Assembly (NCBI RefSeq): GCF_900110765.1
Contig: NZ_FOEO01000007.1
Location: forward strand, 62,001-126,000
Direction of reading: 5' to 3'
Length of the DNA: 64,000 bases
From: Pseudomonas sp. NFACC02
GTDB lineage: Bacteria > Pseudomonadota > Gammaproteobacteria > Pseudomonadales > Pseudomonadaceae
The position numbers and the translations under genes were made by a program. Positions 1-64,000 of the stretch are shown piece after piece; positions within the stretch are counted from its first letter, which is position 1; each line of letters opens with the position of its first letter. The notes beneath the pieces are model-generated. The model did no database searches, was not told the DNA's origin, and worked only from the letters and a program-made list of their open reading frames with translations.

Positions 1-278
1 GTGTCACGGTAATACGGAATCAACACGTCTTCGGGGTGCATCAGACTGCCAATGGCAACGCCGATGGCTTCCTGACCCAACGTCGGGGCGTACGTACCGA
101 TGCGTCCGGTGCGCTGCAACGCGACGGCCTTCTGATCGAAGAGCCGGGTCAGCACCATGTGGCGATAGAGACGAGTAAGCAGGTTGAAGTCATCGGCCCA
201 AGGGGGAAGTGCTCCGGTCAGACGACCGTCGGGGGACAGATAACGGGTGTACGCAAGATCGATCTTGTTATTGGACAT
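1..278 (-). CDS. pdhA: Thiamine-diphosphate dehydrogenase E1 component, alpha subunit (partial, 5' part)
   Basis: The N-terminal 92 or so residues of an E1-alpha subunit of a 2-oxoacid dehydrogenase complex; the rest lies beyond the left edge. These enzymes use thiamine diphosphate to decarboxylate a 2-oxoacid and load the acyl group onto lipoyl-E2. The visible part has the family pattern of a short N-terminus, then a helix with RLYRHMVLTRLFDQKAV and the stretch GRIGTYAPTLGQEAIGVAIG followed by the DVLIPYYRDT region. The short N-terminus fits a pyruvate/acetoin-type E1-alpha better than the longer BkdA1 type. ATG at 276-278 has an AGGAG box upstream. From memory, PAO1 has this gene (PA3417) beside the same leucine dehydrogenase. 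The substrate is inferred; branched-chain oxoacids remain possible. Confidence 0.8.
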   Translation of the reverse strand, partial: MSNNKIDLAYTRYLSPDGRLTGALPPWADDFNLLTRLYRHMVLTRLFDQKAVALQRTGRIGTYAPTLGQEAIGVAIGSLMHPEDVLIPYYRD

Positions 279-382
279 TGCACACTCCTGAGCACGCGGC
301 GACGCCTGAGCGACGCACGCGTGATGGTCACCACTCGCCACTTGTGGTCGCGAGTTTGGATCGACAGACGCCGGTGGGGCGC

Positions 383-1405
383 CTAGTCGATGTTCAACAG
401 GCGTTCTGCCAATGCATCGGCAACCCGCGCGGGTGAGCGCTTCTCGGCCTGGGCATGGGCAAATACTTCAGTCAGCCGTGTTCCTATCTGAGACAGATGT
501 GCGGTGATGGTGTTCTGGTTTTCCCCTTGATGCTGCAGCGCCATGTAAATCAATCCACCGGAGTTGATCACGTAATCAGGTGCGTAGAGGATGCCGCGAG
601 ACTCGAGCTGGTCAGCAATGGCCGGGCAGCTCAGTTGATTGTTGGCGCCCCCGGCCACGGCGGCGCACCGCAGTTTGGTCACACTGTGGCTGTTGAGCAC
701 CCCGCCCAGCCCACACGGAGCGAGTATGTCGCAAGGCGTACTGAGCAGCGCATCGCTGGAGACGGGCTTGGCGCCCATCTGCTCCATCGCCAACTGCACC
801 TTGCCGCTGTCCAGATCCGCAACCAGCAACTCGGCCCCCGCCGCGTGCAACTGCTCTGCCAACGCATAACCGACGTGGCCCAGCCCTTGAATCGCCACCC
901 GCAGCCCTTCCAGGTTGTCGCTGCCTAGCCGTGCCATCGCGGTCGTGCGGATACCGGCGTACAAACCCATGGCGGTATACGCCGACGGATCGCCCGATTC
1001 TGTGGTGCTGGTGACGTGCTGGGTGTATTGAGCGATGCAGTCCATGTCTTCGCTGGACGTGCCGCTGTCCATCGCCGTGATGTAGCGACCATCCAGCGTC
1101 TGGATGAACCGCCCGAAGGCTTCGAACAAGGCCGCGCGATCGGGTACATGGGCGGGCCGTAAAATGACGGCCGTCCCGCCGCCCAGCGACAAGCCAGCCA
1201 TCACCGCCTTGTAACTCATGTTCCTTGCCAATTGAATCGCGTCTTCGATAGCACTCTCTTCGTTTGGATAGGAAAGGTAGCGACAGCCGCCCAGCGCCGG
1301 CCCCTTCCGACTGCTATGGATCGCGACCACGGCTTTCAGGCAAGTGTGCGGGTCAACGATCATGTGCAGCGATTGAACGCGTGAACTTTGCATGAGAGCG
1401 AACAT
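383..1405 (-). CDS. ldh: Leucine dehydrogenase-type Glu/Leu/Phe/Val dehydrogenase
   Basis: Predicted NAD-dependent amino-acid dehydrogenase of 340 aa, the usual length for bacterial leucine dehydrogenases, interconverting branched-chain amino acids and their 2-oxoacids in the cytoplasm. The N-terminal catalytic domain carries the substrate segment KGPALGGCRYL and the lysine segment YKAVMAGLSLGGGTAVI. The C-terminal Rossmann domain has the glycine motif GLGHVGYALAEQL and the asparagine-rich GGANNQL and YVINSGGL segments. I placed the start at the internal ATG at 1405 because a GGGAG box precedes it; the frame is open for 24 more codons upstream without a better start. It lies upstream of the E1-alpha gene on the same strand, so deamination and oxidative decarboxylation of a 2-oxoacid could be linked. 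Confidence 0.85.
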   Translation of the reverse strand: MFALMQSSRVQSLHMIVDPHTCLKAVVAIHSSRKGPALGGCRYLSYPNEESAIEDAIQLARNMSYKAVMAGLSLGGGTAVILRPAHVPDRAALFEAFGRFIQTLDGRYITAMDSGTSSEDMDCIAQYTQHVTSTTESGDPSAYTAMGLYAGIRTTAMARLGSDNLEGLRVAIQGLGHVGYALAEQLHAAGAELLVADLDSGKVQLAMEQMGAKPVSSDALLSTPCDILAPCGLGGVLNSHSVTKLRCAAVAGGANNQLSCPAIADQLESRGILYAPDYVINSGGLIYMALQHQGENQNTITAHLSQIGTRLTEVFAHAQAEKRSPARVADALAERLLNID

Positions 1406-1612
1406 CGGCAGTGCTCCCGTTTTTTTGTATTGCGAGTATAGGCGCTGATAAAAAAAACGGGGGCGGTCCTCCGTCATATCCAGACGGTCTGTCGGCAGTG
1501 ACCGGTGAGAATGCCCGCGCCCACAATCGGCACTGGACGAAGCGCGTGGCCAGGGCTACAACGGAGCCTTCAGCACCGTTTTTTCAGACGCCTGATCCGA
1601 TTGGAGAAGTCG

Positions 1613-2416
1613 ATGAATCCACGCCAACACTGCCTTGATTGCCTGCAGCGCACGCCCCCGTCGACGTTCGACGCAGCGCTGTGGATAGCGGTCGAGCACG
1701 ACCCGCAGGCCGACCCGCAACAGACCCATGAGCGGATGGGGCAACTGCAACGCCGTGTCAGCGCCGCTCTGCCTTTATTGCCAGCGGCGGAGCTGGCCCA
1801 GCCACTGCTGCGGAACATGGCGACGATCGGCTTTCAGCAAGACGATGTTGCCCAGCCCAGACCTCAGGTCGCTTTGCTGCCTAAGGTGGTGGAGCGTCGG
1901 CGGGGTCAGCCATTGGCTCTGGCGATGGTTGCACTGGAGTTGGCGAGGCGTCTGGAGATTCCGCTGGAAGGTGTGAATTTCCCCGGCCATTTTCTGCTGC
2001 GCGTGCCGGGCGCCGACCACACGCTGGACCCGTGCGACGGCCGAAGGCTTTACCCCAGGGATTGCCGGGAGCTGCTCTTGCGCCAGTTCGGTCCCAGCAT
2101 GCCGCTGCTGGCCGAACACATGCGCACGGCCACGGCCCAAGCCATGCTTCAGCGGTTGTCCCGCAACCTGCGTCACTTGCACCAGATCAACGATGATCTG
2201 CTGTCGTCATTGAAAGATGCGACGCGGGTCATGGAACTGGGTCCAGGCAACACCAGTGACTACCTCGCCCGTGCCAGCCTCTACCAGGCGCTCGAATGCC
2301 CGCAGGCCGAACGTTTCGACCTGGAGCATGCGTTGATGTTGAGTGACGATCCTGTGCAGCGCATCCGGTTGACCCAACGGTTAGTGCAACTCCCGTCGGG
2401 TCAAGCCATTCATTAG
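1613..2416 (+). CDS. SirB1-family protein (transglutaminase-like fold with TPR tail)
   Basis: A 267-aa cytoplasmic protein of the SirB1/transglutaminase-like family. The middle region reads LPKVVERRRGQPLALAMVALELARRLEIPLEGVNFPGHFLLRV, characteristic of the family. The C-terminus is helical with TPR-like repeats (DYLARASLYQALECPQAERFDLEHAL). The conserved GVNFPGHFLLR block resembles the transglutaminase active-site neighbourhood, but I see no convincing complete Cys-His-Asp triad, so catalysis is doubtful. The start at 1613 is supported by GGAGAA at 1602-1607. It is divergent from the leucine dehydrogenase and overlaps the convergent toxin-like gene by four bases. Molecular function is unknown for the family. 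Confidence 0.75.
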   Translation: MNPRQHCLDCLQRTPPSTFDAALWIAVEHDPQADPQQTHERMGQLQRRVSAALPLLPAAELAQPLLRNMATIGFQQDDVAQPRPQVALLPKVVERRRGQPLALAMVALELARRLEIPLEGVNFPGHFLLRVPGADHTLDPCDGRRLYPRDCRELLLRQFGPSMPLLAEHMRTATAQAMLQRLSRNLRHLHQINDDLLSSLKDATRVMELGPGNTSDYLARASLYQALECPQAERFDLEHALMLSDDPVQRIRLTQRLVQLPSGQAIH

Positions 2417-5400
2417 GCAGGTAACCGGTAAGCGACACCCAGATCGTATTTTTTCCACGCCCAGCGACCGGCCTTGGTTGCAAGCTTGATGGTCAACCCA
2501 TCCACTCCTTTAATCAGATCCTTGGCGCCTCCGCCGCCAAGAACGAGGCCTACCGCACCCTCAATAAACAGCGGAAGCGCAGCCGCGCGGTCACCCGATT
2601 CATAGGCGTCAACTGCCTCTACAATAGTAAGCGAGGCCATCATCAATCCCCACGGCACATTCAAGCCAGGGAAGGGGATAAACACAATGGTGCCCGTCCA
2701 TCTGATAATCGTATACGCCAGCGCGAATCGTTTTTCCGCCACGCTTTCTGTCTGGCTGTCCACGTCTGCGATCATGCGCTCGAACATTTCACCGTAGAGC
2801 TGTTCAATGTTAGTTATCCGGTTTTCCGGCCGATTATGAATCCTGATGAAGTCTGGGTCGTACTTGCTGCCTCGGACGAACTCATCAAGGAAAATGCGCA
2901 CTCGCTTCTCCCCGACATGTGATACACGGGATGCGAAATAGCGTTGCATCTTCTCAGAACTCAACAATTGGGCGTAATCGGACAGCGGTCGAAAATCAAG
3001 GCCGTCAGGTGCCCCAGGTGTATACAACAAGTTGTAATCCGGGTCCTGACGGTTGAAATCCCTGAATATATAAACGCCTTCAATCGTCTGATTAGCGATT
3101 TTGAACACCGACACCGCTGTATGCTCCACGGCGGCCACGACGGGTGCGTCCACCGACAGGCCGTCGATTGCCTGACGCAACCAGGTGTACTGAGCCAGAC
3201 TCAGATGACGTTGTTGAAACGTTAATAACGCTCCTCGGCTCATCTCGCACTGGATACGTCTTGCGATCAATGCCTTGCGACGTTTATGAAGCGGGTGCTG
3301 CCGGCCCAGGAATTCATCCGTCAGGTATTTCATATAACGCGCGGCGAGATCCGCTTCGCGAACCTGCTTATCCAGGAAGCTGATGAGATTAACAGGCAAA
3401 GCCTTCACGTCCGTTCCAGCCGATGAATACAAATGAATCAGCGGGCTGTAGCTTTTAATGTCCTCACTGCCGTACATCATCAGTTCCGTCAGCGATCGCA
3501 ATTCACTGTTTTTGCCGAAATCGGGCGTTTCGGTAAACGGAATACCAAGCGCCAGATACAGCGTGTCAGGGTCGATATGCCCCGGGTATCCCACGCTTTG
3601 CAGATACTCGTTAAGCAGCCTGCTCGTCTCCTTATGAATGTAATCGCGCAGCGTCATCATTTCCGGGCTGAGCTTGGCGAAGACGTTATTCAACGCGGTG
3701 ATCTGGACATTCAGCATGGCGAGAACCGAGGCATTGGCAGACGACGGTAAGTCCGCGGCCGGTCGAGCTTCTCCGTTGAAGAAAGGAAAGCGGCCCAATG
3801 CTTTTTGGCGAACAAGACTGGAGAGGTTACCTTCGAAATTTTGCCCAGTGCAGCTCACCAGGCGACAACTGTCGGGTGTCCAGAGAGCAGCATTGAGTTG
3901 CGCCTCGTTCAGAAACGCAATCGCTCCAGCCTTGGAAGGGCCGAACAACTGGCCATGAAGATAGTTACGACCCGCCTCGTCAGCCAGCCACCCACCAATG
4001 TGAAAGCTCAACTGGCGCCATGAGCCAAATTCGAAAAAGTCACGTCCACCCGGAGCACCGGGGGCATACAGTACATAGTGCTCGTCAGTGTGCGTTCGCT
4101 CCTTGATGACTATCACATCCCTGAGCCGGGAATCAGTCGCCGTCAGGTGCAAGCTGCCCATCGTGTGCACGGTGCCTGCAGGAGCCTTGTCACCACGGAT
4201 CAAGTGAACAAGATCATGACTGCGCTCCTGCAGTAAATGTCCCTGCATCTTCGCCGCGTGGGCGCCAAGCGCAATTGCACTGTCGCGATGATGCGTCATG
4301 GCACGCAGCACGCTTTCGTCATTCAAGCGTTGTTCCAGGGCCTTCTCATAGCGAACGTGAAGATTCAGCGTATCGAGCATTTGCTTGACGAACGCCCCGG
4401 AAAAATCGGCATGCAGCTGATCGGGTGACGGGGAGAACCTCATTCTTGAGGCAGCAATCGATACCCCCTTAACCGCGAACTCCAGCAGCGAGTATTCGTA
4501 AACAGTGTTCAGGGCGTCATCCAGCCTCAGCTCAATAGTGTCATGCACATGGATCCGGACACGACTCGGATCGATCACCCGACCTAAATGCTGGCGCATG
4601 TACTGAGTCATTTCTGAATAAGCGAATGTCTCAAGGGAGTGAAGATGACCTAAGAGTGCATCCACTGCCTTTTTACGATCATCGTGAGCCTGTTCCAGAC
4701 GAAGCAGATGCGCTTTCTGTTCGGCGTCGCCGTACTTGCGCCAATCGGGTTCTGCCATCTCGCTCAGCCTGGCCATCCATGAGTTGAAACGTTGACCCAT
4801 ACCTTCGTCGAGATGGGCACACACCTGCACGCTCTGCAATTGCGTGTAGAACGCGTTACGGTCAGTGGGCTCACCGTCCCGCGCCAGCAGGAACTGGCAA
4901 TCGTGCGTCTGTTTATGCCGCACCTGGTGCACATGGGTTTGAATGAGGGGATCGTTCAGGCGCTCGAACGTCCACGCGTCCGGGTCGACCGTGCCCTGCT
5001 CCCCAAGCTGCGTCAGATCGCGGATCAGGAGTGAATCCTTCAGTGAACCCGCGAGCTTGCTGCTGAGGCCTTCTCGCAACAACGCCACGGACTCAAAGCG
5101 CTCAATACCGCGAGCAGGCATGACCAGGAAAACCACGCCTGAAGGTTGCCCGTCATTCTCCACGGACTCGCTCACGACGTAGGCTGAAGGCACAGTCTTG
5201 CGCGAACCATCGGCGGCGGTCCATTCAAGACCAAATACACCGTCGGTCGAATGGCCCTCAATCACGCGTGAAAGCCGTTTTTGCTCTTGCGTGGACATTA
5301 GCTGCGCAAAACCACACAACGCCAACTCGGTGTCCAGCGCGGCACCCTGCTGCTGGATGAGCTCGTCAACCGTCGTAACAGCGGACTCCAGGTGGTCAGA

Positions 5401-5856
5401 GGTGACAACGGGCTTTTGCCACAATCCCTCGAGGTGCGCCTGATAGGTCTCGGACAATGTGCCTGAAAACCGCACCACAGCCTCTCTCAACTCCTGATTT
5501 TGCCCATCAGAAAGCGCGTGCTCCGCGTCAAGCGAATCGTGTCGAGTGAAGAACGCGGCGCCGGCCTCCTCCATCACTGAATCCCCGTGACGCATGACGT
5601 CTACGAGCAAATCGGGCATCGCAATCGAGACAATCTGCTGATCGCCATCGGGGCGGTTGAAGAAAAGGGCGTCTGGACTGCAAACCTTCAGATTGATCGC
5701 CCGGACAGTGGAGATGAGCAGGTTCGACGCGACTTCTCGCAACGTCAGGTTCTTAGCCATCAGCTCACTGGAGCGCGCACAGGCCTCGGTCAGGTCTGCG
5801 AAGTGCTGCGCAATGTTTTCAGGAAGCCCGGCGGATTGGGTGGATGTATCGTTCAT
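2413..5856 (-). CDS. DUF6543 / dermonecrotic-toxin-like large protein
   Basis: A 1147-aa protein that resembles the DUF6543 (dermonecrotic toxin-like) proteins common in Pseudomonas. It has no classical signal peptide. Two segments are similar to each other in style: HYVLYAPGAPGGRDFFEFGSW (N-terminal half) and YNLLYTPGAPDGLDFRPLSDY (C-terminal half). This YxPGAPxG(R/L)DF signature is typical of the family and suggests a duplicated module. The last 120 residues are hydrophobic, with two or three potential membrane segments around TIVFIPFPGLNVPWGLMMASLTIVEAV and IEGAVGLVLGGGG. ATG at 5856 has GGAG upstream. No secretion genes, VgrG/PAAR or TPS partner lie nearby, so the delivery route is unknown. 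The two genes to its right are orphans and might be functionally linked; that is speculation. Confidence 0.7.
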   Translation of the reverse strand: MNDTSTQSAGLPENIAQHFADLTEACARSSELMAKNLTLREVASNLLISTVRAINLKVCSPDALFFNRPDGDQQIVSIAMPDLLVDVMRHGDSVMEEAGAAFFTRHDSLDAEHALSDGQNQELREAVVRFSGTLSETYQAHLEGLWQKPVVTSDHLESAVTTVDELIQQQGAALDTELALCGFAQLMSTQEQKRLSRVIEGHSTDGVFGLEWTAADGSRKTVPSAYVVSESVENDGQPSGVVFLVMPARGIERFESVALLREGLSSKLAGSLKDSLLIRDLTQLGEQGTVDPDAWTFERLNDPLIQTHVHQVRHKQTHDCQFLLARDGEPTDRNAFYTQLQSVQVCAHLDEGMGQRFNSWMARLSEMAEPDWRKYGDAEQKAHLLRLEQAHDDRKKAVDALLGHLHSLETFAYSEMTQYMRQHLGRVIDPSRVRIHVHDTIELRLDDALNTVYEYSLLEFAVKGVSIAASRMRFSPSPDQLHADFSGAFVKQMLDTLNLHVRYEKALEQRLNDESVLRAMTHHRDSAIALGAHAAKMQGHLLQERSHDLVHLIRGDKAPAGTVHTMGSLHLTATDSRLRDVIVIKERTHTDEHYVLYAPGAPGGRDFFEFGSWRQLSFHIGGWLADEAGRNYLHGQLFGPSKAGAIAFLNEAQLNAALWTPDSCRLVSCTGQNFEGNLSSLVRQKALGRFPFFNGEARPAADLPSSANASVLAMLNVQITALNNVFAKLSPEMMTLRDYIHKETSRLLNEYLQSVGYPGHIDPDTLYLALGIPFTETPDFGKNSELRSLTELMMYGSEDIKSYSPLIHLYSSAGTDVKALPVNLISFLDKQVREADLAARYMKYLTDEFLGRQHPLHKRRKALIARRIQCEMSRGALLTFQQRHLSLAQYTWLRQAIDGLSVDAPVVAAVEHTAVSVFKIANQTIEGVYIFRDFNRQDPDYNLLYTPGAPDGLDFRPLSDYAQLLSSEKMQRYFASRVSHVGEKRVRIFLDEFVRGSKYDPDFIRIHNRPENRITNIEQLYGEMFERMIADVDSQTESVAEKRFALAYTIIRWTGTIVFIPFPGLNVPWGLMMASLTIVEAVDAYESGDRAAALPLFIEGAVGLVLGGGGAKDLIKGVDGLTIKLATKAGRWAWKKYDLGVAYRLPA

Positions 5857-6270
5857 CGGTGTAGCTCCAAGGTAGGTTGCTCGTCTCCCTCCCGGCATCC
5901 AGCCGAGCGGGAAGACAGACGAACAACGAAAATGAGCCCCTATGAAACGTCAGACACACCACGCTCGTTGAATAATTATTTATCGTGCGAAATTTTATGA
6001 ACGACGTGACGTGTAGGAAAACGCCAAGGGGAATCTCCTTGTTCCGAGAGAGCGGTTACTTGCTCTATCAGAACGAGTAACGGCACCCTAAAATCTGCAA
6101 ATTTGTTTTAGCATGACTTTAACGCCATCTCGGAAACTTCCTACAAGACAAATAGCTACAGCCCTACACATGCATCATTGGTTATATGTTTAAACGTTAG
6201 TCATCGAAGCAAAACGGGATCCGATGCCCGCGCAACGATGAATAACACCAATGACTAACGGAGTTTCACC
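5857..6270. other. AT-rich intergenic region with two inverted repeats
   Basis: A 414-bp stretch without a convincing gene, visibly richer in A/T than its surroundings. It holds the divergent promoters of the toxin-like gene and the small secreted protein gene. An imperfect hairpin lies at 6055-6081 (GTTACTTGCTC, loop, GAACGAGTAAC). A perfect 10-bp inverted repeat, CGTTAGTCAT at 6195-6204 and ATGACTAACG at 6251-6260, sits directly before the ribosome binding site of the gene at 6271 (listed separately). Confidence 0.6.
6195..6260 (+). promoter_or_regulatory. Inverted repeat pairing next to the Shine-Dalgarno of the 6271 gene
   Basis: CGTTAGTCAT (6195-6204) and ATGACTAACG (6251-6260) are exact reverse complements separated by 46 nt. 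The right arm ends inside TAACGGAG, the ribosome binding site, ten bases before the ATG. In RNA the arms would form a long-loop stem abutting or masking the binding site. The loop has its own short CGGG/CCCG stem. Alternatively the repeat could be a DNA operator. What binds is unknown. Confidence 0.45.
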
Positions 6271-6666
6271 ATGAACAAGAATAAAATAGCAGCGATAATT
6301 TTGGCACTCGGACTGGGCCAACTGGCGGGTACGGTCATGGCAGAGCCGGCCGTGAACCTTAACTTCTGCACTAAACTTTCAGGGACAATTACAGTCGGGA
6401 CAGTGGGAGCCCGACAAGAGAAGGTTATCTATGGACCCTATACAGTCAGGTGCGGGACGACCGCGCATCACTTTCAGGTCAGCGGTGCGTCAGGGCAATT
6501 GCCAGTAAAAGTGCAAAAACTGACAAACGGCAGCTGGGTTTCGGTCACGTCGCCCACTTATGATCCATCGGGACGCTATGGCGCGGGAACGTTTCGTCTC
6601 GTGCTGGATAATCTGGGAAACGGCCAATCAGTGAGCTACCGAGGAAGCTATAGCGTTCCAATGTAA
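6271..6666 (+). CDS. Small secreted protein of unknown function
   Basis: A 131-aa protein with a clear Sec signal peptide: a positively charged start (MNKNK), a hydrophobic core (IAAIILALGLGQLAG) and a probable cleavage after VMA before EPAVN. The mature part of about 106 residues is rich in Gly, Ser, Thr and Val and probably beta-structured. It has two cysteines (NFC and VRCG) that could form one disulfide in the periplasm or outside the cell. I recognise no family. A GGAG box precedes the ATG and overlaps an inverted repeat. Low GC flanks and the neighbouring toxin-like gene suggest an accessory locus. Confidence 0.75.
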   Translation: MNKNKIAAIILALGLGQLAGTVMAEPAVNLNFCTKLSGTITVGTVGARQEKVIYGPYTVRCGTTAHHFQVSGASGQLPVKVQKLTNGSWVSVTSPTYDPSGRYGAGTFRLVLDNLGNGQSVSYRGSYSVPM

Positions 6667-6683
6667 GCCCCAAGCATGAAACG

Positions 6684-6713
6684 CTTGAGTCTGTACCTTG
6701 CGACAGACTCAAG
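6684..6713. terminator. Perfect 11-bp hairpin between convergent genes
   Basis: CTTGAGTCTGT at 6684-6694 and ACAGACTCAAG at 6703-6713 form a perfect stem with an 8-nt loop, between the stops of two convergent genes. There is no long T run on either side. It is probably a shared 3'-end structure or weak terminator rather than a strong intrinsic terminator. Confidence 0.55.
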
Positions 6714-6731
6714 TGATAGTGACTAACCGAT

Positions 6732-7256
6732 CTAGACACGAATATTCACTAGAGAAGGAATTTTTGGCGCGTTCCCAAAGCGTTCAAGTGCCATCAAAAC
6801 CGACGTTGCAGTATTTAAATCGACCAGCGCACTTTTCGCATAGTCATTACCCGAGGAGATGTGCTTCTTCAGAAAATCCAGATTTTTTTGTATAAATGCA
6901 TAGGCATCGACCGTTTCGTTCGTCTCGATCTCATTACCTTGACTGTCGAACTCAACGTTAATACTCGACACTGCACCAATTAGATCATTGTCGATCAGGC
7001 CTAAATCCGCCAACATGACGCCCAGACTTCTCAGTTCCTTCACGGTCGTGTGCCTGGGGTCAAACCCCCTTAAATCAATATTCAACCCTTGTAGCTTTTT
7101 CACATCGGGAATGGACTCGTCCGCCCAGTACTGACGAACCCGCTGCTTCACCGCCTCTTCCTGTGGACTCAGCCCCGACTTCACTTCAAACCGCTTGTCT
7201 GGAACGCATACATACGCTTTCAGCCGCTGATCCACCTTGCTCAAATTCCCGATCAT
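6732..7256 (-). CDS. Hypothetical protein, orphan
   Basis: A 174-aa soluble, mostly helical protein without signal peptide or membrane segment. I do not recognise a family. The N-terminal half is charged (LSPQEEAVKQRVRQYWADES) and the C-terminal half has amphipathic helices (VDAYAFIQKNLDFLKKHI, KSALVDLNTATSVLMALERFG). The start is well supported by a strong AGGAGGT box just before the ATG at 7256. It lies beside the secreted protein and close to the toxin-like gene. A role as adaptor, immunity protein or effector cannot be told from sequence. Confidence 0.65.
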   Translation of the reverse strand: MIGNLSKVDQRLKAYVCVPDKRFEVKSGLSPQEEAVKQRVRQYWADESIPDVKKLQGLNIDLRGFDPRHTTVKELRSLGVMLADLGLIDNDLIGAVSSINVEFDSQGNEIETNETVDAYAFIQKNLDFLKKHISSGNDYAKSALVDLNTATSVLMALERFGNAPKIPSLVNIRV

Positions 7257-7444
7257 GTTACCTCCTGAAATGAATCGTGATGTTCAGGGCTGTCGGGTCT
7301 ATTGCTGGCAAGTTGAGCGATGAAGGATGAAGACGGGATCATTGCCTTTTTTAGAGAGCAGTCCTACAACTGCCCGAATAATCCTCCTACAAAAAAGCCA
7401 ATCCGATCGCTCGAACTGGCCACTATCAACAACTCGAAGACTTA

Positions 7445-8356
7445 TCAGCCGCCAAACCGCTGCAGGTTCGCCATCATCTCTTTCAACGCTTCTACGTTGT
7501 CCGCCGGATGCGCTGCATCTGTAAAATCGCCGATCACGCTCCATTGCGCGGCAACGTCCTCCGGGGTGAAGCCGGCTCGCGGGTCGAAACCGGCGCCGAG
7601 GCTGCGCTCCCAGCGCACTTTACCGACCCAGCCGCCGCCGACTTCGTAGAGGCCGGCGCTGTCCTGACATTGTTCGCTGCCCAGATACACCACCAACGGG
7701 CTGACCAGCTCAGGTTTGAGCAATTCGAAGACGCTGGCCGGAATCAGGCCTTCGGTCATACGTGTACCACCGGTGGGTGCGATGGCGTTGACCAGGATGT
7801 TGTTCTTGCGGCCCTCAAGGGCCAGCGTACGGGTCAGGCCGTAAAGCCCCAACTTGGCCATGCCGTAATTGGACTGACCGAAGTTGCCATAGATGCCGGA
7901 GGTTGAAGACGTGAAAATCACGCGTCCATAGTTTTGTTCCCGAAGGTGCGGCCACGCGGCGCGGGTCACCTTATAGGCGCCCTCGACATGAACGCGGTAA
8001 ACCAGGTCCCAATCGGCATCTTCCATCTTGGCAAAACTCTTGTCGCGCAGGATGCCGGCGTTGTTGACCACGACATCGATTCGCCCAAACGCATCCAGCG
8101 CGTTCTGCACAATCTTGTCGCCATCGGTGACTGAGTCATGGTTAGCAACGGCCTGACCGCCACTTTCACGGATTTCCGCCACCACACGATCAGCTGCCGA
8201 CGCGTTGGCGCCCTCTCCATGCGCCGAGCCGCCCAGGTCATTGACGACGACGCGTGCGCCGTGACGGGCGAACAACAATGCATGGGCGCGTCCCAGACCT
8301 CCGCCCGCCCCCGTGACGATCACCACTTTGTCTTCAAAACGTACGGATTCACTCAT
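7445..8356 (-). CDS. SDR-family oxidoreductase, 17-beta-HSD4/MFE-2 N-domain type
   Basis: A 303-aa short-chain dehydrogenase. The cofactor motif VIVTGAGGGLGRAHALLFARHGARVVVNDLGG is the form found in the (3R)-hydroxyacyl-CoA dehydrogenase domain of peroxisomal multifunctional enzyme 2. NNAG appears as VVVNNAGILRD, and the catalytic Ser and YxxxK as SSTSGIYGNFGQSNYGMAKLGL. The acidic ND after the second beta strand predicts NAD(H). The extended C-terminal tail with GGGWVGKVRWERS also fits that subgroup. Substrate is probably a hydroxyacyl-CoA or steroid-like alcohol (inferred). The ATG at 8356 has GGGGGAGAG upstream. From memory PAO1 has a homologue (PA3427) in this order. Confidence 0.85.
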   Translation of the reverse strand: MSESVRFEDKVVIVTGAGGGLGRAHALLFARHGARVVVNDLGGSAHGEGANASAADRVVAEIRESGGQAVANHDSVTDGDKIVQNALDAFGRIDVVVNNAGILRDKSFAKMEDADWDLVYRVHVEGAYKVTRAAWPHLREQNYGRVIFTSSTSGIYGNFGQSNYGMAKLGLYGLTRTLALEGRKNNILVNAIAPTGGTRMTEGLIPASVFELLKPELVSPLVVYLGSEQCQDSAGLYEVGGGWVGKVRWERSLGAGFDPRAGFTPEDVAAQWSVIGDFTDAAHPADNVEALKEMMANLQRFGG

Positions 8357-8481
8357 GCCGCTCTCCCCCGAGGATGGTGTGCGTTCTTGCGCCTGGGCAT
8401 CAGGCCCGTTCTGGTTTGGCAGAAAGATCAAAAGCGCGCGAAACAGTCATCGAGTGTCAACCAGTCATACGCGGGTCACAA

Positions 8482-9459
8482 TCAATACGAGGCGCTCTGA
8501 ATGGTGCTCGATAACACAAAGGGATGATCGGGGAGCTTGGCGTCATGAAGAAGAAAGGGGGCCGATTCGGCAGGCTGAAAGTCCGCGACAGCGGCCCGAA
8601 ACGCTTCGTAAAGGCGCAGCACCAGCGCCGGCGTTTCGGTGTGCGGGTAACGGCCGATGTCCGGGATAAGGACGGTGTCCGGGTTGGGCACCAATTGGCG
8701 ATACCGCTCGACCATGTGCTCGCCGGACACGGGATCGAATGCGCCGTTAATGAACCTGAGCGGCACCCGCCCCTGTTGCATCGCCCGGACCCAACGGTCG
8801 CGATGAACGACGCGCTCGGGAATGTAACTAACCAGTCGATTCAGGATGTGATGGCCACGGTTGGCGCAGATCAGACTCCAGAAGTCATCAAGCTCGCTCT
8901 CGCTGGGACGGGTGCTCGCCCCAAAAACACGACTGAAATCCCGATCCAGGCTGCCACGGTCGAAGGTCCGGCCGATGAGCCAGCCTACCGGGCTGAGCAA
9001 TAATTTCTGGACCAGCAGCGCTCGGTGCGTTTCCGGGAACAGACCACCATTGAGAAACACACAACTGCCCATTTCAAACCGCCCTTCGTTGTGCCGGGCG
9101 AGCAGTTCTTGCGCCACGCTGTCGCCGTAGTCGTGTGCCAGCACATGAACCGGCGATTGAACATCCAGATGTTCAAGCAGCGCTTGCTGCAAGTCGGCCT
9201 GTTCTACAAGGCTGTAGTGATGGTCACGAGGCTTGGCCGAGTCGCCAAACCCCAGCATGTCGCAGGCAATCACCCGATACTGTCGCGATAATGGCTGCCA
9301 CAGATAATGCCAATCCCAACTGGCCGTCGGAAACCCGTGGATCAGCAGCAATGGATCACCTTGACCGGCGACCCAGTAACGTATCGTGTGCCCGCGAAAC
9401 ATGAAATCGTGCCCGCGAGTGCGCCACACCCGGAGGGGGATTTCCGCGAGCCTCCTCAC
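8482..9459 (-). CDS. Alpha/beta hydrolase resembling eukaryotic MEST/PEG1
   Basis: A 325-aa alpha/beta hydrolase. The oxyanion motif is HGFPTASWDW (about residue 41). The nucleophile elbow is HDYGDSVAQELL, placing Asp110 where epoxide hydrolases and haloalkane dehalogenases have theirs. Downstream, LNGGLFPETHRALLVQKLLL and TRPSESELDDFWSLI closely match what I remember of mammalian MEST (PEG1). The acid is probably in GAFDPVSG and the base in RYPHTE. Substrate is unknown; PAO1 annotation as epoxide hydrolase (PA3429) is by similarity. The start is a GTG overlapping the upstream aldolase stop by four bases, so the two are translationally coupled; a GTG ten codons downstream is possible. Confidence 0.8.
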   Translation of the reverse strand: MRRLAEIPLRVWRTRGHDFMFRGHTIRYWVAGQGDPLLLIHGFPTASWDWHYLWQPLSRQYRVIACDMLGFGDSAKPRDHHYSLVEQADLQQALLEHLDVQSPVHVLAHDYGDSVAQELLARHNEGRFEMGSCVFLNGGLFPETHRALLVQKLLLSPVGWLIGRTFDRGSLDRDFSRVFGASTRPSESELDDFWSLICANRGHHILNRLVSYIPERVVHRDRWVRAMQQGRVPLRFINGAFDPVSGEHMVERYRQLVPNPDTVLIPDIGRYPHTETPALVLRLYEAFRAAVADFQPAESAPFLLHDAKLPDHPFVLSSTIQSASY

Positions 9460-10256
9460 TGCGCGTATCCCGGTGAAAACTGGTCGAGTTTGCGCAACAG
9501 GGCTGGCCAGGCCAGCGCTCCGCCCATGCCTTCGGCACTGCGCGTCACACCCGCGATCATCGCTCTGGCGCCCGCCAGAATCTGTCCGTCGATGGGGATC
9601 AATTCAGCGCCGCCGCTTGGGGCAAGCACCTGAATTTCGCAGGCACGCTGGAAGATAAACATCATCAGGAAGGTGTCGGCGATGCTGGAACCACAGGTCA
9701 GCAAGCCGTGGTTATTGAGCATGAGGAAGTTGCTGTTCCCAAGGTCCGCCTGAAGACGCGCTTTCTCTTCATGATTCAGCGCCACGCCCTCATAAGCGTG
9801 ATAAGCGAGGCTCGCCAGCACAAACAGTGACTGTTGACTGATCGGCAAAACACCCTGCTTTTGCGCCGAAACCGCGACTCCCGCAGCCGTATGGGTGTGC
9901 ATGACGCACGCGACGTCGTGGCGAACCTCATGAACCGCACTGTGGATGGTGTAGCCGGCGGGGTTGATTTCGTACGGGCTGTCCATGAGCTTCTTGCCCG
10001 ACGGATCGACCTTGACCAGGCTCGACGCGGTGATCTCATGGAACATCAAACCGTACGGGTTGATCAGGAAGTCTTCAGTGTCGGGAATCCTGGCCGAAAT
10101 GTGCGTGAAAATCAGGTCATCCCAACCGTGCAGGGCCACCAGCCGATAACAGGCGGCAAGGTCAACCCGTGCCTGCCATTCAATAGCACTGACCTGGTCC
10201 TTCACGGTGTTATCGAGCTGACTGACGGTATCGGCGACGGCCTGTGCGACGTTCAC
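9456..10256 (-). CDS. Class II aldolase/adducin-family protein
   Basis: A 266-aa class II aldolase/adducin-fold protein. The metal and substrate segments are visible: WDDLIFTHISARIP, HTHTAAGVAVSAQ and LNNHGLLTCGSSIADTFL, providing the His residues that bind the divalent metal. Family members are aldolases, epimerases or decarboxylase-like enzymes; adducin-like bacterial members often have no assigned substrate. I prefer the GTG at 10256, ten bases after GAGG; a TTG eleven codons upstream is also open. It is coupled to the MEST-like hydrolase downstream, and the same pairing exists in PAO1 (PA3430-PA3429, from memory), pointing to consecutive steps. Confidence 0.8.
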   Translation of the reverse strand: MNVAQAVADTVSQLDNTVKDQVSAIEWQARVDLAACYRLVALHGWDDLIFTHISARIPDTEDFLINPYGLMFHEITASSLVKVDPSGKKLMDSPYEINPAGYTIHSAVHEVRHDVACVMHTHTAAGVAVSAQKQGVLPISQQSLFVLASLAYHAYEGVALNHEEKARLQADLGNSNFLMLNNHGLLTCGSSIADTFLMMFIFQRACEIQVLAPSGGAELIPIDGQILAGARAMIAGVTRSAEGMGGALAWPALLRKLDQFSPGYAQ

Positions 10257-10394
10257 GATTGGCGATCCTCGGCGGTTATCCTGCTCCAATGGATCAGCAG
10301 TCTAGACAGCCGTTGCAATCGCGGTACTTGCCTTCGCAGCCACCTTAATGACCCGGCGAGTCAGCCGCGCCAGGGTGGCTCTGGCGCGGGACGC

Positions 10395-11081
10395 TCAGAG
10401 CACCCAGACCAAAAGCGGCGCCGCACACAGATTCAACAATCCGGTCAGCACCATGACCAGTCCGGCCACCGACCCTTCCTCACTGCCCACCTCACGCGCC
10501 CGACTGACGCCCGCGCCGTGCGCCCCTACGCCAAACAGAGCGCCGCGGGCGAGCGCGGTGCGCAATGGCAGCCATTTGAGCAACACTCCGCCCAGAGCTG
10601 CACCGAACACGCCGGTACACATCACGAACACAGCGGTCAGTTCGGGCACACCACCCAGGTCATGGGCCAAGGGCATGGCAAACGGGGTGGTGATGGAGCG
10701 CGGCACCAGCGACATCGCCACCGAGGTGTCCAGCGCAAACAACCTGGACAGACCGAAGGAACTGGCGATTGAGGCCGCGCTACCTGCCAGCATGCCGATC
10801 AGCAGCGCAGGCCAATGACGCGCCAGCAACGCGCGCTGCTGCCAGATGGGGATGGCAAACGCCACGGTGACCGGCCCCAGAACCAACATCAGCCAGTGGG
10901 TATTAGTGGAATACTCGGCATAGCCCGTGTGCATCGGCAAGGCAATCGCCAGCAGCACGGTCGGCACCAAAATCAAAGGCGATAGCAGATACCGGCCTGT
11001 GCGGCGGTACAGCCAGCGACTGGAAACGTAGGCGCCAACAGTGGCCAACAGCCAGAAAATCGGCATCGGCTCGAACCTCAT
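10395..11081 (-). CDS. LrgB/CidB-family inner-membrane protein
   Basis: A 228-aa polytopic membrane protein of the LrgB/CidB family with six or more hydrophobic segments. The family signatures are LGPVTVAFAIPIWQQ, SLVPRSITTPFAMPLA and HGAGVSRAREVG. These proteins act with LrgA/CidA holin-like partners in murein hydrolase control, overflow metabolism or pyruvate/acetate export. The ATG at 11081 overlaps the stop of the LrgA-like gene by four bases, indicating translational coupling. Much longer reading is open upstream but is out of frame with the partner and not needed. Confidence 0.88.
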   Translation of the reverse strand: MRFEPMPIFWLLATVGAYVSSRWLYRRTGRYLLSPLILVPTVLLAIALPMHTGYAEYSTNTHWLMLVLGPVTVAFAIPIWQQRALLARHWPALLIGMLAGSAASIASSFGLSRLFALDTSVAMSLVPRSITTPFAMPLAHDLGGVPELTAVFVMCTGVFGAALGGVLLKWLPLRTALARGALFGVGAHGAGVSRAREVGSEEGSVAGLVMVLTGLLNLCAAPLLVWVL

Positions 11082-11467
11082 GCGCGCTTCTCCTCTGACC
11101 GATCGCGGACACGACAGACCAGTTCGACGGTGAGCGCCGTGACCACCATTACCATCAGCGTGCTGAAACCGATCACCAGCATGATCCGCCAGCCCTCGGT
11201 ACGCACGAGCGTCCCGTAATCCAGCAGGCTCATGAGCGGCGGAATGAAGAACAGCAGCATCTCGGCGAGCAGCAAGCCCGCGCCGGTTTGCAACGTGGAC
11301 GGTTTCACCAGGCCGCTGGCGAACGTCAGCAGCAGAAGGGCAAGGCCGATTACACCGCCGGGGATGGGCCAGTGCAGCCATGACGCAATCTCGCAGCCGA
11401 CCTGATAAATAGCTAACAAGGCAACGAGTTCACCGGTGATTCGGGCGAGACGAGCTAAACGTTTCAT
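11078..11467 (-). CDS. CidA/LrgA-family holin-like protein
   Basis: A 129-aa membrane protein with four hydrophobic helices. Family signatures are IPGGVIGLALLLLTF and LLLAEMLLFFIPPLMSLLDYG. It is the holin-like partner of the coupled LrgB-type protein and is predicted in the inner membrane. The positively charged tail (RVRDRSEEKRA) faces the cytoplasm. The pair is divergent from a LysR-type regulator, as in the cidABR arrangement, so the regulator probably controls it in response to an acetate- or pyruvate-related signal (known for CidR, inferred here). Confidence 0.88.
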   Translation of the reverse strand: MKRLARLARITGELVALLAIYQVGCEIASWLHWPIPGGVIGLALLLLTFASGLVKPSTLQTGAGLLLAEMLLFFIPPLMSLLDYGTLVRTEGWRIMLVIGFSTLMVMVVTALTVELVCRVRDRSEEKRA

Positions 11468-11543
11468 GATGTTGAAGTCCTCTGAGGACCGCAGTTTATC
11501 GATTCATCAGTCATCCCAAAAACGAATTGTCCGACTTATAGCT

Positions 11544-11558
11544 ATTCCATATGAGAAT
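11544..11558. promoter_or_regulatory. Candidate LysR operator, ATTC...GAAT dyad
   Basis: ATTCCATATGAGAAT is an imperfect dyad (ATTC and GAAT around CATATG) in the 141-bp divergent region between the cidA-like gene and the LysR gene. Its position and dyad form suit a LysR-type binding site that serves both directions. No experimental consensus was available for comparison. Confidence 0.35.
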
Positions 11559-11608
11559 TATACGACGCATACTCTCGACGATGATCCTCAGGACGGGCGC
11601 TCAACCCA

Positions 11609-12481
11609 ATGGAATTCAAACAGCTGCGCAGTTTCGTCGAAGTGGTGCGCGAGGGCGGCTTCACTCAAGCGGCACGGACGTTGTTCATCAGTCAGTCGGC
11701 AGTGAGTAAACAGGTGGCTCAACTGGAGCAAGACCTGGGCGTCACGCTGCTTGACCGGCACGGTTCACAGGTCACCCTCACGGCCGCAGGCAAGGTCGTG
11801 CTTCAACGGGCAGAGGAGATGCTGATGCTGCGAAACGGCTTGCTGCGTGAGCTCGACGACCTGAGCAACCTGGCGCGGGGCGAATTGCGTCTGGGATTAC
11901 CCATGCTGGGCAGCGATACCTTGTTCGCCAAGGCGTTTGCCGAATACCGCCGGCGTTATCCAAACGTCACCATTCATCTGCTGGAAGGGGGCAGCCGCGC
12001 CATCGAACAGGCCGTGATGACGGGCGAGCTGGAATTGGGCGCGAGCCTGACACCGGATGATCCGGCGTTCGCATCCCAGCCGTTCTGCGACGAACCGCTG
12101 GATGCGCTGCTCCCGGCCGATCATCCGCTGGCGCATCTAAAGGAAGTCGAATTGAGTCAGCTGGCTGACACGCCGTTTCTGCTGTATCAGCGCAGCTTTG
12201 TGCTCAATGACCGGTTGTTGCAGGCCTGCCAGCAGGTGGGATTTACCCCGAAAGAAGGTGGACGCAGTGGTCAGGCCGACTTTCTTGCCGCACTGGTTGC
12301 GGCAGGTCAAGGCGTTGTGCTGCTGCCTCAGGTGGTCGCCAGGGCGCTGGTCAGACCCGGCGTCGTACACCTCACCTTGAAGGCGCCGACCCGTCTTCGC
12401 TGGGACATCGCGTTCATCTGGCGTGAAGGCGCTTACCTGTCCAGGGCTGCCCAAGCCTGGCTGACGCTGGTGAGAACGTAG
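11609..12481 (+). CDS. LysR-type transcriptional regulator (CidR-like position)
   Basis: A 290-aa LysR-family regulator. The N-terminal winged helix (MEFKQLRSFVEVVREGGFTQAARTLFISQSAVSKQVAQLEQDLG) is followed by the linker helix and an effector domain typical of the family (DALLPADHPLA, LLPQVVARALV). It is divergently transcribed from the CidA/LrgA-LrgB pair, so its most likely target is that operon. The start at the ATG beginning MEFKQ is standard for the family. Confidence 0.88.
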   Translation: MEFKQLRSFVEVVREGGFTQAARTLFISQSAVSKQVAQLEQDLGVTLLDRHGSQVTLTAAGKVVLQRAEEMLMLRNGLLRELDDLSNLARGELRLGLPMLGSDTLFAKAFAEYRRRYPNVTIHLLEGGSRAIEQAVMTGELELGASLTPDDPAFASQPFCDEPLDALLPADHPLAHLKEVELSQLADTPFLLYQRSFVLNDRLLQACQQVGFTPKEGGRSGQADFLAALVAAGQGVVLLPQVVARALVRPGVVHLTLKAPTRLRWDIAFIWREGAYLSRAAQAWLTLVRT

Positions 12482-12499
12482 GCCACGCCACCAGAGGCG

Positions 12500-12955
12500 T
12501 CAGGCGCCGAGCTTGCTGACGAAGTCAGCCAGCCAGGGTTCGGCGTCGCTCTCAGGGTTTACGGTTTCGCTGGCGTCCAGCCGCAACATGTCCTGCACTT
12601 CGCGCAGACCCAGCTCCATGAACAGCTCACGCATCTGCTCGCCACCACCACAGAACGTGTCGCCATAACTGGCGTCCCCCAGGGCAATCACGCCGCCTGG
12701 CAAGCCGCGCCATGCGGCGGGCAAGACGTCACGGATCTGGGCGTAAAGCGGCAGAAGGTTGTCCGGCAACTCACCCATGCCGGTCGTAGAGGTTACAGCC
12801 AGAAAAGCCTCGGGGGCGAAGGCTTGCAGGTCAGCCAGACTCACGCGCGGATCGAAGAGGACCTCGTGGCCGGCATCCTTGATGATCTGCTGGGCATGGC
12901 GGGCAACTTCTTCGGCCGAGCCATATACCGAGCCCGAAACAATGGCGACTTTCAT
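12500..12955 (-). CDS. Flavodoxin (MioC-like)
   Basis: A 151-aa flavodoxin-type electron carrier. The FMN phosphate loop is VSGSVYGSAEEVA near the N-terminus. The isoalloxazine-flanking loops are TSTTGMGELPDNLLP and LGDASYGDTFCGGG. It resembles the MioC/short flavodoxin group. I chose the ATG at 12955 because the flavodoxin beta strand MKVAIVSGS begins there; the 12 extra upstream codons add nothing. It is divergent from the LOV photoreceptor with about 100 bp between starts. From memory PAO1 has the same gene (PA3435) before folM. Confidence 0.87.
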   Translation of the reverse strand: MKVAIVSGSVYGSAEEVARHAQQIIKDAGHEVLFDPRVSLADLQAFAPEAFLAVTSTTGMGELPDNLLPLYAQIRDVLPAAWRGLPGGVIALGDASYGDTFCGGGEQMRELFMELGLREVQDMLRLDASETVNPESDAEPWLADFVSKLGA

Positions 12956-13052
12956 TCTCTGATCCTGTGACTGAGTAAAATCGTGCAGCATTATGCCCCA
13001 GAAGGGCGCAATGTCTTAGAATGCCGGCTTTTCGAGCTAAGGAGAGCAACTC

Positions 13053-13499
13053 ATGATCAGCGCGAAATTGATGCAGTTGGTGGTCGATGCGTCGAACGAC
13101 GGCATCGTGATTGCCGAGCATGAGGGTGACGACAACATCATCATTTATGCCAACAAGGCCTTTGAGAAGCTGACCGGATTCAGCGCGGAAGACATCCTTT
13201 ACCAGGACTGTCGCATCCTGCAGGGCGAGGACCGGGATCAACTGGCGCGCCGGGCGATCCGCGAAGCGCTGAACAAAGGCCAGCCCTGCCGTCAGGTTCT
13301 ACGCAACTATCGCAAGGACGGGACGTCTTTCTGGAATGAGCTGTCGATCACGCCGGTCTTCAATGACGCCGAAAAGCTCATGTATTTCATCGGCATCCAG
13401 AAGGACGTGACGGAGCAAGTACTGACTCAACAAAAAGTAGTCGAATTGCAGGCCGAACTGGCGCAAGCTCGCTCAGAACTGGCTGCGTTAAAGCGGTAA
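13053..13499 (+). CDS. Short LOV-domain blue-light photoreceptor (PpSB1-LOV type)
   Basis: A 148-aa single-domain LOV protein with a C-terminal coiled-coil helix and no output domain. The FMN-adduct motif is YQDCRILQ, with photoactive Cys53, followed by NYRKDGTSFWNELSITPV and YFIGIQKDVTE. It closely resembles the P. putida short LOV proteins PpSB1 and PpSB2. Arg61 and Arg66, which I recall as determinants of the very slow dark recovery of PpSB1, are both present (EDRDQLARR); fast PpSB2 has other residues. A GGAGA box precedes the ATG. In KT2440 such proteins pair with MerR/LitR regulators, and one lies two genes away here, so a light-signalling role is likely. Confidence 0.9.
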   Translation: MISAKLMQLVVDASNDGIVIAEHEGDDNIIIYANKAFEKLTGFSAEDILYQDCRILQGEDRDQLARRAIREALNKGQPCRQVLRNYRKDGTSFWNELSITPVFNDAEKLMYFIGIQKDVTEQVLTQQKVVELQAELAQARSELAALKR

Positions 13500-13580
13500 C
13501 ATCCGTAACTGACGAACGGCAGCAACCAACCCCCGAATTAATTGTCTGCTTTTTCAATAACCGGTTAATCGAGCTTGACC

Positions 13581-14186
13581 ATGCGGCGCGACACTATCCT
13601 GACGCAGGATGAACTGGACTTCATCCAGAACATGCAGCACAACCCCAAGCTGAACCTGCGCGACAAATCCCGCAGCCTGGTGGTTAACGGAGGCGTACAG
13701 ATCCAGGATCTGCTGACGCGACTGGCTGCGCATGAGCAAGTTACGCTTCAAGCTCAGTTCGACAATCAGCAGATGACGTTCCCGCTGCACTTGGTCGAGG
13801 ATGAATTTCATGCTCTGCATCTGGAACTGGGCGCCCCGAGCATTTTCGAAGAAGGCCCGCGTATTCGCCCGTGGCGTCTGTCCCTGCCCGAACCCGTCGC
13901 CCTCGAAACGGAGAAAGGTTCACTGACTGCACTGTGGGTTCACGAGATATCGTTCAAGGGCATCCTGCTGGAAATCCGTAAGCAAACCAAACCGCCCAAA
14001 TACTTCTCAGCCTGGTTTACACCCGCAGGCCTTGCGCCCATCGCATTGCGTGGAACGTTCGAACGACTGACCGAGCAGGGCCTTGCCGCTTATCGCCTGA
14101 GTCAGAACAGCAAGGAAGACACCGAGCGCCTGCGCCAATACATCCTTCAGGAACACCGCAAGATTCATCCCTCGATGCATCTGTAG
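13581..14186 (+). CDS. PilZ/YcgR-like protein of unknown ligand
   Basis: A 201-aa cytoplasmic protein. The N-terminal half resembles a YcgR-N-type domain (LLTRLAAHEQVTLQAQFDNQQMTFPLHLVEDEF). The second half has a degenerate PilZ-like signature: RIRPWRLSL followed by VHEISFKGILLEI, where canonical PilZ proteins have RxxxR and (D/N)xSxxG. Glu replaces the Asp/Asn and arginine spacing differs, so c-di-GMP binding is uncertain. The start is probably the ATG at 13581; a TTG two codons earlier is in frame. It follows the LOV gene by 81 bp on the same strand and converges on the MerR gene, suggesting it belongs to the light-response locus. Confidence 0.6.
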   Translation: MRRDTILTQDELDFIQNMQHNPKLNLRDKSRSLVVNGGVQIQDLLTRLAAHEQVTLQAQFDNQQMTFPLHLVEDEFHALHLELGAPSIFEEGPRIRPWRLSLPEPVALETEKGSLTALWVHEISFKGILLEIRKQTKPPKYFSAWFTPAGLAPIALRGTFERLTEQGLAAYRLSQNSKEDTERLRQYILQEHRKIHPSMHL

Positions 14187-14206
14187 TGCATTGATACGGC
14201 GTCAAC

Positions 14207-15154
14207 CTAGGTATCCATCCGCCCCGCCAGAAACCGCTGCAATCGACGCTGCATCAACAGCCCGTCGCTGCCCAGACAACCAATCGCCGTTCCTGCCAGG
14301 CTCTCCTGAATCGCATCGGAGATGTCTCCCGCGACCAGCACGGGACACTCAAGTCCAAGCCCGAGCCGTACCAACCGCTTGGGCACATCGATCGCCGGCA
14401 CTTGAGTTGAAAACAGGATCAGGGCGTCGGGTTTCATTTTCCCGCAGACCAGACTCAGTTCTTCCAGCGGCTGCCCCGGCGCCAGCACACTGACCGCTAT
14501 CTGCGGCGTAGCCATCAATACGCCAGCCACCCACAGTTCGAGCTCCCGACACCCCTCGGGCATGGCGGCCAGCAGTACGCGTTGTTGCGCCGTGCTTCGC
14601 GTCAGCTGTACACGCTGGAGGGTTCGCGCGCGCAGGAAGCTGTCGAGGAACAACCACTCACTGGTCTGGCCGAACGCGTCGTGTCGCACGGTGAACTCAC
14701 GCCAGACGGGCATGACCACGTCTTCGAATACCACCGGCAGCGGATAGGTCGAAAAAATCTGTCCATAGAGCTGATCGAGGCGGCACTCGTCAAAATCGTT
14801 GACGGCCTGACGCAACTGCAGCTGCCACGCCTGCTGTTCGGCGCTGTCGATGACACTGTGCAGCCCGCGCATGCTGCCGTCGAGATCGCGGGTGCCAGCC
14901 AGAATTTTTCCGACCTTACCCACGGCCACGCCACGCTCGATCCAGCCCATGATGGTGCGCACTGTCTCGACATCAGCCAGCGAGTAGAGCCGGTGACCGC
15001 TTTCCGTGCGCGTTGGCACGATCAGGCCGTAACGACGCTCCCACGCCCGCAGCGTGACCGGATTGACGCCGGTCAGCCGTGAGACTTCTCGGATAGGCAG
15101 CAACGCCTGCGGATGGCCTTCGACGACCGAGGGATCGGGGAGCACGTGAGTCAT
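14207..15154 (-). CDS. MerR-family regulator, class II LitR/PplR-like
   Basis: A 315-aa MerR-type regulator. The N-terminal winged helix is LPIREVSRLTGVNPVTLRAWERRYGLIVPTRTESGHRLYSLADVE. The C-terminal 220 residues have the layout of the helical plus Rossmann-like B12-binding region of CarH/LitR. The expected cobalamin ligands are absent: the stretch SEWLFLDSFLR lacks the histidine of the WxxEH-type motif, and the ExxH/DxHxxG position reads EGCRELELW. That matches class II LitR proteins (PplR of P. putida), reported to work with short LOV proteins instead of B12. Such a LOV gene lies 0.7 kb away. It probably regulates its own divergent promoter and neighbouring genes. Confidence 0.82.
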   Translation of the reverse strand: MTHVLPDPSVVEGHPQALLPIREVSRLTGVNPVTLRAWERRYGLIVPTRTESGHRLYSLADVETVRTIMGWIERGVAVGKVGKILAGTRDLDGSMRGLHSVIDSAEQQAWQLQLRQAVNDFDECRLDQLYGQIFSTYPLPVVFEDVVMPVWREFTVRHDAFGQTSEWLFLDSFLRARTLQRVQLTRSTAQQRVLLAAMPEGCRELELWVAGVLMATPQIAVSVLAPGQPLEELSLVCGKMKPDALILFSTQVPAIDVPKRLVRLGLGLECPVLVAGDISDAIQESLAGTAIGCLGSDGLLMQRRLQRFLAGRMDT

Positions 15155-15372
15155 CGGGAACGCCTGTCACCAAATCGAATGAAGTGCTGATTGTACAACT
15201 GCCGCTGGGCGTTTGAGGGAGCCGCGTGGCTAAACACTGCTGGCTTTATACAGGGATTCAGGAATAATCCTTGCTTGCTTTTTTCTACGAAGCTGACGCA
15301 ACGCCATCACCCCGGCGTTACGCCATGTGATTTCCCTACCCGGGAATCTCACTCGTTTATCGGAGATACACA

Positions 15373-15942
15373 ATGTCTACCTCACCCGTCACGCTGATGG
15401 TTGCCCGTCGCGTCGCCCACGGCCGCTATCAGGAACTGATTGCCTGGCTGCATGAAGGCGAACAACTCGCCACCGATTTTCCCGGCTACCTGGGTTCAGG
15501 TGTGCTCGCACCGCCTCCGGGAGACGACGAATTCCAGATCATTTTTCGCTTCGCCGATGAAGCCACCATGCACGCCTGGGAGCATTCCGCGTCCAGACGC
15601 TCCTGGTTGGTGCGTGGCAGCGGCCTGTTCGCGAAAAATTCCGTACATCGCGTGCGTGGCATGGACGGCTGGTTCGGCACCGTCGGCCAGCGCCCTCCTC
15701 GCTGGAAACAGGCCGTGGCCATCTGGCTTGCGTTCTTTCCCGTGTCGCTGATCTTCAACTATGTGCTGGGCCCGCTGCTTGCGCAGTTCGAGTTGCTGCC
15801 GCGCATCATGATCAGCACCTTGATCCTCACGCCATTAATGGTGTTCTGGTTCATCCCGCTTTCCACGCATGTGTTGTCCGGCTGGCTGAACCGCAGCACT
15901 CAGATACCCGTTGCGCCCGCCGAGTCGGCGTCTACACGCTGA
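15373..15942 (+). CDS. ABM-domain membrane protein
   Basis: A 189-aa protein with an N-terminal antibiotic-biosynthesis-monooxygenase-like (ferredoxin-like) domain. Segments such as VTLMVARRVAHGRYQELIAWL, FPGYLGSGVLAPPPGDDEFQIIFRFADEATMHAWE are typical. Two membrane helices follow (AVAIWLAFFPVSLIFNYVLGPLL and IMISTLILTPLMVFWFIPL). The active chemistry of this subgroup is unknown. GGAGA lies before the ATG. It is divergent from the MerR/LitR gene with 218 bp between starts. The shared region holds a TGTACA half-site, so light control is possible but unproven. Confidence 0.8.
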   Translation: MSTSPVTLMVARRVAHGRYQELIAWLHEGEQLATDFPGYLGSGVLAPPPGDDEFQIIFRFADEATMHAWEHSASRRSWLVRGSGLFAKNSVHRVRGMDGWFGTVGQRPPRWKQAVAIWLAFFPVSLIFNYVLGPLLAQFELLPRIMISTLILTPLMVFWFIPLSTHVLSGWLNRSTQIPVAPAESASTR

Positions 15943-16515
15943 CCCCAGCTCGTCCCGGCACTCAGCCTCAAAACGGGGGGAGCCGGCTTACTGACGAAAG
16001 CGGTGGGAATGCAACATCGATGGTGACCGACCCACCGCATTCGCGGCCCTCGTAACCTCGGACGGCTCCTACAGAGTCCCGGGTTGAGCCACGAATCTGT
16101 GTCCAGACCGGAGACCTGTGGGAGCCGGCTTGCTGGCGAAAGCAGTGGATCAGCACCATCAACGGCGACTGATACACCGCATTCGCTGCCCTCGTAACCT
16201 CGGACGGCTCCTACAGGATCCGCGTCGTGCCGAATATCTGGACACGACCCTCATACTGTGGGAGTGAGCTTGCTGGCGAAAGCAGTGGGTCAGCACCATC
16301 ACCCGTGACCGACCCACCGCATTCGCAACAAGTTGGCTTCCACTCGGACGTTACCCGCCTCAAACCCGCAGTTGTACAGCACTGACCATTGGGTTAACTT
16401 TGCGCCTGACGGTCGATCCCTGATGGCGCAATGAAACCAATTACCGCCAGCGCCTCAAGCATCGGTACGCCCACGACCTTCCGGCTTTTTCTCCCTGATA
16501 AACGCGTGAGCAGCC
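15943..16515. other. Gene-free region dominated by a tandem repeat
   Basis: No credible gene. Positions 15976-16340 hold three tandem REP-type units (listed separately). The remainder (16341-16515) is the promoter region of folM, including TTGTACAGC near 16372, which resembles half of the PplR1 site TGTACA-N12-TGTAYA, and TTGGGTTAAC further downstream. No full second half-site could be aligned. Confidence 0.6.
15976..16340. repeat. Tandem array of three ~141-bp REP-type units
   Basis: Three head-to-tail units begin with (G)GGAGCCGGCTT near 15977, 16120 and 16260, a spacing of about 142 and 140 bp. Each has the order GGAGYnrGCTTrCTGrCGAAAGC, CAnCACCGCATTCGC, CCTCGTAACCTCGGACGGCTCCTACAG. Units 1 and 2 are complete; unit 3 has lost the last arm. 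The two arms of each unit (GGAGCCGG...CGGCTCC) are inverted, so each unit can fold as a REPIN-like hairpin. Confidence 0.8.
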
Positions 16516-17226
16516 ATGGCCTCCTCTCTTGCCCCCGTCCTGATCACTGGCGCCAGCCAGCGCATCGGTCTGCATTGTGCAGAACGGTTGCTGGGCGATG
16601 GTTATCCGGTGATCGTCAGCTACCGGACCGACCGCCCCGGCGTCCAGGCGCTCAGGGAACAAGGCGCCATCGCGATTCAGGCTGATTTTTCTTCGCAAGA
16701 AAGCGTGATGGCCTTCATCGCGCAGCTCAAGGACACCACTGACAGCCTGCGCGCGATCGTTCACAACGCTTCCGAATGGCTGGCTGAAACCCGGGGCGAC
16801 GAAGGCGACGTGTTCATGCGCATGTTCAATGTGCACATGCTCGCGCCCTACCTGATCAACCTGCACTGCGCCGAACTGCTGCAGCGCTCGACCATGGCAG
16901 ACATTGTCCATATCGGTGATGACGTCACCCGCAAAGGCAGCAGCAAGCACATTGCTTACTGCGCCAGCAAAGCGGGCATGGACAACCTGACCCTGTCGTT
17001 CGCCGCTCGATTCGCGCCAGACATCAAGGTCAATGGCATCGCCCCTGCCATGCTGATGTTCAAGCCAGACGACAATGCGGCGTACCGTGCGACCACCCTG
17101 GCCAAATCGGCATTGGGCATCGAACCCGGTCCTGATGTGATCTATCAGAGCCTGCGCTACCTGATGGACAACCCCTACGTCACCGGCACCACACTGACCG
17201 TAAACGGTGGACGGCACGTCAAGTAA
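16516..17226 (+). CDS. folM: Dihydromonapterin reductase FolM
   Basis: A 236-aa SDR-family pteridine reductase, predicted to reduce dihydromonapterin to tetrahydromonapterin with NADPH and secondarily dihydrofolate. The cofactor motif is [17 protein letters not shown], and the NAG equivalent is VHNASEWL. The YxxxK active site appears as [14 protein letters not shown]. The basic SYRTDRPG after the second strand fits NADPH. The C-terminal GIAPAMLMF and TVNGGRHVK segments are family features. It is the first gene of folM-folE-folX, the pathway that makes tetrahydromonapterin, the cofactor of phenylalanine hydroxylase in Pseudomonas. Confidence 0.92.
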
Positions 17227-17246
17227 GCCGCCCCGAGGACCCTTTG

Positions 17247-17807
17247 ATGACCCTTTCACTGCCACAGCACTACCGTGAAATCCTTGTCGGCCTGGGCGAA
17301 GACCCGGACCGTGAAGGTTTGCTGGACACCCCCAAACGCGCAGCGAAAGCCATGCAATACCTGTGTCACGGCTATGACCAGACGTTGGAAGAAATCGTCA
17401 ACGGCGCGCTTTTTGCCTCCGACAACGACGAGATGGTCATCGTCAAGGACATCGAGCTGTATTCTCTCTGCGAGCACCACCTGCTTCCCTTCATCGGCAA
17501 GGCGCACGTGGCGTACATCCCGACGGGCAAGGTCCTGGGACTGTCGAAGATCGCACGCATCGTGGACATGTTCGCGCGTCGCTTGCAAATTCAGGAAAAC
17601 CTGACCCGTCAAATCGCCGATGCCATTCAGGGAGTGACCAGCGCTGCGGGCGTTGCAGTGGTGATAGAAGCGCAACACATGTGCATGATGATGCGCGGTG
17701 TGGAAAAGCAGAACTCGACGATGAACACATCGGTGATGCTCGGTGCGTTCCGCGAATCGACCACCACACGGATGGAATTCCTGCAATTGATCGGACGGAG
17801 CAAGTAG
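17247..17807 (+). CDS. folE: GTP cyclohydrolase I FolE
   Basis: A 186-aa type I GTP cyclohydrolase making 7,8-dihydroneopterin triphosphate from GTP. The zinc and catalytic elements are visible: [51 protein letters not shown], and [15 protein letters not shown] with the second Cys ligand. The ATG at 17247 follows GAGGA; a TTG codon just before is in frame but unnecessary. It lies 20 bp after folM and 4 bp before folX. In P. putida a folE is light-induced through PplR/LOV (literature recollection), relevant because a LOV-MerR pair lies just upstream. Confidence 0.95.
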
Positions 17808-17811
17808 TCCC

Positions 17812-18183
17812 ATGGCAAGACTCGAACCAGGCACCGCACGCATCCGGGTCAAGGACCTGTGCCTGCGTACCTACATCGGCATCAACGAAGACGAAATCCT
17901 CAACAAGCAGGACGTGCTGATCAACCTGACGATTCTGTATGCGGCGCAGGAAGCGGTCCGCGACAACGACATCGATCACGCGCTCAACTACCGCACCATC
18001 ACCAAAACGATCATCCAGCACGTCGAAAGCAACCGCTTCGCCCTGCTCGAACGCCTGACTCAGGAAGTTCTGGATCTTGTGATGAGCCACGACGCCGTGC
18101 AGTACGCTGAAGTAGAAGTCGACAAACCGCACGCGCTGCGCTTTGCCGAATCGGTGTCCATTACTTTGGCGGCAGAACGCTAG
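17812..18183 (+). CDS. folX: Dihydroneopterin triphosphate 2'-epimerase FolX
   Basis: A 123-aa FolB/FolX-family protein with the T-fold. Motifs are [63 protein letters not shown] and [15 protein letters not shown]. Placement after folM and folE identifies it as the epimerase that turns dihydroneopterin triphosphate into dihydromonapterin triphosphate rather than the aldolase FolB. It begins four bases after the folE stop and ends the pterin operon. Confidence 0.9.
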
Positions 18184-18245
18184 ACCGTCGCGGCCGTAGA
18201 AGCACGCTGGCTGGTAGTTACGGCCCAGACAGGCGCCAGTGACTT

Positions 18246-18332
18246 TGTAGGAGCGCGCTTGCCCGCGATTGCGCTACATCAGGCGCCACATCGGTGTCTG
18301 AAAGAACATTCGGGGGCAAGCGCGCTCCTGCA
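18246..18332. repeat. REPIN-type inverted REP pair
   Basis: TGTAGGAGCGCGCTTGCCCGCGA at the left is mirrored by GGGGGCAAGCGCGCTCCTGCA at the right, giving an 87-bp inverted pair between folX and the DUF1244 gene. Confidence 0.85.
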
Positions 18333-18417
18333 GTGTCCGTGGACGTCGGACAGCCATTGCCCACCCCGCCCTGCGCTCTTATCATCCGCCCCATCTTTCA
18401 TTCGTACAGAGCCCATC

Positions 18418-18714
18418 ATGACCGAGCAACAACGCCTCGAACTCGAAGCCGCCGCCTTTCGTCGTCTGGTCGCGCACCTGGACAGCCGTAAGGATGTGCA
18501 GAACATCGACCTGATGAACCTGTCCGGCTTCTGCCGCAACTGCCTGTCCAAATGGTACAAGGCCGCCGCCGACGAGAAGCAGATCGACATGACCCTTGAT
18601 GACGCACGCGAAGTGGTTTACGGCATGCCTTACAGCGAGTGGAAATCCCTTTATCAGAAAGAGGCCAGCGCCGACCAGCAGGCCGCGTTTGCCAAGGAAA
18701 AGAAGCATGACTGA
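18418..18714 (+). CDS. DUF1244-domain protein
   Basis: A 98-aa small acidic helical protein of the DUF1244 family, recognised by SGFCRNCLSKWYKAAADEKQIDMTLDDAREVVYGMPYSEWKSLYQ. The family is common in Proteobacteria, with a solved fold but no assigned function as far as I know. The CxxC-like FCRNC could bind a metal but this is untested. The ATG at 18418 is the first Met consistent with the family N-terminus. It overlaps the following HopJ-family gene by eight bases, so the two are translationally coupled. Confidence 0.85.
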   Translation: MTEQQRLELEAAAFRRLVAHLDSRKDVQNIDLMNLSGFCRNCLSKWYKAAADEKQIDMTLDDAREVVYGMPYSEWKSLYQKEASADQQAAFAKEKKHD

Positions 18715-19048
18715 CCTGAACGCCCTGCGCGGCAGCCTGAACAGTGGCGAGCACGTCTTTGCCGACACCCTGGCGTTCATCGCTGCGCATTATGACTACC
18801 AGCCGCAAGCATTCAGCAACGGCCCGGTTGAGAACGCTGCCGGTCAGAACGAAGGCTCGTGCAAGACACTGGGTCTGGCGTTACTGGAAGGCTTGAGCGA
18901 TGAAGAAGCCCTGCTGGCCTTCGGCGAGCACTACCGCTCAGTCGTCGCCACGCCGGACGGCAGCGATCACGGGAACATCCGCGCGCTGATTGCCCACGGC
19001 CTGGCTGGGGTCAAGTTCAGCGCACAGCCGCTGACGCGCAAGGACTGA
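18707..19048 (+). CDS. HopJ-family protein
   Basis: A 113-aa protein of the HopJ family, named after a P. syringae type III candidate but widespread in bacteria without type III secretion. Signature regions are FADTLAFIAAHYDYQPQAFSNG, ENAAGQNEGSCKTLGLALLEGLS and EALLAFGEHYRSVVATPDGSDHGNIRAL. It starts inside the last codons of the DUF1244 gene. The chromosomal setting next to pterin genes argues for a housekeeping role rather than a secreted effector. Function is unknown. Confidence 0.87.
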   Translation: MTDLNALRGSLNSGEHVFADTLAFIAAHYDYQPQAFSNGPVENAAGQNEGSCKTLGLALLEGLSDEEALLAFGEHYRSVVATPDGSDHGNIRALIAHGLAGVKFSAQPLTRKD

Positions 19049-19063
19049 CACCCCCTCGCCCTC

Positions 19064-19196
19064 GTAGGAGCGTGGCTTGTCCCGCGATCGGCGACGCAGT
19101 CGTCGTGAATTCGGTGTGCGCGGTGTGCCAGATGCAACGATGGGGCTGACTTTACGACTGCTGCGCAGCCGATCGCGGGACAAGCCACGCTCCTAC
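19064..19196. repeat. REPIN-type inverted REP pair
   Basis: GTAGGAGCGTGGCTTGTCCC starting at 19064 and its inverted partner GGGACAAGCCACGCTCCTAC ending at 19196 form a 133-bp REPIN. Pairing extends inward through CGCGATCGGC and GCCGATCGCG. Confidence 0.88.
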
Positions 19197-19216
19197 AATG
19201 AGTGCAATCATCAGAC

Positions 19217-19250
19217 ACAAAAAACCGGCCCAATGAGCCGGTTTTTTGTT
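19217..19250. terminator. Rho-independent terminator, bidirectional
   Basis: AAAACCGGC (19221-19229), loop, GCCGGTTTT (19237-19245) with T runs on both strands. It ends trxB on the minus strand and probably the DUF1244-hopJ transcript on the plus strand. Confidence 0.9.
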
Positions 19251-19263
19251 TTGAAGCGCTCGA

Positions 19264-20235
<972 letters not shown>

Positions 20236-20360
20236 CTATCGACCGGCCATCGTGACGTGTGGTCGGAGTTACTGAATCTGGACCGGCGCACCGGCTGAAT
20301 TAAAAAGGACCCGCGAGCACGCTAGGGGAAGGTTGACTCGCCAATCCTGTACATCTGGAA

Positions 20361-20380
20361 GCTGCGACCGAAGTCGCAGC
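20361..20380. terminator. GC-rich hairpin after the peroxiredoxin gene
   Basis: GCTGCGAC, loop CGAA, GTCGCAGC forms a perfect 8-bp stem just after the stop of the peroxiredoxin gene. There is no strong T run on the minus strand, so it may attenuate readthrough into trxB or stabilise the 3' end. Confidence 0.5.
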
Positions 20381-20387
20381 GACGGTA

Positions 20388-20987
20388 TTACAAGCTCTTG
20401 GCGTTCTCAGCCAGGTAATCGGCAACACCCGAGGCGTCAGCCTTCATGCCTTTCTGGCCTGGACGCCAGCCAGCCGGGCAGACTTCGCCGTGCTGCTCGG
20501 TGAACTGCAGTGCTTCAACCAGACGGACCATGTCATCCACGTCGCGGCCCAGTGGCAGGTTGTTCACCACTTGATGCTGAACCACACCCGCCTGGTCGAT
20601 CAGGAACGAACCGCGCAGCGCAACGCCGTCCTCGTGTTCAATACCGTAAGCGCGAGTGATCTCGTGCTTGATGTCGGCGACCATGGTGAACTGGACCGGA
20701 CCGATGCCGCCCTTCTCAACCGGGGTGTTGCGCCATGCAGCGTGGGTGAAGTGCGAGTCGACGGAAACGCCTACCACTTCAACGCCCAGGTCGCGGAATT
20801 TAGCAATGCGGTTGTCGTGCGCGATGATTTCCGACGGGCACACGAACGTGAAGTCCAGTGGCCAGAAGAACAGCACAACGTATTTGCCACGCAGAGAGGA
20901 CAGCTGGAAGTTATCGACGATCGAACCGTCACCCAGCACTGCCGCTGCGGTAAAGTCAGGGGCTTGTTTGTTTACCAGAACGCTCAT
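20388..20987 (-). CDS. 2-Cys peroxiredoxin (AhpC/TSA family)
   Basis: A 199-aa typical 2-Cys peroxiredoxin. The peroxidatic cysteine is in FFWPLDFTFVCPSEI and the resolving cysteine in EQHGEVCPAGWRPGQ. The conserved Arg is in DEVALRG-type context (DGVALRGSFLID). It reduces hydrogen peroxide, organic peroxides and peroxynitrite. The ATG at 20987 has AAGGAG upstream; seven extra codons are open but lack a better start. In PAO1 the equivalent gene near trxB2 is called ahpB (recollection). Confidence 0.92.
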   Translation of the reverse strand: MSVLVNKQAPDFTAAAVLGDGSIVDNFQLSSLRGKYVVLFFWPLDFTFVCPSEIIAHDNRIAKFRDLGVEVVGVSVDSHFTHAAWRNTPVEKGGIGPVQFTMVADIKHEITRAYGIEHEDGVALRGSFLIDQAGVVQHQVVNNLPLGRDVDDMVRLVEALQFTEQHGEVCPAGWRPGQKGMKADASGVADYLAENAKSL

Positions 20988-21248
20988 TGAGACTCCTTCG
21001 AGGTTCAAAGTGAATGGGAATAGGTCTAAAAGTTGCCCGCAAGCTTATCGGGGCGGGGAAGATTAAGGAAATACCGATTCACAATCCAGCTCATAGACCA
21101 CACCTATTCCGACAAACCGTTTCTCTCGTCCTGCCGATAGACTTTAACGTCGACAGATTGTTTCGGCGAATGTCACGGCGCTGATCCGGCTTCCGCCGCC
21201 CACACAAAGCCGGTAAGGTCGGCGCGTTTTCAACCATTGGAGGATCAC

Positions 21249-22004
21249 ATGCCCGCACCCGCCCTGTCCGGTCCGCAATACCTGCGCGAAGGCCTGAAAC
21301 TGGTCCTCAGCCCCGGCCTGCGTCTATTCGTCCTGTTGCCCCTGACCATCAATCTGGTGCTGTTCAGCGCGCTGATTTATTTCGCCGGTCACGAATTCAG
21401 TATGTGGGTCGATTCGTTCATGCCGACCCTGCCCGCTTGGCTGAGCTTTCTCAATTACATCCTCTGGCCCCTGTTCGTGGTGTTGGTGGTATTGATGGTG
21501 TTCTTTACGTTCACCATGATCGCCAACATCATTGCCGCACCGTTCAACGGCTTTCTATCGGAAAAGGTCGAAGTCGTCCTGCGCGGCACCGATGACTTCC
21601 CGGCGTTCAGCTGGGGCGAACTGATCGAAATGATCCCGCGCACCCTCAGTCGCGAAATGCGCAAGCTCGGCTATTTCCTGCCACGCGCCATCGGGCTGTT
21701 CATCCTGTCCTGGATCCCCGTGGTCAACATCATCGCCGCGCCGCTGTGGCTGCTGTTCGGCGTGTGGATGATGGCCATTCAGTACATTGACTACCCGGCG
21801 GACAACCACAAAATGAGCTGGCAAGACATGCTCGCCTGGCTGCGCGCCAAACGCTGGCAAAGCATGAGCTTCGGCGGGATCGTGTACCTGGTGCTGCTGA
21901 TCCCGGTGGTCAACATTTTGATGATGCCGGCTGCTGTGGCCGGGGCAACGATGTTCTGGGTCCGGGAGCGTGGAGCGGAGACGCTGGCGGAGCGGGTTCG
22001 CTAG
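21249..22004 (+). CDS. cysZ: Sulfate transporter CysZ
   Basis: A 251-aa inner-membrane protein of the CysZ/EI24 family. Hydrophobic segments are at about residues 25-50, 68-95, 145-175 and 205-235. Family features include [37 protein letters not shown] and [18 protein letters not shown]. CysZ mediates sulfate uptake for cysteine synthesis. The ATG at 21249 follows a GGAGGA box. It stands alone, diverging from the peroxiredoxin gene. Confidence 0.9.
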
Positions 22005-22013
22005 TTAAATTGA

Positions 22014-22036
22014 GCGGCCTTTGATGAGGCCGTTTA
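22014..22036 (+). terminator. Terminator after cysZ
   Basis: CGGCCT (22015-22020), loop TTGATG, AGGCCG (22027-22032), then TTTAT. It lies between the convergent stops of cysZ and the next gene. Confidence 0.7.
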
Positions 22037-22648
22037 TCAAAGGCGCACGTATTCAGGATTCAACGAAGCGTACATCCAGGTCCACCAACAGACCACACCG
22101 ATCGCCATCCAGAGCCAGTTCCAAACTGAGAAACTTGAATTGTCACTGCCGTCTACGTTCTCGTTCAACGTGTTAATAAACGACTGCACCCTGCATAGCA
22201 CCAGAGACTGAAGCATGAGCGGCACGGTTGACAATATGATAATCAGAAGCGGTCCGAGCTGAGGCGATCCGTTGGTAAGCGCCTGGTACAGGCCAATAAA
22301 AAATCCAATGACCAGAGGTGAAATGCTTATAAGCATGAGGAGAAATGCATACGCAGCCCAGTAAGGCATCGCTCCTCTTCCCTGGGCTTTGAAGGTTTCG
22401 TCAATCTTGTAGAACAGGCAAGGCAAGTAAATCGTCGCGAACACCGTGCGCGGCAGTGGCCAGATAGGACTTCCTGAATACTGTTTGTACACCCTCCAGT
22501 TTTGATACAGCCAATATGGCCCATAAAGCCCGAATGTGACGATGTACATCAGGCCGAGCTTGAAAATAGAAACAGTAAAGAAAGCAGGACTGCTTGCGAT
22601 GCCCACTGTCGGCTCCTCAGCATTCGCCAGATCAGTAAAATCAGACAT
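22037..22648 (-). CDS. Polytopic membrane protein of unknown function
   Basis: A 203-aa protein with four or five hydrophobic segments. The N-terminal ISIFKLGLMYIVTFGLYGPYWLYQNWRVYKQYSG-type stretch resembles the DUF4234-like pattern seen in small membrane proteins. A cluster of prolines and a cysteine follow in PLPRTVFATIYLPCLFYKIDE. The C-terminus has a Trp-rich helix (WNWLWMAIGVVCWWTWMYA). GAGGGAAC precedes the ATG at 22648. No function can be assigned, and it is convergent with cysZ. Confidence 0.7.
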   Translation of the reverse strand: MSDFTDLANAEEPTVGIASSPAFFTVSIFKLGLMYIVTFGLYGPYWLYQNWRVYKQYSGSPIWPLPRTVFATIYLPCLFYKIDETFKAQGRGAMPYWAAYAFLLMLISISPLVIGFFIGLYQALTNGSPQLGPLLIIILSTVPLMLQSLVLCRVQSFINTLNENVDGSDNSSFSVWNWLWMAIGVVCWWTWMYASLNPEYVRL

Positions 22649-23052
22649 ATAGTTCCCTCGGGTTGTTAAGCCCGTGCATCCTAACGACCGCAGCGCCCTA
22701 TAAATTGATGCAGCAAAAATCAGGACGTTTCCCACTCAAATCTTCCCTATGTCGCACGCACCACCTGTTCAACCATGGACCTCCCTCATTAGGGGCAGCA
22801 TCGCTGCCCGACATCAGGAGTGCTATCGCCATGGAAATGAACCTTAGAAATGCAACCTCACCGACGACCTCGCTCCCAGGCTCGGCCCTGCCTACTTAGA
22901 AGCCCGAGCCTGGCGGCTAGTGCCATTTGTCGCCGGGAGATGAAACCACCTCGCACCCCGTACCACAGGCAATCACAGCCATTGTTCAACCGTCACAAAT
23001 CCATCACCCAACCGCCACACAAGCGCAACGCCGGGCTCTGAAACTGGGCGTC
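22649..23052. other. Divergent intergenic region with hairpins and a Pho-box-like site
   Basis: This 404-bp region has no firm gene. It contains a 7-bp hairpin (GGGCAGC/GCTGCCC, 22793-22809) and a 10-bp inverted repeat CCAGGCTCGG/CCGAGCCTGG (22876-22913). A candidate PhoB site lies at 22990-23007. A 22-codon open frame at 22831-22899 starts with MEMNLRN ten bases after AGGAG and ends just before the right arm of the second hairpin. It could be a leader peptide but is too short to support. Confidence 0.55.
22990..23007 (+). promoter_or_regulatory. Candidate Pho box for the glycosyltransferase gene
   Basis: CCGTCACAAATCCATCAC agrees at 14 of 18 positions with the PhoB consensus CTGTCATAAATCTGTCAC, with the two TCA-containing direct repeats 11 bp apart as expected. 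It lies 45 bp before the start codon. PhoB control under phosphate limitation is inferred. Confidence 0.6.
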
Positions 23053-24219
23053 ATGAGTAAACCCCTGCACATCACCCTGATTACCGAAACCTACGCACCC
23101 GAGATCAACGGCGTGGCCAATACGCTGAGCAGGTTGTGCGACGGATTGCGGCTGCGCGGGCATCGGGTGGAGGTGATTCGGCCGCGGCAGAACGACGACG
23201 AACTACGTGGGAACGGGGATGATCTGATGCTGTGTCGCGGCTGGCCGATTCCGGGGTATCCGGGGTTGCAATGGGGGCAGTCGTCGATGCACAAGCTGTT
23301 GCGCCGCTGGCAGCGCAATCGCCCGGATGTGTTGTACATCGCCACCGAAGGGCCGTTGGGGTTGTCGGCGCTGCGTGCGGCGAGACGGCTTCGCATTGCG
23401 ATCGTGAGCGGCTTTCACACTAACTTTCAGCAGTACACGCGCCAATACGGACTGGGGTTTATCACCCGTCTTCTGACCTCTTACCTGCGCTGGTTCCACA
23501 ACCGATCAAATGCCACCCTGGTGCCCAGTGTCAGCCAGAAAACCGAGCTGGAAAGACGCGGCTTCGAGCGCTTGGCGCTGTTGTCGCGCGGGGTGGATTG
23601 TCAGTTGTTTCACCCGTCCAGACGGTCCGCATTTCTGCGTGAAAGCTGGGGCCTGGAAGCTGGGGACACTGCGGTGCTGCATGTAGGGCGTCTGGCGCCG
23701 GAGAAAAACCTGGGCGTGCTCAAGGCGACGTTCGACAGTCTGGTCAGCGCCTATCCCGAGCGCAAACTCAGGTTGGTGATCGTCGGCGATGGCCCGGTGC
23801 GTGCCACCTTGCAGCAGCAACTGCCTGACGCCATCTTCTGCGGCACACAACGCGGCGAGGCCCTGGCCACTCATTACGCATCGGGCGATCTGTTTCTGTT
23901 TCCCAGCTTGACCGAGACATTTGGCAACGTGGTACTGGAAGCCCTGGCGTCGGGGCTGGGGGTCGTTGCCTACGATGAAGCGGCGGCGGCCCAGCATATT
24001 CGTCACGGCCATAATGGCGCCGTCGCCATGCCGGGGGATGAAGAAGGTTTTATCGATGCTGCACGCTGGATGTTGGAGAACGAGGAGCACCTCAGGCGCG
24101 TCCGTTTGAACGCCCGGCAACACGCCAGCCGTCAGGGTTGGGCTGGGATCATCGAAGCGTTTGAGCACTATTTGCTCGCCGCCAGCGAGACGCAGGATGT
24201 GATCGCGTTAGGCGCGTAA
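23053..24219 (+). CDS. GT4 glycosyltransferase, probable phosphate-stress glycolipid synthase (Agt-like)
   Basis: A 388-aa family 4 glycosyltransferase with two Rossmann-like domains. N-terminal motif ITETYAPEINGVANTLSRLCDGLRLRGHRVEVIRP is typical of the MgtA/SqdX-like diacylglycerol glycosyltransferases. The donor domain has VGRLAPEKNLGVL, VIVGDGP and the EX7E motif in PSLTETFGNVVLEALASG. From memory it resembles PAO1 PA0842 (Agt2), which makes glucuronosyl-diacylglycerol during phosphorus stress. A Pho-box-like site upstream supports that role. The start at 23053 gives the standard N-terminus; 42 further codons are open upstream but overlap the Pho box. Confidence 0.82.
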   Translation: MSKPLHITLITETYAPEINGVANTLSRLCDGLRLRGHRVEVIRPRQNDDELRGNGDDLMLCRGWPIPGYPGLQWGQSSMHKLLRRWQRNRPDVLYIATEGPLGLSALRAARRLRIAIVSGFHTNFQQYTRQYGLGFITRLLTSYLRWFHNRSNATLVPSVSQKTELERRGFERLALLSRGVDCQLFHPSRRSAFLRESWGLEAGDTAVLHVGRLAPEKNLGVLKATFDSLVSAYPERKLRLVIVGDGPVRATLQQQLPDAIFCGTQRGEALATHYASGDLFLFPSLTETFGNVVLEALASGLGVVAYDEAAAAQHIRHGHNGAVAMPGDEEGFIDAARWMLENEEHLRRVRLNARQHASRQGWAGIIEAFEHYLLAASETQDVIALGA

Positions 24220-24327
24220 TCCTGCTTCGAGCGAACATCGCACCGGTGGGACTGCATTCGTTCAGCCCGGCCAACGGGATTATTCAGAAACCCGCGACCG
24301 GGCTTCGCCCGAAAAGAAGAAGTCGGA

Positions 24328-25431
24328 TTACTCCAGCTTACCCAGCGCATCGCGACTGAACGGCAAAATATCTCCCTCACGACCCTCCCGCACTTTCACT
24401 GCCCAATCCGGATCGACCAGCAGCGCGCGACCGACCGCCACCAGATCGAACTCGTCATTGCCCAGACGCTTGAGCAGGTTTTCAAGGCTTGCCGGTTGCG
24501 CGACTTTGTCGGTATTGACCATGAACTGAAGGAACTCGCCATCCAGGCCAACGCTGCCGACGGTGATCGTCGGTTTACCGGTGAGCTTGCGCGTCCAGCC
24601 TGCCAGATTGAGGTCGGAACCTTCGAACTCCGGTTCCCAGAAGCGGCGTGTCGAGCAATGGAAAATGTCCACACCCGCGTCAGACAACGGCTTGAGAAAA
24701 GCGCCCAGTTCCTCGGGGGTCTGGACGAGTCGAGCGGTGTAGTCCTGCTGCTTCCACTGCGAGTAACGGAAGATGATCGGGTAATCGGGACCTACCGCTG
24801 CGCGCACGGCTTTGATCAGCTCGATGGCGAAACGCGACCGCTGCGCCAGATCGCCACCGTATTCATCGGTGCGCTGGTTGGTGCCCTCCCAGAAGAACTG
24901 GTCGACGATATAGCCGTGGGCCCCGTGGATTTCCACGCCGTCCATGCCAATGTCTTTTGCGTCTTTTGCCGCTTGCGCAAATGCCGCGATGACATCCTCG
25001 ATGTCCTGCTTGCTCATGCCATGCACGACAACGTTGCCGTCCTTCAGTTTTTCAGTCGGTCCGTACGCCGGAACCGTGCCGTCCGGCTCAGTACCGAGAC
25101 GGCGCACGGCACCCACATGCCAGAGCTGGGGAACGATCTTGCCGCCTTCGGCATGGACCGCATCCACCACCTTTTTCCAGCCGGCCAGCGCGGCTTCGCC
25201 GAAAAACTGAGGGACATTCGGATACCCATTGGACGCCTTATGGCCCACCGTTGTGCCTTCGGTAATGATCAGGCCGACACCGGCAGCGGCACGACGGCGG
25301 TAGTACTCGACGACTTTGGCATTCGGCACGCCGCCGGGCGAAAACGAACGGGTCATCGGCGCCATCACCACACGCGTCGGTAATTCAAGGCTGCCCATAT
25401 GAAAGGGTTTGAATAAGGCTTTGACCGGCAT
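24328..25431 (-). CDS. Old yellow enzyme family NADH:flavin oxidoreductase
   Basis: A 367-aa FMN-dependent ene-reductase of the OYE family. Motifs are LFKPFHMGSLELPTRVVMAPMTRSFS at the FMN end, IVPQLWHVGAVRR, the substrate-binding HGAHGYIVDQFFWEGTNQRTDEYGGDLAQRSRF and the C-terminal VGRALLVDPDWAVKVREGR. It reduces activated alkenes such as enones; natural substrate unknown. The ATG at 25431 is preceded by GAGG. It is convergent with the glycosyltransferase. Confidence 0.9.
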   Translation of the reverse strand: MPVKALFKPFHMGSLELPTRVVMAPMTRSFSPGGVPNAKVVEYYRRRAAAGVGLIITEGTTVGHKASNGYPNVPQFFGEAALAGWKKVVDAVHAEGGKIVPQLWHVGAVRRLGTEPDGTVPAYGPTEKLKDGNVVVHGMSKQDIEDVIAAFAQAAKDAKDIGMDGVEIHGAHGYIVDQFFWEGTNQRTDEYGGDLAQRSRFAIELIKAVRAAVGPDYPIIFRYSQWKQQDYTARLVQTPEELGAFLKPLSDAGVDIFHCSTRRFWEPEFEGSDLNLAGWTRKLTGKPTITVGSVGLDGEFLQFMVNTDKVAQPASLENLLKRLGNDEFDLVAVGRALLVDPDWAVKVREGREGDILPFSRDALGKLE

Positions 25432-25623
25432 GCTGGCGTCCTCGGCATCGGGGAATATTATGAAGGTCATACAGAATGAGCTGAGTGCACCTCGATGCGA
25501 AGCACTATTGATTGGAGTGATTAAGGCTTAAAAGCAGGGGTGGATAGATGAGTCGCGGATGAATCAGCCGGGGTCATTTGCGAGGCGTCGTCCAGCCCTC
25601 AAAGTCTCGCTGAATGCGCCACC

Positions 25624-25650
25624 GATCGCGAATGAATTCGCTCCCACAGG
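25624..25650 (-). repeat. Single REP-type element
   Basis: Read on the minus strand this is CCTGTGGGAGCGAATTCATTCGCGAT, the conserved head of a Pseudomonas REP (TGTGGGAGCG...TTCGCGA). It is a single unpaired copy between the gpx and OYE genes. Confidence 0.7.
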
Positions 25651-25699
25651 AATTCAGGGTTTACGTGAGAGCGTCGGAAGGCTGCAAGGAAGGGCGGCT

Positions 25700-26182
25700 T
25701 CAGTGAAGCGCCTTTTCAATCGCCTGAATCACCGCAGAATCATCCGGCGCAGTGCGTGGCGAGAAACGCGCCAGAACGCGACCGTCCTGCCCCACCAGAA
25801 ACTTTTCGAAGTTCCAGGTGATGTCGCCCGGAAACTCGGCGCCTTCGCCCGCCAGCATCTGATACAACCGGTGGCGATGAGGGCCGTTCACGTCAAGCTT
25901 GTCGCCCAGCGGAAAGGTCACGCCATAATTCAGCGAGCAAAATGCCTGGATCTCTTCCTGAGTACCGGGCTCTTGTCCGGCAAATTGATTGCAAGGCAAG
26001 CCCAGAACGCTAAAGCCTCGGTCTTTGTACTTCTGATAAAGGTTTTCGAGCGCCGCGTATTGAGGCGTGAGGCCGCATTTCGAAGCCACATTGACCACGA
26101 GAACCACTTTGCCCTTGAGCGGCGCGAGAGGCAGTTCCTGGCCATCCAGAGCTTTTAATTTCAGGTCGTGAAATATACTCAT
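25700..26182 (-). CDS. Glutathione peroxidase-family thiol peroxidase
   Basis: A 160-aa Cys-type glutathione peroxidase family enzyme, in bacteria usually thioredoxin-dependent. The active cysteine is in VNVASKCGLTPQYAALENLY. The glutamine is in GLPCNQFAGQEPG and the tryptophan in ITWNFEKFLV, completing the usual triad. A second cysteine in GLPCNQF fits the resolving cysteine region. Translation starts at MSIFHDLKL. Its neighbours include SlyD, as in PAO1 (PA0837-PA0838, recalled). Confidence 0.92.
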   Translation of the reverse strand: MSIFHDLKLKALDGQELPLAPLKGKVVLVVNVASKCGLTPQYAALENLYQKYKDRGFSVLGLPCNQFAGQEPGTQEEIQAFCSLNYGVTFPLGDKLDVNGPHRHRLYQMLAGEGAEFPGDITWNFEKFLVGQDGRVLARFSPRTAPDDSAVIQAIEKALH

Positions 26183-26317
26183 GACGAACTCCCCCTACTC
26201 ACCATACCGAAAACACCATGGGCCGAAAAAAGCGCCCTGTCAGGCTGCGAAAATACAATGATTTTTCGCAAAGCCTGCGAGGACGCCTGGCCAGCTAACT
26301 GAGCTTAGCAGGACAAA

Positions 26318-26803
26318 TCAGTGGTGATGGCCACCTTCGCCATGCACGTGACCGTGGGCCATTTCTTCCTCGCTGGCATCACGGATGGCAACGATCTTGA
26401 CCTGGAAATTCAGGCGCTGACCGGCCAGAGGGTGGTTACCGTCGACAGTGACGTCGTCGCCGTCCAGATCACGAATGGTGACGATCTGCATCTGGCCATC
26501 GGGCGCGGAAGCGTGGAACTGCATGCCGACTTCCAGTTCGTCGACACCTTCGAACATGCTGCGATTCAGGGTGCTGACCAGTTCGGCCGAGTATTCGCCG
26601 TAGGCGTCTTCAGGCTCGATGGAGACTTTCAGCTCGTCGCCGATGTCCTTGCCTTCCAGTGCCTTTTCCAGACCCGGGATGATGTTACCTGCGCCTTGCA
26701 GGTAAACCAGCGGCGCGCCGCCGGCAGAACTGTCGATGACCTCACCAGCGTCGTTGGTCAGGGTATAGTCAATGGAGACAGCCTTGTTGGCGGCGATCGG
26801 CAT
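26318..26803 (-). CDS. slyD: FKBP-type peptidyl-prolyl isomerase SlyD
   Basis: A 161-aa SlyD-type FKBP with inserted chaperone (IF) domain. The FKBP core has VSIDYTLTNDAGEVIDSS and PLVYLQGAGNIIPGLEKALEGKDIGDE. The IF domain runs from about residue 70 to 125 (VEPEDAYGEYSAELVSTLNRSMF...). The C-terminus ends in a short His-rich tail, HGHVHGEGGHHH, shorter than the long metal-binding tail of E. coli SlyD but still able to bind nickel in principle. ATG at 26803 chosen because MPIAANKAVSIDY is the family N-terminus. Confidence 0.92.
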   Translation of the reverse strand: MPIAANKAVSIDYTLTNDAGEVIDSSAGGAPLVYLQGAGNIIPGLEKALEGKDIGDELKVSIEPEDAYGEYSAELVSTLNRSMFEGVDELEVGMQFHASAPDGQMQIVTIRDLDGDDVTVDGNHPLAGQRLNFQVKIVAIRDASEEEMAHGHVHGEGGHHH

Positions 26804-26895
26804 GGGGCGAGACCTTTTGCAAATAGAGATATGAGCGAACAAGTCTAACCAAGCACTCGCGCGAAAGCGAACGCAACTCAGACGGACGGCCCCGA

Positions 26896-27135
26896 TTGCA
26901 CGACCCCACTTTGCCTGGAAACGACACCACGATTACCGGCTTTCGTCAGGACGAAGACGGTCACTGGATTGTCGAGCTGTCCTGCGGCCACACTCAGCAC
27001 TTGCGCCATCAGCCGCCCTGGCAGTCACGGGCCTGGGTGCTGGATGCAACCATGCGTCAGGAAAAAATAGGTCAATCCTTTCGCTGTGGCTGGTGTGCGC
27101 AAGCGGCAGATAACGATAACCTTGTGCCCCATTGA
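26896..27135 (+). CDS. DUF3565-domain protein
   Basis: A 79-aa small protein of the DUF3565 family: ITGFRQDEDGHWIVELSCGHTQHLRHQPPWQSRAWV followed by GQSFRCGWCAQ. The CGH and CGWC cysteines with nearby histidines suggest a zinc-ribbon-like site. The start is uncertain: the frame opens with TTG at 26896 and no in-frame ATG or GTG precedes the conserved core. It lies just upstream of pta on the same strand. Confidence 0.7.
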   Translation: MHDPTLPGNDTTITGFRQDEDGHWIVELSCGHTQHLRHQPPWQSRAWVLDATMRQEKIGQSFRCGWCAQAADNDNLVPH

Positions 27136-27211
27136 GACGCTGCGACTGAACGGCGTCCTGTTTTATCCGGCCTGTCACGGCCTTTGCACTGCTCATTTTC
27201 GAGAAGCCCGC

Positions 27212-29305
27212 ATGCAGACTTTCTTTATCGCGCCCACAGACTTCGGTGTGGGTTTGACGTCCATCAGCCTAGGGCTGGTGCGCACCCTGGAGCGCGCCGG
27301 ACTCAAAGTCGGTTTCTTCAAGCCTATCGCTCAGCCCCATCCCGGCGACCTGGGTCCTGAACGCTCGACCGAACTGGTTGCCCGGACCCACGGCCTTAAA
27401 CCGCCCAAGCCGCTAGGCCTGGCCCATGTCGAACGCATGCTCGGCGAAGGTCAGCTCGATGAGCTGCTGGAAGAGATCATCAACCTGTACCAGGAGGCCT
27501 GTGTCGGCCGCGACGTGCTGATCGTCGAAGGCATGGTTCCGACCCGCAGCGCCAGTTATGCGGCGCGGGTCAACCTGCATCTGGCCAAGGCGCTGGATGC
27601 GGACGTGATTCTGGTGTCGGCGCCGGAAAACGAGGTGCTGACCGAACTGTCCGGGCGTGTCGAGTTGCAGGCGCAGATGTTCGGCGGTCCAAAAGACCCG
27701 AAAGTGTTGGGCGTGATCCTCAACAAGGTGCGCACCGACGAAAGCATGGAAGTCTTCTCGGCACGACTGAAAGAGCATTCGCCGCTGTTGCGCAGCGGTG
27801 ATTTCCGCCTTCTGGGCTGTATTCCGTTCCAGGCAGACCTGAATGCCCCGCGCACCCGCGACGTGGCGGATCTGCTCGGCGCTCAAGTAATCAACGCAGG
27901 TGATTACGAACAGCGACGCATGTCCAAGATCATCATCTGCGCGCGCACGGTTCTCAATACGCTCCAACTGCTCAAACCGGGTGTGCTGGTGGTGACGCCT
28001 GGCGACCGGGACGACATCATCCTGGCGGTCAGCCTGGCGACATTGAACGGTGTGCCGCTGGCCGGTCTGTTGCTGACCAGCGACACCCGGCCCGACCCTC
28101 GTATCATGGACCTGTGCCGGGGCGCTCTGCAGGCCGGTCTGCCCGTGTTGTCGGTGAGTACCGGTTCTTATGACACCGCCAATCAGCTGAATCAGTTGAA
28201 CAAGGAAATCCCGATCGACGACCGCGAGCGCGCGGAAATCATCACCGATTTCGTCGCCAGCCACCTGGACGCCAACTGGCTGCACCAGCGTTGCGGCACC
28301 CCGCGCGAAATGCGCCTGTCCCCGGCGGTATTCCGCTATCAGTTGATTCAACGCGCGCAAGCCGCGAACAAGCGCATTGTGCTGCCGGAAGGCGCGGAGC
28401 CTCTGACCGTGCAAGCCGCTGCCATCTGTCAGGCTCGGGGTATCGCGCGTTGCGTATTGCTGGCCAAACCGGAAGACGTACACGCGGTAGCCCGTGCTCA
28501 AGGTATCGAGTTGCCGCCGGGTCTTGAGATTCTCGACCCGGAGCTGATTCGCGAGCGTTATGTGGCGCCAATGGTCGAGCTGCGTAAAAACAAGGCCCTC
28601 AACGCGCCGATGGCTGAACAGCAACTGGAGGACCCGGTGGTCATCGGCACCATGATGCTGGCGCTCGATGAAGTCGACGGTCTGGTGTCCGGCGTCGTTC
28701 ACTCCACCGCCAACACCATCCGTCCGGCACTGCAACTGATCAAGACCGCGCCGGGATGCACGCTGGTGTCGTCGGTGTTCTTCATGCTGTTCCCGGAGCA
28801 GGTGCTGGTGTACGGCGACTGCATCATGAACCCGCATCCGACTGCTCAGGAACTGGCCGAAATCGCCGTGCAGAGTGCTGACTCCGCCGTCGCATTCGGG
28901 CTGTCGCCGCGTGTGGCGATGATCAGCTACTCCAGCGGCAATTCGGCCAGCGGTGAGGAAGTGGAAAAGGTGCGTGAAGCCACGCAGCTGGCGCAGGAAA
29001 CCCAACGCAACCTGTTGATCGACGGCCCGCTGCAATACGATGCCGCTGCCAACGAAAACGTGGCTCGGCAACTGGCGCCGGACAGCCCGGTTGCCGGCCG
29101 CGCCAACGTGTTCGTTTTTCCGGACCTCAATACCGGCAACACGACGTACAAGGCGGTGCAACGCAGTGCGGACTGCGTGAGCCTCGGCCCGATGCTGCAA
29201 GGTCTGCGCAAGCCAGTGAACGACCTGCCGCGCGGCGCCCAGGTCGACGACATCGTCTACACCATTGCGCTGACCGCGATACAGGCGGCGACCCTGCCGC
29301 AATAA
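27212..29305 (+). CDS. pta: Phosphate acetyltransferase Pta
   Basis: A 697-aa class II phosphate acetyltransferase converting acetyl-CoA and phosphate to acetyl phosphate. The N-terminal P-loop-like domain begins MQTFFIAPTDFGVGLTSISLGL; the central DRTGG domain covers about residues 215-320. The catalytic PTA domain occupies the C-terminal 320 residues (LPEGAEPLTVQAAAICQARGIARCVLLA, GVVHSTANTIRPALQLIKTAPG, VFVFPDLNTGNTTYKAVQRSA). The ATG at 27212 gives the expected length. In PAO1 ackA is adjacent; no ackA is present here, so acetate kinase, if used, is encoded elsewhere. Confidence 0.95.
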   Translation: MQTFFIAPTDFGVGLTSISLGLVRTLERAGLKVGFFKPIAQPHPGDLGPERSTELVARTHGLKPPKPLGLAHVERMLGEGQLDELLEEIINLYQEACVGRDVLIVEGMVPTRSASYAARVNLHLAKALDADVILVSAPENEVLTELSGRVELQAQMFGGPKDPKVLGVILNKVRTDESMEVFSARLKEHSPLLRSGDFRLLGCIPFQADLNAPRTRDVADLLGAQVINAGDYEQRRMSKIIICARTVLNTLQLLKPGVLVVTPGDRDDIILAVSLATLNGVPLAGLLLTSDTRPDPRIMDLCRGALQAGLPVLSVSTGSYDTANQLNQLNKEIPIDDRERAEIITDFVASHLDANWLHQRCGTPREMRLSPAVFRYQLIQRAQAANKRIVLPEGAEPLTVQAAAICQARGIARCVLLAKPEDVHAVARAQGIELPPGLEILDPELIRERYVAPMVELRKNKALNAPMAEQQLEDPVVIGTMMLALDEVDGLVSGVVHSTANTIRPALQLIKTAPGCTLVSSVFFMLFPEQVLVYGDCIMNPHPTAQELAEIAVQSADSAVAFGLSPRVAMISYSSGNSASGEEVEKVREATQLAQETQRNLLIDGPLQYDAAANENVARQLAPDSPVAGRANVFVFPDLNTGNTTYKAVQRSADCVSLGPMLQGLRKPVNDLPRGAQVDDIVYTIALTAIQAATLPQ

Positions 29306-29389
29306 ACGTCGGCTTGAAACATCGTCCACTCACAATAATGCCACCGGGCACCTACCGGTGGCTGTCTTACCTTCGGAGTTCGATCCCCC

Positions 29390-30289
29390 ATGGATTTCTT
29401 GCCCGCCCCCTTGCGCGGCGTCATCGCTTCGCTGCTGTTGGCGCTGAACACGATTGTCTGCTGCACCCCGCTGTTTATCGTTGCGATCTTCAAACTGTGC
29501 CTGCCCTTCCCCGCCGCACAGAAGGTGACTGACTGGCTGATGAGCCACATTCACGAAGCCTGGATCAGCAACAACAATGCCTGGATGAACCTGCTCGGCC
29601 ATACCCGCTGGCACCTCAGCGGGCTGGAAGGTCTGGATTATCAACACTCGTATCTGGTCACCAGCAACCATCAGAGCTGGGTCGACATCATGGTGCTGCA
29701 GTACGTGCTCAACCGTCGCGTTCGTCCGCTGAAGTTCTTCCTCAAACAAGAGCTGATCTGGGTGCCGGTGATCGGGCTGGCGTGGTGGGCGTTGGGCTTT
29801 CCCTTCATGAAACGCTACTCCAAGGCGTATCTGGCCAGGCACCCGGAAAAGAAAGGCAAGGATCTGGAAACCACCCGCCGCACCTGTGCGAAGTTTCGCA
29901 ACAACCCGGTGGGCATTTTCAACTTTGTCGAAGGCACGCGCTTTACCCGGGGCAAACATGCCCAGCAGCAATCGCCCTTTCGGTATCTGTTGAAACCCAA
30001 GGCCGGTGGCATTGCGTTCGTGCTGGACGCCATGGGCGAGCAACTGGAGTCCATCGTCAATGTGACCATTCATTATCCAGCAGGCCAGCCAGGCTATTGG
30101 GACCTGCTGTGCGGCAACGTGCGTGAAGTGGTCGCGCACTTCGAAGAAGTGCAGATCCCACCGCAGTTCATCGGCAAGAGTTATGACCAGGACGGTGCGT
30201 ATCGCCTGGAATTCCAGCAGTGGATCAACCGGCTGTGGGAAGAAAAAGATGCGCTGCTGGCACGGATGCACGAGCAATATCCGGGCTGA
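29390..30289 (+). CDS. PlsC-family acyltransferase (YihG-like)
   Basis: A 299-aa membrane-associated glycerolipid acyltransferase. An N-terminal hydrophobic segment (GVIASLLLALNTIVCCTPLFIVAIF) anchors it. The acyltransferase motif I is NHQSWVD (HX4D), motif III is FVEGTRFTRGK, and KFFLKQELIWVPVIGLAWWALGFPFMKR is the block between. It resembles E. coli YihG, which makes lysophosphatidic acid acylation products with specific chains. It follows pta by 84 bp, possibly co-transcribed. Confidence 0.87.
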   Translation: MDFLPAPLRGVIASLLLALNTIVCCTPLFIVAIFKLCLPFPAAQKVTDWLMSHIHEAWISNNNAWMNLLGHTRWHLSGLEGLDYQHSYLVTSNHQSWVDIMVLQYVLNRRVRPLKFFLKQELIWVPVIGLAWWALGFPFMKRYSKAYLARHPEKKGKDLETTRRTCAKFRNNPVGIFNFVEGTRFTRGKHAQQQSPFRYLLKPKAGGIAFVLDAMGEQLESIVNVTIHYPAGQPGYWDLLCGNVREVVAHFEEVQIPPQFIGKSYDQDGAYRLEFQQWINRLWEEKDALLARMHEQYPG

Positions 30290-30305
30290 TTGCTTCTAAA
30301 CGAAA

Positions 30306-30329
30306 AACCCCGGCACATAGGCCGGGGTT
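30306..30329. terminator. Bidirectional terminator between acyltransferase and OmpA-type genes
   Basis: AACCCCGGC (30306-30314), loop ACATAG, GCCGGGGTT (30321-30329), with an A run on the left that becomes a T run for the minus-strand transcript. Confidence 0.85.
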
Positions 30330-30346
30330 CGTGTCACTCAATCAAC

Positions 30347-31045
30347 TTACTGCTGCTGATACTGCTGGCCTGGAATCGGCTTGAGGTTGACCTCTACGCG
30401 GCGGTTCTGGGCACGGCCGTTGACGTCGGCGTTGCTGGCGATCGGCGAATCAGGACCGGCACCACGCACTGACAGGTGAGAAGCATCGACGCCCTGAGAC
30501 GTCAGGTAGGTCGCCACGCTCTGCGCGCGCTGTTGCGACAGGTCCATGTTGTGCTGGCGGCTGCCGGTGCTGTCGGTGTAACCGACGATCTCGATCATGT
30601 TCTGGTTGTACTGCTTCAGCGAGCCCGCCAGATTATTCAGCGGCGAATAGAAACTGCTGGCGATGGCCGACGAATCGGTGGCAAACGTAATGTTGCCCGG
30701 CATCACCAGCTTGATGACGTCGCCCTGACGCTGCACTTCAACGCCCGTGTTGGCCATGCTGGCACGCAGCGCAGCCTCCTGTTTATCAGCGTAGTAACCG
30801 TAGCCTGCCGAAGCCGCGCCCACCACGGCGGCGCCAATCAGCGCGCCTTTGCCACGGTGGTTATGGTCGATGGCAGCACCGGCCAGCGCACCGGCCAGCG
30901 CGCCCAGTCCACCGTACTTGGCGGTCTTGCTCACGCCGCCGGAATTCTGTGCCTGGCCCTGATTGTCATAAGGATTTTGCGATGCGCAGCCCGACAGCAC
31001 GGCAAGTGCGGTGGTGGCGATGATCAAACGGCGAAAGGTGAACAT
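30347..31045 (-). CDS. OmpA-family lipoprotein (YiaD-like)
   Basis: A 232-aa outer-membrane lipoprotein. The signal peptide ends in a lipobox (AVLSGC). A glycine-zipper region follows (GGLGALAGALAGAAIDHNHRGKGALIGAAVVGAASAGYGYYADKQE). The C-terminal OmpA-like peptidoglycan-binding domain has NITFATDSSAI, IEIVGYTDSTGSRQHNMDLSQQRAQSVATYL and GRAQNRRVEVNLKP, including the Asp and Arg that contact diaminopimelate. The ATG at 31045 is chosen; the preceding in-frame TTG is not needed. Confidence 0.92.
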   Translation of the reverse strand: MFTFRRLIIATTALAVLSGCASQNPYDNQGQAQNSGGVSKTAKYGGLGALAGALAGAAIDHNHRGKGALIGAAVVGAASAGYGYYADKQEAALRASMANTGVEVQRQGDVIKLVMPGNITFATDSSAIASSFYSPLNNLAGSLKQYNQNMIEIVGYTDSTGSRQHNMDLSQQRAQSVATYLTSQGVDASHLSVRGAGPDSPIASNADVNGRAQNRRVEVNLKPIPGQQYQQQ

Positions 31046-31543
31046 CAAGGAGAGCTCCTGTTTTGCTTTTCGTTGGCATGACGCTGTCGAGGAAGTGACA
31101 AAGGCCCGGCCATGCAGGCGATTAGAGCACGACCCCCGTTAAAAATTCCTTAACCGGGCCTGAACAGGCTTACGCACGGACGAAAGGGTTTTCACGCATC
31201 TCATCGCCCAGTCGCGTATGACTTCAGTCCAAGTCGTGCCGGCGAACACGCACGTTACTTCTTGGGCAACTGGAACGGCAAGTTGGTCTGTGATGACTTC
31301 GCCGGCTACAAAGCTGATCCAATCAGCGCGCATGAATGGGCATGATCCGTATGCCTGTCTCAAAGATGTGCTGACACGATTGCCGACACAGCGGGCCAGT
31401 GAGATTGGGCAGTTGCTACCGCATCAGTGGGTACCGGCCTGACTTACGCAAGGTGAGTTGAGCGGACATTACCCTATGTCTCGCGTTTAGGGAGTCTCCT
31501 AGTTGAATGACGGTCTAGCAATACGCTTACTATTGAACGCTTC
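31046..31543. other. Gene-poor junction with an IS66 remnant
   Basis: This 498-bp stretch separates the OmpA-type gene from liuE. It contains the promoter of the OmpA-type gene, then an IS66-family transposase fragment (31205-31442), then about 100 bp with no recognisable feature. It marks the left edge of the unusual 31.5-51.3 kb segment. Confidence 0.65.
31205..31442 (+). pseudogene. IS66-family transposase remnant
   Basis: Two fragments of an IS66 transposase lie in different frames. The first reads RPVAYDFSPSRAGEHARYFL then GNWNGKLVCDDFAGYKA, the catalytic DDE-domain block with its Asp (31205 to about 31305). The second reads LIQSARMNGHDPYACLKDVL then TRLPTQRASEIGQLLPHQW and ends with a stop at 31442, the IS66 C-terminal element. 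About 150-200 residues normally between them are missing, so this is an internally deleted, dead copy. No terminal repeats were found. Confidence 0.82.
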
Positions 31544-32437
31544 TCAGCGAAGCGCTCGCGCGACGCGCGAGTCATTGCCCCGGCCCAGCACTGCACTGAT
31601 GCGTTCACCTGCGGCAATCACTGCGCTGAGATCGATACCAGTATCGATACCAAGTTTGTCGAGTAGATAGAGCAGATCTTCGGTTGCGATGTTGCCACTT
31701 GCGCCTTTGGCATATGGACAACCGCCCAAGCCTGCGACGGAGCTGTCAAACACGGCAATACCTTCCTCAAGGCTGGCAAATATGTTGGTCAGAGCTTGAC
31801 CGTAAGTATCGTGGAAGTGTCCAGCCAGAAGTTGACGAGGCGTCATTCGTCCGACCACTTCAATCAAGCGACGGGTTTCGAGGGCCGTACCTGTACCGAT
31901 GGTGTCGCCTAGTGAAACTTCGTAGCAGCCCATAGCGACCAACTCCTGGGTCACCCACGCAACTCGCTCGGGTGCCACTGTGCCTTCGTAGGGACAGCCG
32001 AGAGCACAGGAGACATAGCCTCGTACAGCTACGCCATGTTGCCGGGCGCTATCCAGCAGCGGAACGAAGCGTTGCAAACTCTCGGTAATGGAGCAGTTGA
32101 TATTCTTCTGCGAGAAGGCCTCAGAAGCAGCGGTGAACACGGAGACCTCTTTGACCCCAGCTAGCAAGGCAGCGTCGAATCCTTTCAGATTCGGCGCTAA
32201 CGCTGCATAGGTAACACCGCGCTTTTGGCGTATCAGACCAAACAACTCGGCGCTATTGGCCATTTGCGGTACCCATTTGGGAGAGACGAAACTGCCAACT
32301 TCGATATAGCTGATACCGGCGTTGCTCAGGTCGTCGATCAACCGCACCTTATCAGCCACACTGATTTGCTGCTTCTCGTTTTGCAATCCGTCACGGGGAC
32401 CCACTTCGACTATTTTGACCGACTTGGGAAGGCTCAT
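31544..32437 (-). CDS. liuE: Hydroxymethylglutaryl-CoA lyase LiuE
   Basis: A 297-aa HMG-CoA lyase cleaving HMG-CoA into acetoacetate and acetyl-CoA, last step of the leucine/isovalerate route. Motifs: VEVGPRDGLQNEKQ with the catalytic Arg-Asp, the GCPY loop carrying the active-site Cys in SSVAGLGGCPYAKGASGNIATEDLLYLL, and metal ligands in HFHDTYGQALTNI. It overlaps liuD by four bases (ATGA), so translation is coupled. It is the last gene of the long minus-strand transcription unit. By eye its codon use is less GC-biased than liuB-D. Confidence 0.93.
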   Translation of the reverse strand: MSLPKSVKIVEVGPRDGLQNEKQQISVADKVRLIDDLSNAGISYIEVGSFVSPKWVPQMANSAELFGLIRQKRGVTYAALAPNLKGFDAALLAGVKEVSVFTAASEAFSQKNINCSITESLQRFVPLLDSARQHGVAVRGYVSCALGCPYEGTVAPERVAWVTQELVAMGCYEVSLGDTIGTGTALETRRLIEVVGRMTPRQLLAGHFHDTYGQALTNIFASLEEGIAVFDSSVAGLGGCPYAKGASGNIATEDLLYLLDKLGIDTGIDLSAVIAAGERISAVLGRGNDSRVARALR

Positions 32438-34392
32438 ACATCGCTCTCCAATTCAACCAACACCGTCCCTTCACCGACCATATCCCCTTCCTGGCAATAC
32501 AACGCCTTGATGACCCCGGCGTGTGGCGCGCGAATGTTGTGCTCCATCTTCATCGCTTCCAGCACCACCAATTGCGCTCCGGCCACGACCGTTTGCCCAG
32601 CCGCCACCAGCACGCGCACGATGCTGCCGTTCATTGGTGCGGTGAGCCCGCCCTGATGACTGTGACTGGCCTCGACGGCACTGATCGGGTCGTAGGACTC
32701 GATGCGGCGCAGTTCACCTTCCCATTGCAGATACACAACGTCACCACGGCGAATTGCCCGATGCTGGCGGCGCACGCCGTTGTGTTCGGTCAGCAAGTGT
32801 TCGCCCTTGAGCTGTGCGGTATGGGCATCGGACCCGCCCAGGGGCAGCGCCCGGTCTTGCCCTTCGCTGCTCAAGTGCAGGGTGATTTCTGTCGGCAGAC
32901 CCGTCCGGAAACCGTTGCTGTTGGCCCACGGCGAACTCAGGTCATCGGCGCGCGTTGAGCGCGGCTGGCTCTGGGCGAACGCCTGGGCAGCGGCTTGCCA
33001 GAACTCGTCACTGAGGTCGGACGCTGCCGGCAGCAGTTGCTCCTGATAACGCGGGATGAAGCCGGTATCCAGTTCGGCGGCAGCAAACGCCGGGTGGCCG
33101 ATGATCCGGCGCAGGAAGTTGATGTTGGTCTTGAGCCCGCCAATCGCAAACTCATCGAGCATGCTCAGCAAGCGCAGCCGCGCCTGTTCGCGGTCCTCGC
33201 CCCAGGCAATCAGCTTTCCGAGCATCGGATCGTAGAAGGGCGATATCTCATCGCCTTCTTCGACGCCACTGTCGACACGCCGCCCCGGACCTTCGGCGGA
33301 TTCGCGATACAACTCCAGACGCCCGGTGGCTGGTAGGAAATCATGGCTCGGGTCTTCGGCATACAGCCGCACTTCGATCGCATGGCCAATCAGCGGAACC
33401 TCTGCTTGAATCATCGGCAGCGCTTCGCCACGGGCGATGCGAATCTGCCAGGCCACCAGGTCCAGGCCAGTGATGGCTTCGGTGACCGGGTGTTCGACTT
33501 GCAGGCGCGTGTTCATTTCCATGAAGAAGAATTCGCCACGCGAATCCAGCAGAAACTCCACAGTACCGGCACCGACGTAACCGATGGCTTGTGCCGAACG
33601 CACGGCGGCTTCACCCATGGCGCGACGCAGTTCCGGACTCAGGCCGGGAGCCGGTGCTTCTTCGACGACTTTCTGGTGCCGACGCTGTATCGAGCAGTCA
33701 CGTTCGTTGAGGTACAGGCAGTTGCCATGTTGGTCGGCGAACACCTGGATTTCCACGTGGCGCGGCTTGAGCAGGTATTTCTCTACCAGCATCCGTGAAT
33801 CGCTGAACGAGGATTTCGCTTCACGCTGGGCCGAGGCCAGGGCTTCGGCCAGTTGGCTGACGTCCTCGACCACTTTCATGCCTTTACCGCCGCCCCCCGC
33901 GGTGGCTTTGAGCAGCACCGGATAACCAATGCGTTCGCAGGCGTCGCGGAAGGTGTCGAGGTCTTGCGCTTCCCCGTGATAGCCCGGCACCAGCGGCACG
34001 CCGGCGGTTTCCATCAAGGCTTTGGCGGCGGATTTGCTGCCCATGGCATCGATGGCCGAGGCGGGCGGGCCGAGGAAAATCAGGCCCGCTTCTTCGATGG
34101 CGCGGGCAAACCCGGCGTTCTCGGAAAGAAAACCATAACCCGGATGAATCGCCTGAGCGCCACTGGCCTTGGCGGCGGCGATCAGTTTGTCGATTTGCAG
34201 GTAACTGTCGGCGGCCTTGCTGCCACCGAGGTCGACGCGGATATCCGCTTCGCGGCTGTGCCGGGCTTCACGGTCGGTGGCGCTGTGTACGGCCACGGTG
34301 GTCAGGCCCAGGGCCTTGGCGGTGCGCATTACCCGGCAAGCGATTTCGCCGCGGTTGGCCACCAGCAGGGTGGTGATAACAGGTGCGCTCAT
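32434..34392 (-). CDS. liuD: Methylcrotonyl-CoA carboxylase biotin subunit LiuD
   Basis: A 652-aa alpha subunit carrying biotin carboxylase and BCCP domains. The carboxylase part has VANRGEIACRVMRTAKALGL, IHPGYGFLSENAGFARA, KATAGGGGKGMKVV and the ATP-grasp EMNTRLQVEHPVTEAITGLDLV. The C-terminal biotinyl domain has the biotin lysine in VLEAMKMEHNIRAP. With LiuB it carboxylates 3-methylcrotonyl-CoA to 3-methylglutaconyl-CoA. The ATG at 34392 overlaps the liuC stop by one base; twelve extra upstream codons are open but out of place for the operon. Confidence 0.93.
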   Translation of the reverse strand: MSAPVITTLLVANRGEIACRVMRTAKALGLTTVAVHSATDREARHSREADIRVDLGGSKAADSYLQIDKLIAAAKASGAQAIHPGYGFLSENAGFARAIEEAGLIFLGPPASAIDAMGSKSAAKALMETAGVPLVPGYHGEAQDLDTFRDACERIGYPVLLKATAGGGGKGMKVVEDVSQLAEALASAQREAKSSFSDSRMLVEKYLLKPRHVEIQVFADQHGNCLYLNERDCSIQRRHQKVVEEAPAPGLSPELRRAMGEAAVRSAQAIGYVGAGTVEFLLDSRGEFFFMEMNTRLQVEHPVTEAITGLDLVAWQIRIARGEALPMIQAEVPLIGHAIEVRLYAEDPSHDFLPATGRLELYRESAEGPGRRVDSGVEEGDEISPFYDPMLGKLIAWGEDREQARLRLLSMLDEFAIGGLKTNINFLRRIIGHPAFAAAELDTGFIPRYQEQLLPAASDLSDEFWQAAAQAFAQSQPRSTRADDLSSPWANSNGFRTGLPTEITLHLSSEGQDRALPLGGSDAHTAQLKGEHLLTEHNGVRRQHRAIRRGDVVYLQWEGELRRIESYDPISAVEASHSHQGGLTAPMNGSIVRVLVAAGQTVVAGAQLVVLEAMKMEHNIRAPHAGVIKALYCQEGDMVGEGTVLVELESDV

Positions 34393-35207
34393 CAACGCGG
34401 CTCCTTGGTGGAGGTGGCGGATTGCCAACTCGGCGGACGTTTTTGCAGGAAGGCCCGCAGACCTTCCTGGCCTTCGGGGCTGACGCGAATTCGGGCGATA
34501 GCGTCTTCGGTGTAGCAGCGCAGGGCCGGGGTCAATGCACCGTTGCCGACTTCACGCAGCAAGTCCTTGCTGACACGCATGGCGGCCGGACTGTTGAGCA
34601 ACAGGTTGTCGATCCACTGCTCGACTTGCTGTTCCAATTCAGCGGCCGGATAACTCTCCGACAACAAGCCGATTTCCCGCGCCCGTTGCCCGCCGAAACG
34701 TTCGGCAGTCAACGCATAACGCCGCGCCGCACGCTCGCCGATGGCTTGCACCGCGAACGGGCTGATCACCGCCGGGGCCAGGCCGATGCGCACTTCTGAC
34801 AGGCAGAACTGCGCGTCATCAGCACCAATGGCCATGTCGCAGCAACTGATCAGGCCTAGCGCGCCGCCGAATGCCGCGCCTTGCACAACGGCCAGGGTCG
34901 GGACTTTCAGTTTGGCGAGGTTGTACATCAACTCGGCCAGTTCCCGGGCGTCGTCGAGGTTGGTGGGGTAGTCGAGTTCGGCCGATTGCTGCATCCAGGC
35001 CAGATCGGCGCCGGCGCTGAAGTGTTTGCCACGGCCGCGCACCAGGAGGAATCGCAGGCTGGCATCCCTCGACACCTTGCCCAGGGCGAGGATCAGTTCA
35101 CGGATCATTTCCACGTTGAAGGCGTTGTTCTTTTCTTCTCGGCTGAGCCACAGGGTCGCAAAACCCCGTGGGTCGGTCAGCAGTTCGAGGGTGTTGAAGT
35201 CGCTCAT
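34392..35207 (-). CDS. liuC: 3-Methylglutaconyl-CoA hydratase LiuC
   Basis: A 271-aa enoyl-CoA hydratase/isomerase. It shows NNAFNVEMIRELILALGKV, the oxyanion motif HFSAGADLAWMQ and the second one in QGAAFGGALGLISCCDMAIGADDAQFCLSEVRIGLAPAVISPF, with the catalytic Glu. It hydrates 3-methylglutaconyl-CoA to HMG-CoA. I chose the ATG at 35207, nine bases after GGAGA; an ATG two codons earlier is too close to that box. A REPIN separates it from liuB. Confidence 0.92.
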   Translation of the reverse strand: MSDFNTLELLTDPRGFATLWLSREEKNNAFNVEMIRELILALGKVSRDASLRFLLVRGRGKHFSAGADLAWMQQSAELDYPTNLDDARELAELMYNLAKLKVPTLAVVQGAAFGGALGLISCCDMAIGADDAQFCLSEVRIGLAPAVISPFAVQAIGERAARRYALTAERFGGQRAREIGLLSESYPAAELEQQVEQWIDNLLLNSPAAMRVSKDLLREVGNGALTPALRCYTEDAIARIRVSPEGQEGLRAFLQKRPPSWQSATSTKEPR

Positions 35208-35233
35208 ATTCATCCGTCTCCACAACTCTGTTC

Positions 35234-35318
35234 TGTAGGGGCTGGCTTGCCAGCGAAGGCGGTCTTAAGCCTTGCAGCACCCATGAAAACGCCCTCGCCG
35301 GCAAGCCGGCTCCTACAG
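35234..35318. repeat. REPIN inside the liu gene group
   Basis: CTGTAGGGGCTGGCTTGCCAGCGA at the left and its inverted counterpart CGCCGGCAAGCCGGCTCCTACAG at the right form an 85-bp REPIN between liuB and liuC. Located inside a transcription unit, it could stabilise or partially terminate the mRNA. Confidence 0.88.
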
Positions 35319-35320
35319 GA

Positions 35321-36928
35321 TCACATCCGGAACACGCCGAAGCGGCTCGGGTCGATTGGCGCATTCAGCGACGCAGACAAGGCCAGGGCCAATACATCGC
35401 GGGTCTGCGCCGGGTCGATGACGCCGTCGTCCCACAAGCGAGCACTGGAATAGTACGGATGGCCCTGTTCTTCGTATTGGTCGAGGATCGGTTGCTTGAT
35501 CTCGGCTTCCTGCTCGGCGCTGAAACCCTGGCCACCGCGTTCGGCCTGCTCACGCTTAACCTGCACCAATACGCCAGCGGCTTGTTCGGCGCCCATCACG
35601 CCGATCCGCGCGTTCGGCCACATCCACAGGAAGCGCGGATCGTAAGCCCGGCCACACATCCCATAGTTACCGGCACCAAAACTGCCGCCGATGATCACGG
35701 TGAATTTCGGCACTTTGGCGCACGCCACGGCGGTCACCAATTTTGCGCCATGCTTGGCGATGCCACCGGCCTCGTATTTCTGGCCGACCATGAACCCGGT
35801 GATGTTTTGCAGGAACAGCAACGGAATGCCGCGCTGGCAGGCCAGTTCGATGAAGTGCGCGCCTTTCTGCGCAGCTTCGGCGAAGAGGATGCCGTTGTTG
35901 GCGAGGATCGCGATCGGGTAACCGTGCAAGTAGGCAAAACCACACACCAGTGTCGTCCCGAACAGCGCCTTGAACTCGTCGAACACCGAACCGTCTACCA
36001 ACCGCGAAATCACTTCGCGCACGTCGAACGGCTGCTTGGCGTCCGCCGACACCACGCCGTACAACTCGTCGCTGCTATAAAGCGGGGCGATGGGCGTACG
36101 TTGCTGGACTTCACCGAGCTTGCGCCAGTTGAGGTTGGCGATGCTGCGTCGGGCAATGGCCAAGGCGTGTTCGTCGCTCTCGGCATAGTGGTCGGCGACC
36201 CCGGAAATCTTGCAGTGCACATCGGCCCCGCCGAGGTCTTCGGCGCTGACCACTTCACCCGTGGCGGCTTTCACCAGCGGCGGGCCGGCGAGGAAAATCG
36301 TCGCTTGCTCGCGCACCATGATGGCTTCATCGGCCATGGCTGGCACATAGGCGCCACCGGCAGTGCATGAGCCCATGACCACTGCGATCTGCGGAATGCC
36401 CATGGCGCTCATGTTGGCCTGGTTGAAGAAAATCCGTCCGAAATGCTCGCGGTCCGGGAACACTTCATCCTGACGCGGCAGGTTGGCACCACCGGAGTCC
36501 ACCAGATAGATGCACGGCAAGCGGTTCTGCAGGGCAATGGTCTGGGCGCGCAGGTGTTTTTTCACGGTCAGTGGGTAATACGAGCCACCTTTCACGGTGG
36601 CGTCATTGGCGACGATCATGCATTCGACGCCTTCCACACGGCCGATTCCGGCAATCACGCCGGCGGCGGGAACGTCTTCGCCATACACCTCGTAGGCCGC
36701 CAGTTGGCTGATCTCGAGAAACGGCGAGCCCGGATCGAGCAGGCGATTGATGCGCTCACGGGGCAGCAATTTACCCCGCGAGGTGTGGCGTTCTTGAGCC
36801 TTCGGGCCGCCACCTTGCTGCACTTGGGCGAGCAGGGTGTGTAGGGCGTCGACTTGTTTGAGCATCGCCGCGCTATTGGCGGCGAACTCTGCCGAGCGCG
36901 GGTTGAGTTGAGTATGCAATATAGCCAT
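35321..36928 (-). CDS. liuB: Methylcrotonyl-CoA carboxylase carboxyltransferase subunit LiuB
   Basis: A 535-aa carboxyltransferase subunit, the same length as LiuB of P. aeruginosa and close to it from memory throughout, rather than to the geranyl-CoA carboxylase AtuC. Motifs include [73 protein letters not shown] and the C-terminal [54 protein letters not shown]. In other pseudomonads liuA (isovaleryl-CoA dehydrogenase) and the MerR gene liuR lie directly upstream. Here a MetA-family outer-membrane gene lies there instead. Confidence 0.94.
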
Positions 36929-37047
36929 GTGTGCTTCCCGTAGGGTGAACGTCAGCCCACCGTAGTTTGTCCTGGCGAGAAAAAACCAGACCTGTATGGC
37001 AGATGCTTGAGAAACAGTGGGTATCAGGAAGTAAATTAAACTTGCAC

Positions 37048-37935
37048 TTAGAACAACTTGAGAAAGCGCATGTAAATACCGTAGCTACGCTCGAATCCAC
37101 CTTCAGCATCCAGGTCCTTCGAGAGCGTGAACATGCCTTGAAAAGTAGGCGTAAACATTTTTGCGTAACTAACCCGCACTCGATCCCAACGAGTGCGTGT
37201 ACCGTTGTCGATACCGTCCAGCTCTTGTTTTCCTCCCCAAGCCTTTTGGTACCCCAGAGCGATATGGGAGGTGTCGTTGAGGTGGTAACGCAACCAGGTA
37301 TACGCGGTGTATGTATTTTCCTGTTGTAGCGTTTGGTTTTGGCCATTGGCGCGATCATTGTCGCCATACCAGGTGACATCTCCAAGGATGTCCAAGGTAA
37401 ATTTATCGCTCAGTCCTTGCACATAACCAGCTTGTAACATGCCCTTCCACCGGTTTTCACCGAGGTTAAGTGGATCGTTTTTGTCGTAGCTACCAGTGGG
37501 TAAAATGATAAATGGGGAGATACCAAAGTAGCGACGCTTGGCTGGGTCATTAAGTAGCCAGAGGGTGGCTGCCAGTTGGATATCACCCATCCCTTCATTG
37601 CCGTCGATGGCTGCCCCACCGACCTTTGCATCGTGAATTTTACCGAAGGGAATAAGTATCTGCGGGTTGATCGTCATACCGAACACTTGAGTGTAGTGCG
37701 CGTAGCGGAGGATGCCGATATCGGTGTCCAGGCGCGCGGAACCCGGCACTTCATGCCCTTTGGCGTCTCGGTAAGTATTGCTATGACTGTGGTCGTAATA
37801 GAGCAGGCCGATATCGCTGCCAGGTGGCAGAGCCTCATAGTCACCGGCATCTGCATCGCCGGCCAGTGCACGTGTGCAGGCGAACAGCAGCGGGCAGAGC
37901 AAACTTGCGGACGAGCGAGAAAGAAGAGTCTTCAT
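37048..37935 (-). CDS. Outer-membrane MetA-pathway (phenol degradation-type) protein
   Basis: A 295-aa protein with a signal peptide ([20 protein letters not shown] then [11 protein letters not shown]). It belongs to the transporter/MetA-pathway-of-phenol-degradation family of outer-membrane beta barrels ([61 protein letters not shown] with the aromatic C-terminus). These are found with genes for hydrophobic or aromatic substrates and are thought to help uptake. AAGGTGA precedes the ATG, and an AATAACAA motif lies 24 bp upstream. It sits between the PPDK-like gene and liuB. Confidence 0.82.
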
Positions 37936-37958
37936 GTGAATCACCTTCGTATCATTTA

Positions 37959-37966
37959 TTGTTATT
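37959..37966 (-). promoter_or_regulatory. Crc/Hfq CA motif before the MetA-family gene
   Basis: On the transcript this reads AATAACAA, a match to AAnAAnAA, located 24-31 bases before the start codon and just upstream of the AAGGTGA box. The motif is known from Crc/Hfq-repressed catabolic mRNAs in Pseudomonas. Confidence 0.5.
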
Positions 37967-37998
37967 TTTGGTCGTCGTGTTTTTCCATCGCGCAGGCC

Positions 37999-38025
37999 CT
38001 GGCGGCCTGGAATGGAGGCCACCAG
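37999..38025. terminator. Strong hairpin between PPDK-like and MetA-family genes
   Basis: CTGGCGGCCT (37999-38008) and AGGCCACCAG (38016-38025) pair along ten positions with one wobble. A T run follows on the plus strand (GAGTTTTTG), but genes here run on the minus strand, where no T run follows. It may adjust mRNA decay between the two genes. Confidence 0.5.
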
Positions 38026-38050
38026 GAGTTTTTGTTACGCAACCATTTCG

Positions 38051-40528
38051 TTATGAGGCGGCTTGCCCTAGCCGCAGACGGACCAGCTGCCACTGCTGCA
38101 AGGGAATGCCGAAGTGACGGTAGCCCAATTGGTACAGCGCCTGGACCAGATCCAAGTCGCTGGCAAGAGCGCAGTCGACGCCCACGCAAGCGTCGGCCTG
38201 TGCAGCCTGAGTTCCCAGTTGTGCGAGCAGGTCCTTAAGGAATGGCTTGAGCGCGCTCCGGGGATTCCTGCTCATTACACCCTGCTGCAAGAACTCATCG
38301 AAGCATGCCGAAGAGAAATATCGTTCGGCCAGGAACCCGTGAGAAGAGCGTACGATCTGGTCCATATCCAGCCACAGGCAGGCCCCTTGCGCATGCATTT
38401 CCGGCGCTGACGCGAGTCCCGCAACACTATTGATCGATACTCCACCCTTCAATGCCGGGAACGCCTCCAGTTCGCAGGCGTAGCGTTGCCATTCCTCGGT
38501 CTCCGTGACACCACTGAGGAGCACCGTGAGAGTCTTCTCTGCCTGCTGGCAAGCCTGTTCAAGACCTTCCAGGATAGGTCGATAGAAGCCCGGATGGCCA
38601 AGCGGCAGGTGCAAACGCGGGTCGAGCTCAGACCATCCCGGTACCAGATTTCGTGCACGTTCAGAACTCAGGCGTGGCAGGCGCAGGTAGATTGGGCCTT
38701 GGTCAATTTTCTCCAGCAGCCACCGGCCGATTTGTTCAGCGACACTGCATAACAGATCTGTGGCATCGGCCTGGGCGAATTCCGTTTGTCCTATTTTTGC
38801 GACGGCGCTGACCAGATCGTCGATTAATCCAAGGGTCTCGGCGACATCGGTCATGCCGATTACCGAAATGCTGAGTGCCTCTGATGGGAGCCTGTCGATC
38901 TCTTGCAGGTGACCGACAGAACACGACAGATTCGCTTGCGACAGTTCATCTGCCCAGGCCAGTAACTGGATCAGTTCAGGCGAACCGCCAAGGTTGTTCG
39001 TCAGTGGCAGATCGCCCGCGTAAACAATGCCCGCGGCCCCATCCATGGACAGATAGTCCCCTTCGCGATGAAGCTTGCCGTCGATCTCGAAGGTACGTGC
39101 CTGCAAGTCGATCTGGATCGACTCACAGCCCACCACGCAGGGTTTGTCCTGGGCCCGCGAGACAACCGCGGCATGACTCAAGCCGCCGCCTTTGGCGGTA
39201 ACAATACCTTGCGCTGCGAGCATGCCACGAATGTCCATCGGGCTTGTGGTAGGGCGCAAAAGGATCACGCGCTGACCGCTGGCGGCCAGTTCTGCGGCAC
39301 GGTCAGCATCCAGCACCGCCACACCAGCGGCATGGCCAGGGGATGAGCCAATGCCGTTGGTCAACACCTGTGCTACCGACAACGCCGTAGTCTCGAAGGT
39401 TGGCCGAAGCAATCGCTTGAGTTGGTCGGATGTGACCATGGTCAGAGCCTGTCGTGGAAGGATCAGGCCCTCGCGAACCAGATCGTTCGCAATCTTAACT
39501 GCCGCTGACGCAGTGCACTTGGCTGCACGGACTTGCAGCAGGTACAACGTACCCGACTCAACGGTGAACTCGATGTCCACCGAGTTATGGTAGATCGCCT
39601 CGAGGGTGCGTCCGTACTCCTCCAGATCGGAACACAGTGCTGCATGCTCACCGCTCTGGGTGTGCGCCAGATCGACGGGAGTGCTTTCACCAGAGACCAG
39701 GTCTTCGCCCTGGCGGCCAGTAAGATACTCGCCATACAGTTTGCGTTCTCCGGTGTTCGGATTGCGGGTAAAGGCCACACCTGATCCGGAGTTGGCATCG
39801 GAATTCCCGAACACCATTGCCTGTACCGTCACTGCCGTACCCAGGTCGTCAGAGATTCCAAGATGCTTACGGTAGGCCTTGGCACGCGAACTGTCCCAAG
39901 AGTCGAAGACGGCCTTCACTGCATGCAACAATTGTTCGTGTGGGTCCAGTGAGACTTGCTCACCGTCTTCCTCGAAGGAGCGCACCAGCGCCATCTCCAG
40001 CTGACTCAATGTTGCTTCGCTGGGGGATGCCTCGGCTTCTGTGCGTTGCGCGGTCACCCGACCGATGATTTCTTCACCATCAAGCCCTAGAACAATATCA
40101 GCGTACATGCGCCAGAAGCGCATCCAGGTATCGATAACGAACGCAGAGTTGCCACTCGCCTCGATCATGCGCCACGCAGCGCGGGCATCCAGCCCCAGGT
40201 TGAGCACCGTGTCCATCATTCCCGGCATACTGACCTGCGCCCCTGAACGCACAGAAACCAGCAGGGGCATACCTCCAGTGTTGAACGACTTGGCGCATTT
40301 GCCGCCCAACTGATCCATGGCCTCTCGTACTTGCTGGATCAATCTCTGCGGGAGTTGCTTCCCGGACTGACGATAAACGTGGAAAGCATCAGTGCCGATG
40401 GCGAAGGCTGGCGGAACTGGAATTCCTGCCTCCACCATGCGCGCCAGCCCTGTTGCCTTGCCCCCGAAACGGGCACTGTCCAGGGCGTCCAGATGTTCGA
40501 TGTCCCACACAAACTGCTGCATGTTCAT
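38051..40528 (-). CDS. PPDK-like kinase with degenerate pyruvate/PEP site
   Basis: An 825-aa protein with the architecture of pyruvate phosphate dikinase. The ATP-grasp domain (1-345) has RSGAQVSMPGMMDTVLNLGL at 94-113 and GVAFTRNPNTGERKLYGEYL at 250-269. The swivel domain has GGGLSHAAVVSR with the phosphohistidine at about 452. The C-terminal 300 residues correspond to the TIM barrel but have lost its signatures: GTNDLTQ reads LDMDQIV and the catalytic-Cys motif CGEHGGD reads VDCALASD. So ATP-to-His phosphorylation is likely, but the acceptor is probably not pyruvate. By analogy with phenylphosphate synthase it may phosphorylate an alcohol. GAGGTG precedes the ATG at 40528. Confidence 0.8.
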   Translation of the reverse strand: MNMQQFVWDIEHLDALDSARFGGKATGLARMVEAGIPVPPAFAIGTDAFHVYRQSGKQLPQRLIQQVREAMDQLGGKCAKSFNTGGMPLLVSVRSGAQVSMPGMMDTVLNLGLDARAAWRMIEASGNSAFVIDTWMRFWRMYADIVLGLDGEEIIGRVTAQRTEAEASPSEATLSQLEMALVRSFEEDGEQVSLDPHEQLLHAVKAVFDSWDSSRAKAYRKHLGISDDLGTAVTVQAMVFGNSDANSGSGVAFTRNPNTGERKLYGEYLTGRQGEDLVSGESTPVDLAHTQSGEHAALCSDLEEYGRTLEAIYHNSVDIEFTVESGTLYLLQVRAAKCTASAAVKIANDLVREGLILPRQALTMVTSDQLKRLLRPTFETTALSVAQVLTNGIGSSPGHAAGVAVLDADRAAELAASGQRVILLRPTTSPMDIRGMLAAQGIVTAKGGGLSHAAVVSRAQDKPCVVGCESIQIDLQARTFEIDGKLHREGDYLSMDGAAGIVYAGDLPLTNNLGGSPELIQLLAWADELSQANLSCSVGHLQEIDRLPSEALSISVIGMTDVAETLGLIDDLVSAVAKIGQTEFAQADATDLLCSVAEQIGRWLLEKIDQGPIYLRLPRLSSERARNLVPGWSELDPRLHLPLGHPGFYRPILEGLEQACQQAEKTLTVLLSGVTETEEWQRYACELEAFPALKGGVSINSVAGLASAPEMHAQGACLWLDMDQIVRSSHGFLAERYFSSACFDEFLQQGVMSRNPRSALKPFLKDLLAQLGTQAAQADACVGVDCALASDLDLVQALYQLGYRHFGIPLQQWQLVRLRLGQAAS

Positions 40529-40538
40529 TGTCGTCACC

Positions 40539-41108
40539 TCACACATCACGGGGCCGGCCCACGACCGCCAGAATATCCTCATGGAACTCGAACCAGATGT
40601 TGTGCATTGAATCCAGGGTTGGATTGCACACATAGTCGAGTTGCCCTTTGTCGGCCAATGCCATCGCCCGCTCGAAGCGCTGGATGTAGCCCGCGTAGCG
40701 AGGGATTTCCATGACAAGTTCGCCCAGCGCGCGAATCATCCGTTCAACGATACGAACCATGCGCTCTCGGGCACGCTCATCACCCTCCGATGTTTGCCAA
40801 TCCGATACGGCCTTGATGAACTGGACATTCAGGGTTTGTTCGAAACGCTCGTACCAGGCAATCACCCCCGCCGACACACGCATTGGCTGGTAGGTTAGTT
40901 GGTAGAACTCCAGCACTTTTTGAACACCTTCTGGCTGCATCAGGTAGGCATCGTTGATGTTGATGACGCGTTCAGCCTCGGCCTGTTCTGCGAGGATGTG
41001 AGTGACTGTTGCCAGGTCGTACCCGGTCACATCCGCCACATGGACGGGGGCTGCCATCTTGCGCAGGTAAATGGCATTCAATACGCAAAAAATCTGTTCG
41101 CTCAGCAT
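40539..41108 (-). CDS. Unknown protein with winged-helix-like N-terminus, partner of PPDK-like kinase
   Basis: A 189-aa protein ending 10 bp before the PPDK-like gene. The first 70 residues look like a winged helix (FCVLNAIYLRKMAAPVHVADVTGYDLATVTHILAEQAEAERVI). The rest is helical, with EIPRYAGYIQRFERAMALADKGQLDYV near the end. I recognise no family. Tight coupling to the kinase suggests a regulatory or structural subunit of a phosphotransfer complex, or a dedicated regulator; a DNA-binding role is possible. ATG at 41108 is preceded by AGGTG. Confidence 0.6.
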   Translation of the reverse strand: MLSEQIFCVLNAIYLRKMAAPVHVADVTGYDLATVTHILAEQAEAERVININDAYLMQPEGVQKVLEFYQLTYQPMRVSAGVIAWYERFEQTLNVQFIKAVSDWQTSEGDERARERMVRIVERMIRALGELVMEIPRYAGYIQRFERAMALADKGQLDYVCNPTLDSMHNIWFEFHEDILAVVGRPRDV

Positions 41109-41253
41109 GGTGCACCTGCATTGTTCAGTAGTGGCAAGGGCGCGACGCCAGAAGGCGTCTAGCGCCTTGCCTGGATATTACTTTGCGTCCACTTCAGCTG
41201 GACGAGGTATGCCGCACAGTCCGATTCCAGTCGGTTGGCAACCGTTTTAGCGG

Positions 41254-42663
41254 TCAGCTCCAGAAATACTTGGAGCGACGCAGGTCACTCCCTTCCGGGA
41301 AGGGCAGATAACCTTCACCGGAAAATATCTTTTGCGGCACTACCGTTTGGGCGAAACCTCGCTTCTTAATGTCGTAGTAGTAATTCGACACACGCTGATC
41401 TATTTCCCAGAAGTCATAGTCTTTGCAGGCCTTCTCATAGGTACCGGCTACGCGCAGGTGCGGCAGGATCATGTCGATGTAGTACACGTACATGCCGTTG
41501 GTGATCAGTTGCCGACGAGACATACGCGATAATTTTGAGTACAGGCCGAAGGTCGCCTGCTGGATACCCGTCAGCCGCTCGTCCAGCTTGTCGATCTTCA
41601 CCGGGTAGATTCCGCTCATCGGGGTGTCCCACTTCTCGCGGACGAAAACCGCGCCACCCACCAGGTGCTCGATGTAGTTTGTCGGCCGGGTAAAGGTCGT
41701 GGAAATGTCGTTGACGCGAATCTCGTCCAGACTCATGCCTTCCGGGTCGATGACCATCAGCAAGGTGTAGCAGTGGGGCACATTCTCGCGGTCGCAGACA
41801 TCGCTCCAGTGGTAGACATCTTCGTTGGTAAACAGGTCGCGGATGATCATCAACTTGCCATCCGGGAGCTCGTAAGGACCAGTGTCGCCCAGGCCCAGTC
41901 GGCAGTCGAAGTGATCAAGGAAAGCCAACAGCTCAGCGGCGGCATTGAAGCGCACGAAGCTTTCGAAGGCAGGACTGCCTTTTTCGAACGAATCAATATG
42001 TGGGGTCAGGCTGTCCAGCACGTCCTGATCGTGGATCGCGCAACGATAGCGGTCCTGGGAGTTCAGCAGGAAGCCGTCCTGGCGCTTGGACCACAACACA
42101 CGCTGCATAAACTTGAGAATGTCGTTGCTTTCGGCGATGTAGTCCTGGGGTTTGATTGCTTCCAGGGCCAGCAGGCCGCAGCGGCCCATGCCGAAGCCTA
42201 CCGCGCCGATGCTCCAGTCGTGCACTGAGTTAACCTTGGTGCCGATTTCGCGGCGGGCGGTTTCGCCGATCTTCATCACACCTTCGGCACCGACCTCATT
42301 AGTGGTCATGCGCAGAATTTCCGGCCAACGATAGAACTCGTTCATGAACGCGAGGATTTCGTACTCCTGGCGCGGAATCATGCCCGACTCGCCTTCGGTG
42401 GCTCGCATCACCAGAACGTCCCAAATGTTCCAGGCCAGGTAGTTGTTCAGGTCGTTCAATTCGTCGAGGGTGAACTGGTCTCTGAGCACGTCTTCGCGGC
42501 TGACCCGCTGCAGCACATTGCTCTTGGCCCGCTCCTTCATGATCCGGTCGCCGAGGATGCCATCTGGCACCGGTGGCATGCCCTTGAAGTTGCCTTGGTA
42601 CAACAGATCCTGGAAACGTAGTCCTTCGTCGAACTCTTGATAGCGTTGTTTGTAGTTGCTCAT
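41254..42663 (-). CDS. Unknown 469-aa protein of the phosphotransfer cluster
   Basis: A 469-aa soluble protein that I cannot assign. It is rich in aromatic and acidic residues, without signal peptide or obvious nucleotide motif. Notable stretches are FGMGRCGLLALEAIKPQDYIAESNDILKFMQR, HIDSFEKGSPAFESFVRFNAAAELL and the Tyr-rich NGMYVYYIDMILPHLR and SNYYYDIKKRGFAQ. It is between the stand-alone swivel domain and the 189-aa gene, all same strand, so it may be the substrate-binding or isomerising component of the kinase system. An AAGAACAA motif lies directly upstream of its ribosome binding site. Confidence 0.7.
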   Translation of the reverse strand: MSNYKQRYQEFDEGLRFQDLLYQGNFKGMPPVPDGILGDRIMKERAKSNVLQRVSREDVLRDQFTLDELNDLNNYLAWNIWDVLVMRATEGESGMIPRQEYEILAFMNEFYRWPEILRMTTNEVGAEGVMKIGETARREIGTKVNSVHDWSIGAVGFGMGRCGLLALEAIKPQDYIAESNDILKFMQRVLWSKRQDGFLLNSQDRYRCAIHDQDVLDSLTPHIDSFEKGSPAFESFVRFNAAAELLAFLDHFDCRLGLGDTGPYELPDGKLMIIRDLFTNEDVYHWSDVCDRENVPHCYTLLMVIDPEGMSLDEIRVNDISTTFTRPTNYIEHLVGGAVFVREKWDTPMSGIYPVKIDKLDERLTGIQQATFGLYSKLSRMSRRQLITNGMYVYYIDMILPHLRVAGTYEKACKDYDFWEIDQRVSNYYYDIKKRGFAQTVVPQKIFSGEGYLPFPEGSDLRRSKYFWS

Positions 42664-42678
42664 CTTCGCGGCCTCTTA

Positions 42679-42686
42679 TTGTTCTT
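42679..42686 (-). promoter_or_regulatory. Crc/Hfq CA motif before the 469-aa gene
   Basis: Transcript sequence AAGAACAA, a perfect AAnAAnAA match, followed by TAAGAGG as the ribosome binding site. The same CAAGAACAATARGAG leader occurs before the alcohol dehydrogenase gene. Confidence 0.6.
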
Positions 42687-42697
42687 GATTGGCGGGA

Positions 42698-43111
42698 TTA
42701 CAGGGCAACGATGCGCCCGATCTCGGGGTCGCTGCACTCCAGGCGTACGCGCCTGCCAGACAGAAACTCAATTATCTCGGCGAAGTGGCTTTTGTTGTCG
42801 CCGCCGGTGACGTAACGCTGGTTGCTATGCAGCAGGCTCGTGGTCATGACACATGGCATCTGGAACTCCCGGGAGAGGATGCCCAGATGGGACTCGGGCG
42901 CGCCGGACATAGTGATGACACCAATGGCACCCATGCTCAAAGCGGGGGAGAGAAAGGTTGTAGTGCCCCCTTGGACCAGCAGGATGTGCTCTTTCAGCTT
43001 GCCGCTCTGGATCAGCTTGATGACTGACTGCGGATCTGGCAGGTAGATGATTGTGCCTTCCGGGGACTTGCTGGTTTCGAAGCTGTTGAAACCTTGTGCG
43101 ATGGTAGTCAT
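42698..43111 (-). CDS. Stand-alone PEP-utiliser mobile (phosphohistidine swivel) domain protein
   Basis: A 137-aa protein that is essentially one swivel domain. LLVQGGTTTFLSPALSMGAIGVITMSGAPESHLGILSREFQMPCVM matches the mobile-domain signature GGxxSHAAIxAR...PAV, with the candidate phosphohistidine at residue 75. A separate carrier of this kind is unusual next to a PPDK-like protein that already has one. It may relay phosphate between kinase and acceptor, as multi-component phenylphosphate synthase splits these roles (analogy, inferred). It is followed after 34 bp by the 469-aa gene. Confidence 0.78.
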   Translation of the reverse strand: MTTIAQGFNSFETSKSPEGTIIYLPDPQSVIKLIQSGKLKEHILLVQGGTTTFLSPALSMGAIGVITMSGAPESHLGILSREFQMPCVMTTSLLHSNQRYVTGGDNKSHFAEIIEFLSGRRVRLECSDPEIGRIVAL

Positions 43112-43209
43112 GGGGATTTTCCTTAGATTTGTATTTGTAATGGAAATGTTTGTGAAACTTTACCTCGGGCAGGAGGTAGGGTTGATTCGCTGTCGAAGTC
43201 CGGGTGGCG

Positions 43210-43917
43210 CTACACCTCCTTCCCTGGAGCGAGAGGCAGCGATAGCGCGCTGAGTAACTCCTGAGGCCAATACACCACCTGCTCGGCACCCGCCTCCAGT
43301 AACTGCTTCTCGGAATGCAGGCCCCAAGACACGCCCACCACGCGTACGCCGCATTCCCGCGCATGACGCACATCCCCGACGGTATCGGTGATCATCATCA
43401 CCTCGTCCGCCTGTAGCGCGGTCTCCTCGCGCTCTTCGAACCATGGCAAATCACGGCGTCGGGTGGCATAGGTCGGATCGGTCATGACCATGCGGATGGC
43501 CTCTCGTTTGTCTTGAATGACGTCGCCGGCAAATACTTGGGAAAAACATTGAGTGATTCCCGCCATGTCGGTGATTCTTCGAATCGCCTGCAAGGCATTG
43601 CTGGAGATAATCGCCAGCGCGTACTGCCCGGCACAGGCGCGGACCACATCCAGCATTCCCGGCACGAACGGTGGCAGGTAGTCATGGCGCATCAGTTCCA
43701 GAAAATGTGCCTGGGCTGCCTGCGCGGTGGATGGATCCTTGCAGTGCGCATGCATGGCTTCGAAAAAGTTGTTCTCGAACAGAGCGAAGTAATCCTGCTG
43801 CCGATCAATGCCCAGGCCGAACAGCTCATTTGTCTGGCGAAACAGTTGCCAGGAAGCTTCGCGGGTCTGCACCAGAGTGCCGTCCAGGTCAAAGAGAAGC
43901 GCACGTACCGGCTTCAT
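43210..43917 (-). CDS. HAD-superfamily phosphatase (Gph-like)
   Basis: A 235-aa haloacid dehalogenase-fold hydrolase. Motif I is LLFDLDGTLVQ with nucleophile and acid Asp10/Asp12. Motif II is IISSNA, the lysine of motif III is in IQDKREAIR and motif IV is MITDTVGDVRHAREC. The cap is of the helical C1 type, as in phosphoglycolate phosphatases. A phosphatase within a cluster that contains an ATP-dependent phosphotransferase suggests it hydrolyses a phosphoester made by the pathway. It starts three bases after the stop of the preceding gene, indicating co-translation. Confidence 0.87.
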   Translation of the reverse strand: MKPVRALLFDLDGTLVQTREASWQLFRQTNELFGLGIDRQQDYFALFENNFFEAMHAHCKDPSTAQAAQAHFLELMRHDYLPPFVPGMLDVVRACAGQYALAIISSNALQAIRRITDMAGITQCFSQVFAGDVIQDKREAIRMVMTDPTYATRRRDLPWFEEREETALQADEVMMITDTVGDVRHARECGVRVVGVSWGLHSEKQLLEAGAEQVVYWPQELLSALSLPLAPGKEV

Positions 43918-43920
43918 TGT

Positions 43921-44928
43921 TTACTCCTCGATAATCGGCAAATGGCGCGTCATCGCCCGGCTGTTCAAGGCGGTCAGTTGGGGTAACTCGAAAAAGTCCT
44001 GGATTTCCCCGAAACCAGTCAGTCCTTGGCACTGCCACCGCGCCAGAACGTTAAACGACGTCATGTTCGGCCAGCACTGCCAAGGGAAGGTGGTCAGGCC
44101 GTTGGCTTCGAGCGTCCAGGTGCGGTCATCGCAATCGACCAGCTCCAGGGCGACCGTCTGCGCGTAGCGATCGCTGTGGCGGACGACTTCACCTGTCCCG
44201 GCCTTGAGGCCAAAAACGCGTCCGCGCTCGACCACATAGCCGTGGGTGAGGGAAAGCTGACGGCCATTATCTTCGGGGTCGAAACTGAAGATTGCATGCA
44301 CCGCCAGGTCTCTCGAGAAGTGCGCGTGCAGCCAGCTCATGTTTGGCGAGCCGCGTTCCGGACGCGGTCCCCAGCTGTGGTCCATGGTCGAGATGCAATC
44401 GATGGGGATTACCCGCCCACGCAAGGTGACTGAGCCCGTGACGTGACCGGTCTGGTCAAAGTGCCCGTTGTAAGCGGTCCCCCAGGAAAAGTCATCGGCA
44501 TGCAAGCTGACCATTGGGTCCATGTCCGGATCGTGGATATCGAAAGCCGGCATGATTGCGCGATAGGTCACGTCAATACGGGTACCCGCATCGTCGTCGA
44601 AGTCGATTTTCCATACGCTGTTTGGCTCCAGGCAAACCACATGCAGGCCGTTATCCAGGCGGTAGTCGAGCAAGTTACGTGGTGAGGGAATTGGCATCGC
44701 CGCTTGATAGTCGCAATAGTCAGCATGCCAAGGCGTGGTGGCCTGACCGGAGTTCATGCAGATCGTTGAGCTGACGATACCCAGATTGGTTCGAAACAGC
44801 GCATACACGCCTATGTTGAGATGCTCCTCCGCGTTGTAGAAACCGAAGAAGTTGGTCTCCGCCCAGTTGGTCTGGCCACTGTCGGGGGTATGGAATTGCG
44901 CATCTTCTGCATTGATCATGAAGCTCAC
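43921..44928 (-). CDS. CrtC/AttH-like (DUF7064-type) lipocalin-fold protein
   Basis: A 335-aa soluble beta-rich protein. The pattern THSWG-type motif appears as ISTMDHSWGPRPERGSPNMSWLHAHFS, and GHFDQTGHVTGSVTLRGRVIPIDC precedes it, as in the AttH/CrtC-like and DUF7064 families. Carotenoid 1,2-hydratase CrtC belongs to this fold and adds water at a tertiary carbon, so a hydratase or dehydratase role on a branched alkenol is imaginable but unproven. AGGTGAG precedes the ATG. Identification is by remembered motif only. Confidence 0.6.
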   Translation of the reverse strand: MSFMINAEDAQFHTPDSGQTNWAETNFFGFYNAEEHLNIGVYALFRTNLGIVSSTICMNSGQATTPWHADYCDYQAAMPIPSPRNLLDYRLDNGLHVVCLEPNSVWKIDFDDDAGTRIDVTYRAIMPAFDIHDPDMDPMVSLHADDFSWGTAYNGHFDQTGHVTGSVTLRGRVIPIDCISTMDHSWGPRPERGSPNMSWLHAHFSRDLAVHAIFSFDPEDNGRQLSLTHGYVVERGRVFGLKAGTGEVVRHSDRYAQTVALELVDCDDRTWTLEANGLTTFPWQCWPNMTSFNVLARWQCQGLTGFGEIQDFFELPQLTALNSRAMTRHLPIIEE

Positions 44929-44997
44929 CTATCGTTTGCGTTTGTTGTAATTATTCATCTCCCCTCCCCCGCAACGAACGGAAGAAGGTTAGGGATT

Positions 44998-46521
44998 TCA
45001 GGCGCGCAGTTCGCGCAGTTCGCGGCGCATGATTTTGCCGGTACTGGTCTTGGGCAGGCTTTCCACGAAAGTCACGCATCGCGGCACCTTGTAGGCGGCC
45101 AATTGGCCCCGGCAGAAGTCGAGGATTGAGCTTTCGCTGGCATTCATTCCGGGTTTGAGGACGATGAAGGCCTTGGCCAACTCGCCCTTGATCTCGTCAT
45201 GGATGGGGGCCACCGCCACCATCGCCACGGCGGGATGGCTAGCCAGCACCTGCTCCAGTTCCGCCGGGTAAATCTTGTAACCGGCAGTGATGATCATGTC
45301 CTTCAGGCGGTCAACAATGCGGATGTAACCTTGCTTGTCGATGCATGCAATATCGCCAGTTCGCAACCAGCCACCCTCGAGCAGGTTGTCTCGGGTTGCC
45401 TGCTCGTTGCGGTAGTAGCCCTGCATGATCATCGGGCCCCGTACCAGTAGTTCTCCAGGTTCATTGGTATTCAACAGCCGTTCCGGGTTCTCGTAATCGA
45501 CGACCTTGGCCTCGACTCCAGGAAAGGGTTGACCGACTGAGCCGTGCCGGTGCGGTAAGTAGGGCGAATGGGAAATCACAGGCCCGGCGGTCTCAGTCAT
45601 ACCCCACAGTTCCAGCAACGGACAGCCCATGGCGGCGACAATCTCCTCGATCTTGGCCGTCGGCATTGTTTGTCCGCCAACCGTGCAATGGAGCAGCGAT
45701 GACAGGTCGGTTTGCAGAAAGCTGGGATCCACCAACATGTAATAGAACATGGTCGGTACACCCTCGAAGAGCGTAGCCTTGTGCCGTTGGATACTCTGCA
45801 ACGCCCAGCTGGGGTCGAAGCGCTCACAGGTAATCAGCGTCATACCGACCAGGAAGCAGCTATTCATCACCACGTTGCCATATACATGCGGGAACGGCAG
45901 TGCGCTGACAACACGCTCACCGGGGTGGCGACCATGAACGGTGGCCGTTAGCGCAGTGCTTGTAAAAACGCAGCGGTGGCTGAGCATTGCGCCCTTGGGC
46001 TGGCCCGTGGTGCCAGAGGTGTAGCCGATGGTGAAGAGCTCCTCAGGATCGACCTCGACCGGCTCCACTGGCAGTGCATCGAACAGGGTTCGAAAGTCAG
46101 TAGCGCTTTTGGTTTCCCGTTGCTTCCCCTCGCGCAGCATACCTATCAGATGGGCATTGCGACTTTGATCGAAGCGCTCCAATGCTGCGCAGCGTTCGTC
46201 AGGAGCAATAACCGCGACAGCTTCGGAGTCAGTCAGCATATAGGCGACCTCCTCGATACTGAGCAGGAAGTTCGCGGGTACCACCACTGCGCCCAGACGG
46301 GCGATGGCGTAGTAAGCAACTATCCACTCCCAGCCATTGGGCAAGTGCAGCAGTACACGCTGCCCCCGCTTGACCCCGAGCTTGCGCAGACCGCCAGCGA
46401 AGGTTGCTGCGAGTTCATCAATTTGTTTGAAGCTCAGTTGTTCCTCGCCAATGATCAGCGCGGTGCGGTCGCCGAAACGCTGCGACGCACGTGAGCTCAG
46501 AGTACTCATTATTGCGTTCAT
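44998..46521 (-). CDS. AMP-forming acyl-CoA ligase
   Basis: A 507-aa ANL-superfamily ligase. Motifs: YTSGTTGQPKGAMLSHR (ATP/Mg), LWGMTETAGPVISHS, GELLVRGPMIMQGYY, RTGDIACIDKQGYIRIVDRLKDMIITAGYKIYPAELE and the C-terminal catalytic lysine in KTSTGKIMRREL. It activates a carboxylic acid as acyl-CoA. Given the alcohol and aldehyde dehydrogenases upstream and liuBCDE downstream, 3-methylcrotonate is a reasonable candidate substrate (inference). GAGGG precedes the ATG at 46521. Confidence 0.9.
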   Translation of the reverse strand: MNAIMSTLSSRASQRFGDRTALIIGEEQLSFKQIDELAATFAGGLRKLGVKRGQRVLLHLPNGWEWIVAYYAIARLGAVVVPANFLLSIEEVAYMLTDSEAVAVIAPDERCAALERFDQSRNAHLIGMLREGKQRETKSATDFRTLFDALPVEPVEVDPEELFTIGYTSGTTGQPKGAMLSHRCVFTSTALTATVHGRHPGERVVSALPFPHVYGNVVMNSCFLVGMTLITCERFDPSWALQSIQRHKATLFEGVPTMFYYMLVDPSFLQTDLSSLLHCTVGGQTMPTAKIEEIVAAMGCPLLELWGMTETAGPVISHSPYLPHRHGSVGQPFPGVEAKVVDYENPERLLNTNEPGELLVRGPMIMQGYYRNEQATRDNLLEGGWLRTGDIACIDKQGYIRIVDRLKDMIITAGYKIYPAELEQVLASHPAVAMVAVAPIHDEIKGELAKAFIVLKPGMNASESSILDFCRGQLAAYKVPRCVTFVESLPKTSTGKIMRRELRELRA

Positions 46522-46531
46522 CTAAATTCCC

Positions 46532-47638
46532 TCAGGTGTTGAAGCGCACCACGGCCTTGAGCACTTCGCCGTTCTCGGAATCCTTCACTGCCTGCTCGAT
46601 TTGCTCGAAGGGGTAGAAGGAGATGAGCCGGTCAAAGGGAAAAGTGCCCTGGCGCCAAAGCTCGATGAGCTGGGGAATGAATATGTCGGGAACGCTGTCG
46701 CCTTCGATAATGCCGCGTACGGTGCGACCAAAGAGAATGCTGTTCATGTCCAGTTGCACTTCCGTACCCAGCGCGGCTGCGCCGATAAGACCGCAGACGC
46801 CCGTTTGTCGCAGAGCATCTACTGCCTGACGCAGGACCTTAGGCAGTGCGGTGCACTCCAGCGAGAACTGCACACCCTCGCCAGTTAACGCACGGATGGC
46901 GTCGACCGGATCTTGCGTGCCCGCGGCGATCACATGGGTGGCGCCTAGTTCCAAGGCAAGTTCCAGACGCGTCGAATTCATGTCCACGGCGATGATGGTG
47001 GTACAGCCGACCAGCTTTGCAGCCATGATCGCGGACAGTCCGACCGAGCCGACACCAAAGATTGCAATACTGCTACCAGCGCCGGGTTTCAGGGCGTTGA
47101 TCACTGCGCCAGCGCCGGTCTGTATACCGCAACCTAGAGGCCCCATGATCTCAAGCGGTACGTCTTTTGGAATCTTTACCAGATTACGCGGTGATGCCAG
47201 CGCCATTTCGCCAAAGGAGGACTGGCAGAAGAAGCAACCACTCACGTTGTGACCTTGCTCATCCTGGTACGGGGTGCTGCCGTCCGGGCGGGCACCGCTG
47301 AAATTGCGCCCAAACAATTCCACACAATAGCCATTCAGCCCTTGCAGACAGTTGGCACATTCGCCGCAACTGGCATAAGTCATCACCACATGATCACCTG
47401 GGGCGACCTTGGTCACACGGCCGCCGACCTTCCTGACGATGCCGGCACCTTCGTGGCCGAGCACTGCGGGCAATGGCACAGGGTAATACTGGTCGCGCAC
47501 GACGATATCGGTGTGGCAGATGCCGGTGGCGACAATCTCAACCAGCACTTCGTCTGCCCGCGGCTCTTCGAGCTGGAGTTGCTCGATTCCAAAGGAGCCG
47601 AATTTTTCGCGAACGACAGCGGCTTTTACCTTAAGCAT
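46532..47638 (-). CDS. Zn-dependent alcohol dehydrogenase (XylB/GeoA type)
   Basis: A 368-aa medium-chain dehydrogenase of the benzyl/allylic alcohol group. The catalytic zinc site is GICHTDIV and GHEGAGIVRKVG. The four structural-zinc cysteines are in CGECANCLQGLNGYC. The Rossmann motif is FGVGSVGLSAIMAAKLVGC, with acidic VDMN for NAD. It resembles XylB and geraniol dehydrogenases, which oxidise aromatic or allylic primary alcohols. It is followed by the acyl-CoA ligase gene after 10 bp. A perfect AAGAACAA motif touches its AGGAGA ribosome binding site. Confidence 0.9.
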   Translation of the reverse strand: MLKVKAAVVREKFGSFGIEQLQLEEPRADEVLVEIVATGICHTDIVVRDQYYPVPLPAVLGHEGAGIVRKVGGRVTKVAPGDHVVMTYASCGECANCLQGLNGYCVELFGRNFSGARPDGSTPYQDEQGHNVSGCFFCQSSFGEMALASPRNLVKIPKDVPLEIMGPLGCGIQTGAGAVINALKPGAGSSIAIFGVGSVGLSAIMAAKLVGCTTIIAVDMNSTRLELALELGATHVIAAGTQDPVDAIRALTGEGVQFSLECTALPKVLRQAVDALRQTGVCGLIGAAALGTEVQLDMNSILFGRTVRGIIEGDSVPDIFIPQLIELWRQGTFPFDRLISFYPFEQIEQAVKDSENGEVLKAVVRFNT

Positions 47639-47652
47639 GGTTGCGTCTCCTA

Positions 47653-47660
47653 TTGTTCTT
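47653..47660 (-). promoter_or_regulatory. Crc/Hfq CA motif before the alcohol dehydrogenase gene
   Basis: Transcript sequence AAGAACAA directly precedes TAGGAGA, 15 bases before the start codon. It is a perfect AAnAAnAA match and part of a leader shared with the 469-aa gene. Confidence 0.62.
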
Positions 47661-47687
47661 GTTCTGGAATACTGCTGCTGAGTCCGG

Positions 47688-49142
47688 TTACAGCGGTCGG
47701 CTCATGACGGTCTGGACGTTGGTGTATTCACTCAGTCCGTCGAGCGCGTTCTCGATTCCCAGCCCCGATTGTTTGTGGCCACCGAAGGCGATATGTGGCG
47801 AGAAAACGTGGACCTGATTGATCCATACGGTACCAGCCTGGATTCTCTGGGCTACCGCCTGGGCTTGCGCCAGATCACGGCCCCAGACTGATGCGGCCAA
47901 GCCGTATTCAGTGTTGTTGGCACGCTCGACTACTTCGTCGATGGAGTGGTAGCGCAACAGTGGAAGTACCGGGCCGAAGGCTTCTTCGACCACGCAGCGG
48001 GCGTCGTCCGGCGGGTTATCGATCAGCGTGATGGGGATGAAATAGCCTTTGCCGCGCGGCACTTCGCCGCCGGCCAGGAAACGCAGACCGGCATTCCGGC
48101 TGCTTTCGATCAGCCCGCACACTTTGTCGTATTGCATTTGGTTCTGCAGCGGGCCGAGCTTGGTTTCCGGATCCAGACCATTGCCGAGCGTAACCTGTGC
48201 GGCGTATTCACTCAGAGCGTGCGCCACCTCGTCGTAGATCGAGTCGTGGATGTACAGGCGCTTGGTCGCCACACAGAACTGCGCGCTATTCTGGAAGGCG
48301 GCCCAAAACAATTCTTTGGCAATCGCGTGCGGATCCACGTCCGGTAAAACGATCGCCGGATCATTGCCCCCAAGCTCCAGAGTGACGCGCTTAATGTTAC
48401 TAGCAGCGCTTTTCATCACCAGTCGACCGGTGGCGGTAGAGCCAGTGAAGGAGATCTTGTCGACCTGCGGATGTTCAGTCAGCCACTGCCCCATCTCATT
48501 ACCACCGGCGACGACGTTCAACACGCCGGGAGGTAGAATTGCCTGGGCCAGTTCGCCGAACCACAGTGTGCACAGAGGAGTGTAGGGGGATGGCTTGACT
48601 ACCAGCGTATTGCCGGCGAGCAGTGCTGGGGCGATTTTCCACAGCGCCAGGAGCATCGGAAAGTTCCACGGTGTGATAGCACCCACCACGCCCAATGGAA
48701 CATGACGGGTCACTACTCGACCTTCGGCATCATCGCGAATCACCTTTTCCGGCAATGATTGCTTGGCGATCTCCTGTAGCCAATGGATGCAGCCGCCGAT
48801 TTCCCACTCGGCGCCGGCACGTGCCTTGCCCTGCTCCAGGGTCAGCAAGCGCATGAAATCTTCCTGGTACAGGGTAAGCATCTCTGCCAGCTCGGTAATC
48901 TTGCTCTGACGATAGGCTAGCGAAGTCTGGCTCCATGCGGGAAAAGCGCTCCGGGCACTTTCCACGGCTGCTTCGAGTTCTTTTCGACCACCTGCTGAGT
49001 GCTCAGCGAATACCTCGCCCGTTGCCGGGTTAATGACCCCCTGGCGTTCGGTATGGACAGACATGCCGGCGATAGTAAGGGGGAAACGAGTATTGGGCAG
49101 TAGCGGTTTGGTATTCGCAGGTGTTTTTCGAAGCTGGCTCAT
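47688..49142 (-). CDS. NAD-dependent aldehyde dehydrogenase
   Basis: A 484-aa aldehyde dehydrogenase, first gene of the operon. Catalytic and cofactor elements: [67 protein letters not shown] with the general-base Glu, and [15 protein letters not shown] with the nucleophilic Cys. [13 protein letters not shown] and the C-terminal [19 protein letters not shown] complete the family. The ATG at 49142 fits the predicted sigma-54 start site; an earlier in-frame ATG at 49181 would leave almost no leader. An AATAAAAA motif overlaps the start codon. Confidence 0.9.
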
Positions 49143-49149
49143 TTTTATT
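49142..49149 (-). promoter_or_regulatory. Crc/Hfq CA motif overlapping the aldehyde dehydrogenase start
   Basis: AATAAAAA, ending in the A of the ATG, matches AAnAAnAA and lies just after GAGAG. Confidence 0.5.
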
Positions 49150-49202
49150 CTCTCAACAGGGGCCGTGTTAATTTCCGCCAAGGTAGCTCTGTCATGAGAA
49201 AT

Positions 49203-49218
49203 AGCAGAATGCGTGCCA
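49203..49218 (-). promoter_or_regulatory. Sigma-54 (-24/-12) promoter of the catabolic operon
   Basis: On the minus strand the sequence is TGGCACGCATTCTGCT. It matches the consensus TGGCACG-N4-TTGCW with one mismatch (C for the first T of the -12 box), and the GG and GC pairs are separated by exactly 10 bp. Transcription would start near 49192, about 50 nt before the aldehyde dehydrogenase start. A divergent sigma-54 activator gene lies just upstream. Confidence 0.82.
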
Positions 49219-49324
49219 CAACCTTAATACATTGTTATTCAAGGAATTTTTTCAGGATTGCGATAGATGAGTGTGCAGTCTCTAGACAATTTCGGCGTGA
49301 AGTGTAGTTTTTTCGAACAGTCTT

Positions 49325-49340
49325 CTTTGCAGCTCCAAAG
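49325..49340. promoter_or_regulatory. Candidate activator-binding palindrome
   Basis: CTTTGCAGCTCCAAAG is a near-perfect palindrome (14 of 16 positions) about 107 bp upstream of the -24 element, the usual distance for an enhancer site of a sigma-54 activator. Confidence 0.42.
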
Positions 49341-49389
49341 TTCGACTCATGGACGAGATAGACCTGCGTAGGGAGTCGGTGCATGATGA

Positions 49390-49397
49390 AAGAAAAA
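49390..49397 (+). promoter_or_regulatory. Crc/Hfq CA motif before the activator gene
   Basis: AAGAAAAA (AAnAAnAA) directly precedes the AGAGG ribosome binding site of the sigma-54 activator. Regulator mRNAs are frequent Crc/Hfq targets. Confidence 0.5.
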
Positions 49398-49411
49398 AAG
49401 AGGTCCGCACC

Positions 49412-51301
49412 ATGCCGTTGATCTCCAGCATTACGCAGGAGTCCCTTCTGAAAGCCCGCGAAGACTTTGCCGAGGGGCTGGAGATTCCTCCTAACCTGAT
49501 TCCCGATGCCTTGGCACTTTCCTGGGAGCGTTCGCGCAGCGCCGGCCTCACGCCCTATAGTCGCGGCCTAGACAAAGTTCTGCCCGAACGTTTGAAAGTC
49601 GAGCAGACCCTTGAGGATAATCAGTGGCTGATCAGCCACGTGCAGCCCGAAATGCAGTTGCTCTGGCAATCACTAAAAGACCCATACTGGACACTGTTGT
49701 GCATCAACAATCAGGGCTTGATCATCCATCACCACAATTCCGAGTCCGCAACTACTCCTACCCTGAAATACCTGAGCACCGGGCGTGTGTTACTGGAAAA
49801 TGAAATCGGGACAACCGCACCAGGTTGCTCGCTGCGTGAAGGTCGGCCCATTATCGTGGACTCGAACCAGCATTACCTCAGCGAACTCGATAAATTCTTC
49901 TGCGCTGCTGTACCGATCCGCACTCCGGAAGGCCACTTGTTGGGTGTGCTGGATGTAACTGGAGTGGACAGTCAGCCCCCTCTTTGGTTACAAGAACGCC
50001 TCAACCTGACAGCCCTGGCCATCGAGAACCGTCTGTACCTTGATTTTCAGGATTGTTCGCTCCTGCACGTACATGCCGATCCACGATTAATCGACACCCC
50101 ACTTGAAGGCATCATCGCCGTCGACCCGGAAGGTCGCCTGCTTCATGCCAACCGAAGTGCCAAGTGTTTGCTTGGCCTGGATCAGGAGAGCGCCTTAAAG
50201 ACATCGACCTCGTTGGAGACCCTGTTTGGCGTTCGGGGTCAGCGGATCTTTGACAAACTACGGATGTTTCCAGACGAAACCCACTCAATACCGTTGATTA
50301 ATGGTCATCCGCTCTTCGCTCGCCTGCGAAGCCCGACGGAACGAGTTCACTCTCTGCAGAGCGCAGCGATTTTATCAAGTTCTGGCCGACCACCATCGCG
50401 TGCATTTGCTCATGATTTGATATTGGAAAAAGCCTTCAAAATGGCGAGTCAGGCATTCGCAGGTGAAGTTCCAATCCTGATGCAGGGCGAGACGGGCACT
50501 GGCAAGGAAGTCTTCGCTAAAGCACTGCACGATAACCTCGCAGCCACCGGTCCATTCGTAGCCATCAACTGCTCGGCGATTCCCTCTAACCTGATCGAGG
50601 CCGAACTTTTTGGCTACAGTGATGGTGCCTTTACCGGCGGGCGAAAAGGAGGGGCAATCGGCAAGATCGAGCTGGCCAACGGTGGCACGCTATTCCTCGA
50701 CGAGATCGGCGACATGCCACTAGACATGCAGACTCGCCTGCTGCGCGTGCTGCAGGAACGCAATCTCTGCCGCATCGGCGATACGCGCGTTATCCCGCTG
50801 GATTTTCGACTGCTCAGCGCTTCCCACCGGAACCTGGAGGCACTTGTGGCAGAGCATACATTCCGCGAGGATCTGTTCTACCGTATCAACGGTTTTTGCG
50901 TGACACTTCCAGCCCTTCGTGAAAGAAGCAACCTTGCAGCGCTGATCGACGATTTGTTGCAACAACTCTCTCCGGATCTCCCCAAGACGCTATCACCGGC
51001 AGCACTGAAAGCACTGCTTGATTACTCTTGGCCCGGCAACGTTCGCCAGTTGCAACAAGCACTGAAAGTGGCCTGTATTTTCAGCGGCGAACAGAGTCTC
51101 ATCGATATAGAGAACTTCCCTCCAGATCTGCAAGGCAAATTGCTGTCCAATCGGGACCAAAATTCGGGCCAATCCCCTCTCAAACGCTTAGAGATTGATG
51201 CCATTCATAAGGCCCTGGCACAGAATCAGGGCAACATCTCGGCGACAGCTAGCCAGTTAGGGCTTTCCCGATCGACCTTGTACAAAAAACTTCGTTGCTG
51301 A
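49412..51301 (+). CDS. Sigma-54-dependent activator, AcoR-type
   Basis: A 629-aa enhancer-binding protein. Residues about 80-210 form a GAF sensor, typical of AcoR (SLREGRPIIVDSNQHY, FCAAVPIRTPEGHLLGVLDVTG), and 230-290 a PAS-like segment. The AAA+ domain has Walker A GETGTGKE (359-366), a GAFTGG loop in place of the usual GAFTGA, and Walker B LFLDEIGDMP. The C-terminal Fis-type HTH is ISATASQLGLSRSTLYKKL. I use the ATG at 49412, after AGAGG; an ATG at 49349 is in frame. Divergent from the operon, it probably activates the promoter at 49203-49218 in response to a pathway compound. Confidence 0.9.
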   Translation: MPLISSITQESLLKAREDFAEGLEIPPNLIPDALALSWERSRSAGLTPYSRGLDKVLPERLKVEQTLEDNQWLISHVQPEMQLLWQSLKDPYWTLLCINNQGLIIHHHNSESATTPTLKYLSTGRVLLENEIGTTAPGCSLREGRPIIVDSNQHYLSELDKFFCAAVPIRTPEGHLLGVLDVTGVDSQPPLWLQERLNLTALAIENRLYLDFQDCSLLHVHADPRLIDTPLEGIIAVDPEGRLLHANRSAKCLLGLDQESALKTSTSLETLFGVRGQRIFDKLRMFPDETHSIPLINGHPLFARLRSPTERVHSLQSAAILSSSGRPPSRAFAHDLILEKAFKMASQAFAGEVPILMQGETGTGKEVFAKALHDNLAATGPFVAINCSAIPSNLIEAELFGYSDGAFTGGRKGGAIGKIELANGGTLFLDEIGDMPLDMQTRLLRVLQERNLCRIGDTRVIPLDFRLLSASHRNLEALVAEHTFREDLFYRINGFCVTLPALRERSNLAALIDDLLQQLSPDLPKTLSPAALKALLDYSWPGNVRQLQQALKVACIFSGEQSLIDIENFPPDLQGKLLSNRDQNSGQSPLKRLEIDAIHKALAQNQGNISATASQLGLSRSTLYKKLRC

Positions 51302-51726
51302 TCTTCCACAGGGGATAATGTTTTCACGGTGCGAAGCAGCCTATAGGCAGATAACGGCAATCAGCGGGCACGCACCAAGCTCCGAGCGGCGGTTGTGTTA
51401 AGAGGCCCATTTGAATCTGGCGTGCAGATGGCCCCGTAGCCTCAGTACCTGTGGGAGCGAGCTTGCTCGCGAATGCTCAGGTAAGGCCGATGCAGATGCG
51501 AGGGTGCGATACCCGCGCAGACCGCCTCTACGGTACGAGCATACTCAACAGCACCAAAGCCAAGGGCCCGATGTATACCCGTGCATGCAGTTGATCCGCA
51601 GAGGCGAGAACGATAGGCCGTTTCCGCTCCACGCACTTGAGCGTTCGAGCCGCAAGATTGGGCCGTGCGGCCCCCCGAAAAGAGCCCATGTCGAAAATAA
51701 TCGGCACTTTAATACCGATCATTTAC
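51302..51726. other. Intergenic region with a single REP element
   Basis: A 425-bp region between the stops of the activator and the convergent LuxR gene. It has one REP at 51450-51473. A 64-codon minus-strand frame (51528-51722) ends ...GPLALVLLSMLVP and resembles no family I recognise, so it is not called as a gene. This is the right edge of the inserted-looking segment. Confidence 0.55.
51450..51473 (+). repeat. Single REP element
   Basis: GTGGGAGCGAGCTTGCTCGC followed by GAAT, the classical Pseudomonas REP core with the internal GCGAGC-TT-GCTCGC palindrome. Confidence 0.85.
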
Positions 51727-54486
51727 TTATCCGAGCAACCCCAGCTCTTGAGCTTTCGCCACCGCCTGAGTCCGGCGTTCGACCCCCAGCTTGCTGTTAA
51801 TGTGGCTCGCGTGGGTTTTGACGGTGTGCAGGGAAATGAAGAGCCGTTCGCTGATTTCCTGATTCGAACACCCCTGAGCGATGAGTTGCAATACGCCAAG
51901 TTCGCGGGCGCTGAGCGAATCATTGCCATGGCAGGCTGACGGCTCGCTGACATGGCGCGCACACGGCATGTCTTTGCCAATGCCGGGAGGCAGTTGACTG
52001 AGCAGGTACTCGACGAGCCGACATGACGGGCGTTTGAGCAGTTGTTCACGCAGCCACTCCGGATATTTGCGGATCAGCCCCAGGAACGGCAGCACCGCGC
52101 CCCCGGTCGCGGCCTGGACGCAGCGCTCAAGCAGGCGTTGAGCCTTGGGCCGGTCGGCCATGTCCAGCGCCAGCAGGATGTGCTGGTTCATCGCACTCAA
52201 CCCCAGCAGCCCGGCCCCCATGTGCCGGGCGCGCTCTTCAAGACGGGTCAAACGCTGGATGGACTGCTCGGCCCGACCCTGAACCGTATCGAGCATCGCA
52301 CTCAGCAATTCGATGTGTTGCGGCATTTGCGGAAAGCATTCCGGGGCCGCTGCCGGGTGATCGCCACCGTAGGTCTGCCCGAGACGCAGCAGCCAGGCAT
52401 CGGCCAGGTCGATACGCCCCTGCGCCAGCCAGAGCTCGCACTTGGAGAGGGTAATCATGGCGAGGTAGTACACCGGCGGCACGTCCCAGATGTGCATCAG
52501 CCGCTCAGCCTCGGCAAGCTCGGCGAAGGCCTCAGCGAAGCGCCCTTCCCGCCCTTCCAGCCCTGCGATCACGCAATGGCCGATCAGCACGCTGATGTCG
52601 CGACAGGCACGGGCCTCGGCCAGACCGGCATTCAGTCGGGCGCGTCCGGCATCGGGTTGCAGAAACTGCACGAGCAGATAGCCCTCGTACAGCGTCAGTC
52701 GCGCGCGCACCGCGTACAAACGCTGGGAAGAAAGCCCGTTCAGACGGCGCAGTCCTTGGCGCACCTCATCAAGCGAGCGCAACGCTTCGCCCCTGGCGTG
52801 CAAGGTCCGCGCGCGATCGTAGTGCGCCAATGATTCGAACAAGGGATTCGCGACCCGTTGTGCCAGCTCCAGCGCGTCTCGATTCAACGCCCGGGCTCGC
52901 CACAGGTCGCCTTCAGTAATCGCCAGATTCGCCAGGGTCGACAAGCACAGCAGTCGTTGCCCGTAGCGTTTTTGCGGAAGGCTTGCCAGCGCCTCACTGC
53001 AATAACGGTGCGCGGTTTCGCTGTCACCACGGCCTCGGGCGATGATGCCGCTGAGCGCCAGCCACTGGGCGAGCATGGATTTCTGCGCCGTCGCAGACGG
53101 GGCAGGCAGGAACCGGCTGAGCTGATTGCCCAGTTCTTCTGCAGCGTCGAGTTGGCAGGCCAGCCCCAGCGCCCAGGCATACAACACGATCAAACGCGGC
53201 GTGCTGACCAGCAGGCTGTCGGGCAAGTCCATCTTCCAGCGCAGTAGCATGCCGACGTTTTGCTCGGCAAGCAGTTGCTCTTCCGAGAGGTTTTGCACGA
53301 GGTTGGCTGCGACGTCCAGATGACCGGCGCGCAATGCCTGCTCAATCGCTTCGTCGAGCAAACCTTGCTCGCTGAACCAGCGGCAGGCATTCAAGTGCAG
53401 ACGTCGTTGTTGTGGCGCGACGCTGGTGCCGGCGCGCGCACGCAGCAGGTCGGAGAACAAATGGTGGTAGCGAAACCAGCGCCCGTGCTCGTCCAGCGGC
53501 ACGAGAAAAACCTGATGGGCTTGCAGAAAGCTCAGCATCTCAGCACTGTCATGGCTGTCCCGCGCCGCGTTGCACAGCGAACTGCAGAAGCGCTCCAGAC
53601 ATGCTGTCTCATAAAGGAAGGCCTGAACATCCGCAGGCAGGCAATCGATGACCTCCTCAAGCAAGTAATCACGGATCAGCCCTTCGCCACCATTGAGCTC
53701 CTGGGTCAGCGTGTTGCTGCCGGCCTCAGCCGCGGCCAGCAGCCAGAAGCGCAAACCGGCCACCCAGCCTTCACTGCGCTGCAGCAGCGTGTGCAGCGCC
53801 TCCTCGGTGAGGGCACTGCTGTGATGATCGAGCACCGCCAGGGACTCGTCGTCAGTCAGGCGAAGGTCTTGCTCGGACAGATCCAGCAACTGGCGTGACA
53901 AGCGAAGCCGCGCCAGGTGCCAGTCCGGCCTCTGACGGCTGGTGACCATGACGATCAGGCCGGCGGGGAGGTGGTTGAGCAGAAACTGCAGGCAACGATC
54001 GAGCACCGGGCCTTGAACGAGATGATAGTCGTCGAGCACCAGCAACAGGGGTTTGCTCAACATCAGGTGCATCGCCAGTTCGTCCAGCAGGCTGTCGAGC
54101 CACTCTTCAAAAGCAAAGGGCTGATGACGCTGACGCATTTTCAGCAGGCCAAGTGCCTGACCGCCGAGCTGGGGAAAAAACTGTTGAAGACCGGCCAACA
54201 GGCGCTCAAGAAAACGCCCGGGTTCACTGTCGCGCTGACTCAGACCCAGCCAGAGGTTTTGCCATTGTTCAGGAAGGTTCTGACAGAATTCCACGGCCAG
54301 CGAGCTCTTGCCGAAGCCGGCCGGCGCGCTGATCAACAACAGGCGGCCAGACAATCCCGCACTCAGCCGTTCGCACAGTCGCGGTCGGGCAACATAGCCT
54401 TCGGGGAGGGGTGGACGGAAGAAACGTCCTTCCAACGCAGTGACTGCGTGATTTGCGAATCCTTGCAAACGCGACAGATCAGTCAT
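51727..54486 (-). CDS. MalT-type LuxR-family regulator
   Basis: A 919-aa large ATP-binding LuxR regulator. The N-terminal STAND ATPase has Walker A in SAPAGFGKSSLAVEF (about residue 55) and Walker B LLLVLDDYHLV. A long central helical TPR-like region follows. The C-terminal LuxR HTH is LSARELGVLQLIAQGCSNQEISERLFISLHTVKTHASHINSKLGVERR. It lies just downstream of, and in the same direction as, the DUF1329/DUF1302 and acyl-CoA ligase genes, a grouping I recall from KT2440. Those genes are its likely targets. A terminator separates it from DUF1329. Confidence 0.9.
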   Translation of the reverse strand: MTDLSRLQGFANHAVTALEGRFFRPPLPEGYVARPRLCERLSAGLSGRLLLISAPAGFGKSSLAVEFCQNLPEQWQNLWLGLSQRDSEPGRFLERLLAGLQQFFPQLGGQALGLLKMRQRHQPFAFEEWLDSLLDELAMHLMLSKPLLLVLDDYHLVQGPVLDRCLQFLLNHLPAGLIVMVTSRQRPDWHLARLRLSRQLLDLSEQDLRLTDDESLAVLDHHSSALTEEALHTLLQRSEGWVAGLRFWLLAAAEAGSNTLTQELNGGEGLIRDYLLEEVIDCLPADVQAFLYETACLERFCSSLCNAARDSHDSAEMLSFLQAHQVFLVPLDEHGRWFRYHHLFSDLLRARAGTSVAPQQRRLHLNACRWFSEQGLLDEAIEQALRAGHLDVAANLVQNLSEEQLLAEQNVGMLLRWKMDLPDSLLVSTPRLIVLYAWALGLACQLDAAEELGNQLSRFLPAPSATAQKSMLAQWLALSGIIARGRGDSETAHRYCSEALASLPQKRYGQRLLCLSTLANLAITEGDLWRARALNRDALELAQRVANPLFESLAHYDRARTLHARGEALRSLDEVRQGLRRLNGLSSQRLYAVRARLTLYEGYLLVQFLQPDAGRARLNAGLAEARACRDISVLIGHCVIAGLEGREGRFAEAFAELAEAERLMHIWDVPPVYYLAMITLSKCELWLAQGRIDLADAWLLRLGQTYGGDHPAAAPECFPQMPQHIELLSAMLDTVQGRAEQSIQRLTRLEERARHMGAGLLGLSAMNQHILLALDMADRPKAQRLLERCVQAATGGAVLPFLGLIRKYPEWLREQLLKRPSCRLVEYLLSQLPPGIGKDMPCARHVSEPSACHGNDSLSARELGVLQLIAQGCSNQEISERLFISLHTVKTHASHINSKLGVERRTQAVAKAQELGLLG

Positions 54487-54645
54487 GGCCGGCTCTTGTT
54501 AGAAGTGCTTGTTATTCGGCGTTCAGATGTCGGGAGACTAGCGGCTAAGTCAGCGCTTTTGAAGTTTGTTAGACGAAAGACTGTAAGAAAACATATCCAA
54601 TCAACAGGGCGAATGTTGCTTTATATGTTTGGGGAGGGGGACCTG

Positions 54646-54675
54646 AAAAAACACCCCGACGAATCGGGGCGTTTT
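54646..54675. terminator. Terminator after the DUF1302-DUF1329 genes
   Basis: ACACCCCGA, loop CGAA, TCGGGGCGT with an A run on the left and TTTTCTTTTT on the right, so it can act in both directions. It ends the minus-strand DUF1329 transcript. Confidence 0.85.
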
Positions 54676-54780
54676 CTTTTTGCGCTATGGGGTTCAACCA
54701 TAGGGTAAAGCGGCGGAGGACAACAGTGCGCTGTCGCTGTGATCAACGGTGCACGACTCTCCGCCCAATCGGTGACACGA

Positions 54781-56151
54781 TCAGCGAACACCTTCCTGAC
54801 GCAGGGCGTTTGGCTGGAAGTCGCTGGTGCTGGCCGTGAAGCCGAAGTCGTAAGCACGCTTTTCTTCGTTCTTCATGCCCAGCGCCAGGTAACGACCGGA
54901 CTGCAGGTCGTACAGGGCTTCCAGGGCATACCACGGCACCTGCTTGTCGTAATAGTTCTCGGCATGGGCCTCGGCGACACGCCACAGCTGACCACGACCG
55001 TCGTAGTGGTCGATCACCGCCGCTTGCCAGGTGTCTTCGTCGATAAAGAAGTCACGTTTGGCGTAGATGTGTCGTTGACCTTCTTTCAGCGTGGCGGTCA
55101 CGTGCCAGACGCGGCGCAGTTCATACCGCGCCAGGTCCTGGTTGATGTGGCCAGCCCTGACGATGTCGGCGTACTTGAGCTTGGGGTCGTCGAGCTTGTA
55201 GCTGTCCGAAGCGATGTACATCTCCTGCTTGCCGATCAGTTTCCAGTCGTAGCGATCCGGCGCGCCGTTGTACATGTCCAGGTTGTCGGAAGTCCGCAGA
55301 CCATCAGCCGCCGTACCCGGGCCGTCATAGGACACTTGAGGCGCACGACGCACTCGACGTTGACCGGCGTTGTAAACCCACGCCGCGCGCGGCTCTTTCA
55401 CCTGATCGAGGGTTTCGTGCACCAGCAACACGGAGCCTGCCAAGCGTGCGGGTGCGGTCACTTCCTGCTTGAAGTAGAACAGAATGTTCCCCGGATTCTG
55501 CGGGTTGAAGTCCTTCATCTTGTCGCGGAAGACAAACTGGTCCTCGAAGTACACCGGGCTGAACGAACCGTTGGTCTGCGGCGTGACCTGCACCACCAGC
55601 CGCTTCACGCTGCCGCCGCGATAGCGGGTGATGTGGTTCCAGATCACTTCCAGGCCGTCTTTCGGAATCGGGAACGGCACCGCTGTTTCGAAGTTTTCCA
55701 GCCCGTTTCCGCCCCCCACCAGCTTGGTGTTGACGGCATTTTTCTTGATCGCGGCGAATACGTCAGCGGGCACGGTCGCGCCCCGATGGGACGGATAGAC
55801 CGGCATTTTGAAACTGTCCGGATAACGCTTGAACATCGCGTATTGGCCCGGTGCCAGATTGTTCTTGTACTGCTCGACGTTCTGCGCCGTGATGATGAAC
55901 AACGGCTTCTCGTTAGCGTACGGGTTGGCAAGGAAGCCTTTCGCATCCACTGCGCCCGCATTGGTCGGCATCGGACTCCAGGCCGGAATGGTGTTGGCAG
56001 CGTTACCCGCCTTTTCCGCGCCCATTGGCGTCAGCGTCGTGCCCAGCTTGGCGGCTTCATCGGCAGAGACTGCCGCCATCACGCCGGTCGCCAGTAACGA
56101 CAGACTCAGAACCCCAATGTGCAACAGACCCTTTTTTATTTTCATGTTCAT
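54781..56151 (-). CDS. DUF1329 outer-membrane/periplasmic protein
   Basis: A 456-aa exported protein of the DUF1329 (LolB/LolA-like) family. The signal peptide is MNMKIKKGLLHIGVLSLSLL with cleavage after VMA. Family segments are NPYANEKPLFIITAQN, PGQYAMFKRYPDSFKMPVYPSHR, FPIPKDGLEVIWNHITRYRG and GKQEMYIASDSYKLDDP. DUF1329 proteins nearly always pair with a DUF1302 barrel, as here, and are thought to take part in handling hydrophobic substrates at the outer membrane. AGGACG precedes the ATG; the gene follows DUF1302 by 9 bp. Confidence 0.9.
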   Translation of the reverse strand: MNMKIKKGLLHIGVLSLSLLATGVMAAVSADEAAKLGTTLTPMGAEKAGNAANTIPAWSPMPTNAGAVDAKGFLANPYANEKPLFIITAQNVEQYKNNLAPGQYAMFKRYPDSFKMPVYPSHRGATVPADVFAAIKKNAVNTKLVGGGNGLENFETAVPFPIPKDGLEVIWNHITRYRGGSVKRLVVQVTPQTNGSFSPVYFEDQFVFRDKMKDFNPQNPGNILFYFKQEVTAPARLAGSVLLVHETLDQVKEPRAAWVYNAGQRRVRRAPQVSYDGPGTAADGLRTSDNLDMYNGAPDRYDWKLIGKQEMYIASDSYKLDDPKLKYADIVRAGHINQDLARYELRRVWHVTATLKEGQRHIYAKRDFFIDEDTWQAAVIDHYDGRGQLWRVAEAHAENYYDKQVPWYALEALYDLQSGRYLALGMKNEEKRAYDFGFTASTSDFQPNALRQEGVR

Positions 56152-56160
56152 AAGTCGTCC

Positions 56161-58020
56161 TTAGAAGTTCATACCGAAGCTGAGCGCCACGAAGTCGCGG
56201 TCATCCACTGTGGAGTACTTGCCGTCGAAGAAGTTGGTGTAGGAAAGGTTGGCGGTATAGGTGTTCTGATATTCCGCTTCCACCCCCAGACTGACTGCCT
56301 TGCGGCCTTCTTCGAAGTTGCCGCCAGGGCCGGGCGAATAGCCGCTGACGTCATGGGACCAGGCCACGCTTGGCTTGAGGTTCACGCCGGCGAACACGCT
56401 GTTGTAGTCCCAGATGGCGCGAGCGCGGTAGCCCCAGGACGTGGACGTCGTGTAGCCATCGTTATTGCAGTTAGTGTTCAAGCCGGCCGCATTGGGCAGG
56501 CCGCCGCCCTGAGCGGTCGAATTATTGAGCACATTACAGAAATTGCCGGGCAGCGATCCGGGGCCGAATACGGGGTCCCGGCCATAACGCGCATCGGATT
56601 TGCTTTCCAGTCCACCCACATGTGTAACGCCAACTTCCGCCACGGTGGTCAGACGGCTTGCGCCCATTACCTGATCAAAGAAGTGCGTCAAGGTCGTCTG
56701 GAACTGAGTAATTTCCTTACGGTTGTAGCCGTGGAGGTCCTGACCCGGTGTGCCGGAAAGCACGGAAGCATTTGCAAAACCCGGGATCGGCGTGACGCCC
56801 GCATAGAGGATATCGGTGGTACTCAACTGCACGGGCGCATTAGGGCGGTAGCTCAACTCTCCGCTCCATGCCGTGCCGGTAGGCAGCGTGGTCGAGAAGC
56901 TCAAACCGTACAGGCGAATGTCTTCCGGGTATTCAACGAAGTAGTTGGAGTTGCCCGCGACGACCAGTGGGCGCAACGCCGCCAATGGTCCCAATGGACG
57001 GGTAAACGCTGCCCCAGGCGCGCCTTGCGCACTGAAAATTGGGCTACGGCTGTGGTAGTTCATGAAATAAGCGCCGAATTCGGTATCCAGCGGCTCGAAG
57101 TTATAGTGCATGGCCACACCAAACTGGCCACTGTCTCGAGCGTCACGGTCTGGACCACGACGTACGAGCACACCTTCGTTGTTCACGTTCACGCCGAGTG
57201 CAGTCAGGGTGGGCAAGGCTGCCGCTGGAATGGTCGAGCGTTTGTTCAAGACGCGCAGGTTATCGCTGCAACCGTCGGCAATGACGTCAGGTTGCGAAAA
57301 GAAGGTTCCGCAGTTGTCGACAACGGTCTGATCCCACTCCAACTGGTAGAACGCTTCGGCCGACAGGTTCTCGGTCAGGCTCTGGGACACATAGAACATG
57401 TTGACGGGAATCAGGCCTTCCTTGATTTCCGAGCCAGGACGGCGGAACGCGGACACATCGATAGGGTTGATCGAGTTGATACCGCCACCAATGAATGTAC
57501 TTTCACCCCAACTGATGACCTGCTTACCGAAGCGCACGGAGCCTGGCTCATCGGCAATGGAGTAGTTGTGGTATACAAATGCGTCGAGCAACTGGAAACC
57601 CGAGGACTTGGCGCCCTCTTTGCGACCTGAATCGCTGATGTCCTTGAACTCGCGGCCTTCATCCTTAAGCTCGAAGTCGTACCAGTACTTCCCACGCATG
57701 AACACGCCCGTGTCCCCGTATTTCAGCTCGAGATCGTGTACGCCTTTGAAAATCTTCGAGAAGGTTTCACCCCGCTTGAAGTTCAAATGACCGTCGTCGG
57801 AAGTCTGCGACAGCCCCCTGCCGCCGTTGTTTACGCCGATTAGATCCTTGTTGGGCTTGGCGGTCGACCAACTGGCGCCAATGGAGAGCGACGAGTCGAA
57901 ACTACCTTCGATTTCACCGATGTTGAAACTGACGCCGAATGCAGGACCGGCGAGCGTAGAAGCGAGACTGACGGCCAGAGGCAGTTTTGCCTGGCGCCAG
58001 AACAGGTTTGCTGATGTCAT
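56161..58020 (-). CDS. DUF1302 outer-membrane barrel protein
   Basis: A 619-aa exported protein of the DUF1302 family. The N-terminus (MTSANLFWRQAKLPLAVSLA) is a signal peptide ending near GPAFG. Motifs are FNIGEIEGSFDSSLSIGASW at the mature start, GVFMRGKYWYDFELKDEGREF, VRFGKQVISWGESTFIGGGINSINPIDVSAFRRPGSEIKEGLIPVNMFY and a C-terminal aromatic residue after FVALSFGMNF, typical of outer-membrane barrels. GGAG is eight bases before the ATG at 58020. It is paired with DUF1329 downstream. Confidence 0.9.
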   Translation of the reverse strand: MTSANLFWRQAKLPLAVSLASTLAGPAFGVSFNIGEIEGSFDSSLSIGASWSTAKPNKDLIGVNNGGRGLSQTSDDGHLNFKRGETFSKIFKGVHDLELKYGDTGVFMRGKYWYDFELKDEGREFKDISDSGRKEGAKSSGFQLLDAFVYHNYSIADEPGSVRFGKQVISWGESTFIGGGINSINPIDVSAFRRPGSEIKEGLIPVNMFYVSQSLTENLSAEAFYQLEWDQTVVDNCGTFFSQPDVIADGCSDNLRVLNKRSTIPAAALPTLTALGVNVNNEGVLVRRGPDRDARDSGQFGVAMHYNFEPLDTEFGAYFMNYHSRSPIFSAQGAPGAAFTRPLGPLAALRPLVVAGNSNYFVEYPEDIRLYGLSFSTTLPTGTAWSGELSYRPNAPVQLSTTDILYAGVTPIPGFANASVLSGTPGQDLHGYNRKEITQFQTTLTHFFDQVMGASRLTTVAEVGVTHVGGLESKSDARYGRDPVFGPGSLPGNFCNVLNNSTAQGGGLPNAAGLNTNCNNDGYTTSTSWGYRARAIWDYNSVFAGVNLKPSVAWSHDVSGYSPGPGGNFEEGRKAVSLGVEAEYQNTYTANLSYTNFFDGKYSTVDDRDFVALSFGMNF

Positions 58021-58386
58021 CGACGCTACTCCATGTGCTTTTATTTTTATGGCAGTGGGTGCTTCCAGAAACGATTCAGGCGCACGGGTCCGCAGTGCCT
58101 GGGTGTCAACGCTTGTTCGGGCAGCCCATGTAAAGCTGCTAAACGACGTGGCGTTTTTCTCCGGTCCCAACCTACTGCCGACTATAGCCAGCAGGTGCTA
58201 CTGCTTGATCCCTCTAAAGTGTGATTTGCAGCGTCGAAGCGTCTGGAACGGCGATTTCGACGTGCTGACCGGCGCGGCAGGGGGAGGATGACTGAATTTC
58301 GGGATTTGGCAAGGGAGAGGCCGGGCGAGAGCCCTCGCAGCACATTGCCATGACCGGAATCAGGGCAATGTGCGCGAAAAACAACG
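58021..58386. other. Spacer with hairpin between acyl-CoA ligase and DUF1302 genes
   Basis: A 366-bp gap with no supported gene. It contains a perfect 10-bp inverted repeat, GCACATTGCC (58340-58349) and GGCAATGTGC (58364-58373), soon after the ligase stop. It lacks a T run on the minus strand. The remaining part should hold the DUF1302 promoter, but no consensus stands out. Confidence 0.5.
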
Positions 58387-60063
58387 TTAGAGGGTAGAGA
58401 GGAAAGCGCTGTTGGTGCTCTGCCATTCGATGATGTCGAGACGGATCCGCTTCTTGTCGAGCTTGCCGACACTGGTCTTGGGAATTTCGGTAACAAGGGC
58501 GATCTGGCTCGGAATCGCCCACTTGTTGATGTGCCCCTGTTCCACGAACGGCTTGAGATGGTCCTTCAACGCTTTGGCATCTATAACGTGCCCCTCGTGC
58601 GCGACCAGCAGCGCAAAAGGCCGCTCGCCCCACTGTGGATCGGCAATGCCCACCACCGCCACTTCACGCACGCCCGGATGACGGCTGCACAGGTCCTCCA
58701 GCTCCAGCGATGACACCCACTCGCCGCCGGTTTTGATCACGTCTTTAATGCGGTCACGGATGTCGATGCCGCCCATGCTGTCCAGCGTGGCGACATCTCC
58801 GGTGTGCAGCCAGCCGCCCGCCCACAGCTCGGCGCCCTTCTCGGGTTCGCGGTAGTACCCTTCGGTAAGCCACGGCGCGCGCAGCACCAGTTCGCCTTGC
58901 GTCTCGCCATCGGATGGCAGGAAGTTGCCATCGCCATCAATGATCGCCGCTTCAACCAGTACGCCCGGCGCGCCGGCTTTGATCCGGTACGTGGTGCGCT
59001 CGTCTTCGCTGCCCGCCATCAATTCGTCGTTCAGGTGCGCCACCGACACCAGCGGACCGGTCTCGGACATGCCATAGGCCGCGGTCAGCTGAATGCCTTT
59101 GGCCTTGGCCGCTTCGTAGAGCGAACGGTTGAGCGAGCTGCCGCCGATGATGATGTTCCAGCCGGTAAAATCCACGTCTTTGGCGGCCTTGGCGTTGAGC
59201 ACCATCTGCATGATGGTGGGCACGCAGTGCGAGAAGTTCACCTTCTCTTTGCTCCACAATTCGACCAGCAGTTCCGGGTCGTACCGGCCAGGATAAACCT
59301 GCTTCACCCCGAGCATGGTCGCCGCGTAGGGCACACCCCAGGCATGAACGTGGAACATCGGCGTGATGGGCATGTACACCTTGTCGGTACACAGCAACCC
59401 CTCGACGCTGCCCATTATCGTGGCGACGGCCATGGTGTGCAGCACCAGTTGGCGATGGGTGAAATACACACCTTTTGGATTGCCGGTGGTGCCGGTGGTG
59501 TAGAACGTCGTCGCCACCGAGTTCTCATCGAAGTCCTCGAAATCATATTTCGGACTGGCTGCGGCCAAAAGCGTTTCGTACTCACCCACCAGGTTTGGCA
59601 AGTCGGCGGTCTTGTCGCCGGTGTCGCTGATCAGCAAGGTCTTTTCAACGGTGGTGAGCTTGCTTTCAAAGCATTTGTAGAGCGGCAGGAACTCGCTGTT
59701 GACCAATACAAGCTTGTCTTCGGCGTGGTTCATGGTGAACAGGATCTGATCGGGAGACAGGCGCACGTTGATGGTGTGGATCACCGCGCCAATCATGGGG
59801 ATCGCAAACATGCATTCCAGATACCGGTGGCTGTCCCAATCCATGACAGCCACCGTGTCGCCCGCTTTCACCCCTGCCTCTGTCAGCACGTTCGCGAGGC
59901 GACAGATGCGCTCGTTGAGCGTCAGGTACGAGTAGCGTGATCGGTCCCGGTAAACGATTTCCCGGTTTTTTTCATAGCGGCTGCCGGACATCAGCAGGCG
60001 TTTGATCAACAGAGGGTACTGGTATGCGCCCTCGGCTGGCGGAATCACGCGTGTCTGCAGCAT
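58387..60063 (-). CDS. alkK: Medium-chain fatty-acyl-CoA ligase, AlkK type
   Basis: A 558-aa AMP-forming acyl-CoA ligase close to AlkK and KT2440 PP_0763 (from memory). The start MLQTRVIPPAEGAYQYPLLIKRLLMSG is characteristic. Motifs: FYTTGTTGNPKGVYFTHRQ, AAYGMSETGPLVSVAH, GELVLRAPWLTEGYYREPEKG, GWLHTGDVATLDSMGGIDIRDRIKDVIKTGGEWVSSLELE and the catalytic lysine in KTSVGKLDKKRIR. It activates medium-chain fatty acids. It is in the same orientation as the DUF1302/1329 pair and the LuxR regulator. Confidence 0.9.
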   Translation of the reverse strand: MLQTRVIPPAEGAYQYPLLIKRLLMSGSRYEKNREIVYRDRSRYSYLTLNERICRLANVLTEAGVKAGDTVAVMDWDSHRYLECMFAIPMIGAVIHTINVRLSPDQILFTMNHAEDKLVLVNSEFLPLYKCFESKLTTVEKTLLISDTGDKTADLPNLVGEYETLLAAASPKYDFEDFDENSVATTFYTTGTTGNPKGVYFTHRQLVLHTMAVATIMGSVEGLLCTDKVYMPITPMFHVHAWGVPYAATMLGVKQVYPGRYDPELLVELWSKEKVNFSHCVPTIMQMVLNAKAAKDVDFTGWNIIIGGSSLNRSLYEAAKAKGIQLTAAYGMSETGPLVSVAHLNDELMAGSEDERTTYRIKAGAPGVLVEAAIIDGDGNFLPSDGETQGELVLRAPWLTEGYYREPEKGAELWAGGWLHTGDVATLDSMGGIDIRDRIKDVIKTGGEWVSSLELEDLCSRHPGVREVAVVGIADPQWGERPFALLVAHEGHVIDAKALKDHLKPFVEQGHINKWAIPSQIALVTEIPKTSVGKLDKKRIRLDIIEWQSTNSAFLSTL

Positions 60064-60206
60064 AGGAATCCCTTTTCAAGATGCATGTGCGGTGCTGAAA
60101 AATATGCACTCTAGAGCCTTCACTCGCCAGTCAAATCAGCCAAAGGGATGATTCGAATGACGAGTGACCATGCAGGCATTACGCCATTTGACAGGGCAAA
60201 ACGGTC

Positions 60207-61409
60207 TTAAGCGGGCTGCGCGGCGGTGCTCTCTGCCGGTGTTCGAGGGAACATCAGCGAAGCGGCAAAGGTCAGCCCTGCAAACGCCGCAAGGATCACA
60301 TAGAGGCCGGCAAGTCCCTGACGAGGCTCGATAAAGGCGATTAAAGGGATGGCCGTAGCGCTCGCCCCGAACGACAAAAAGTACCGCAATGCGAAGACGC
60401 GAGACTGCCATTGCGGCGCGACGAAGTTGGCAACCATCGCATCGTTAACAGTGACCTGACCGAACACCGCGAACATGAAACCCGCGCCAAGCAACATCAC
60501 CGGCCAACTGTCGACATACGCCAACGCAAACAGAAAAGGCGCCTGGCACACGGTGAGGATCACGAACGGCCATTTCAGGCTGAAGCGGTCCAGAAAGCGG
60601 CCTATGGTCAATTGCGCGACCGCACCGAAGGCATACGCAAGGCTGACGACGACGCCAAGGGTTTGCGGCGACGCGAGCAGGTCATGCAGGCGATCCTGAA
60701 ACAGCTTCGGGTAGGTCATGGTCGTCGCATTGAACACCACTCCCCCTGTGGCTGTGGCGATCGCCAGCACACTAAAGACCCTCACCAGGGAAATGCGCTG
60801 TCCGGCGCCGCCCTTGGGCATCGTGTGAGCGCGCATGGGAATCGGCTCATCCTTGACCAGAATTGCAAACAGAACCCCGATCAGAATCGACACGCACCCT
60901 GGCAGAATGAATGCCGAGCGCCAGCCAAACTGTGCCATGAGGAAGCCCGTCAACAGCGCTGAAAACGCCACCCCAAGGTTCCCCCACATGCCGTTGACGC
61001 CGATCTCGCGCCCGCGATTCTGTGCGTAAGCCACCAGCATGGCCGTGCCAACCGGGTGATAAATCGCCGCAAACACGCCGACCAGTGTCATGCCGACGGC
61101 CAGTTGGGTGGTACTGGTGCTGATGCCCGTGATGATCGACGCTGCGCCAATGCCGAAGAAGAACAACAGCATCATGTGGCGCCGACTCCAGCGATCCCCC
61201 ATCCAGCCCGCGGGTAGCGAACAGGCGCCAAAGGCGATGAAACCGCCCAGCGACAGGCCGATCAACTGCGCGTAATCCACCGTGAACGTTTGGGTCATCC
61301 CCAATACGGCGGCGGGAAATATCAGCATGAACATGTGATCGATGATGTGAGCAGCGTTGATGAAGTGAATCACCGTTCGTGGACGATTGGGGCGTAAGGA
61401 TTGACTCAT
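60207..61409 (-). CDS. MFS transporter
   Basis: A 400-aa major facilitator superfamily protein with about 12 membrane helices. The loop 2-3 motif is AGWMGDRWSRRHMM, close to the canonical GxxxDRxGRR. The N-terminus (INAAHIIDHMFMLIFPAAVLGM) resembles fosmidomycin-resistance-like transporters. A second DR motif is GRFLDRFSLKWPFV. Substrate unknown. It is divergent from an AraC-type regulator that probably controls it. Confidence 0.88.
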   Translation of the reverse strand: MSQSLRPNRPRTVIHFINAAHIIDHMFMLIFPAAVLGMTQTFTVDYAQLIGLSLGGFIAFGACSLPAGWMGDRWSRRHMMLLFFFGIGAASIITGISTSTTQLAVGMTLVGVFAAIYHPVGTAMLVAYAQNRGREIGVNGMWGNLGVAFSALLTGFLMAQFGWRSAFILPGCVSILIGVLFAILVKDEPIPMRAHTMPKGGAGQRISLVRVFSVLAIATATGGVVFNATTMTYPKLFQDRLHDLLASPQTLGVVVSLAYAFGAVAQLTIGRFLDRFSLKWPFVILTVCQAPFLFALAYVDSWPVMLLGAGFMFAVFGQVTVNDAMVANFVAPQWQSRVFALRYFLSFGASATAIPLIAFIEPRQGLAGLYVILAAFAGLTFAASLMFPRTPAESTAAQPA

Positions 61410-61500
61410 GGCAGCGCATCCTGAGCTTGCAGTGTAGGTGGACGCTCATGCTAAGTTGGCGATAAATCGTATTTCAGACAACAAAGTCATCAAACCCGCC

Positions 61501-62268
61501 ATGTTGATCAGCTTGCTCAGCCACAGCCCCGTCACCGCCCACCCGCAGGACTACCCCGACGGCGCGCATCAACCGCGGCATGTCCACGCCGAAGCGCAGC
61601 TGTTGTATGCGGTCAGCGGCGTGATGCGGTTGATCACCGCCCGTGGCGCCTGGGTGATCCCGCCCACGCGCGCGGTGTGGATTCCCCCCATGGTCGAACA
61701 CGAGATTTTCATGTCCGGCGAGGTGTTGATGCGCTCCCTGTTCGTTGCCGCCGAGCATTGCCCGCCGGGTCTGGGCAATTGCTGCGTTCTGGCCGTCACG
61801 CCATTGCTGCGCGAATTGATCGTGAGGGCAACGCAGAGCGATGAACATACGAGCAATCCGCTGATCCAGCAGTTGATGCTGGAAGAAATCGCTGCGCTGG
61901 AAAACCTGCCATTGCACATCCCGATGCCCCGCGACCGCCGACTGCAAGGGATCTGCATGTCGCTGCTCACGAGGCCGGATCAGAGCCACACGCTGGAGGA
62001 CTGGGCGCAAGAAGTCGGCGCCAGTTCACGCACGTTGACGCGTTTGTTCAATCAGGAATTGGGCATGAGCTTCAACGCATGGCGCCAACAAGTGCGACTC
62101 ATGGAGGCGCTGCCCAGGTTGCTGGGCGGCGAAAGCGTGCAGCGCGTGGCGAATGATCTGGGCTATGGCAGCGCACGGGCATTCAGTGCGATGTTCAGCC
62201 GACTGTTGGGAGAAAGCCCCCGGGATTATCTGGGGGCTTTGAAGCAGCTCAGTGAATTGAAGCAATAA
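61501..62268 (+). CDS. AraC-family transcriptional regulator
   Basis: A 255-aa AraC-type regulator with an N-terminal cupin sensor (HQPRHVHAEAQLLYAVSGVMRLITARGAWVIPPTRAVWIPPMVEH). The C-terminal double HTH has DWAQEVGASSRTLTRLFNQELGMSFNAWRQQVRLMEALPRLL and SVQRVANDLGYGSARAFSAMFSRLLGESPRDYL. The start is uncertain: I use the ATG at 61501, but a GTG at 61438 is also in frame. It is divergent from the MFS transporter gene. Confidence 0.87.
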   Translation: MLISLLSHSPVTAHPQDYPDGAHQPRHVHAEAQLLYAVSGVMRLITARGAWVIPPTRAVWIPPMVEHEIFMSGEVLMRSLFVAAEHCPPGLGNCCVLAVTPLLRELIVRATQSDEHTSNPLIQQLMLEEIAALENLPLHIPMPRDRRLQGICMSLLTRPDQSHTLEDWAQEVGASSRTLTRLFNQELGMSFNAWRQQVRLMEALPRLLGGESVQRVANDLGYGSARAFSAMFSRLLGESPRDYLGALKQLSELKQ

Positions 62269-62312
62269 CTGCCCCCCTGAAACACCCCAAAGCCCACGCC
62301 CGCCGGAGGCAA

Positions 62313-62942
62313 TCAACTGGCCTGGGTAAACGCCAGCTTCACACCCAGCGCCACCAGAACCCCGCCCATCGCGCGGTCAAACCAGTGCCCCATGCGGGCG
62401 AAGCCTGCACGCACCCGTGGCTGACTGAACAGACGCGCCACCAGGCAGAACCAGACGCCTGTCGCGATCGCCAGATAGACGCCATAGCCCGCCTGAACCA
62501 GCATCGGCGTGTGCGGATCGATCACCACGGTAAACAACGAGAGGAAGAACAACGTCGCCTTGGGGTTCAGGCCGTTGGTCACGAAGCCGGCCGTGAAGGC
62601 ACCGCGCGCCGTGCGCTCACCCTTGGCGATGTCCACTGGCGCATCCGAGGCGCTCGCGGGCCTGGCGCGCAGGGCCTTGATCCCGATGTACAAAAGATAA
62701 GCGGCAGCCGCCCATTTCAAAGCGTTGAACAGCACGATCGATTGCGAAACGATCAGCCCGATACCGAGCAGCGAGTAGCCGACGTGCAGAAAAATCGCCG
62801 TCCCCACGCCCATGGCGGTGTAAGTACCCGCCTTGCGGCCATGGGTCACGCTTTCACGTACCACCACGGCGAAGTCGGGACCGGGACTGGCGACTGCCAA
62901 CAGGTGGATAAGGGCAACGGTAAGAAACTCGGTCCAGTACAT
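62313..62942 (-). CDS. LysE-family amino-acid exporter
   Basis: A 209-aa LysE/RhtB-type translocator with six hydrophobic helices. The signature is VASPGPDFAVVVRESVTHGRKAGTYTAMGVGTAIFLHVGYSLLG near the N-terminus, then ALKWAAAAYLLYIGIKALRA and FTAGFVTNGLNPKATLFFLSLFTVVI. It probably exports an amino acid or derivative; substrate unknown. It is divergent from hprA and convergent with the AraC gene. Confidence 0.9.
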   Translation of the reverse strand: MYWTEFLTVALIHLLAVASPGPDFAVVVRESVTHGRKAGTYTAMGVGTAIFLHVGYSLLGIGLIVSQSIVLFNALKWAAAAYLLYIGIKALRARPASASDAPVDIAKGERTARGAFTAGFVTNGLNPKATLFFLSLFTVVIDPHTPMLVQAGYGVYLAIATGVWFCLVARLFSQPRVRAGFARMGHWFDRAMGGVLVALGVKLAFTQAS

Positions 62943-63030
62943 AGGGGACTCCAGGCGTTTTTACGAGCGGCAGGCTCTGGTAGGCTCGCTACCTTACGCC
63001 TCCCACTCACCGAGCAAAAGGTACAGCTGA

Positions 63031-63996
63031 ATGTCGAGTCAAAGCAGAGCCGTTTTCCTGGATCACACCTCCCTGGACCTCGGCGATCTGGACCTTGCCC
63101 CCTGGCGTGAAACCTTCAGCGAGTTGATCCTGCATGCCAGTTCCACGGCGGATCAGGTGATCGAAAGGCTGCAAGGCGCGCAAGTGGCGATCTCCAACAA
63201 GATCGTGATTGATGCCGCCACGTTCGCAGCCTGTCCCGACCTCAAGCTCATATTGGTGACAGCGACCGGGGTCAACAATATTGACCTTGAAGCCGCCCGC
63301 CAGCACGGCGTCGTGGTGAGCAACTGCCAAGGCTACGGCACGCCGTCGGTGGCCCAACACACCTTGATGCTGCTGTTGGCGATGGCCACGCGACTGCCGG
63401 ACTACCAGCAAGCCATTCATCAGGGCCTGTGGCAGAAGTCCAGACAGTTTTGTCTGCTGGATTTCCCGATAGTGGAACTCGAAGGCAAGACCTTGGGCCT
63501 GCTGGGGCACGGCGAGTTGGGTGGGGCTGTCGCGAAGCTCGCCGAAGCCTTCGGCATGCGTGTTCTGCTGGGCCAGATTCCTGGCCGCGCTGCTCGCCCG
63601 GACCGTGTTCCATTGCACGAACTGTTGCCGCAAGTGGACGCCCTGACGCTCCACTGCCCACTCAACGAGCACACCCGCGACATGATCGGCGCCCACGAAC
63701 TGAGCCTGATGAAGCCCAAAGCGTTCATCGTCAACACGGCCCGGGGCGGCCTGATCAATGAGCAGGCGCTGGCCGACGCCCTGCGCAACGGCCACCTCGC
63801 TGGCGCCGCGACCGACGTATTGACCGTGGAGCCTCCGGTGAACGGCAACCCTCTGCTGTCGGGCGACATTCCTCGCCTGATCATCACCCCGCACAGCGCC
63901 TGGGGCAGTCAGGAAGCACGGCAGCGTATCGTGGGCCAGGTGAACGAGAATGCGCTGGCGTTTTATGCGGGCAAGCCGGTCCGGGTTGTCAGCTAA
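63031..63996 (+). CDS. hprA: D-2-hydroxyacid dehydrogenase, glycerate dehydrogenase HprA
   Basis: A 321-aa NAD(P)-dependent D-2-hydroxyacid dehydrogenase, complete just before the window end. The NAD motif is LGLLGHGELGGAVAKLAEAFGM. Catalytic residues sit in VNTARGGLINEQAL (Arg), VLTVEPPVNGNPLL (Glu) and IITPHSAWGSQEARQRI (His). The substrate-domain segment ILVTATGVNNIDLEAARQHGVVVSNCQGYGTPSVAQHTLML is typical of the glycerate/hydroxypyruvate branch. From memory KT2440 has it (PP_0762) next to the AlkK gene. Confidence 0.9.
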   Translation: MSSQSRAVFLDHTSLDLGDLDLAPWRETFSELILHASSTADQVIERLQGAQVAISNKIVIDAATFAACPDLKLILVTATGVNNIDLEAARQHGVVVSNCQGYGTPSVAQHTLMLLLAMATRLPDYQQAIHQGLWQKSRQFCLLDFPIVELEGKTLGLLGHGELGGAVAKLAEAFGMRVLLGQIPGRAARPDRVPLHELLPQVDALTLHCPLNEHTRDMIGAHELSLMKPKAFIVNTARGGLINEQALADALRNGHLAGAATDVLTVEPPVNGNPLLSGDIPRLIITPHSAWGSQEARQRIVGQVNENALAFYAGKPVRVVS

Positions 63997-64000
63997 GGCT

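Follow-up and report, generated by a model that had tools for sequence, protein, structure and literature searches.

A conserved six-gene core with features of a split PEP-synthase-type phosphotransferase and its putative role in tertiary allylic alcohol catabolism

A core of six genes, encoding a PPDK-like protein, a free-standing phosphohistidine swivel, a 469-aa protein, a 189-aa protein, a HAD phosphatase and an AttH-like protein, is complete in 50 of 65 loci that range from proteobacteria to actinobacteria. A search of other genomes for this gene set had been proposed in a sequence-only reading of a Pseudomonas sp. NFACC02 locus, and it recovered the core. The chemistry put forward in that reading is supported in part. 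We regard the chances as about even that the core is a split PEP-synthase-type phosphotransferase whose substrate is a tertiary allylic alcohol, with 2-methyl-3-buten-2-ol (MBO) as the most likely one; conversion to prenol and on to 3-methylcrotonyl-CoA would then lead to liuBCDE. The substrate, the phosphorylation and the rearrangement to prenol are the parts that we infer.

The cluster in Pseudomonas sp. NFACC02

In the 64-kb stretch analyzed here (the window), 14 same-strand genes run on the minus strand from position 49181 down to 31544, and a sigma-54-dependent activator is encoded divergently on the plus strand (49349..51301; AAA+ domain, PF00158, 9.4e-60; Fis-type HTH, PF02954, 4.2e-11; weak PAS match). 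All genes of the cluster as first described are present, and the activator adds to the set. The -24/-12 consensus is TGGCAC-N5-TTGCW. A promoter-like site with one mismatch to it (49203..49218, minus strand) is located upstream of the operon, in the 167-nt divergent gap between the ALDH gene and the activator gene; such one-mismatch sites are not rare across the window, where five were found compared to a mean of 3.57 in shuffles.

The operon starts with genes for an aldehyde dehydrogenase (ALDH, 47688..49181; PF00171, 1.2e-151), a Zn alcohol dehydrogenase (ADH, 46532..47638), whose nearest solved sequences are 5tnx (zinc-binding alcohol dehydrogenase), followed by 1f8f (benzyl alcohol dehydrogenase), and an AMP-forming acyl-CoA ligase (44998..46521; PF00501, 1.3e-91). 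Downstream of the six core genes a Phenol_MetA_deg-type, porin-like protein is encoded (37048..38022; PF13557, 3.3e-34), followed by the beta subunit of methylcrotonyl-CoA carboxylase (MCC; liuB, 35321..36928), a protein of the enoyl-CoA hydratase family that is liuC-type by context (34392..35225), the MCC alpha subunit (liuD, 32434..34428; PF21139 BT_MCC_alpha) and an HMG-CoA lyase-type protein (liuE, 31544..32437). These four are 90, 81, 79 and 71% identical, respectively, to the other copies in the genome. The window's liuBCDE is thus a second copy; the other liu operon (L080) carries an acyl-CoA-dehydrogenase-family gene in the liuA place, named liuA by that place. No gene for an isovaleryl-CoA dehydrogenase (liuA) was found among the cluster genes of the window. 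The proposed entry into the liu route without this enzyme therefore agrees with the gene content, the window set lacking liuA and duplicating the other operon.

The GC content of the cluster (0.583) is close to that of its left (0.584) and right (0.598) flanks, so composition shows no sign of recent transfer. The cluster is rare, the window's own genome being the only one among 57 to carry it, which suggests a recent transfer into this genome.

Components and architecture of the core

The swivel (42698..43111, 137 aa; PF00391) has its histidine, His75, in the motif PESHLGI and is encoded in all 65 loci. Its neighbor, the 469-aa protein (41254..42663), had no match in the Pfam, NCBIfam or PDB sequence models and contains a conserved loop, R87-ATEGESGMIPR-Q99, which is of low confidence at residues 88-91 only. 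The 189-aa protein (40539..41108; no Pfam match) is present in 60 of the 65 loci. A single 793-aa chain of Rhodococcus opacus B4 aligns, in this order, with the swivel (46% identity), the 469-aa protein (37%) and the 189-aa protein (26%), and further swivel-469(-189) chains were found in records of Gordonia, Amycolatopsis, Nocardioides and Pseudonocardia. At the level of sequence, these fusions show that the three proteins are parts of one enzyme, for which the PPDK-like protein would be the partner. The kinase set suggested earlier, with its separate swivel and two unknown proteins, holds together in this form. The 469-aa protein is a candidate for the substrate-binding or phosphoryl-acceptor part; if this is true, a widespread family that none of the searched family libraries names would obtain a function.

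The PPDK-like gene (38051..40546) is present in 59 of the 65 loci. The ORF as listed reaches to 40717, encodes 888 aa from a TTG and runs 179 nt into the 189-aa gene; judged from the sequence, an ATG at about 40528-40546 is the more likely start. The protein shares with PPDK the ATP-grasp and phosphohistidine domains, which are intact and retain the conserved residues (H515, ORF numbering), and it matches 9pzl with an E value of 6.5e-122. It differs from PPDK in that its score with TIGR01828 (531.4 bits over 68-597) is below the full-length cut-off of 843.45. With the short equivalog NF004531 (PRK05878) it reaches 488.2 bits, above the cut-off of 456, so a pipeline naming proteins by model would label it as PPDK. 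The C-terminal part is homologous to the true PPDK barrel (E 2.1e-12). GTNDLTQ and GICGE are catalytic stretches of the PEP/pyruvate barrel in PPDK; at these positions the PPDK-like proteins carry other, variable residues (eight members compared), and PEP is therefore not the expected product. The barrel looks degenerate, a point in favor of the sequence-only reading.

The remaining two core genes encode the HAD phosphatase (43210..43917; 55 of 65 loci) and the AttH-like protein (43921..44928; 54 of 65 loci). Residues D10, D12, K137, D178 and D182 of the HAD protein are conserved, as are the catalytic histidines of the kinase proteins, which supports the initial kinase-plus-phosphatase interpretation. 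The AttH-like protein (DUF7064/DUF7065) is weakly Rv3169-like, below the cut-off of the Rv3169 family, and D183-H184-S185-W186 and other residues are kept in 56 aligned rows. As a guess, it could be a candidate for a rearrangement or hydration step.

Gene order and neighboring genes were compared in stretches of up to 10 kb on each side, with the full stretch being available for 43 of the 65 loci. In 64/65 loci the swivel and 469 genes share a strand and are no more than 300 nt apart. The 469 gene lies within 300 nt of the 189 gene in all 60 loci having both, the 189 gene within 400 nt of the PPDK gene in 58/59, and the AttH-like gene within 500 nt of the HAD gene in 54/54. The order of the core genes is not due to chance. 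In nine of the 15 incomplete loci the contig ends close to the core. The other six extend 10 kb to either side; of these, L021 lacks the 189 and PPDK genes, L037 lacks the PPDK gene, and L053, L054, L058 and L069 lack the AttH-like and HAD genes. In L006, which is kin to L053 and L054, the latter two genes and the 469 gene are about 12 kb apart, a distance beyond the stretches of L053 and L054. Because of these contig edges and distances, loss of the AttH-like and HAD genes was rejected as an argument.

Microcompartment loci and the substrate

The sequence-only reading had tied the kinase set to the ADH, ALDH, ligase and liu genes, and had named kinase genes travelling without these as the observation that would speak against it. 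This is literally what most loci show: within the stretches compared, at least two of the ADH, ALDH and ligase genes are nearby in only 10 of the 65 loci and MCC genes in one, and in most loci shell genes and other dehydrogenases stand in their place. Shell genes of bacterial microcompartments (BMC) adjoin the core in 51 of the 65 loci, and 41 loci, all of them within the 51, contain an acylating-type ALDH, of which the Methylibium PM1 representative scores best with CoA-acylating families. Together with the Zn-dehydrogenase encoded on the BMC side, this predicted enzyme could do the same job as the ADH, ALDH and ligase of the window.

Besides the window, the locus with carboxylase genes beside the core is that of Endobacter (L019; MCC beta 66%, MCC alpha 46%), and the 469 tree places it and the window close together. 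The presence of MCC anywhere in the genome (E 1e-170) was rejected as a test of the link, since it was found in 43 of 45 core genomes (41 not titled MAG and four titled MAG, from the 65 loci) compared to 96 of 100 genomes of the actinobacterial family of one core genome (p = 1.0); among other genomes of the window's own class it was found in 42 of 142.

The relatives' loci resemble the microcompartment type MIC1, the comparison being based on the genes enumerated in the text of Axen 2014 (PMC4207490), namely an AldDH, lactate/malate-type and zinc-binding dehydrogenases, an MreB-like (EutJ) protein and a phosphatase, with no signature enzyme recognized there. This set, including shell genes, was found by annotation, Pfam and NCBIfam in PM1 (L088) and R. 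oxybenzonivorans (L006). For the hydrolase of MIC1 besides the phosphatase, the sole candidate seen in the relatives' loci is the HAD protein itself, and no phosphotransacylase is named in the annotation of the PM1 and pRB98 stretches. In the parts of the literature concerned, Sutter 2021 lists MIC2-7, not MIC1, among the types without an obvious signature enzyme, PMC5853799 mentions MIC1, and no kinase is described in the MIC1 locus among the matches listed. We infer that the core is the signature enzyme of MIC1; if so, this orphan type of microcompartment, known since 2014, would gain both this enzyme and a substrate class.

The window's genome differs from MIC1 in having no shell genes (0 matches to PF00936). 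The tree of the 469-aa protein had 68 rows, with L012, L030 and L072 left out because they yielded no full 469 ORF. In this tree the window clusters with Xanthobacter (L017) and Endobacter (100/96), and the cluster is nested in a larger one whose members mostly have shell genes. The simpler reading is therefore that the shell was lost, but the root is a midpoint root only. Taken jointly, and tentatively, since we give this somewhat less than an even chance, the window would represent the same pathway after loss of the shell, having gained a cytosolic ALDH, a CoA ligase and its own liuBCDE.

MBO is a plant volatile. It is also a metabolite in fuel-oxygenate degradation according to the text of PMC4791888, and a route for it would thus bear on both bioremediation and carbon cycling. 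The same text names Methylibium PM1 as an organism in which MBO may be isomerized to prenol and states that this step lacks a characterized enzyme; if our reading is correct, the core would provide its genes. That PM1 carries the module fits the MBO/prenol chemistry put forward at the outset. Its MTBE plasmid contains the BMC locus and a second swivel/469-like/189 set, with a second PPDK gene 2.9 kb from mdpJ. On the BMC side, the 469 gene is truncated to roughly 100 residues and the swivel gives a partial match; the second set has a 469-like protein with 31% identity and a HAD match that spans one quarter of the protein. Among the literature matches listed, the passages seen describe no phosphorylation route for MBO.

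MdpJ is listed as tert-butanol hydroxylase in Table 7 of PMC4517660, so its neighborhood could mean other tertiary alcohols. Close MdpJ homologues (60-63%) were found in only two of the 45 searched core genomes, both beside the core and both in loci without a PPDK gene within 10 kb; no close MdpJ was found in the window's genome. The PM1 neighborhood of MdpJ and 2-hydroxyisobutyryl-CoA mutase, which serves tert-butanol, favors a rival explanation: the same split phosphotransferase and ADH/aldehyde logic would act on another small alcohol (e.g., tert-butanol-type, isoprenol or 3-buten-2-ol), phosphorylation would prepare elimination or hydration, and liuBCDE in the window would be a local recruitment for one product. 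The lack of MCC genes in the examined stretch of 64 of the 65 loci points the same way, as do divergent relatives of the 469-aa protein. A profile search for distant relatives (670 proteins) gave close ones only among the 120 matches listed, and a plasmid search (eight records) brought out divergent forms; these adjoin P450, EcKL/APH kinase or biotin carboxylase genes, which makes it likely that the family as a whole handles many substrates. However, the 469-aa proteins of the 65 core loci, a set selected by means of conserved peptides, share 67-82% identity with the window's copy across phyla. This speaks for a single, constant substrate of the core clade, and a dedicated liuBCDE set lacking liuA is present in the window. 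We therefore consider another alcohol possible but rather unlikely, and MBO remains the preferred substrate.

Nearest known systems and the proposed route

Linalool isomerase and linalool dehydratase-isomerase are other proteins, membrane-anchored or periplasmic, and by this description are set apart from the core; we know of no ATP step in their reaction. CrtC/AttH-type proteins are hydratase-like. The two linalool enzymes shift a tertiary allylic hydroxyl to give a primary alcohol, as described in the text of PMC4791888, and are thus a precedent for the same type of reaction. The isomerization could accordingly be cofactor-free, performed by the AttH-like or the 469-aa protein, with the phosphohistidine set being a regulatory or transport phosphorelay; the 189-like part that ends the R. 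opacus fusion has a counterpart in a related fusion with a weak match to a MarR winged helix. We judge this improbable, because the HAD phosphatase accompanies the set in 55 of the 65 loci, a second, PF13350-like phosphatase gene lies near the PPDK gene in 15 of the 65, and the fusion of the swivel with the 469-aa and 189-aa proteins is of the kind expected for parts of an enzyme.

For the preferred phosphotransferase, the parts of PMC7500099 on phenylphosphate and phenylphosphoamidate synthase (Thauera, Desulfatiglans) describe split PEP-synthase/PPDK-like subunits, in which phosphate from ATP travels via a phosphohistidine to the hydroxyl or amine of an organic compound, which is thereby activated for catabolism. 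The core, with its separate PPDK-like protein and swivel, has the same split, phosphohistidine-bearing organization, a likeness of architecture only. It differs in having a candidate 469-aa substrate part, a separate 137-aa swivel and a PPDK-like donor with a degenerate barrel, whereas the synthases have aromatic substrates and a product that is carboxylated. For the 25-hydroxysteroid kinase of Sterolibacterium, catabolic phosphorylation of a tertiary alcohol at the expense of ATP is described (PMC8449060); according to the same text this is an enzyme of about 40 kDa of the phosphotransferase type, which uses a sterol, acts on tert-butanol at <0.1% of the rate and leads to an alkene. The measured transfer potential of its tertiary phosphoester is slightly above that of the ATP beta-gamma bond (PMC8449060), and a PEP-synthase-type donor would therefore make energetic sense.

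A kinase set and a phosphatase around a C5 alcohol could also yield dimethylallyl phosphate from prenol or isoprenol, serving biosynthesis (isoprenoids or prenyl-FMN) rather than catabolism. Such a salvage role is highly improbable in view of the co-located ADH, ALDH, ligase, porin-like and liuBCDE genes, or of the BMC aldehyde dehydrogenase; moreover, prenyltransferase and UbiX/UbiD are not among the names annotated in the stretches L006, L007, L008 and L088.

In the catabolic route that we prefer, the ATP-grasp domain of the PPDK-like protein would phosphorylate its own His515, as the conserved PPDK residues suggest, and the phosphoryl group would then pass to His75 of the swivel. The 469-aa protein may bind the alcohol and, with assistance from the 189-aa protein, take over the phosphoryl group from the swivel, a role to which the one-chain fusions point. 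The resulting tertiary allylic phosphate might ionize or be displaced, with the AttH-like protein steering it to the primary carbon; this is the least certain step. The HAD phosphatase would hydrolyze prenyl phosphate to prenol or, alternatively, clear stray phosphate esters. In the window, the genes for ADH, ALDH and ligase are present and would lead from prenol via prenal to 3-methylcrotonyl-CoA; in most other genomes the Zn-dehydrogenase and acylating-type ALDH genes of the MIC1-like microcompartment are present, and their products would take over these reactions. The liuBCDE genes without liuA, all found in the window, would complete the route.

The operon and its liu genes

The fourteen same-strand genes proposed by the sequence-only reading are present on the minus strand, running from 49181 to 31544 of the window. 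In transcription order they encode an aldehyde dehydrogenase (ALDH), an alcohol dehydrogenase (ADH), an AMP-forming ligase, a DUF7064/7065 protein, which we take to be the AttH-like protein of the earlier reading, a HAD phosphatase, a 137-aa phosphohistidine swivel protein, a 469-aa protein, a 189-aa protein, a PPDK-like protein, a porin-like protein, MCC-beta (methylcrotonyl-CoA carboxylase), an enoyl-CoA hydratase, MCC-alpha and an HMG-CoA lyase. A sigma-54 activator gene (49349-51301) is divergent from the operon, and the gap between them holds a promoter-like site of the sigma-54 type on the operon strand. A DUF1329 protein is encoded at 54781-56151, adjoining a LuxR/MalT-type regulator (51727-54486); the Methylibium PM1 plasmid likewise carries DUF1329/DUF1302 genes.

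A second liu copy is located on contig 69 of the same genome, to which liuB, C, D and E of the window are 90, 81, 79 and 71% identical. Between its liuE and liuB lies a 402-aa acyl-CoA-dehydrogenase-family gene, called liuA by position, which matched no isovaleryl-CoA dehydrogenase model. The window set has no acyl-CoA-dehydrogenase-family gene in this place and would therefore serve a compound entering at 3-methylcrotonyl-CoA, a point of entry deduced from the known pathway.

Distribution of the core and its association with microcompartments

The genes for the PPDK-like, swivel, 469-aa, 189-aa, HAD and AttH-like proteins (the core) were searched for in other genomes, as had been suggested, with a contig scan selecting by conserved peptides, and 65 loci were found. 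Among the close relatives of the window the core is rare, occurring in its own genome only out of 57 (36 of them of the same genus). The swivel and 469 genes are present in all 65 loci, followed by the 189 (60), PPDK (59), HAD (55) and AttH-like (54) genes. Fifty loci contain the complete core, and nine of the 15 incomplete ones stop at a contig edge close to it. A core-bearing contig filed as a Klebsiella pneumoniae MAG (L045) clusters with L037, a locus from a gammaproteobacterial MAG, and its binning may be wrong.

Bacterial microcompartment (BMC) shell genes were detected in 51 of the 65 loci, 44 of which have the full core, and a BMC aldehyde dehydrogenase in 41, all within those 51. According to two annotated records and Pfam/NCBIfam, the BMC locus encodes pentamer and hexamer shell proteins, a CcmP-like BMC protein, an EutJ-like protein, a malate/lactate-type dehydrogenase, a Zn-dehydrogenase, a PucR-type regulator and the aldehyde dehydrogenase. 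This last enzyme scores best against acylating families, namely TIGR02518 (490 bits, below its cut-off of 620), AdhE and SauS. The main text of Sutter 2021 (PMC8217296) contains neither "kinase" nor "dikinase", and MIC1 is missing from its list of new loci that lack an obvious signature enzyme, which names MIC2-7. We infer that the core is the enzyme of MIC1, a published BMC locus type.

The proposed tie of the kinase genes to ADH, ALDH, ligase and liu genes does not hold in most loci, where the kinase genes occur without these partners, the very outcome that the sequence-only reading had named as refuting it. Ten of the 65 loci have two or more of the window-type ADH, ALDH and ligase genes (five of these also with shell genes), and one (Endobacter) has MCC genes near the core; two cases, the window and one near relative, thus support the core-liu link. 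The main idea is kept because another dehydrogenase and an acylating-type ALDH take the place of the missing ADH, ALDH and ligase. MCC anywhere in the genome was rejected as a test of the link, being non-discriminating (43 of 45 core genomes versus 96 of 100 comparison genomes); in another comparison group it was found in 42 of 142.

Proteins of the core

Sequence comparison indicates that the swivel, 469-aa and 189-aa proteins are parts of one enzyme. On pROB02 of R. opacus B4 the three are joined in one 793-aa chain as swivel (46% identity), 469-like (37%) and 189-like (26%) parts, in this order. With this chain as query, 314 proteins were found (7,998 candidates scored); the best 120 of these include relatives from Gordonia, Amycolatopsis, Nocardioides, Curtobacterium and Pseudonocardia as well as proteins of about 590-600 aa, a length fitting swivel-469 only. 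In one protein of 1383 aa, two swivel-469 units are followed by a 189 part.

The 469-aa protein is highly conserved and unplaced in known families. It has 615 homologues at E 0.001, Methylocella and Amycolatopsis among them, and the best 120 share 74-85% identity with it (self excluded); Pfam, NCBIfam and PDB sequence searches gave zero matches. Its AlphaFold model is confident, with pLDDT below 50 only at about residues 88-91, within the loop RATEGESGMIPRQ, where all 101 sequences compared share R87, A88, E90, G91, S93, G94 and I96-Q99. A Foldseek comparison of the model with PDB returned nothing at E 0.001.

Residues 68-597 of the PPDK-like protein match PPDK well; the protein scores above the cut-off of the short PPDK model (PRK05878) and below that of the full-length model. 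Its C-terminal part, used as a profile of eight members, matches the PPDK barrel (E 2.1e-12). The GTNDLTQ and GICGE stretches of PPDK carry pyruvate/PEP catalytic residues; core members have other, varying residues at these places, and judged from its residues the protein does not look able to synthesize PEP. The R. opacus PPDK-like protein (about 570 aa) lacks the C-terminal barrel. His515 of the PPDK-like protein (ORF numbering), His75 of the swivel and D10, D12, K137, D178 and D182 of the HAD protein each make up at least 97% of the letters of their columns (63, 53 and 50 rows, respectively).

Predicted substrate, Methylibium PM1 and wider relatives

The core is seen as a conserved alcohol-activating module of the PEP-synthase type, in most loci associated with a microcompartment, with 2-methyl-3-buten-2-ol (MBO) the most likely substrate. 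The earlier interpretation is partly supported: its phosphotransferase and aldehyde logic is kept, and the general tie to ADH, ALDH, ligase and liu is dropped. The phosphotransferase-plus-aldehyde-pathway part is predicted with good confidence, above the full route from MBO via prenol to 3-methylcrotonyl-CoA, to which we give an even chance. A passage of PMC4791888 states that Aquincola L108, Methylibium PM1 and P. putida MB-1 may mineralise MBO by isomerising it to prenol, and calls the isomerising enzymes uncharacterised. As for phosphorylation, PMC8449060 describes a bacterial 25-hydroxysteroid kinase that phosphorylates a tertiary alcohol in catabolism, its ester being slightly more energy-rich than the ATP beta-gamma bond. 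Phenylphosphate synthase is described as AMP-forming, spending two ATP bonds (excerpt of PMC7500099). The core would resemble it in using a PEP-synthase-type donor, and the two ATP bonds spent would overcome the energy cost of a tertiary phosphoester.

The BMC locus of the PM1 plasmid (452058-457292; L088:14059-19293) has AttH-like (68%), HAD (53%) and PPDK (48%) genes; its 469 gene is truncated to about 100 residues, and the swivel is matched only in part. All six core genes are present in a related MAG locus (L024); outside the core remnants the proteins of the two loci are 88-97% alike. A second, divergent set on the plasmid comprises AttH-like (62%), 469-like (31%), swivel (40%) and 189 (44%) genes and a HAD match spanning one quarter of the protein. 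Between its 469-like and swivel genes a 153-aa protein (L008:16261-16722) is encoded, unmatched in the other loci compared. The second PPDK gene (39%; 506782-509313) lies 2.9 kb from a Rieske gene (502407-503870) and its reductase. By position and annotation we map this Rieske gene to mdpJ (Mpe_B0555), the TBA hydroxylase in Table 7 of PMC4517660. Its close homologues (60-63%) number two in 45 core genomes, both beside the core (two of the 65 loci). In L021 the homologue follows the 469 gene at a distance of 1.4 kb, in L037 the 189 gene at 5 nt. PPDK is missing from the surrounding 10 kb in both loci, and in L021 so is the 189 gene. A gene resembling the PF13350-type (tyrosine-phosphatase family) gene of PM1, itself near mdpJ, lies within about 1.2 kb of PPDK in 15 of the 65 loci (e.g. 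L022:14863-15564; Pfam check for L022 and R. opacus only) and might supply the pathway with a second phosphatase.

Outside the core clade, relatives adjoin P450, EcKL/APH kinase or biotin carboxylase genes, and the wider family therefore likely has other substrates. On pROB02 (L007:2407-16875) the fused gene is flanked by two EcKL/APH-type kinase genes; a PF13350 phosphatase gene accompanies them, and P450, ALDH, ADH and CoA ligase family genes lie alongside. Plasmid pA of Rhodococcus pyridinivorans (L009:5296-23565) has distant 469, swivel, 189 and PPDK relatives with genes annotated as biotin carboxylase, carboxyltransferase, thiolase and AMP-ligase, and pSA1 of Novosphingobium (L010) has distant core relatives with biotin-carboxylase-like and ligase-like matches; these two may possibly represent a carboxylation route powered by the same kind of phosphorelay.
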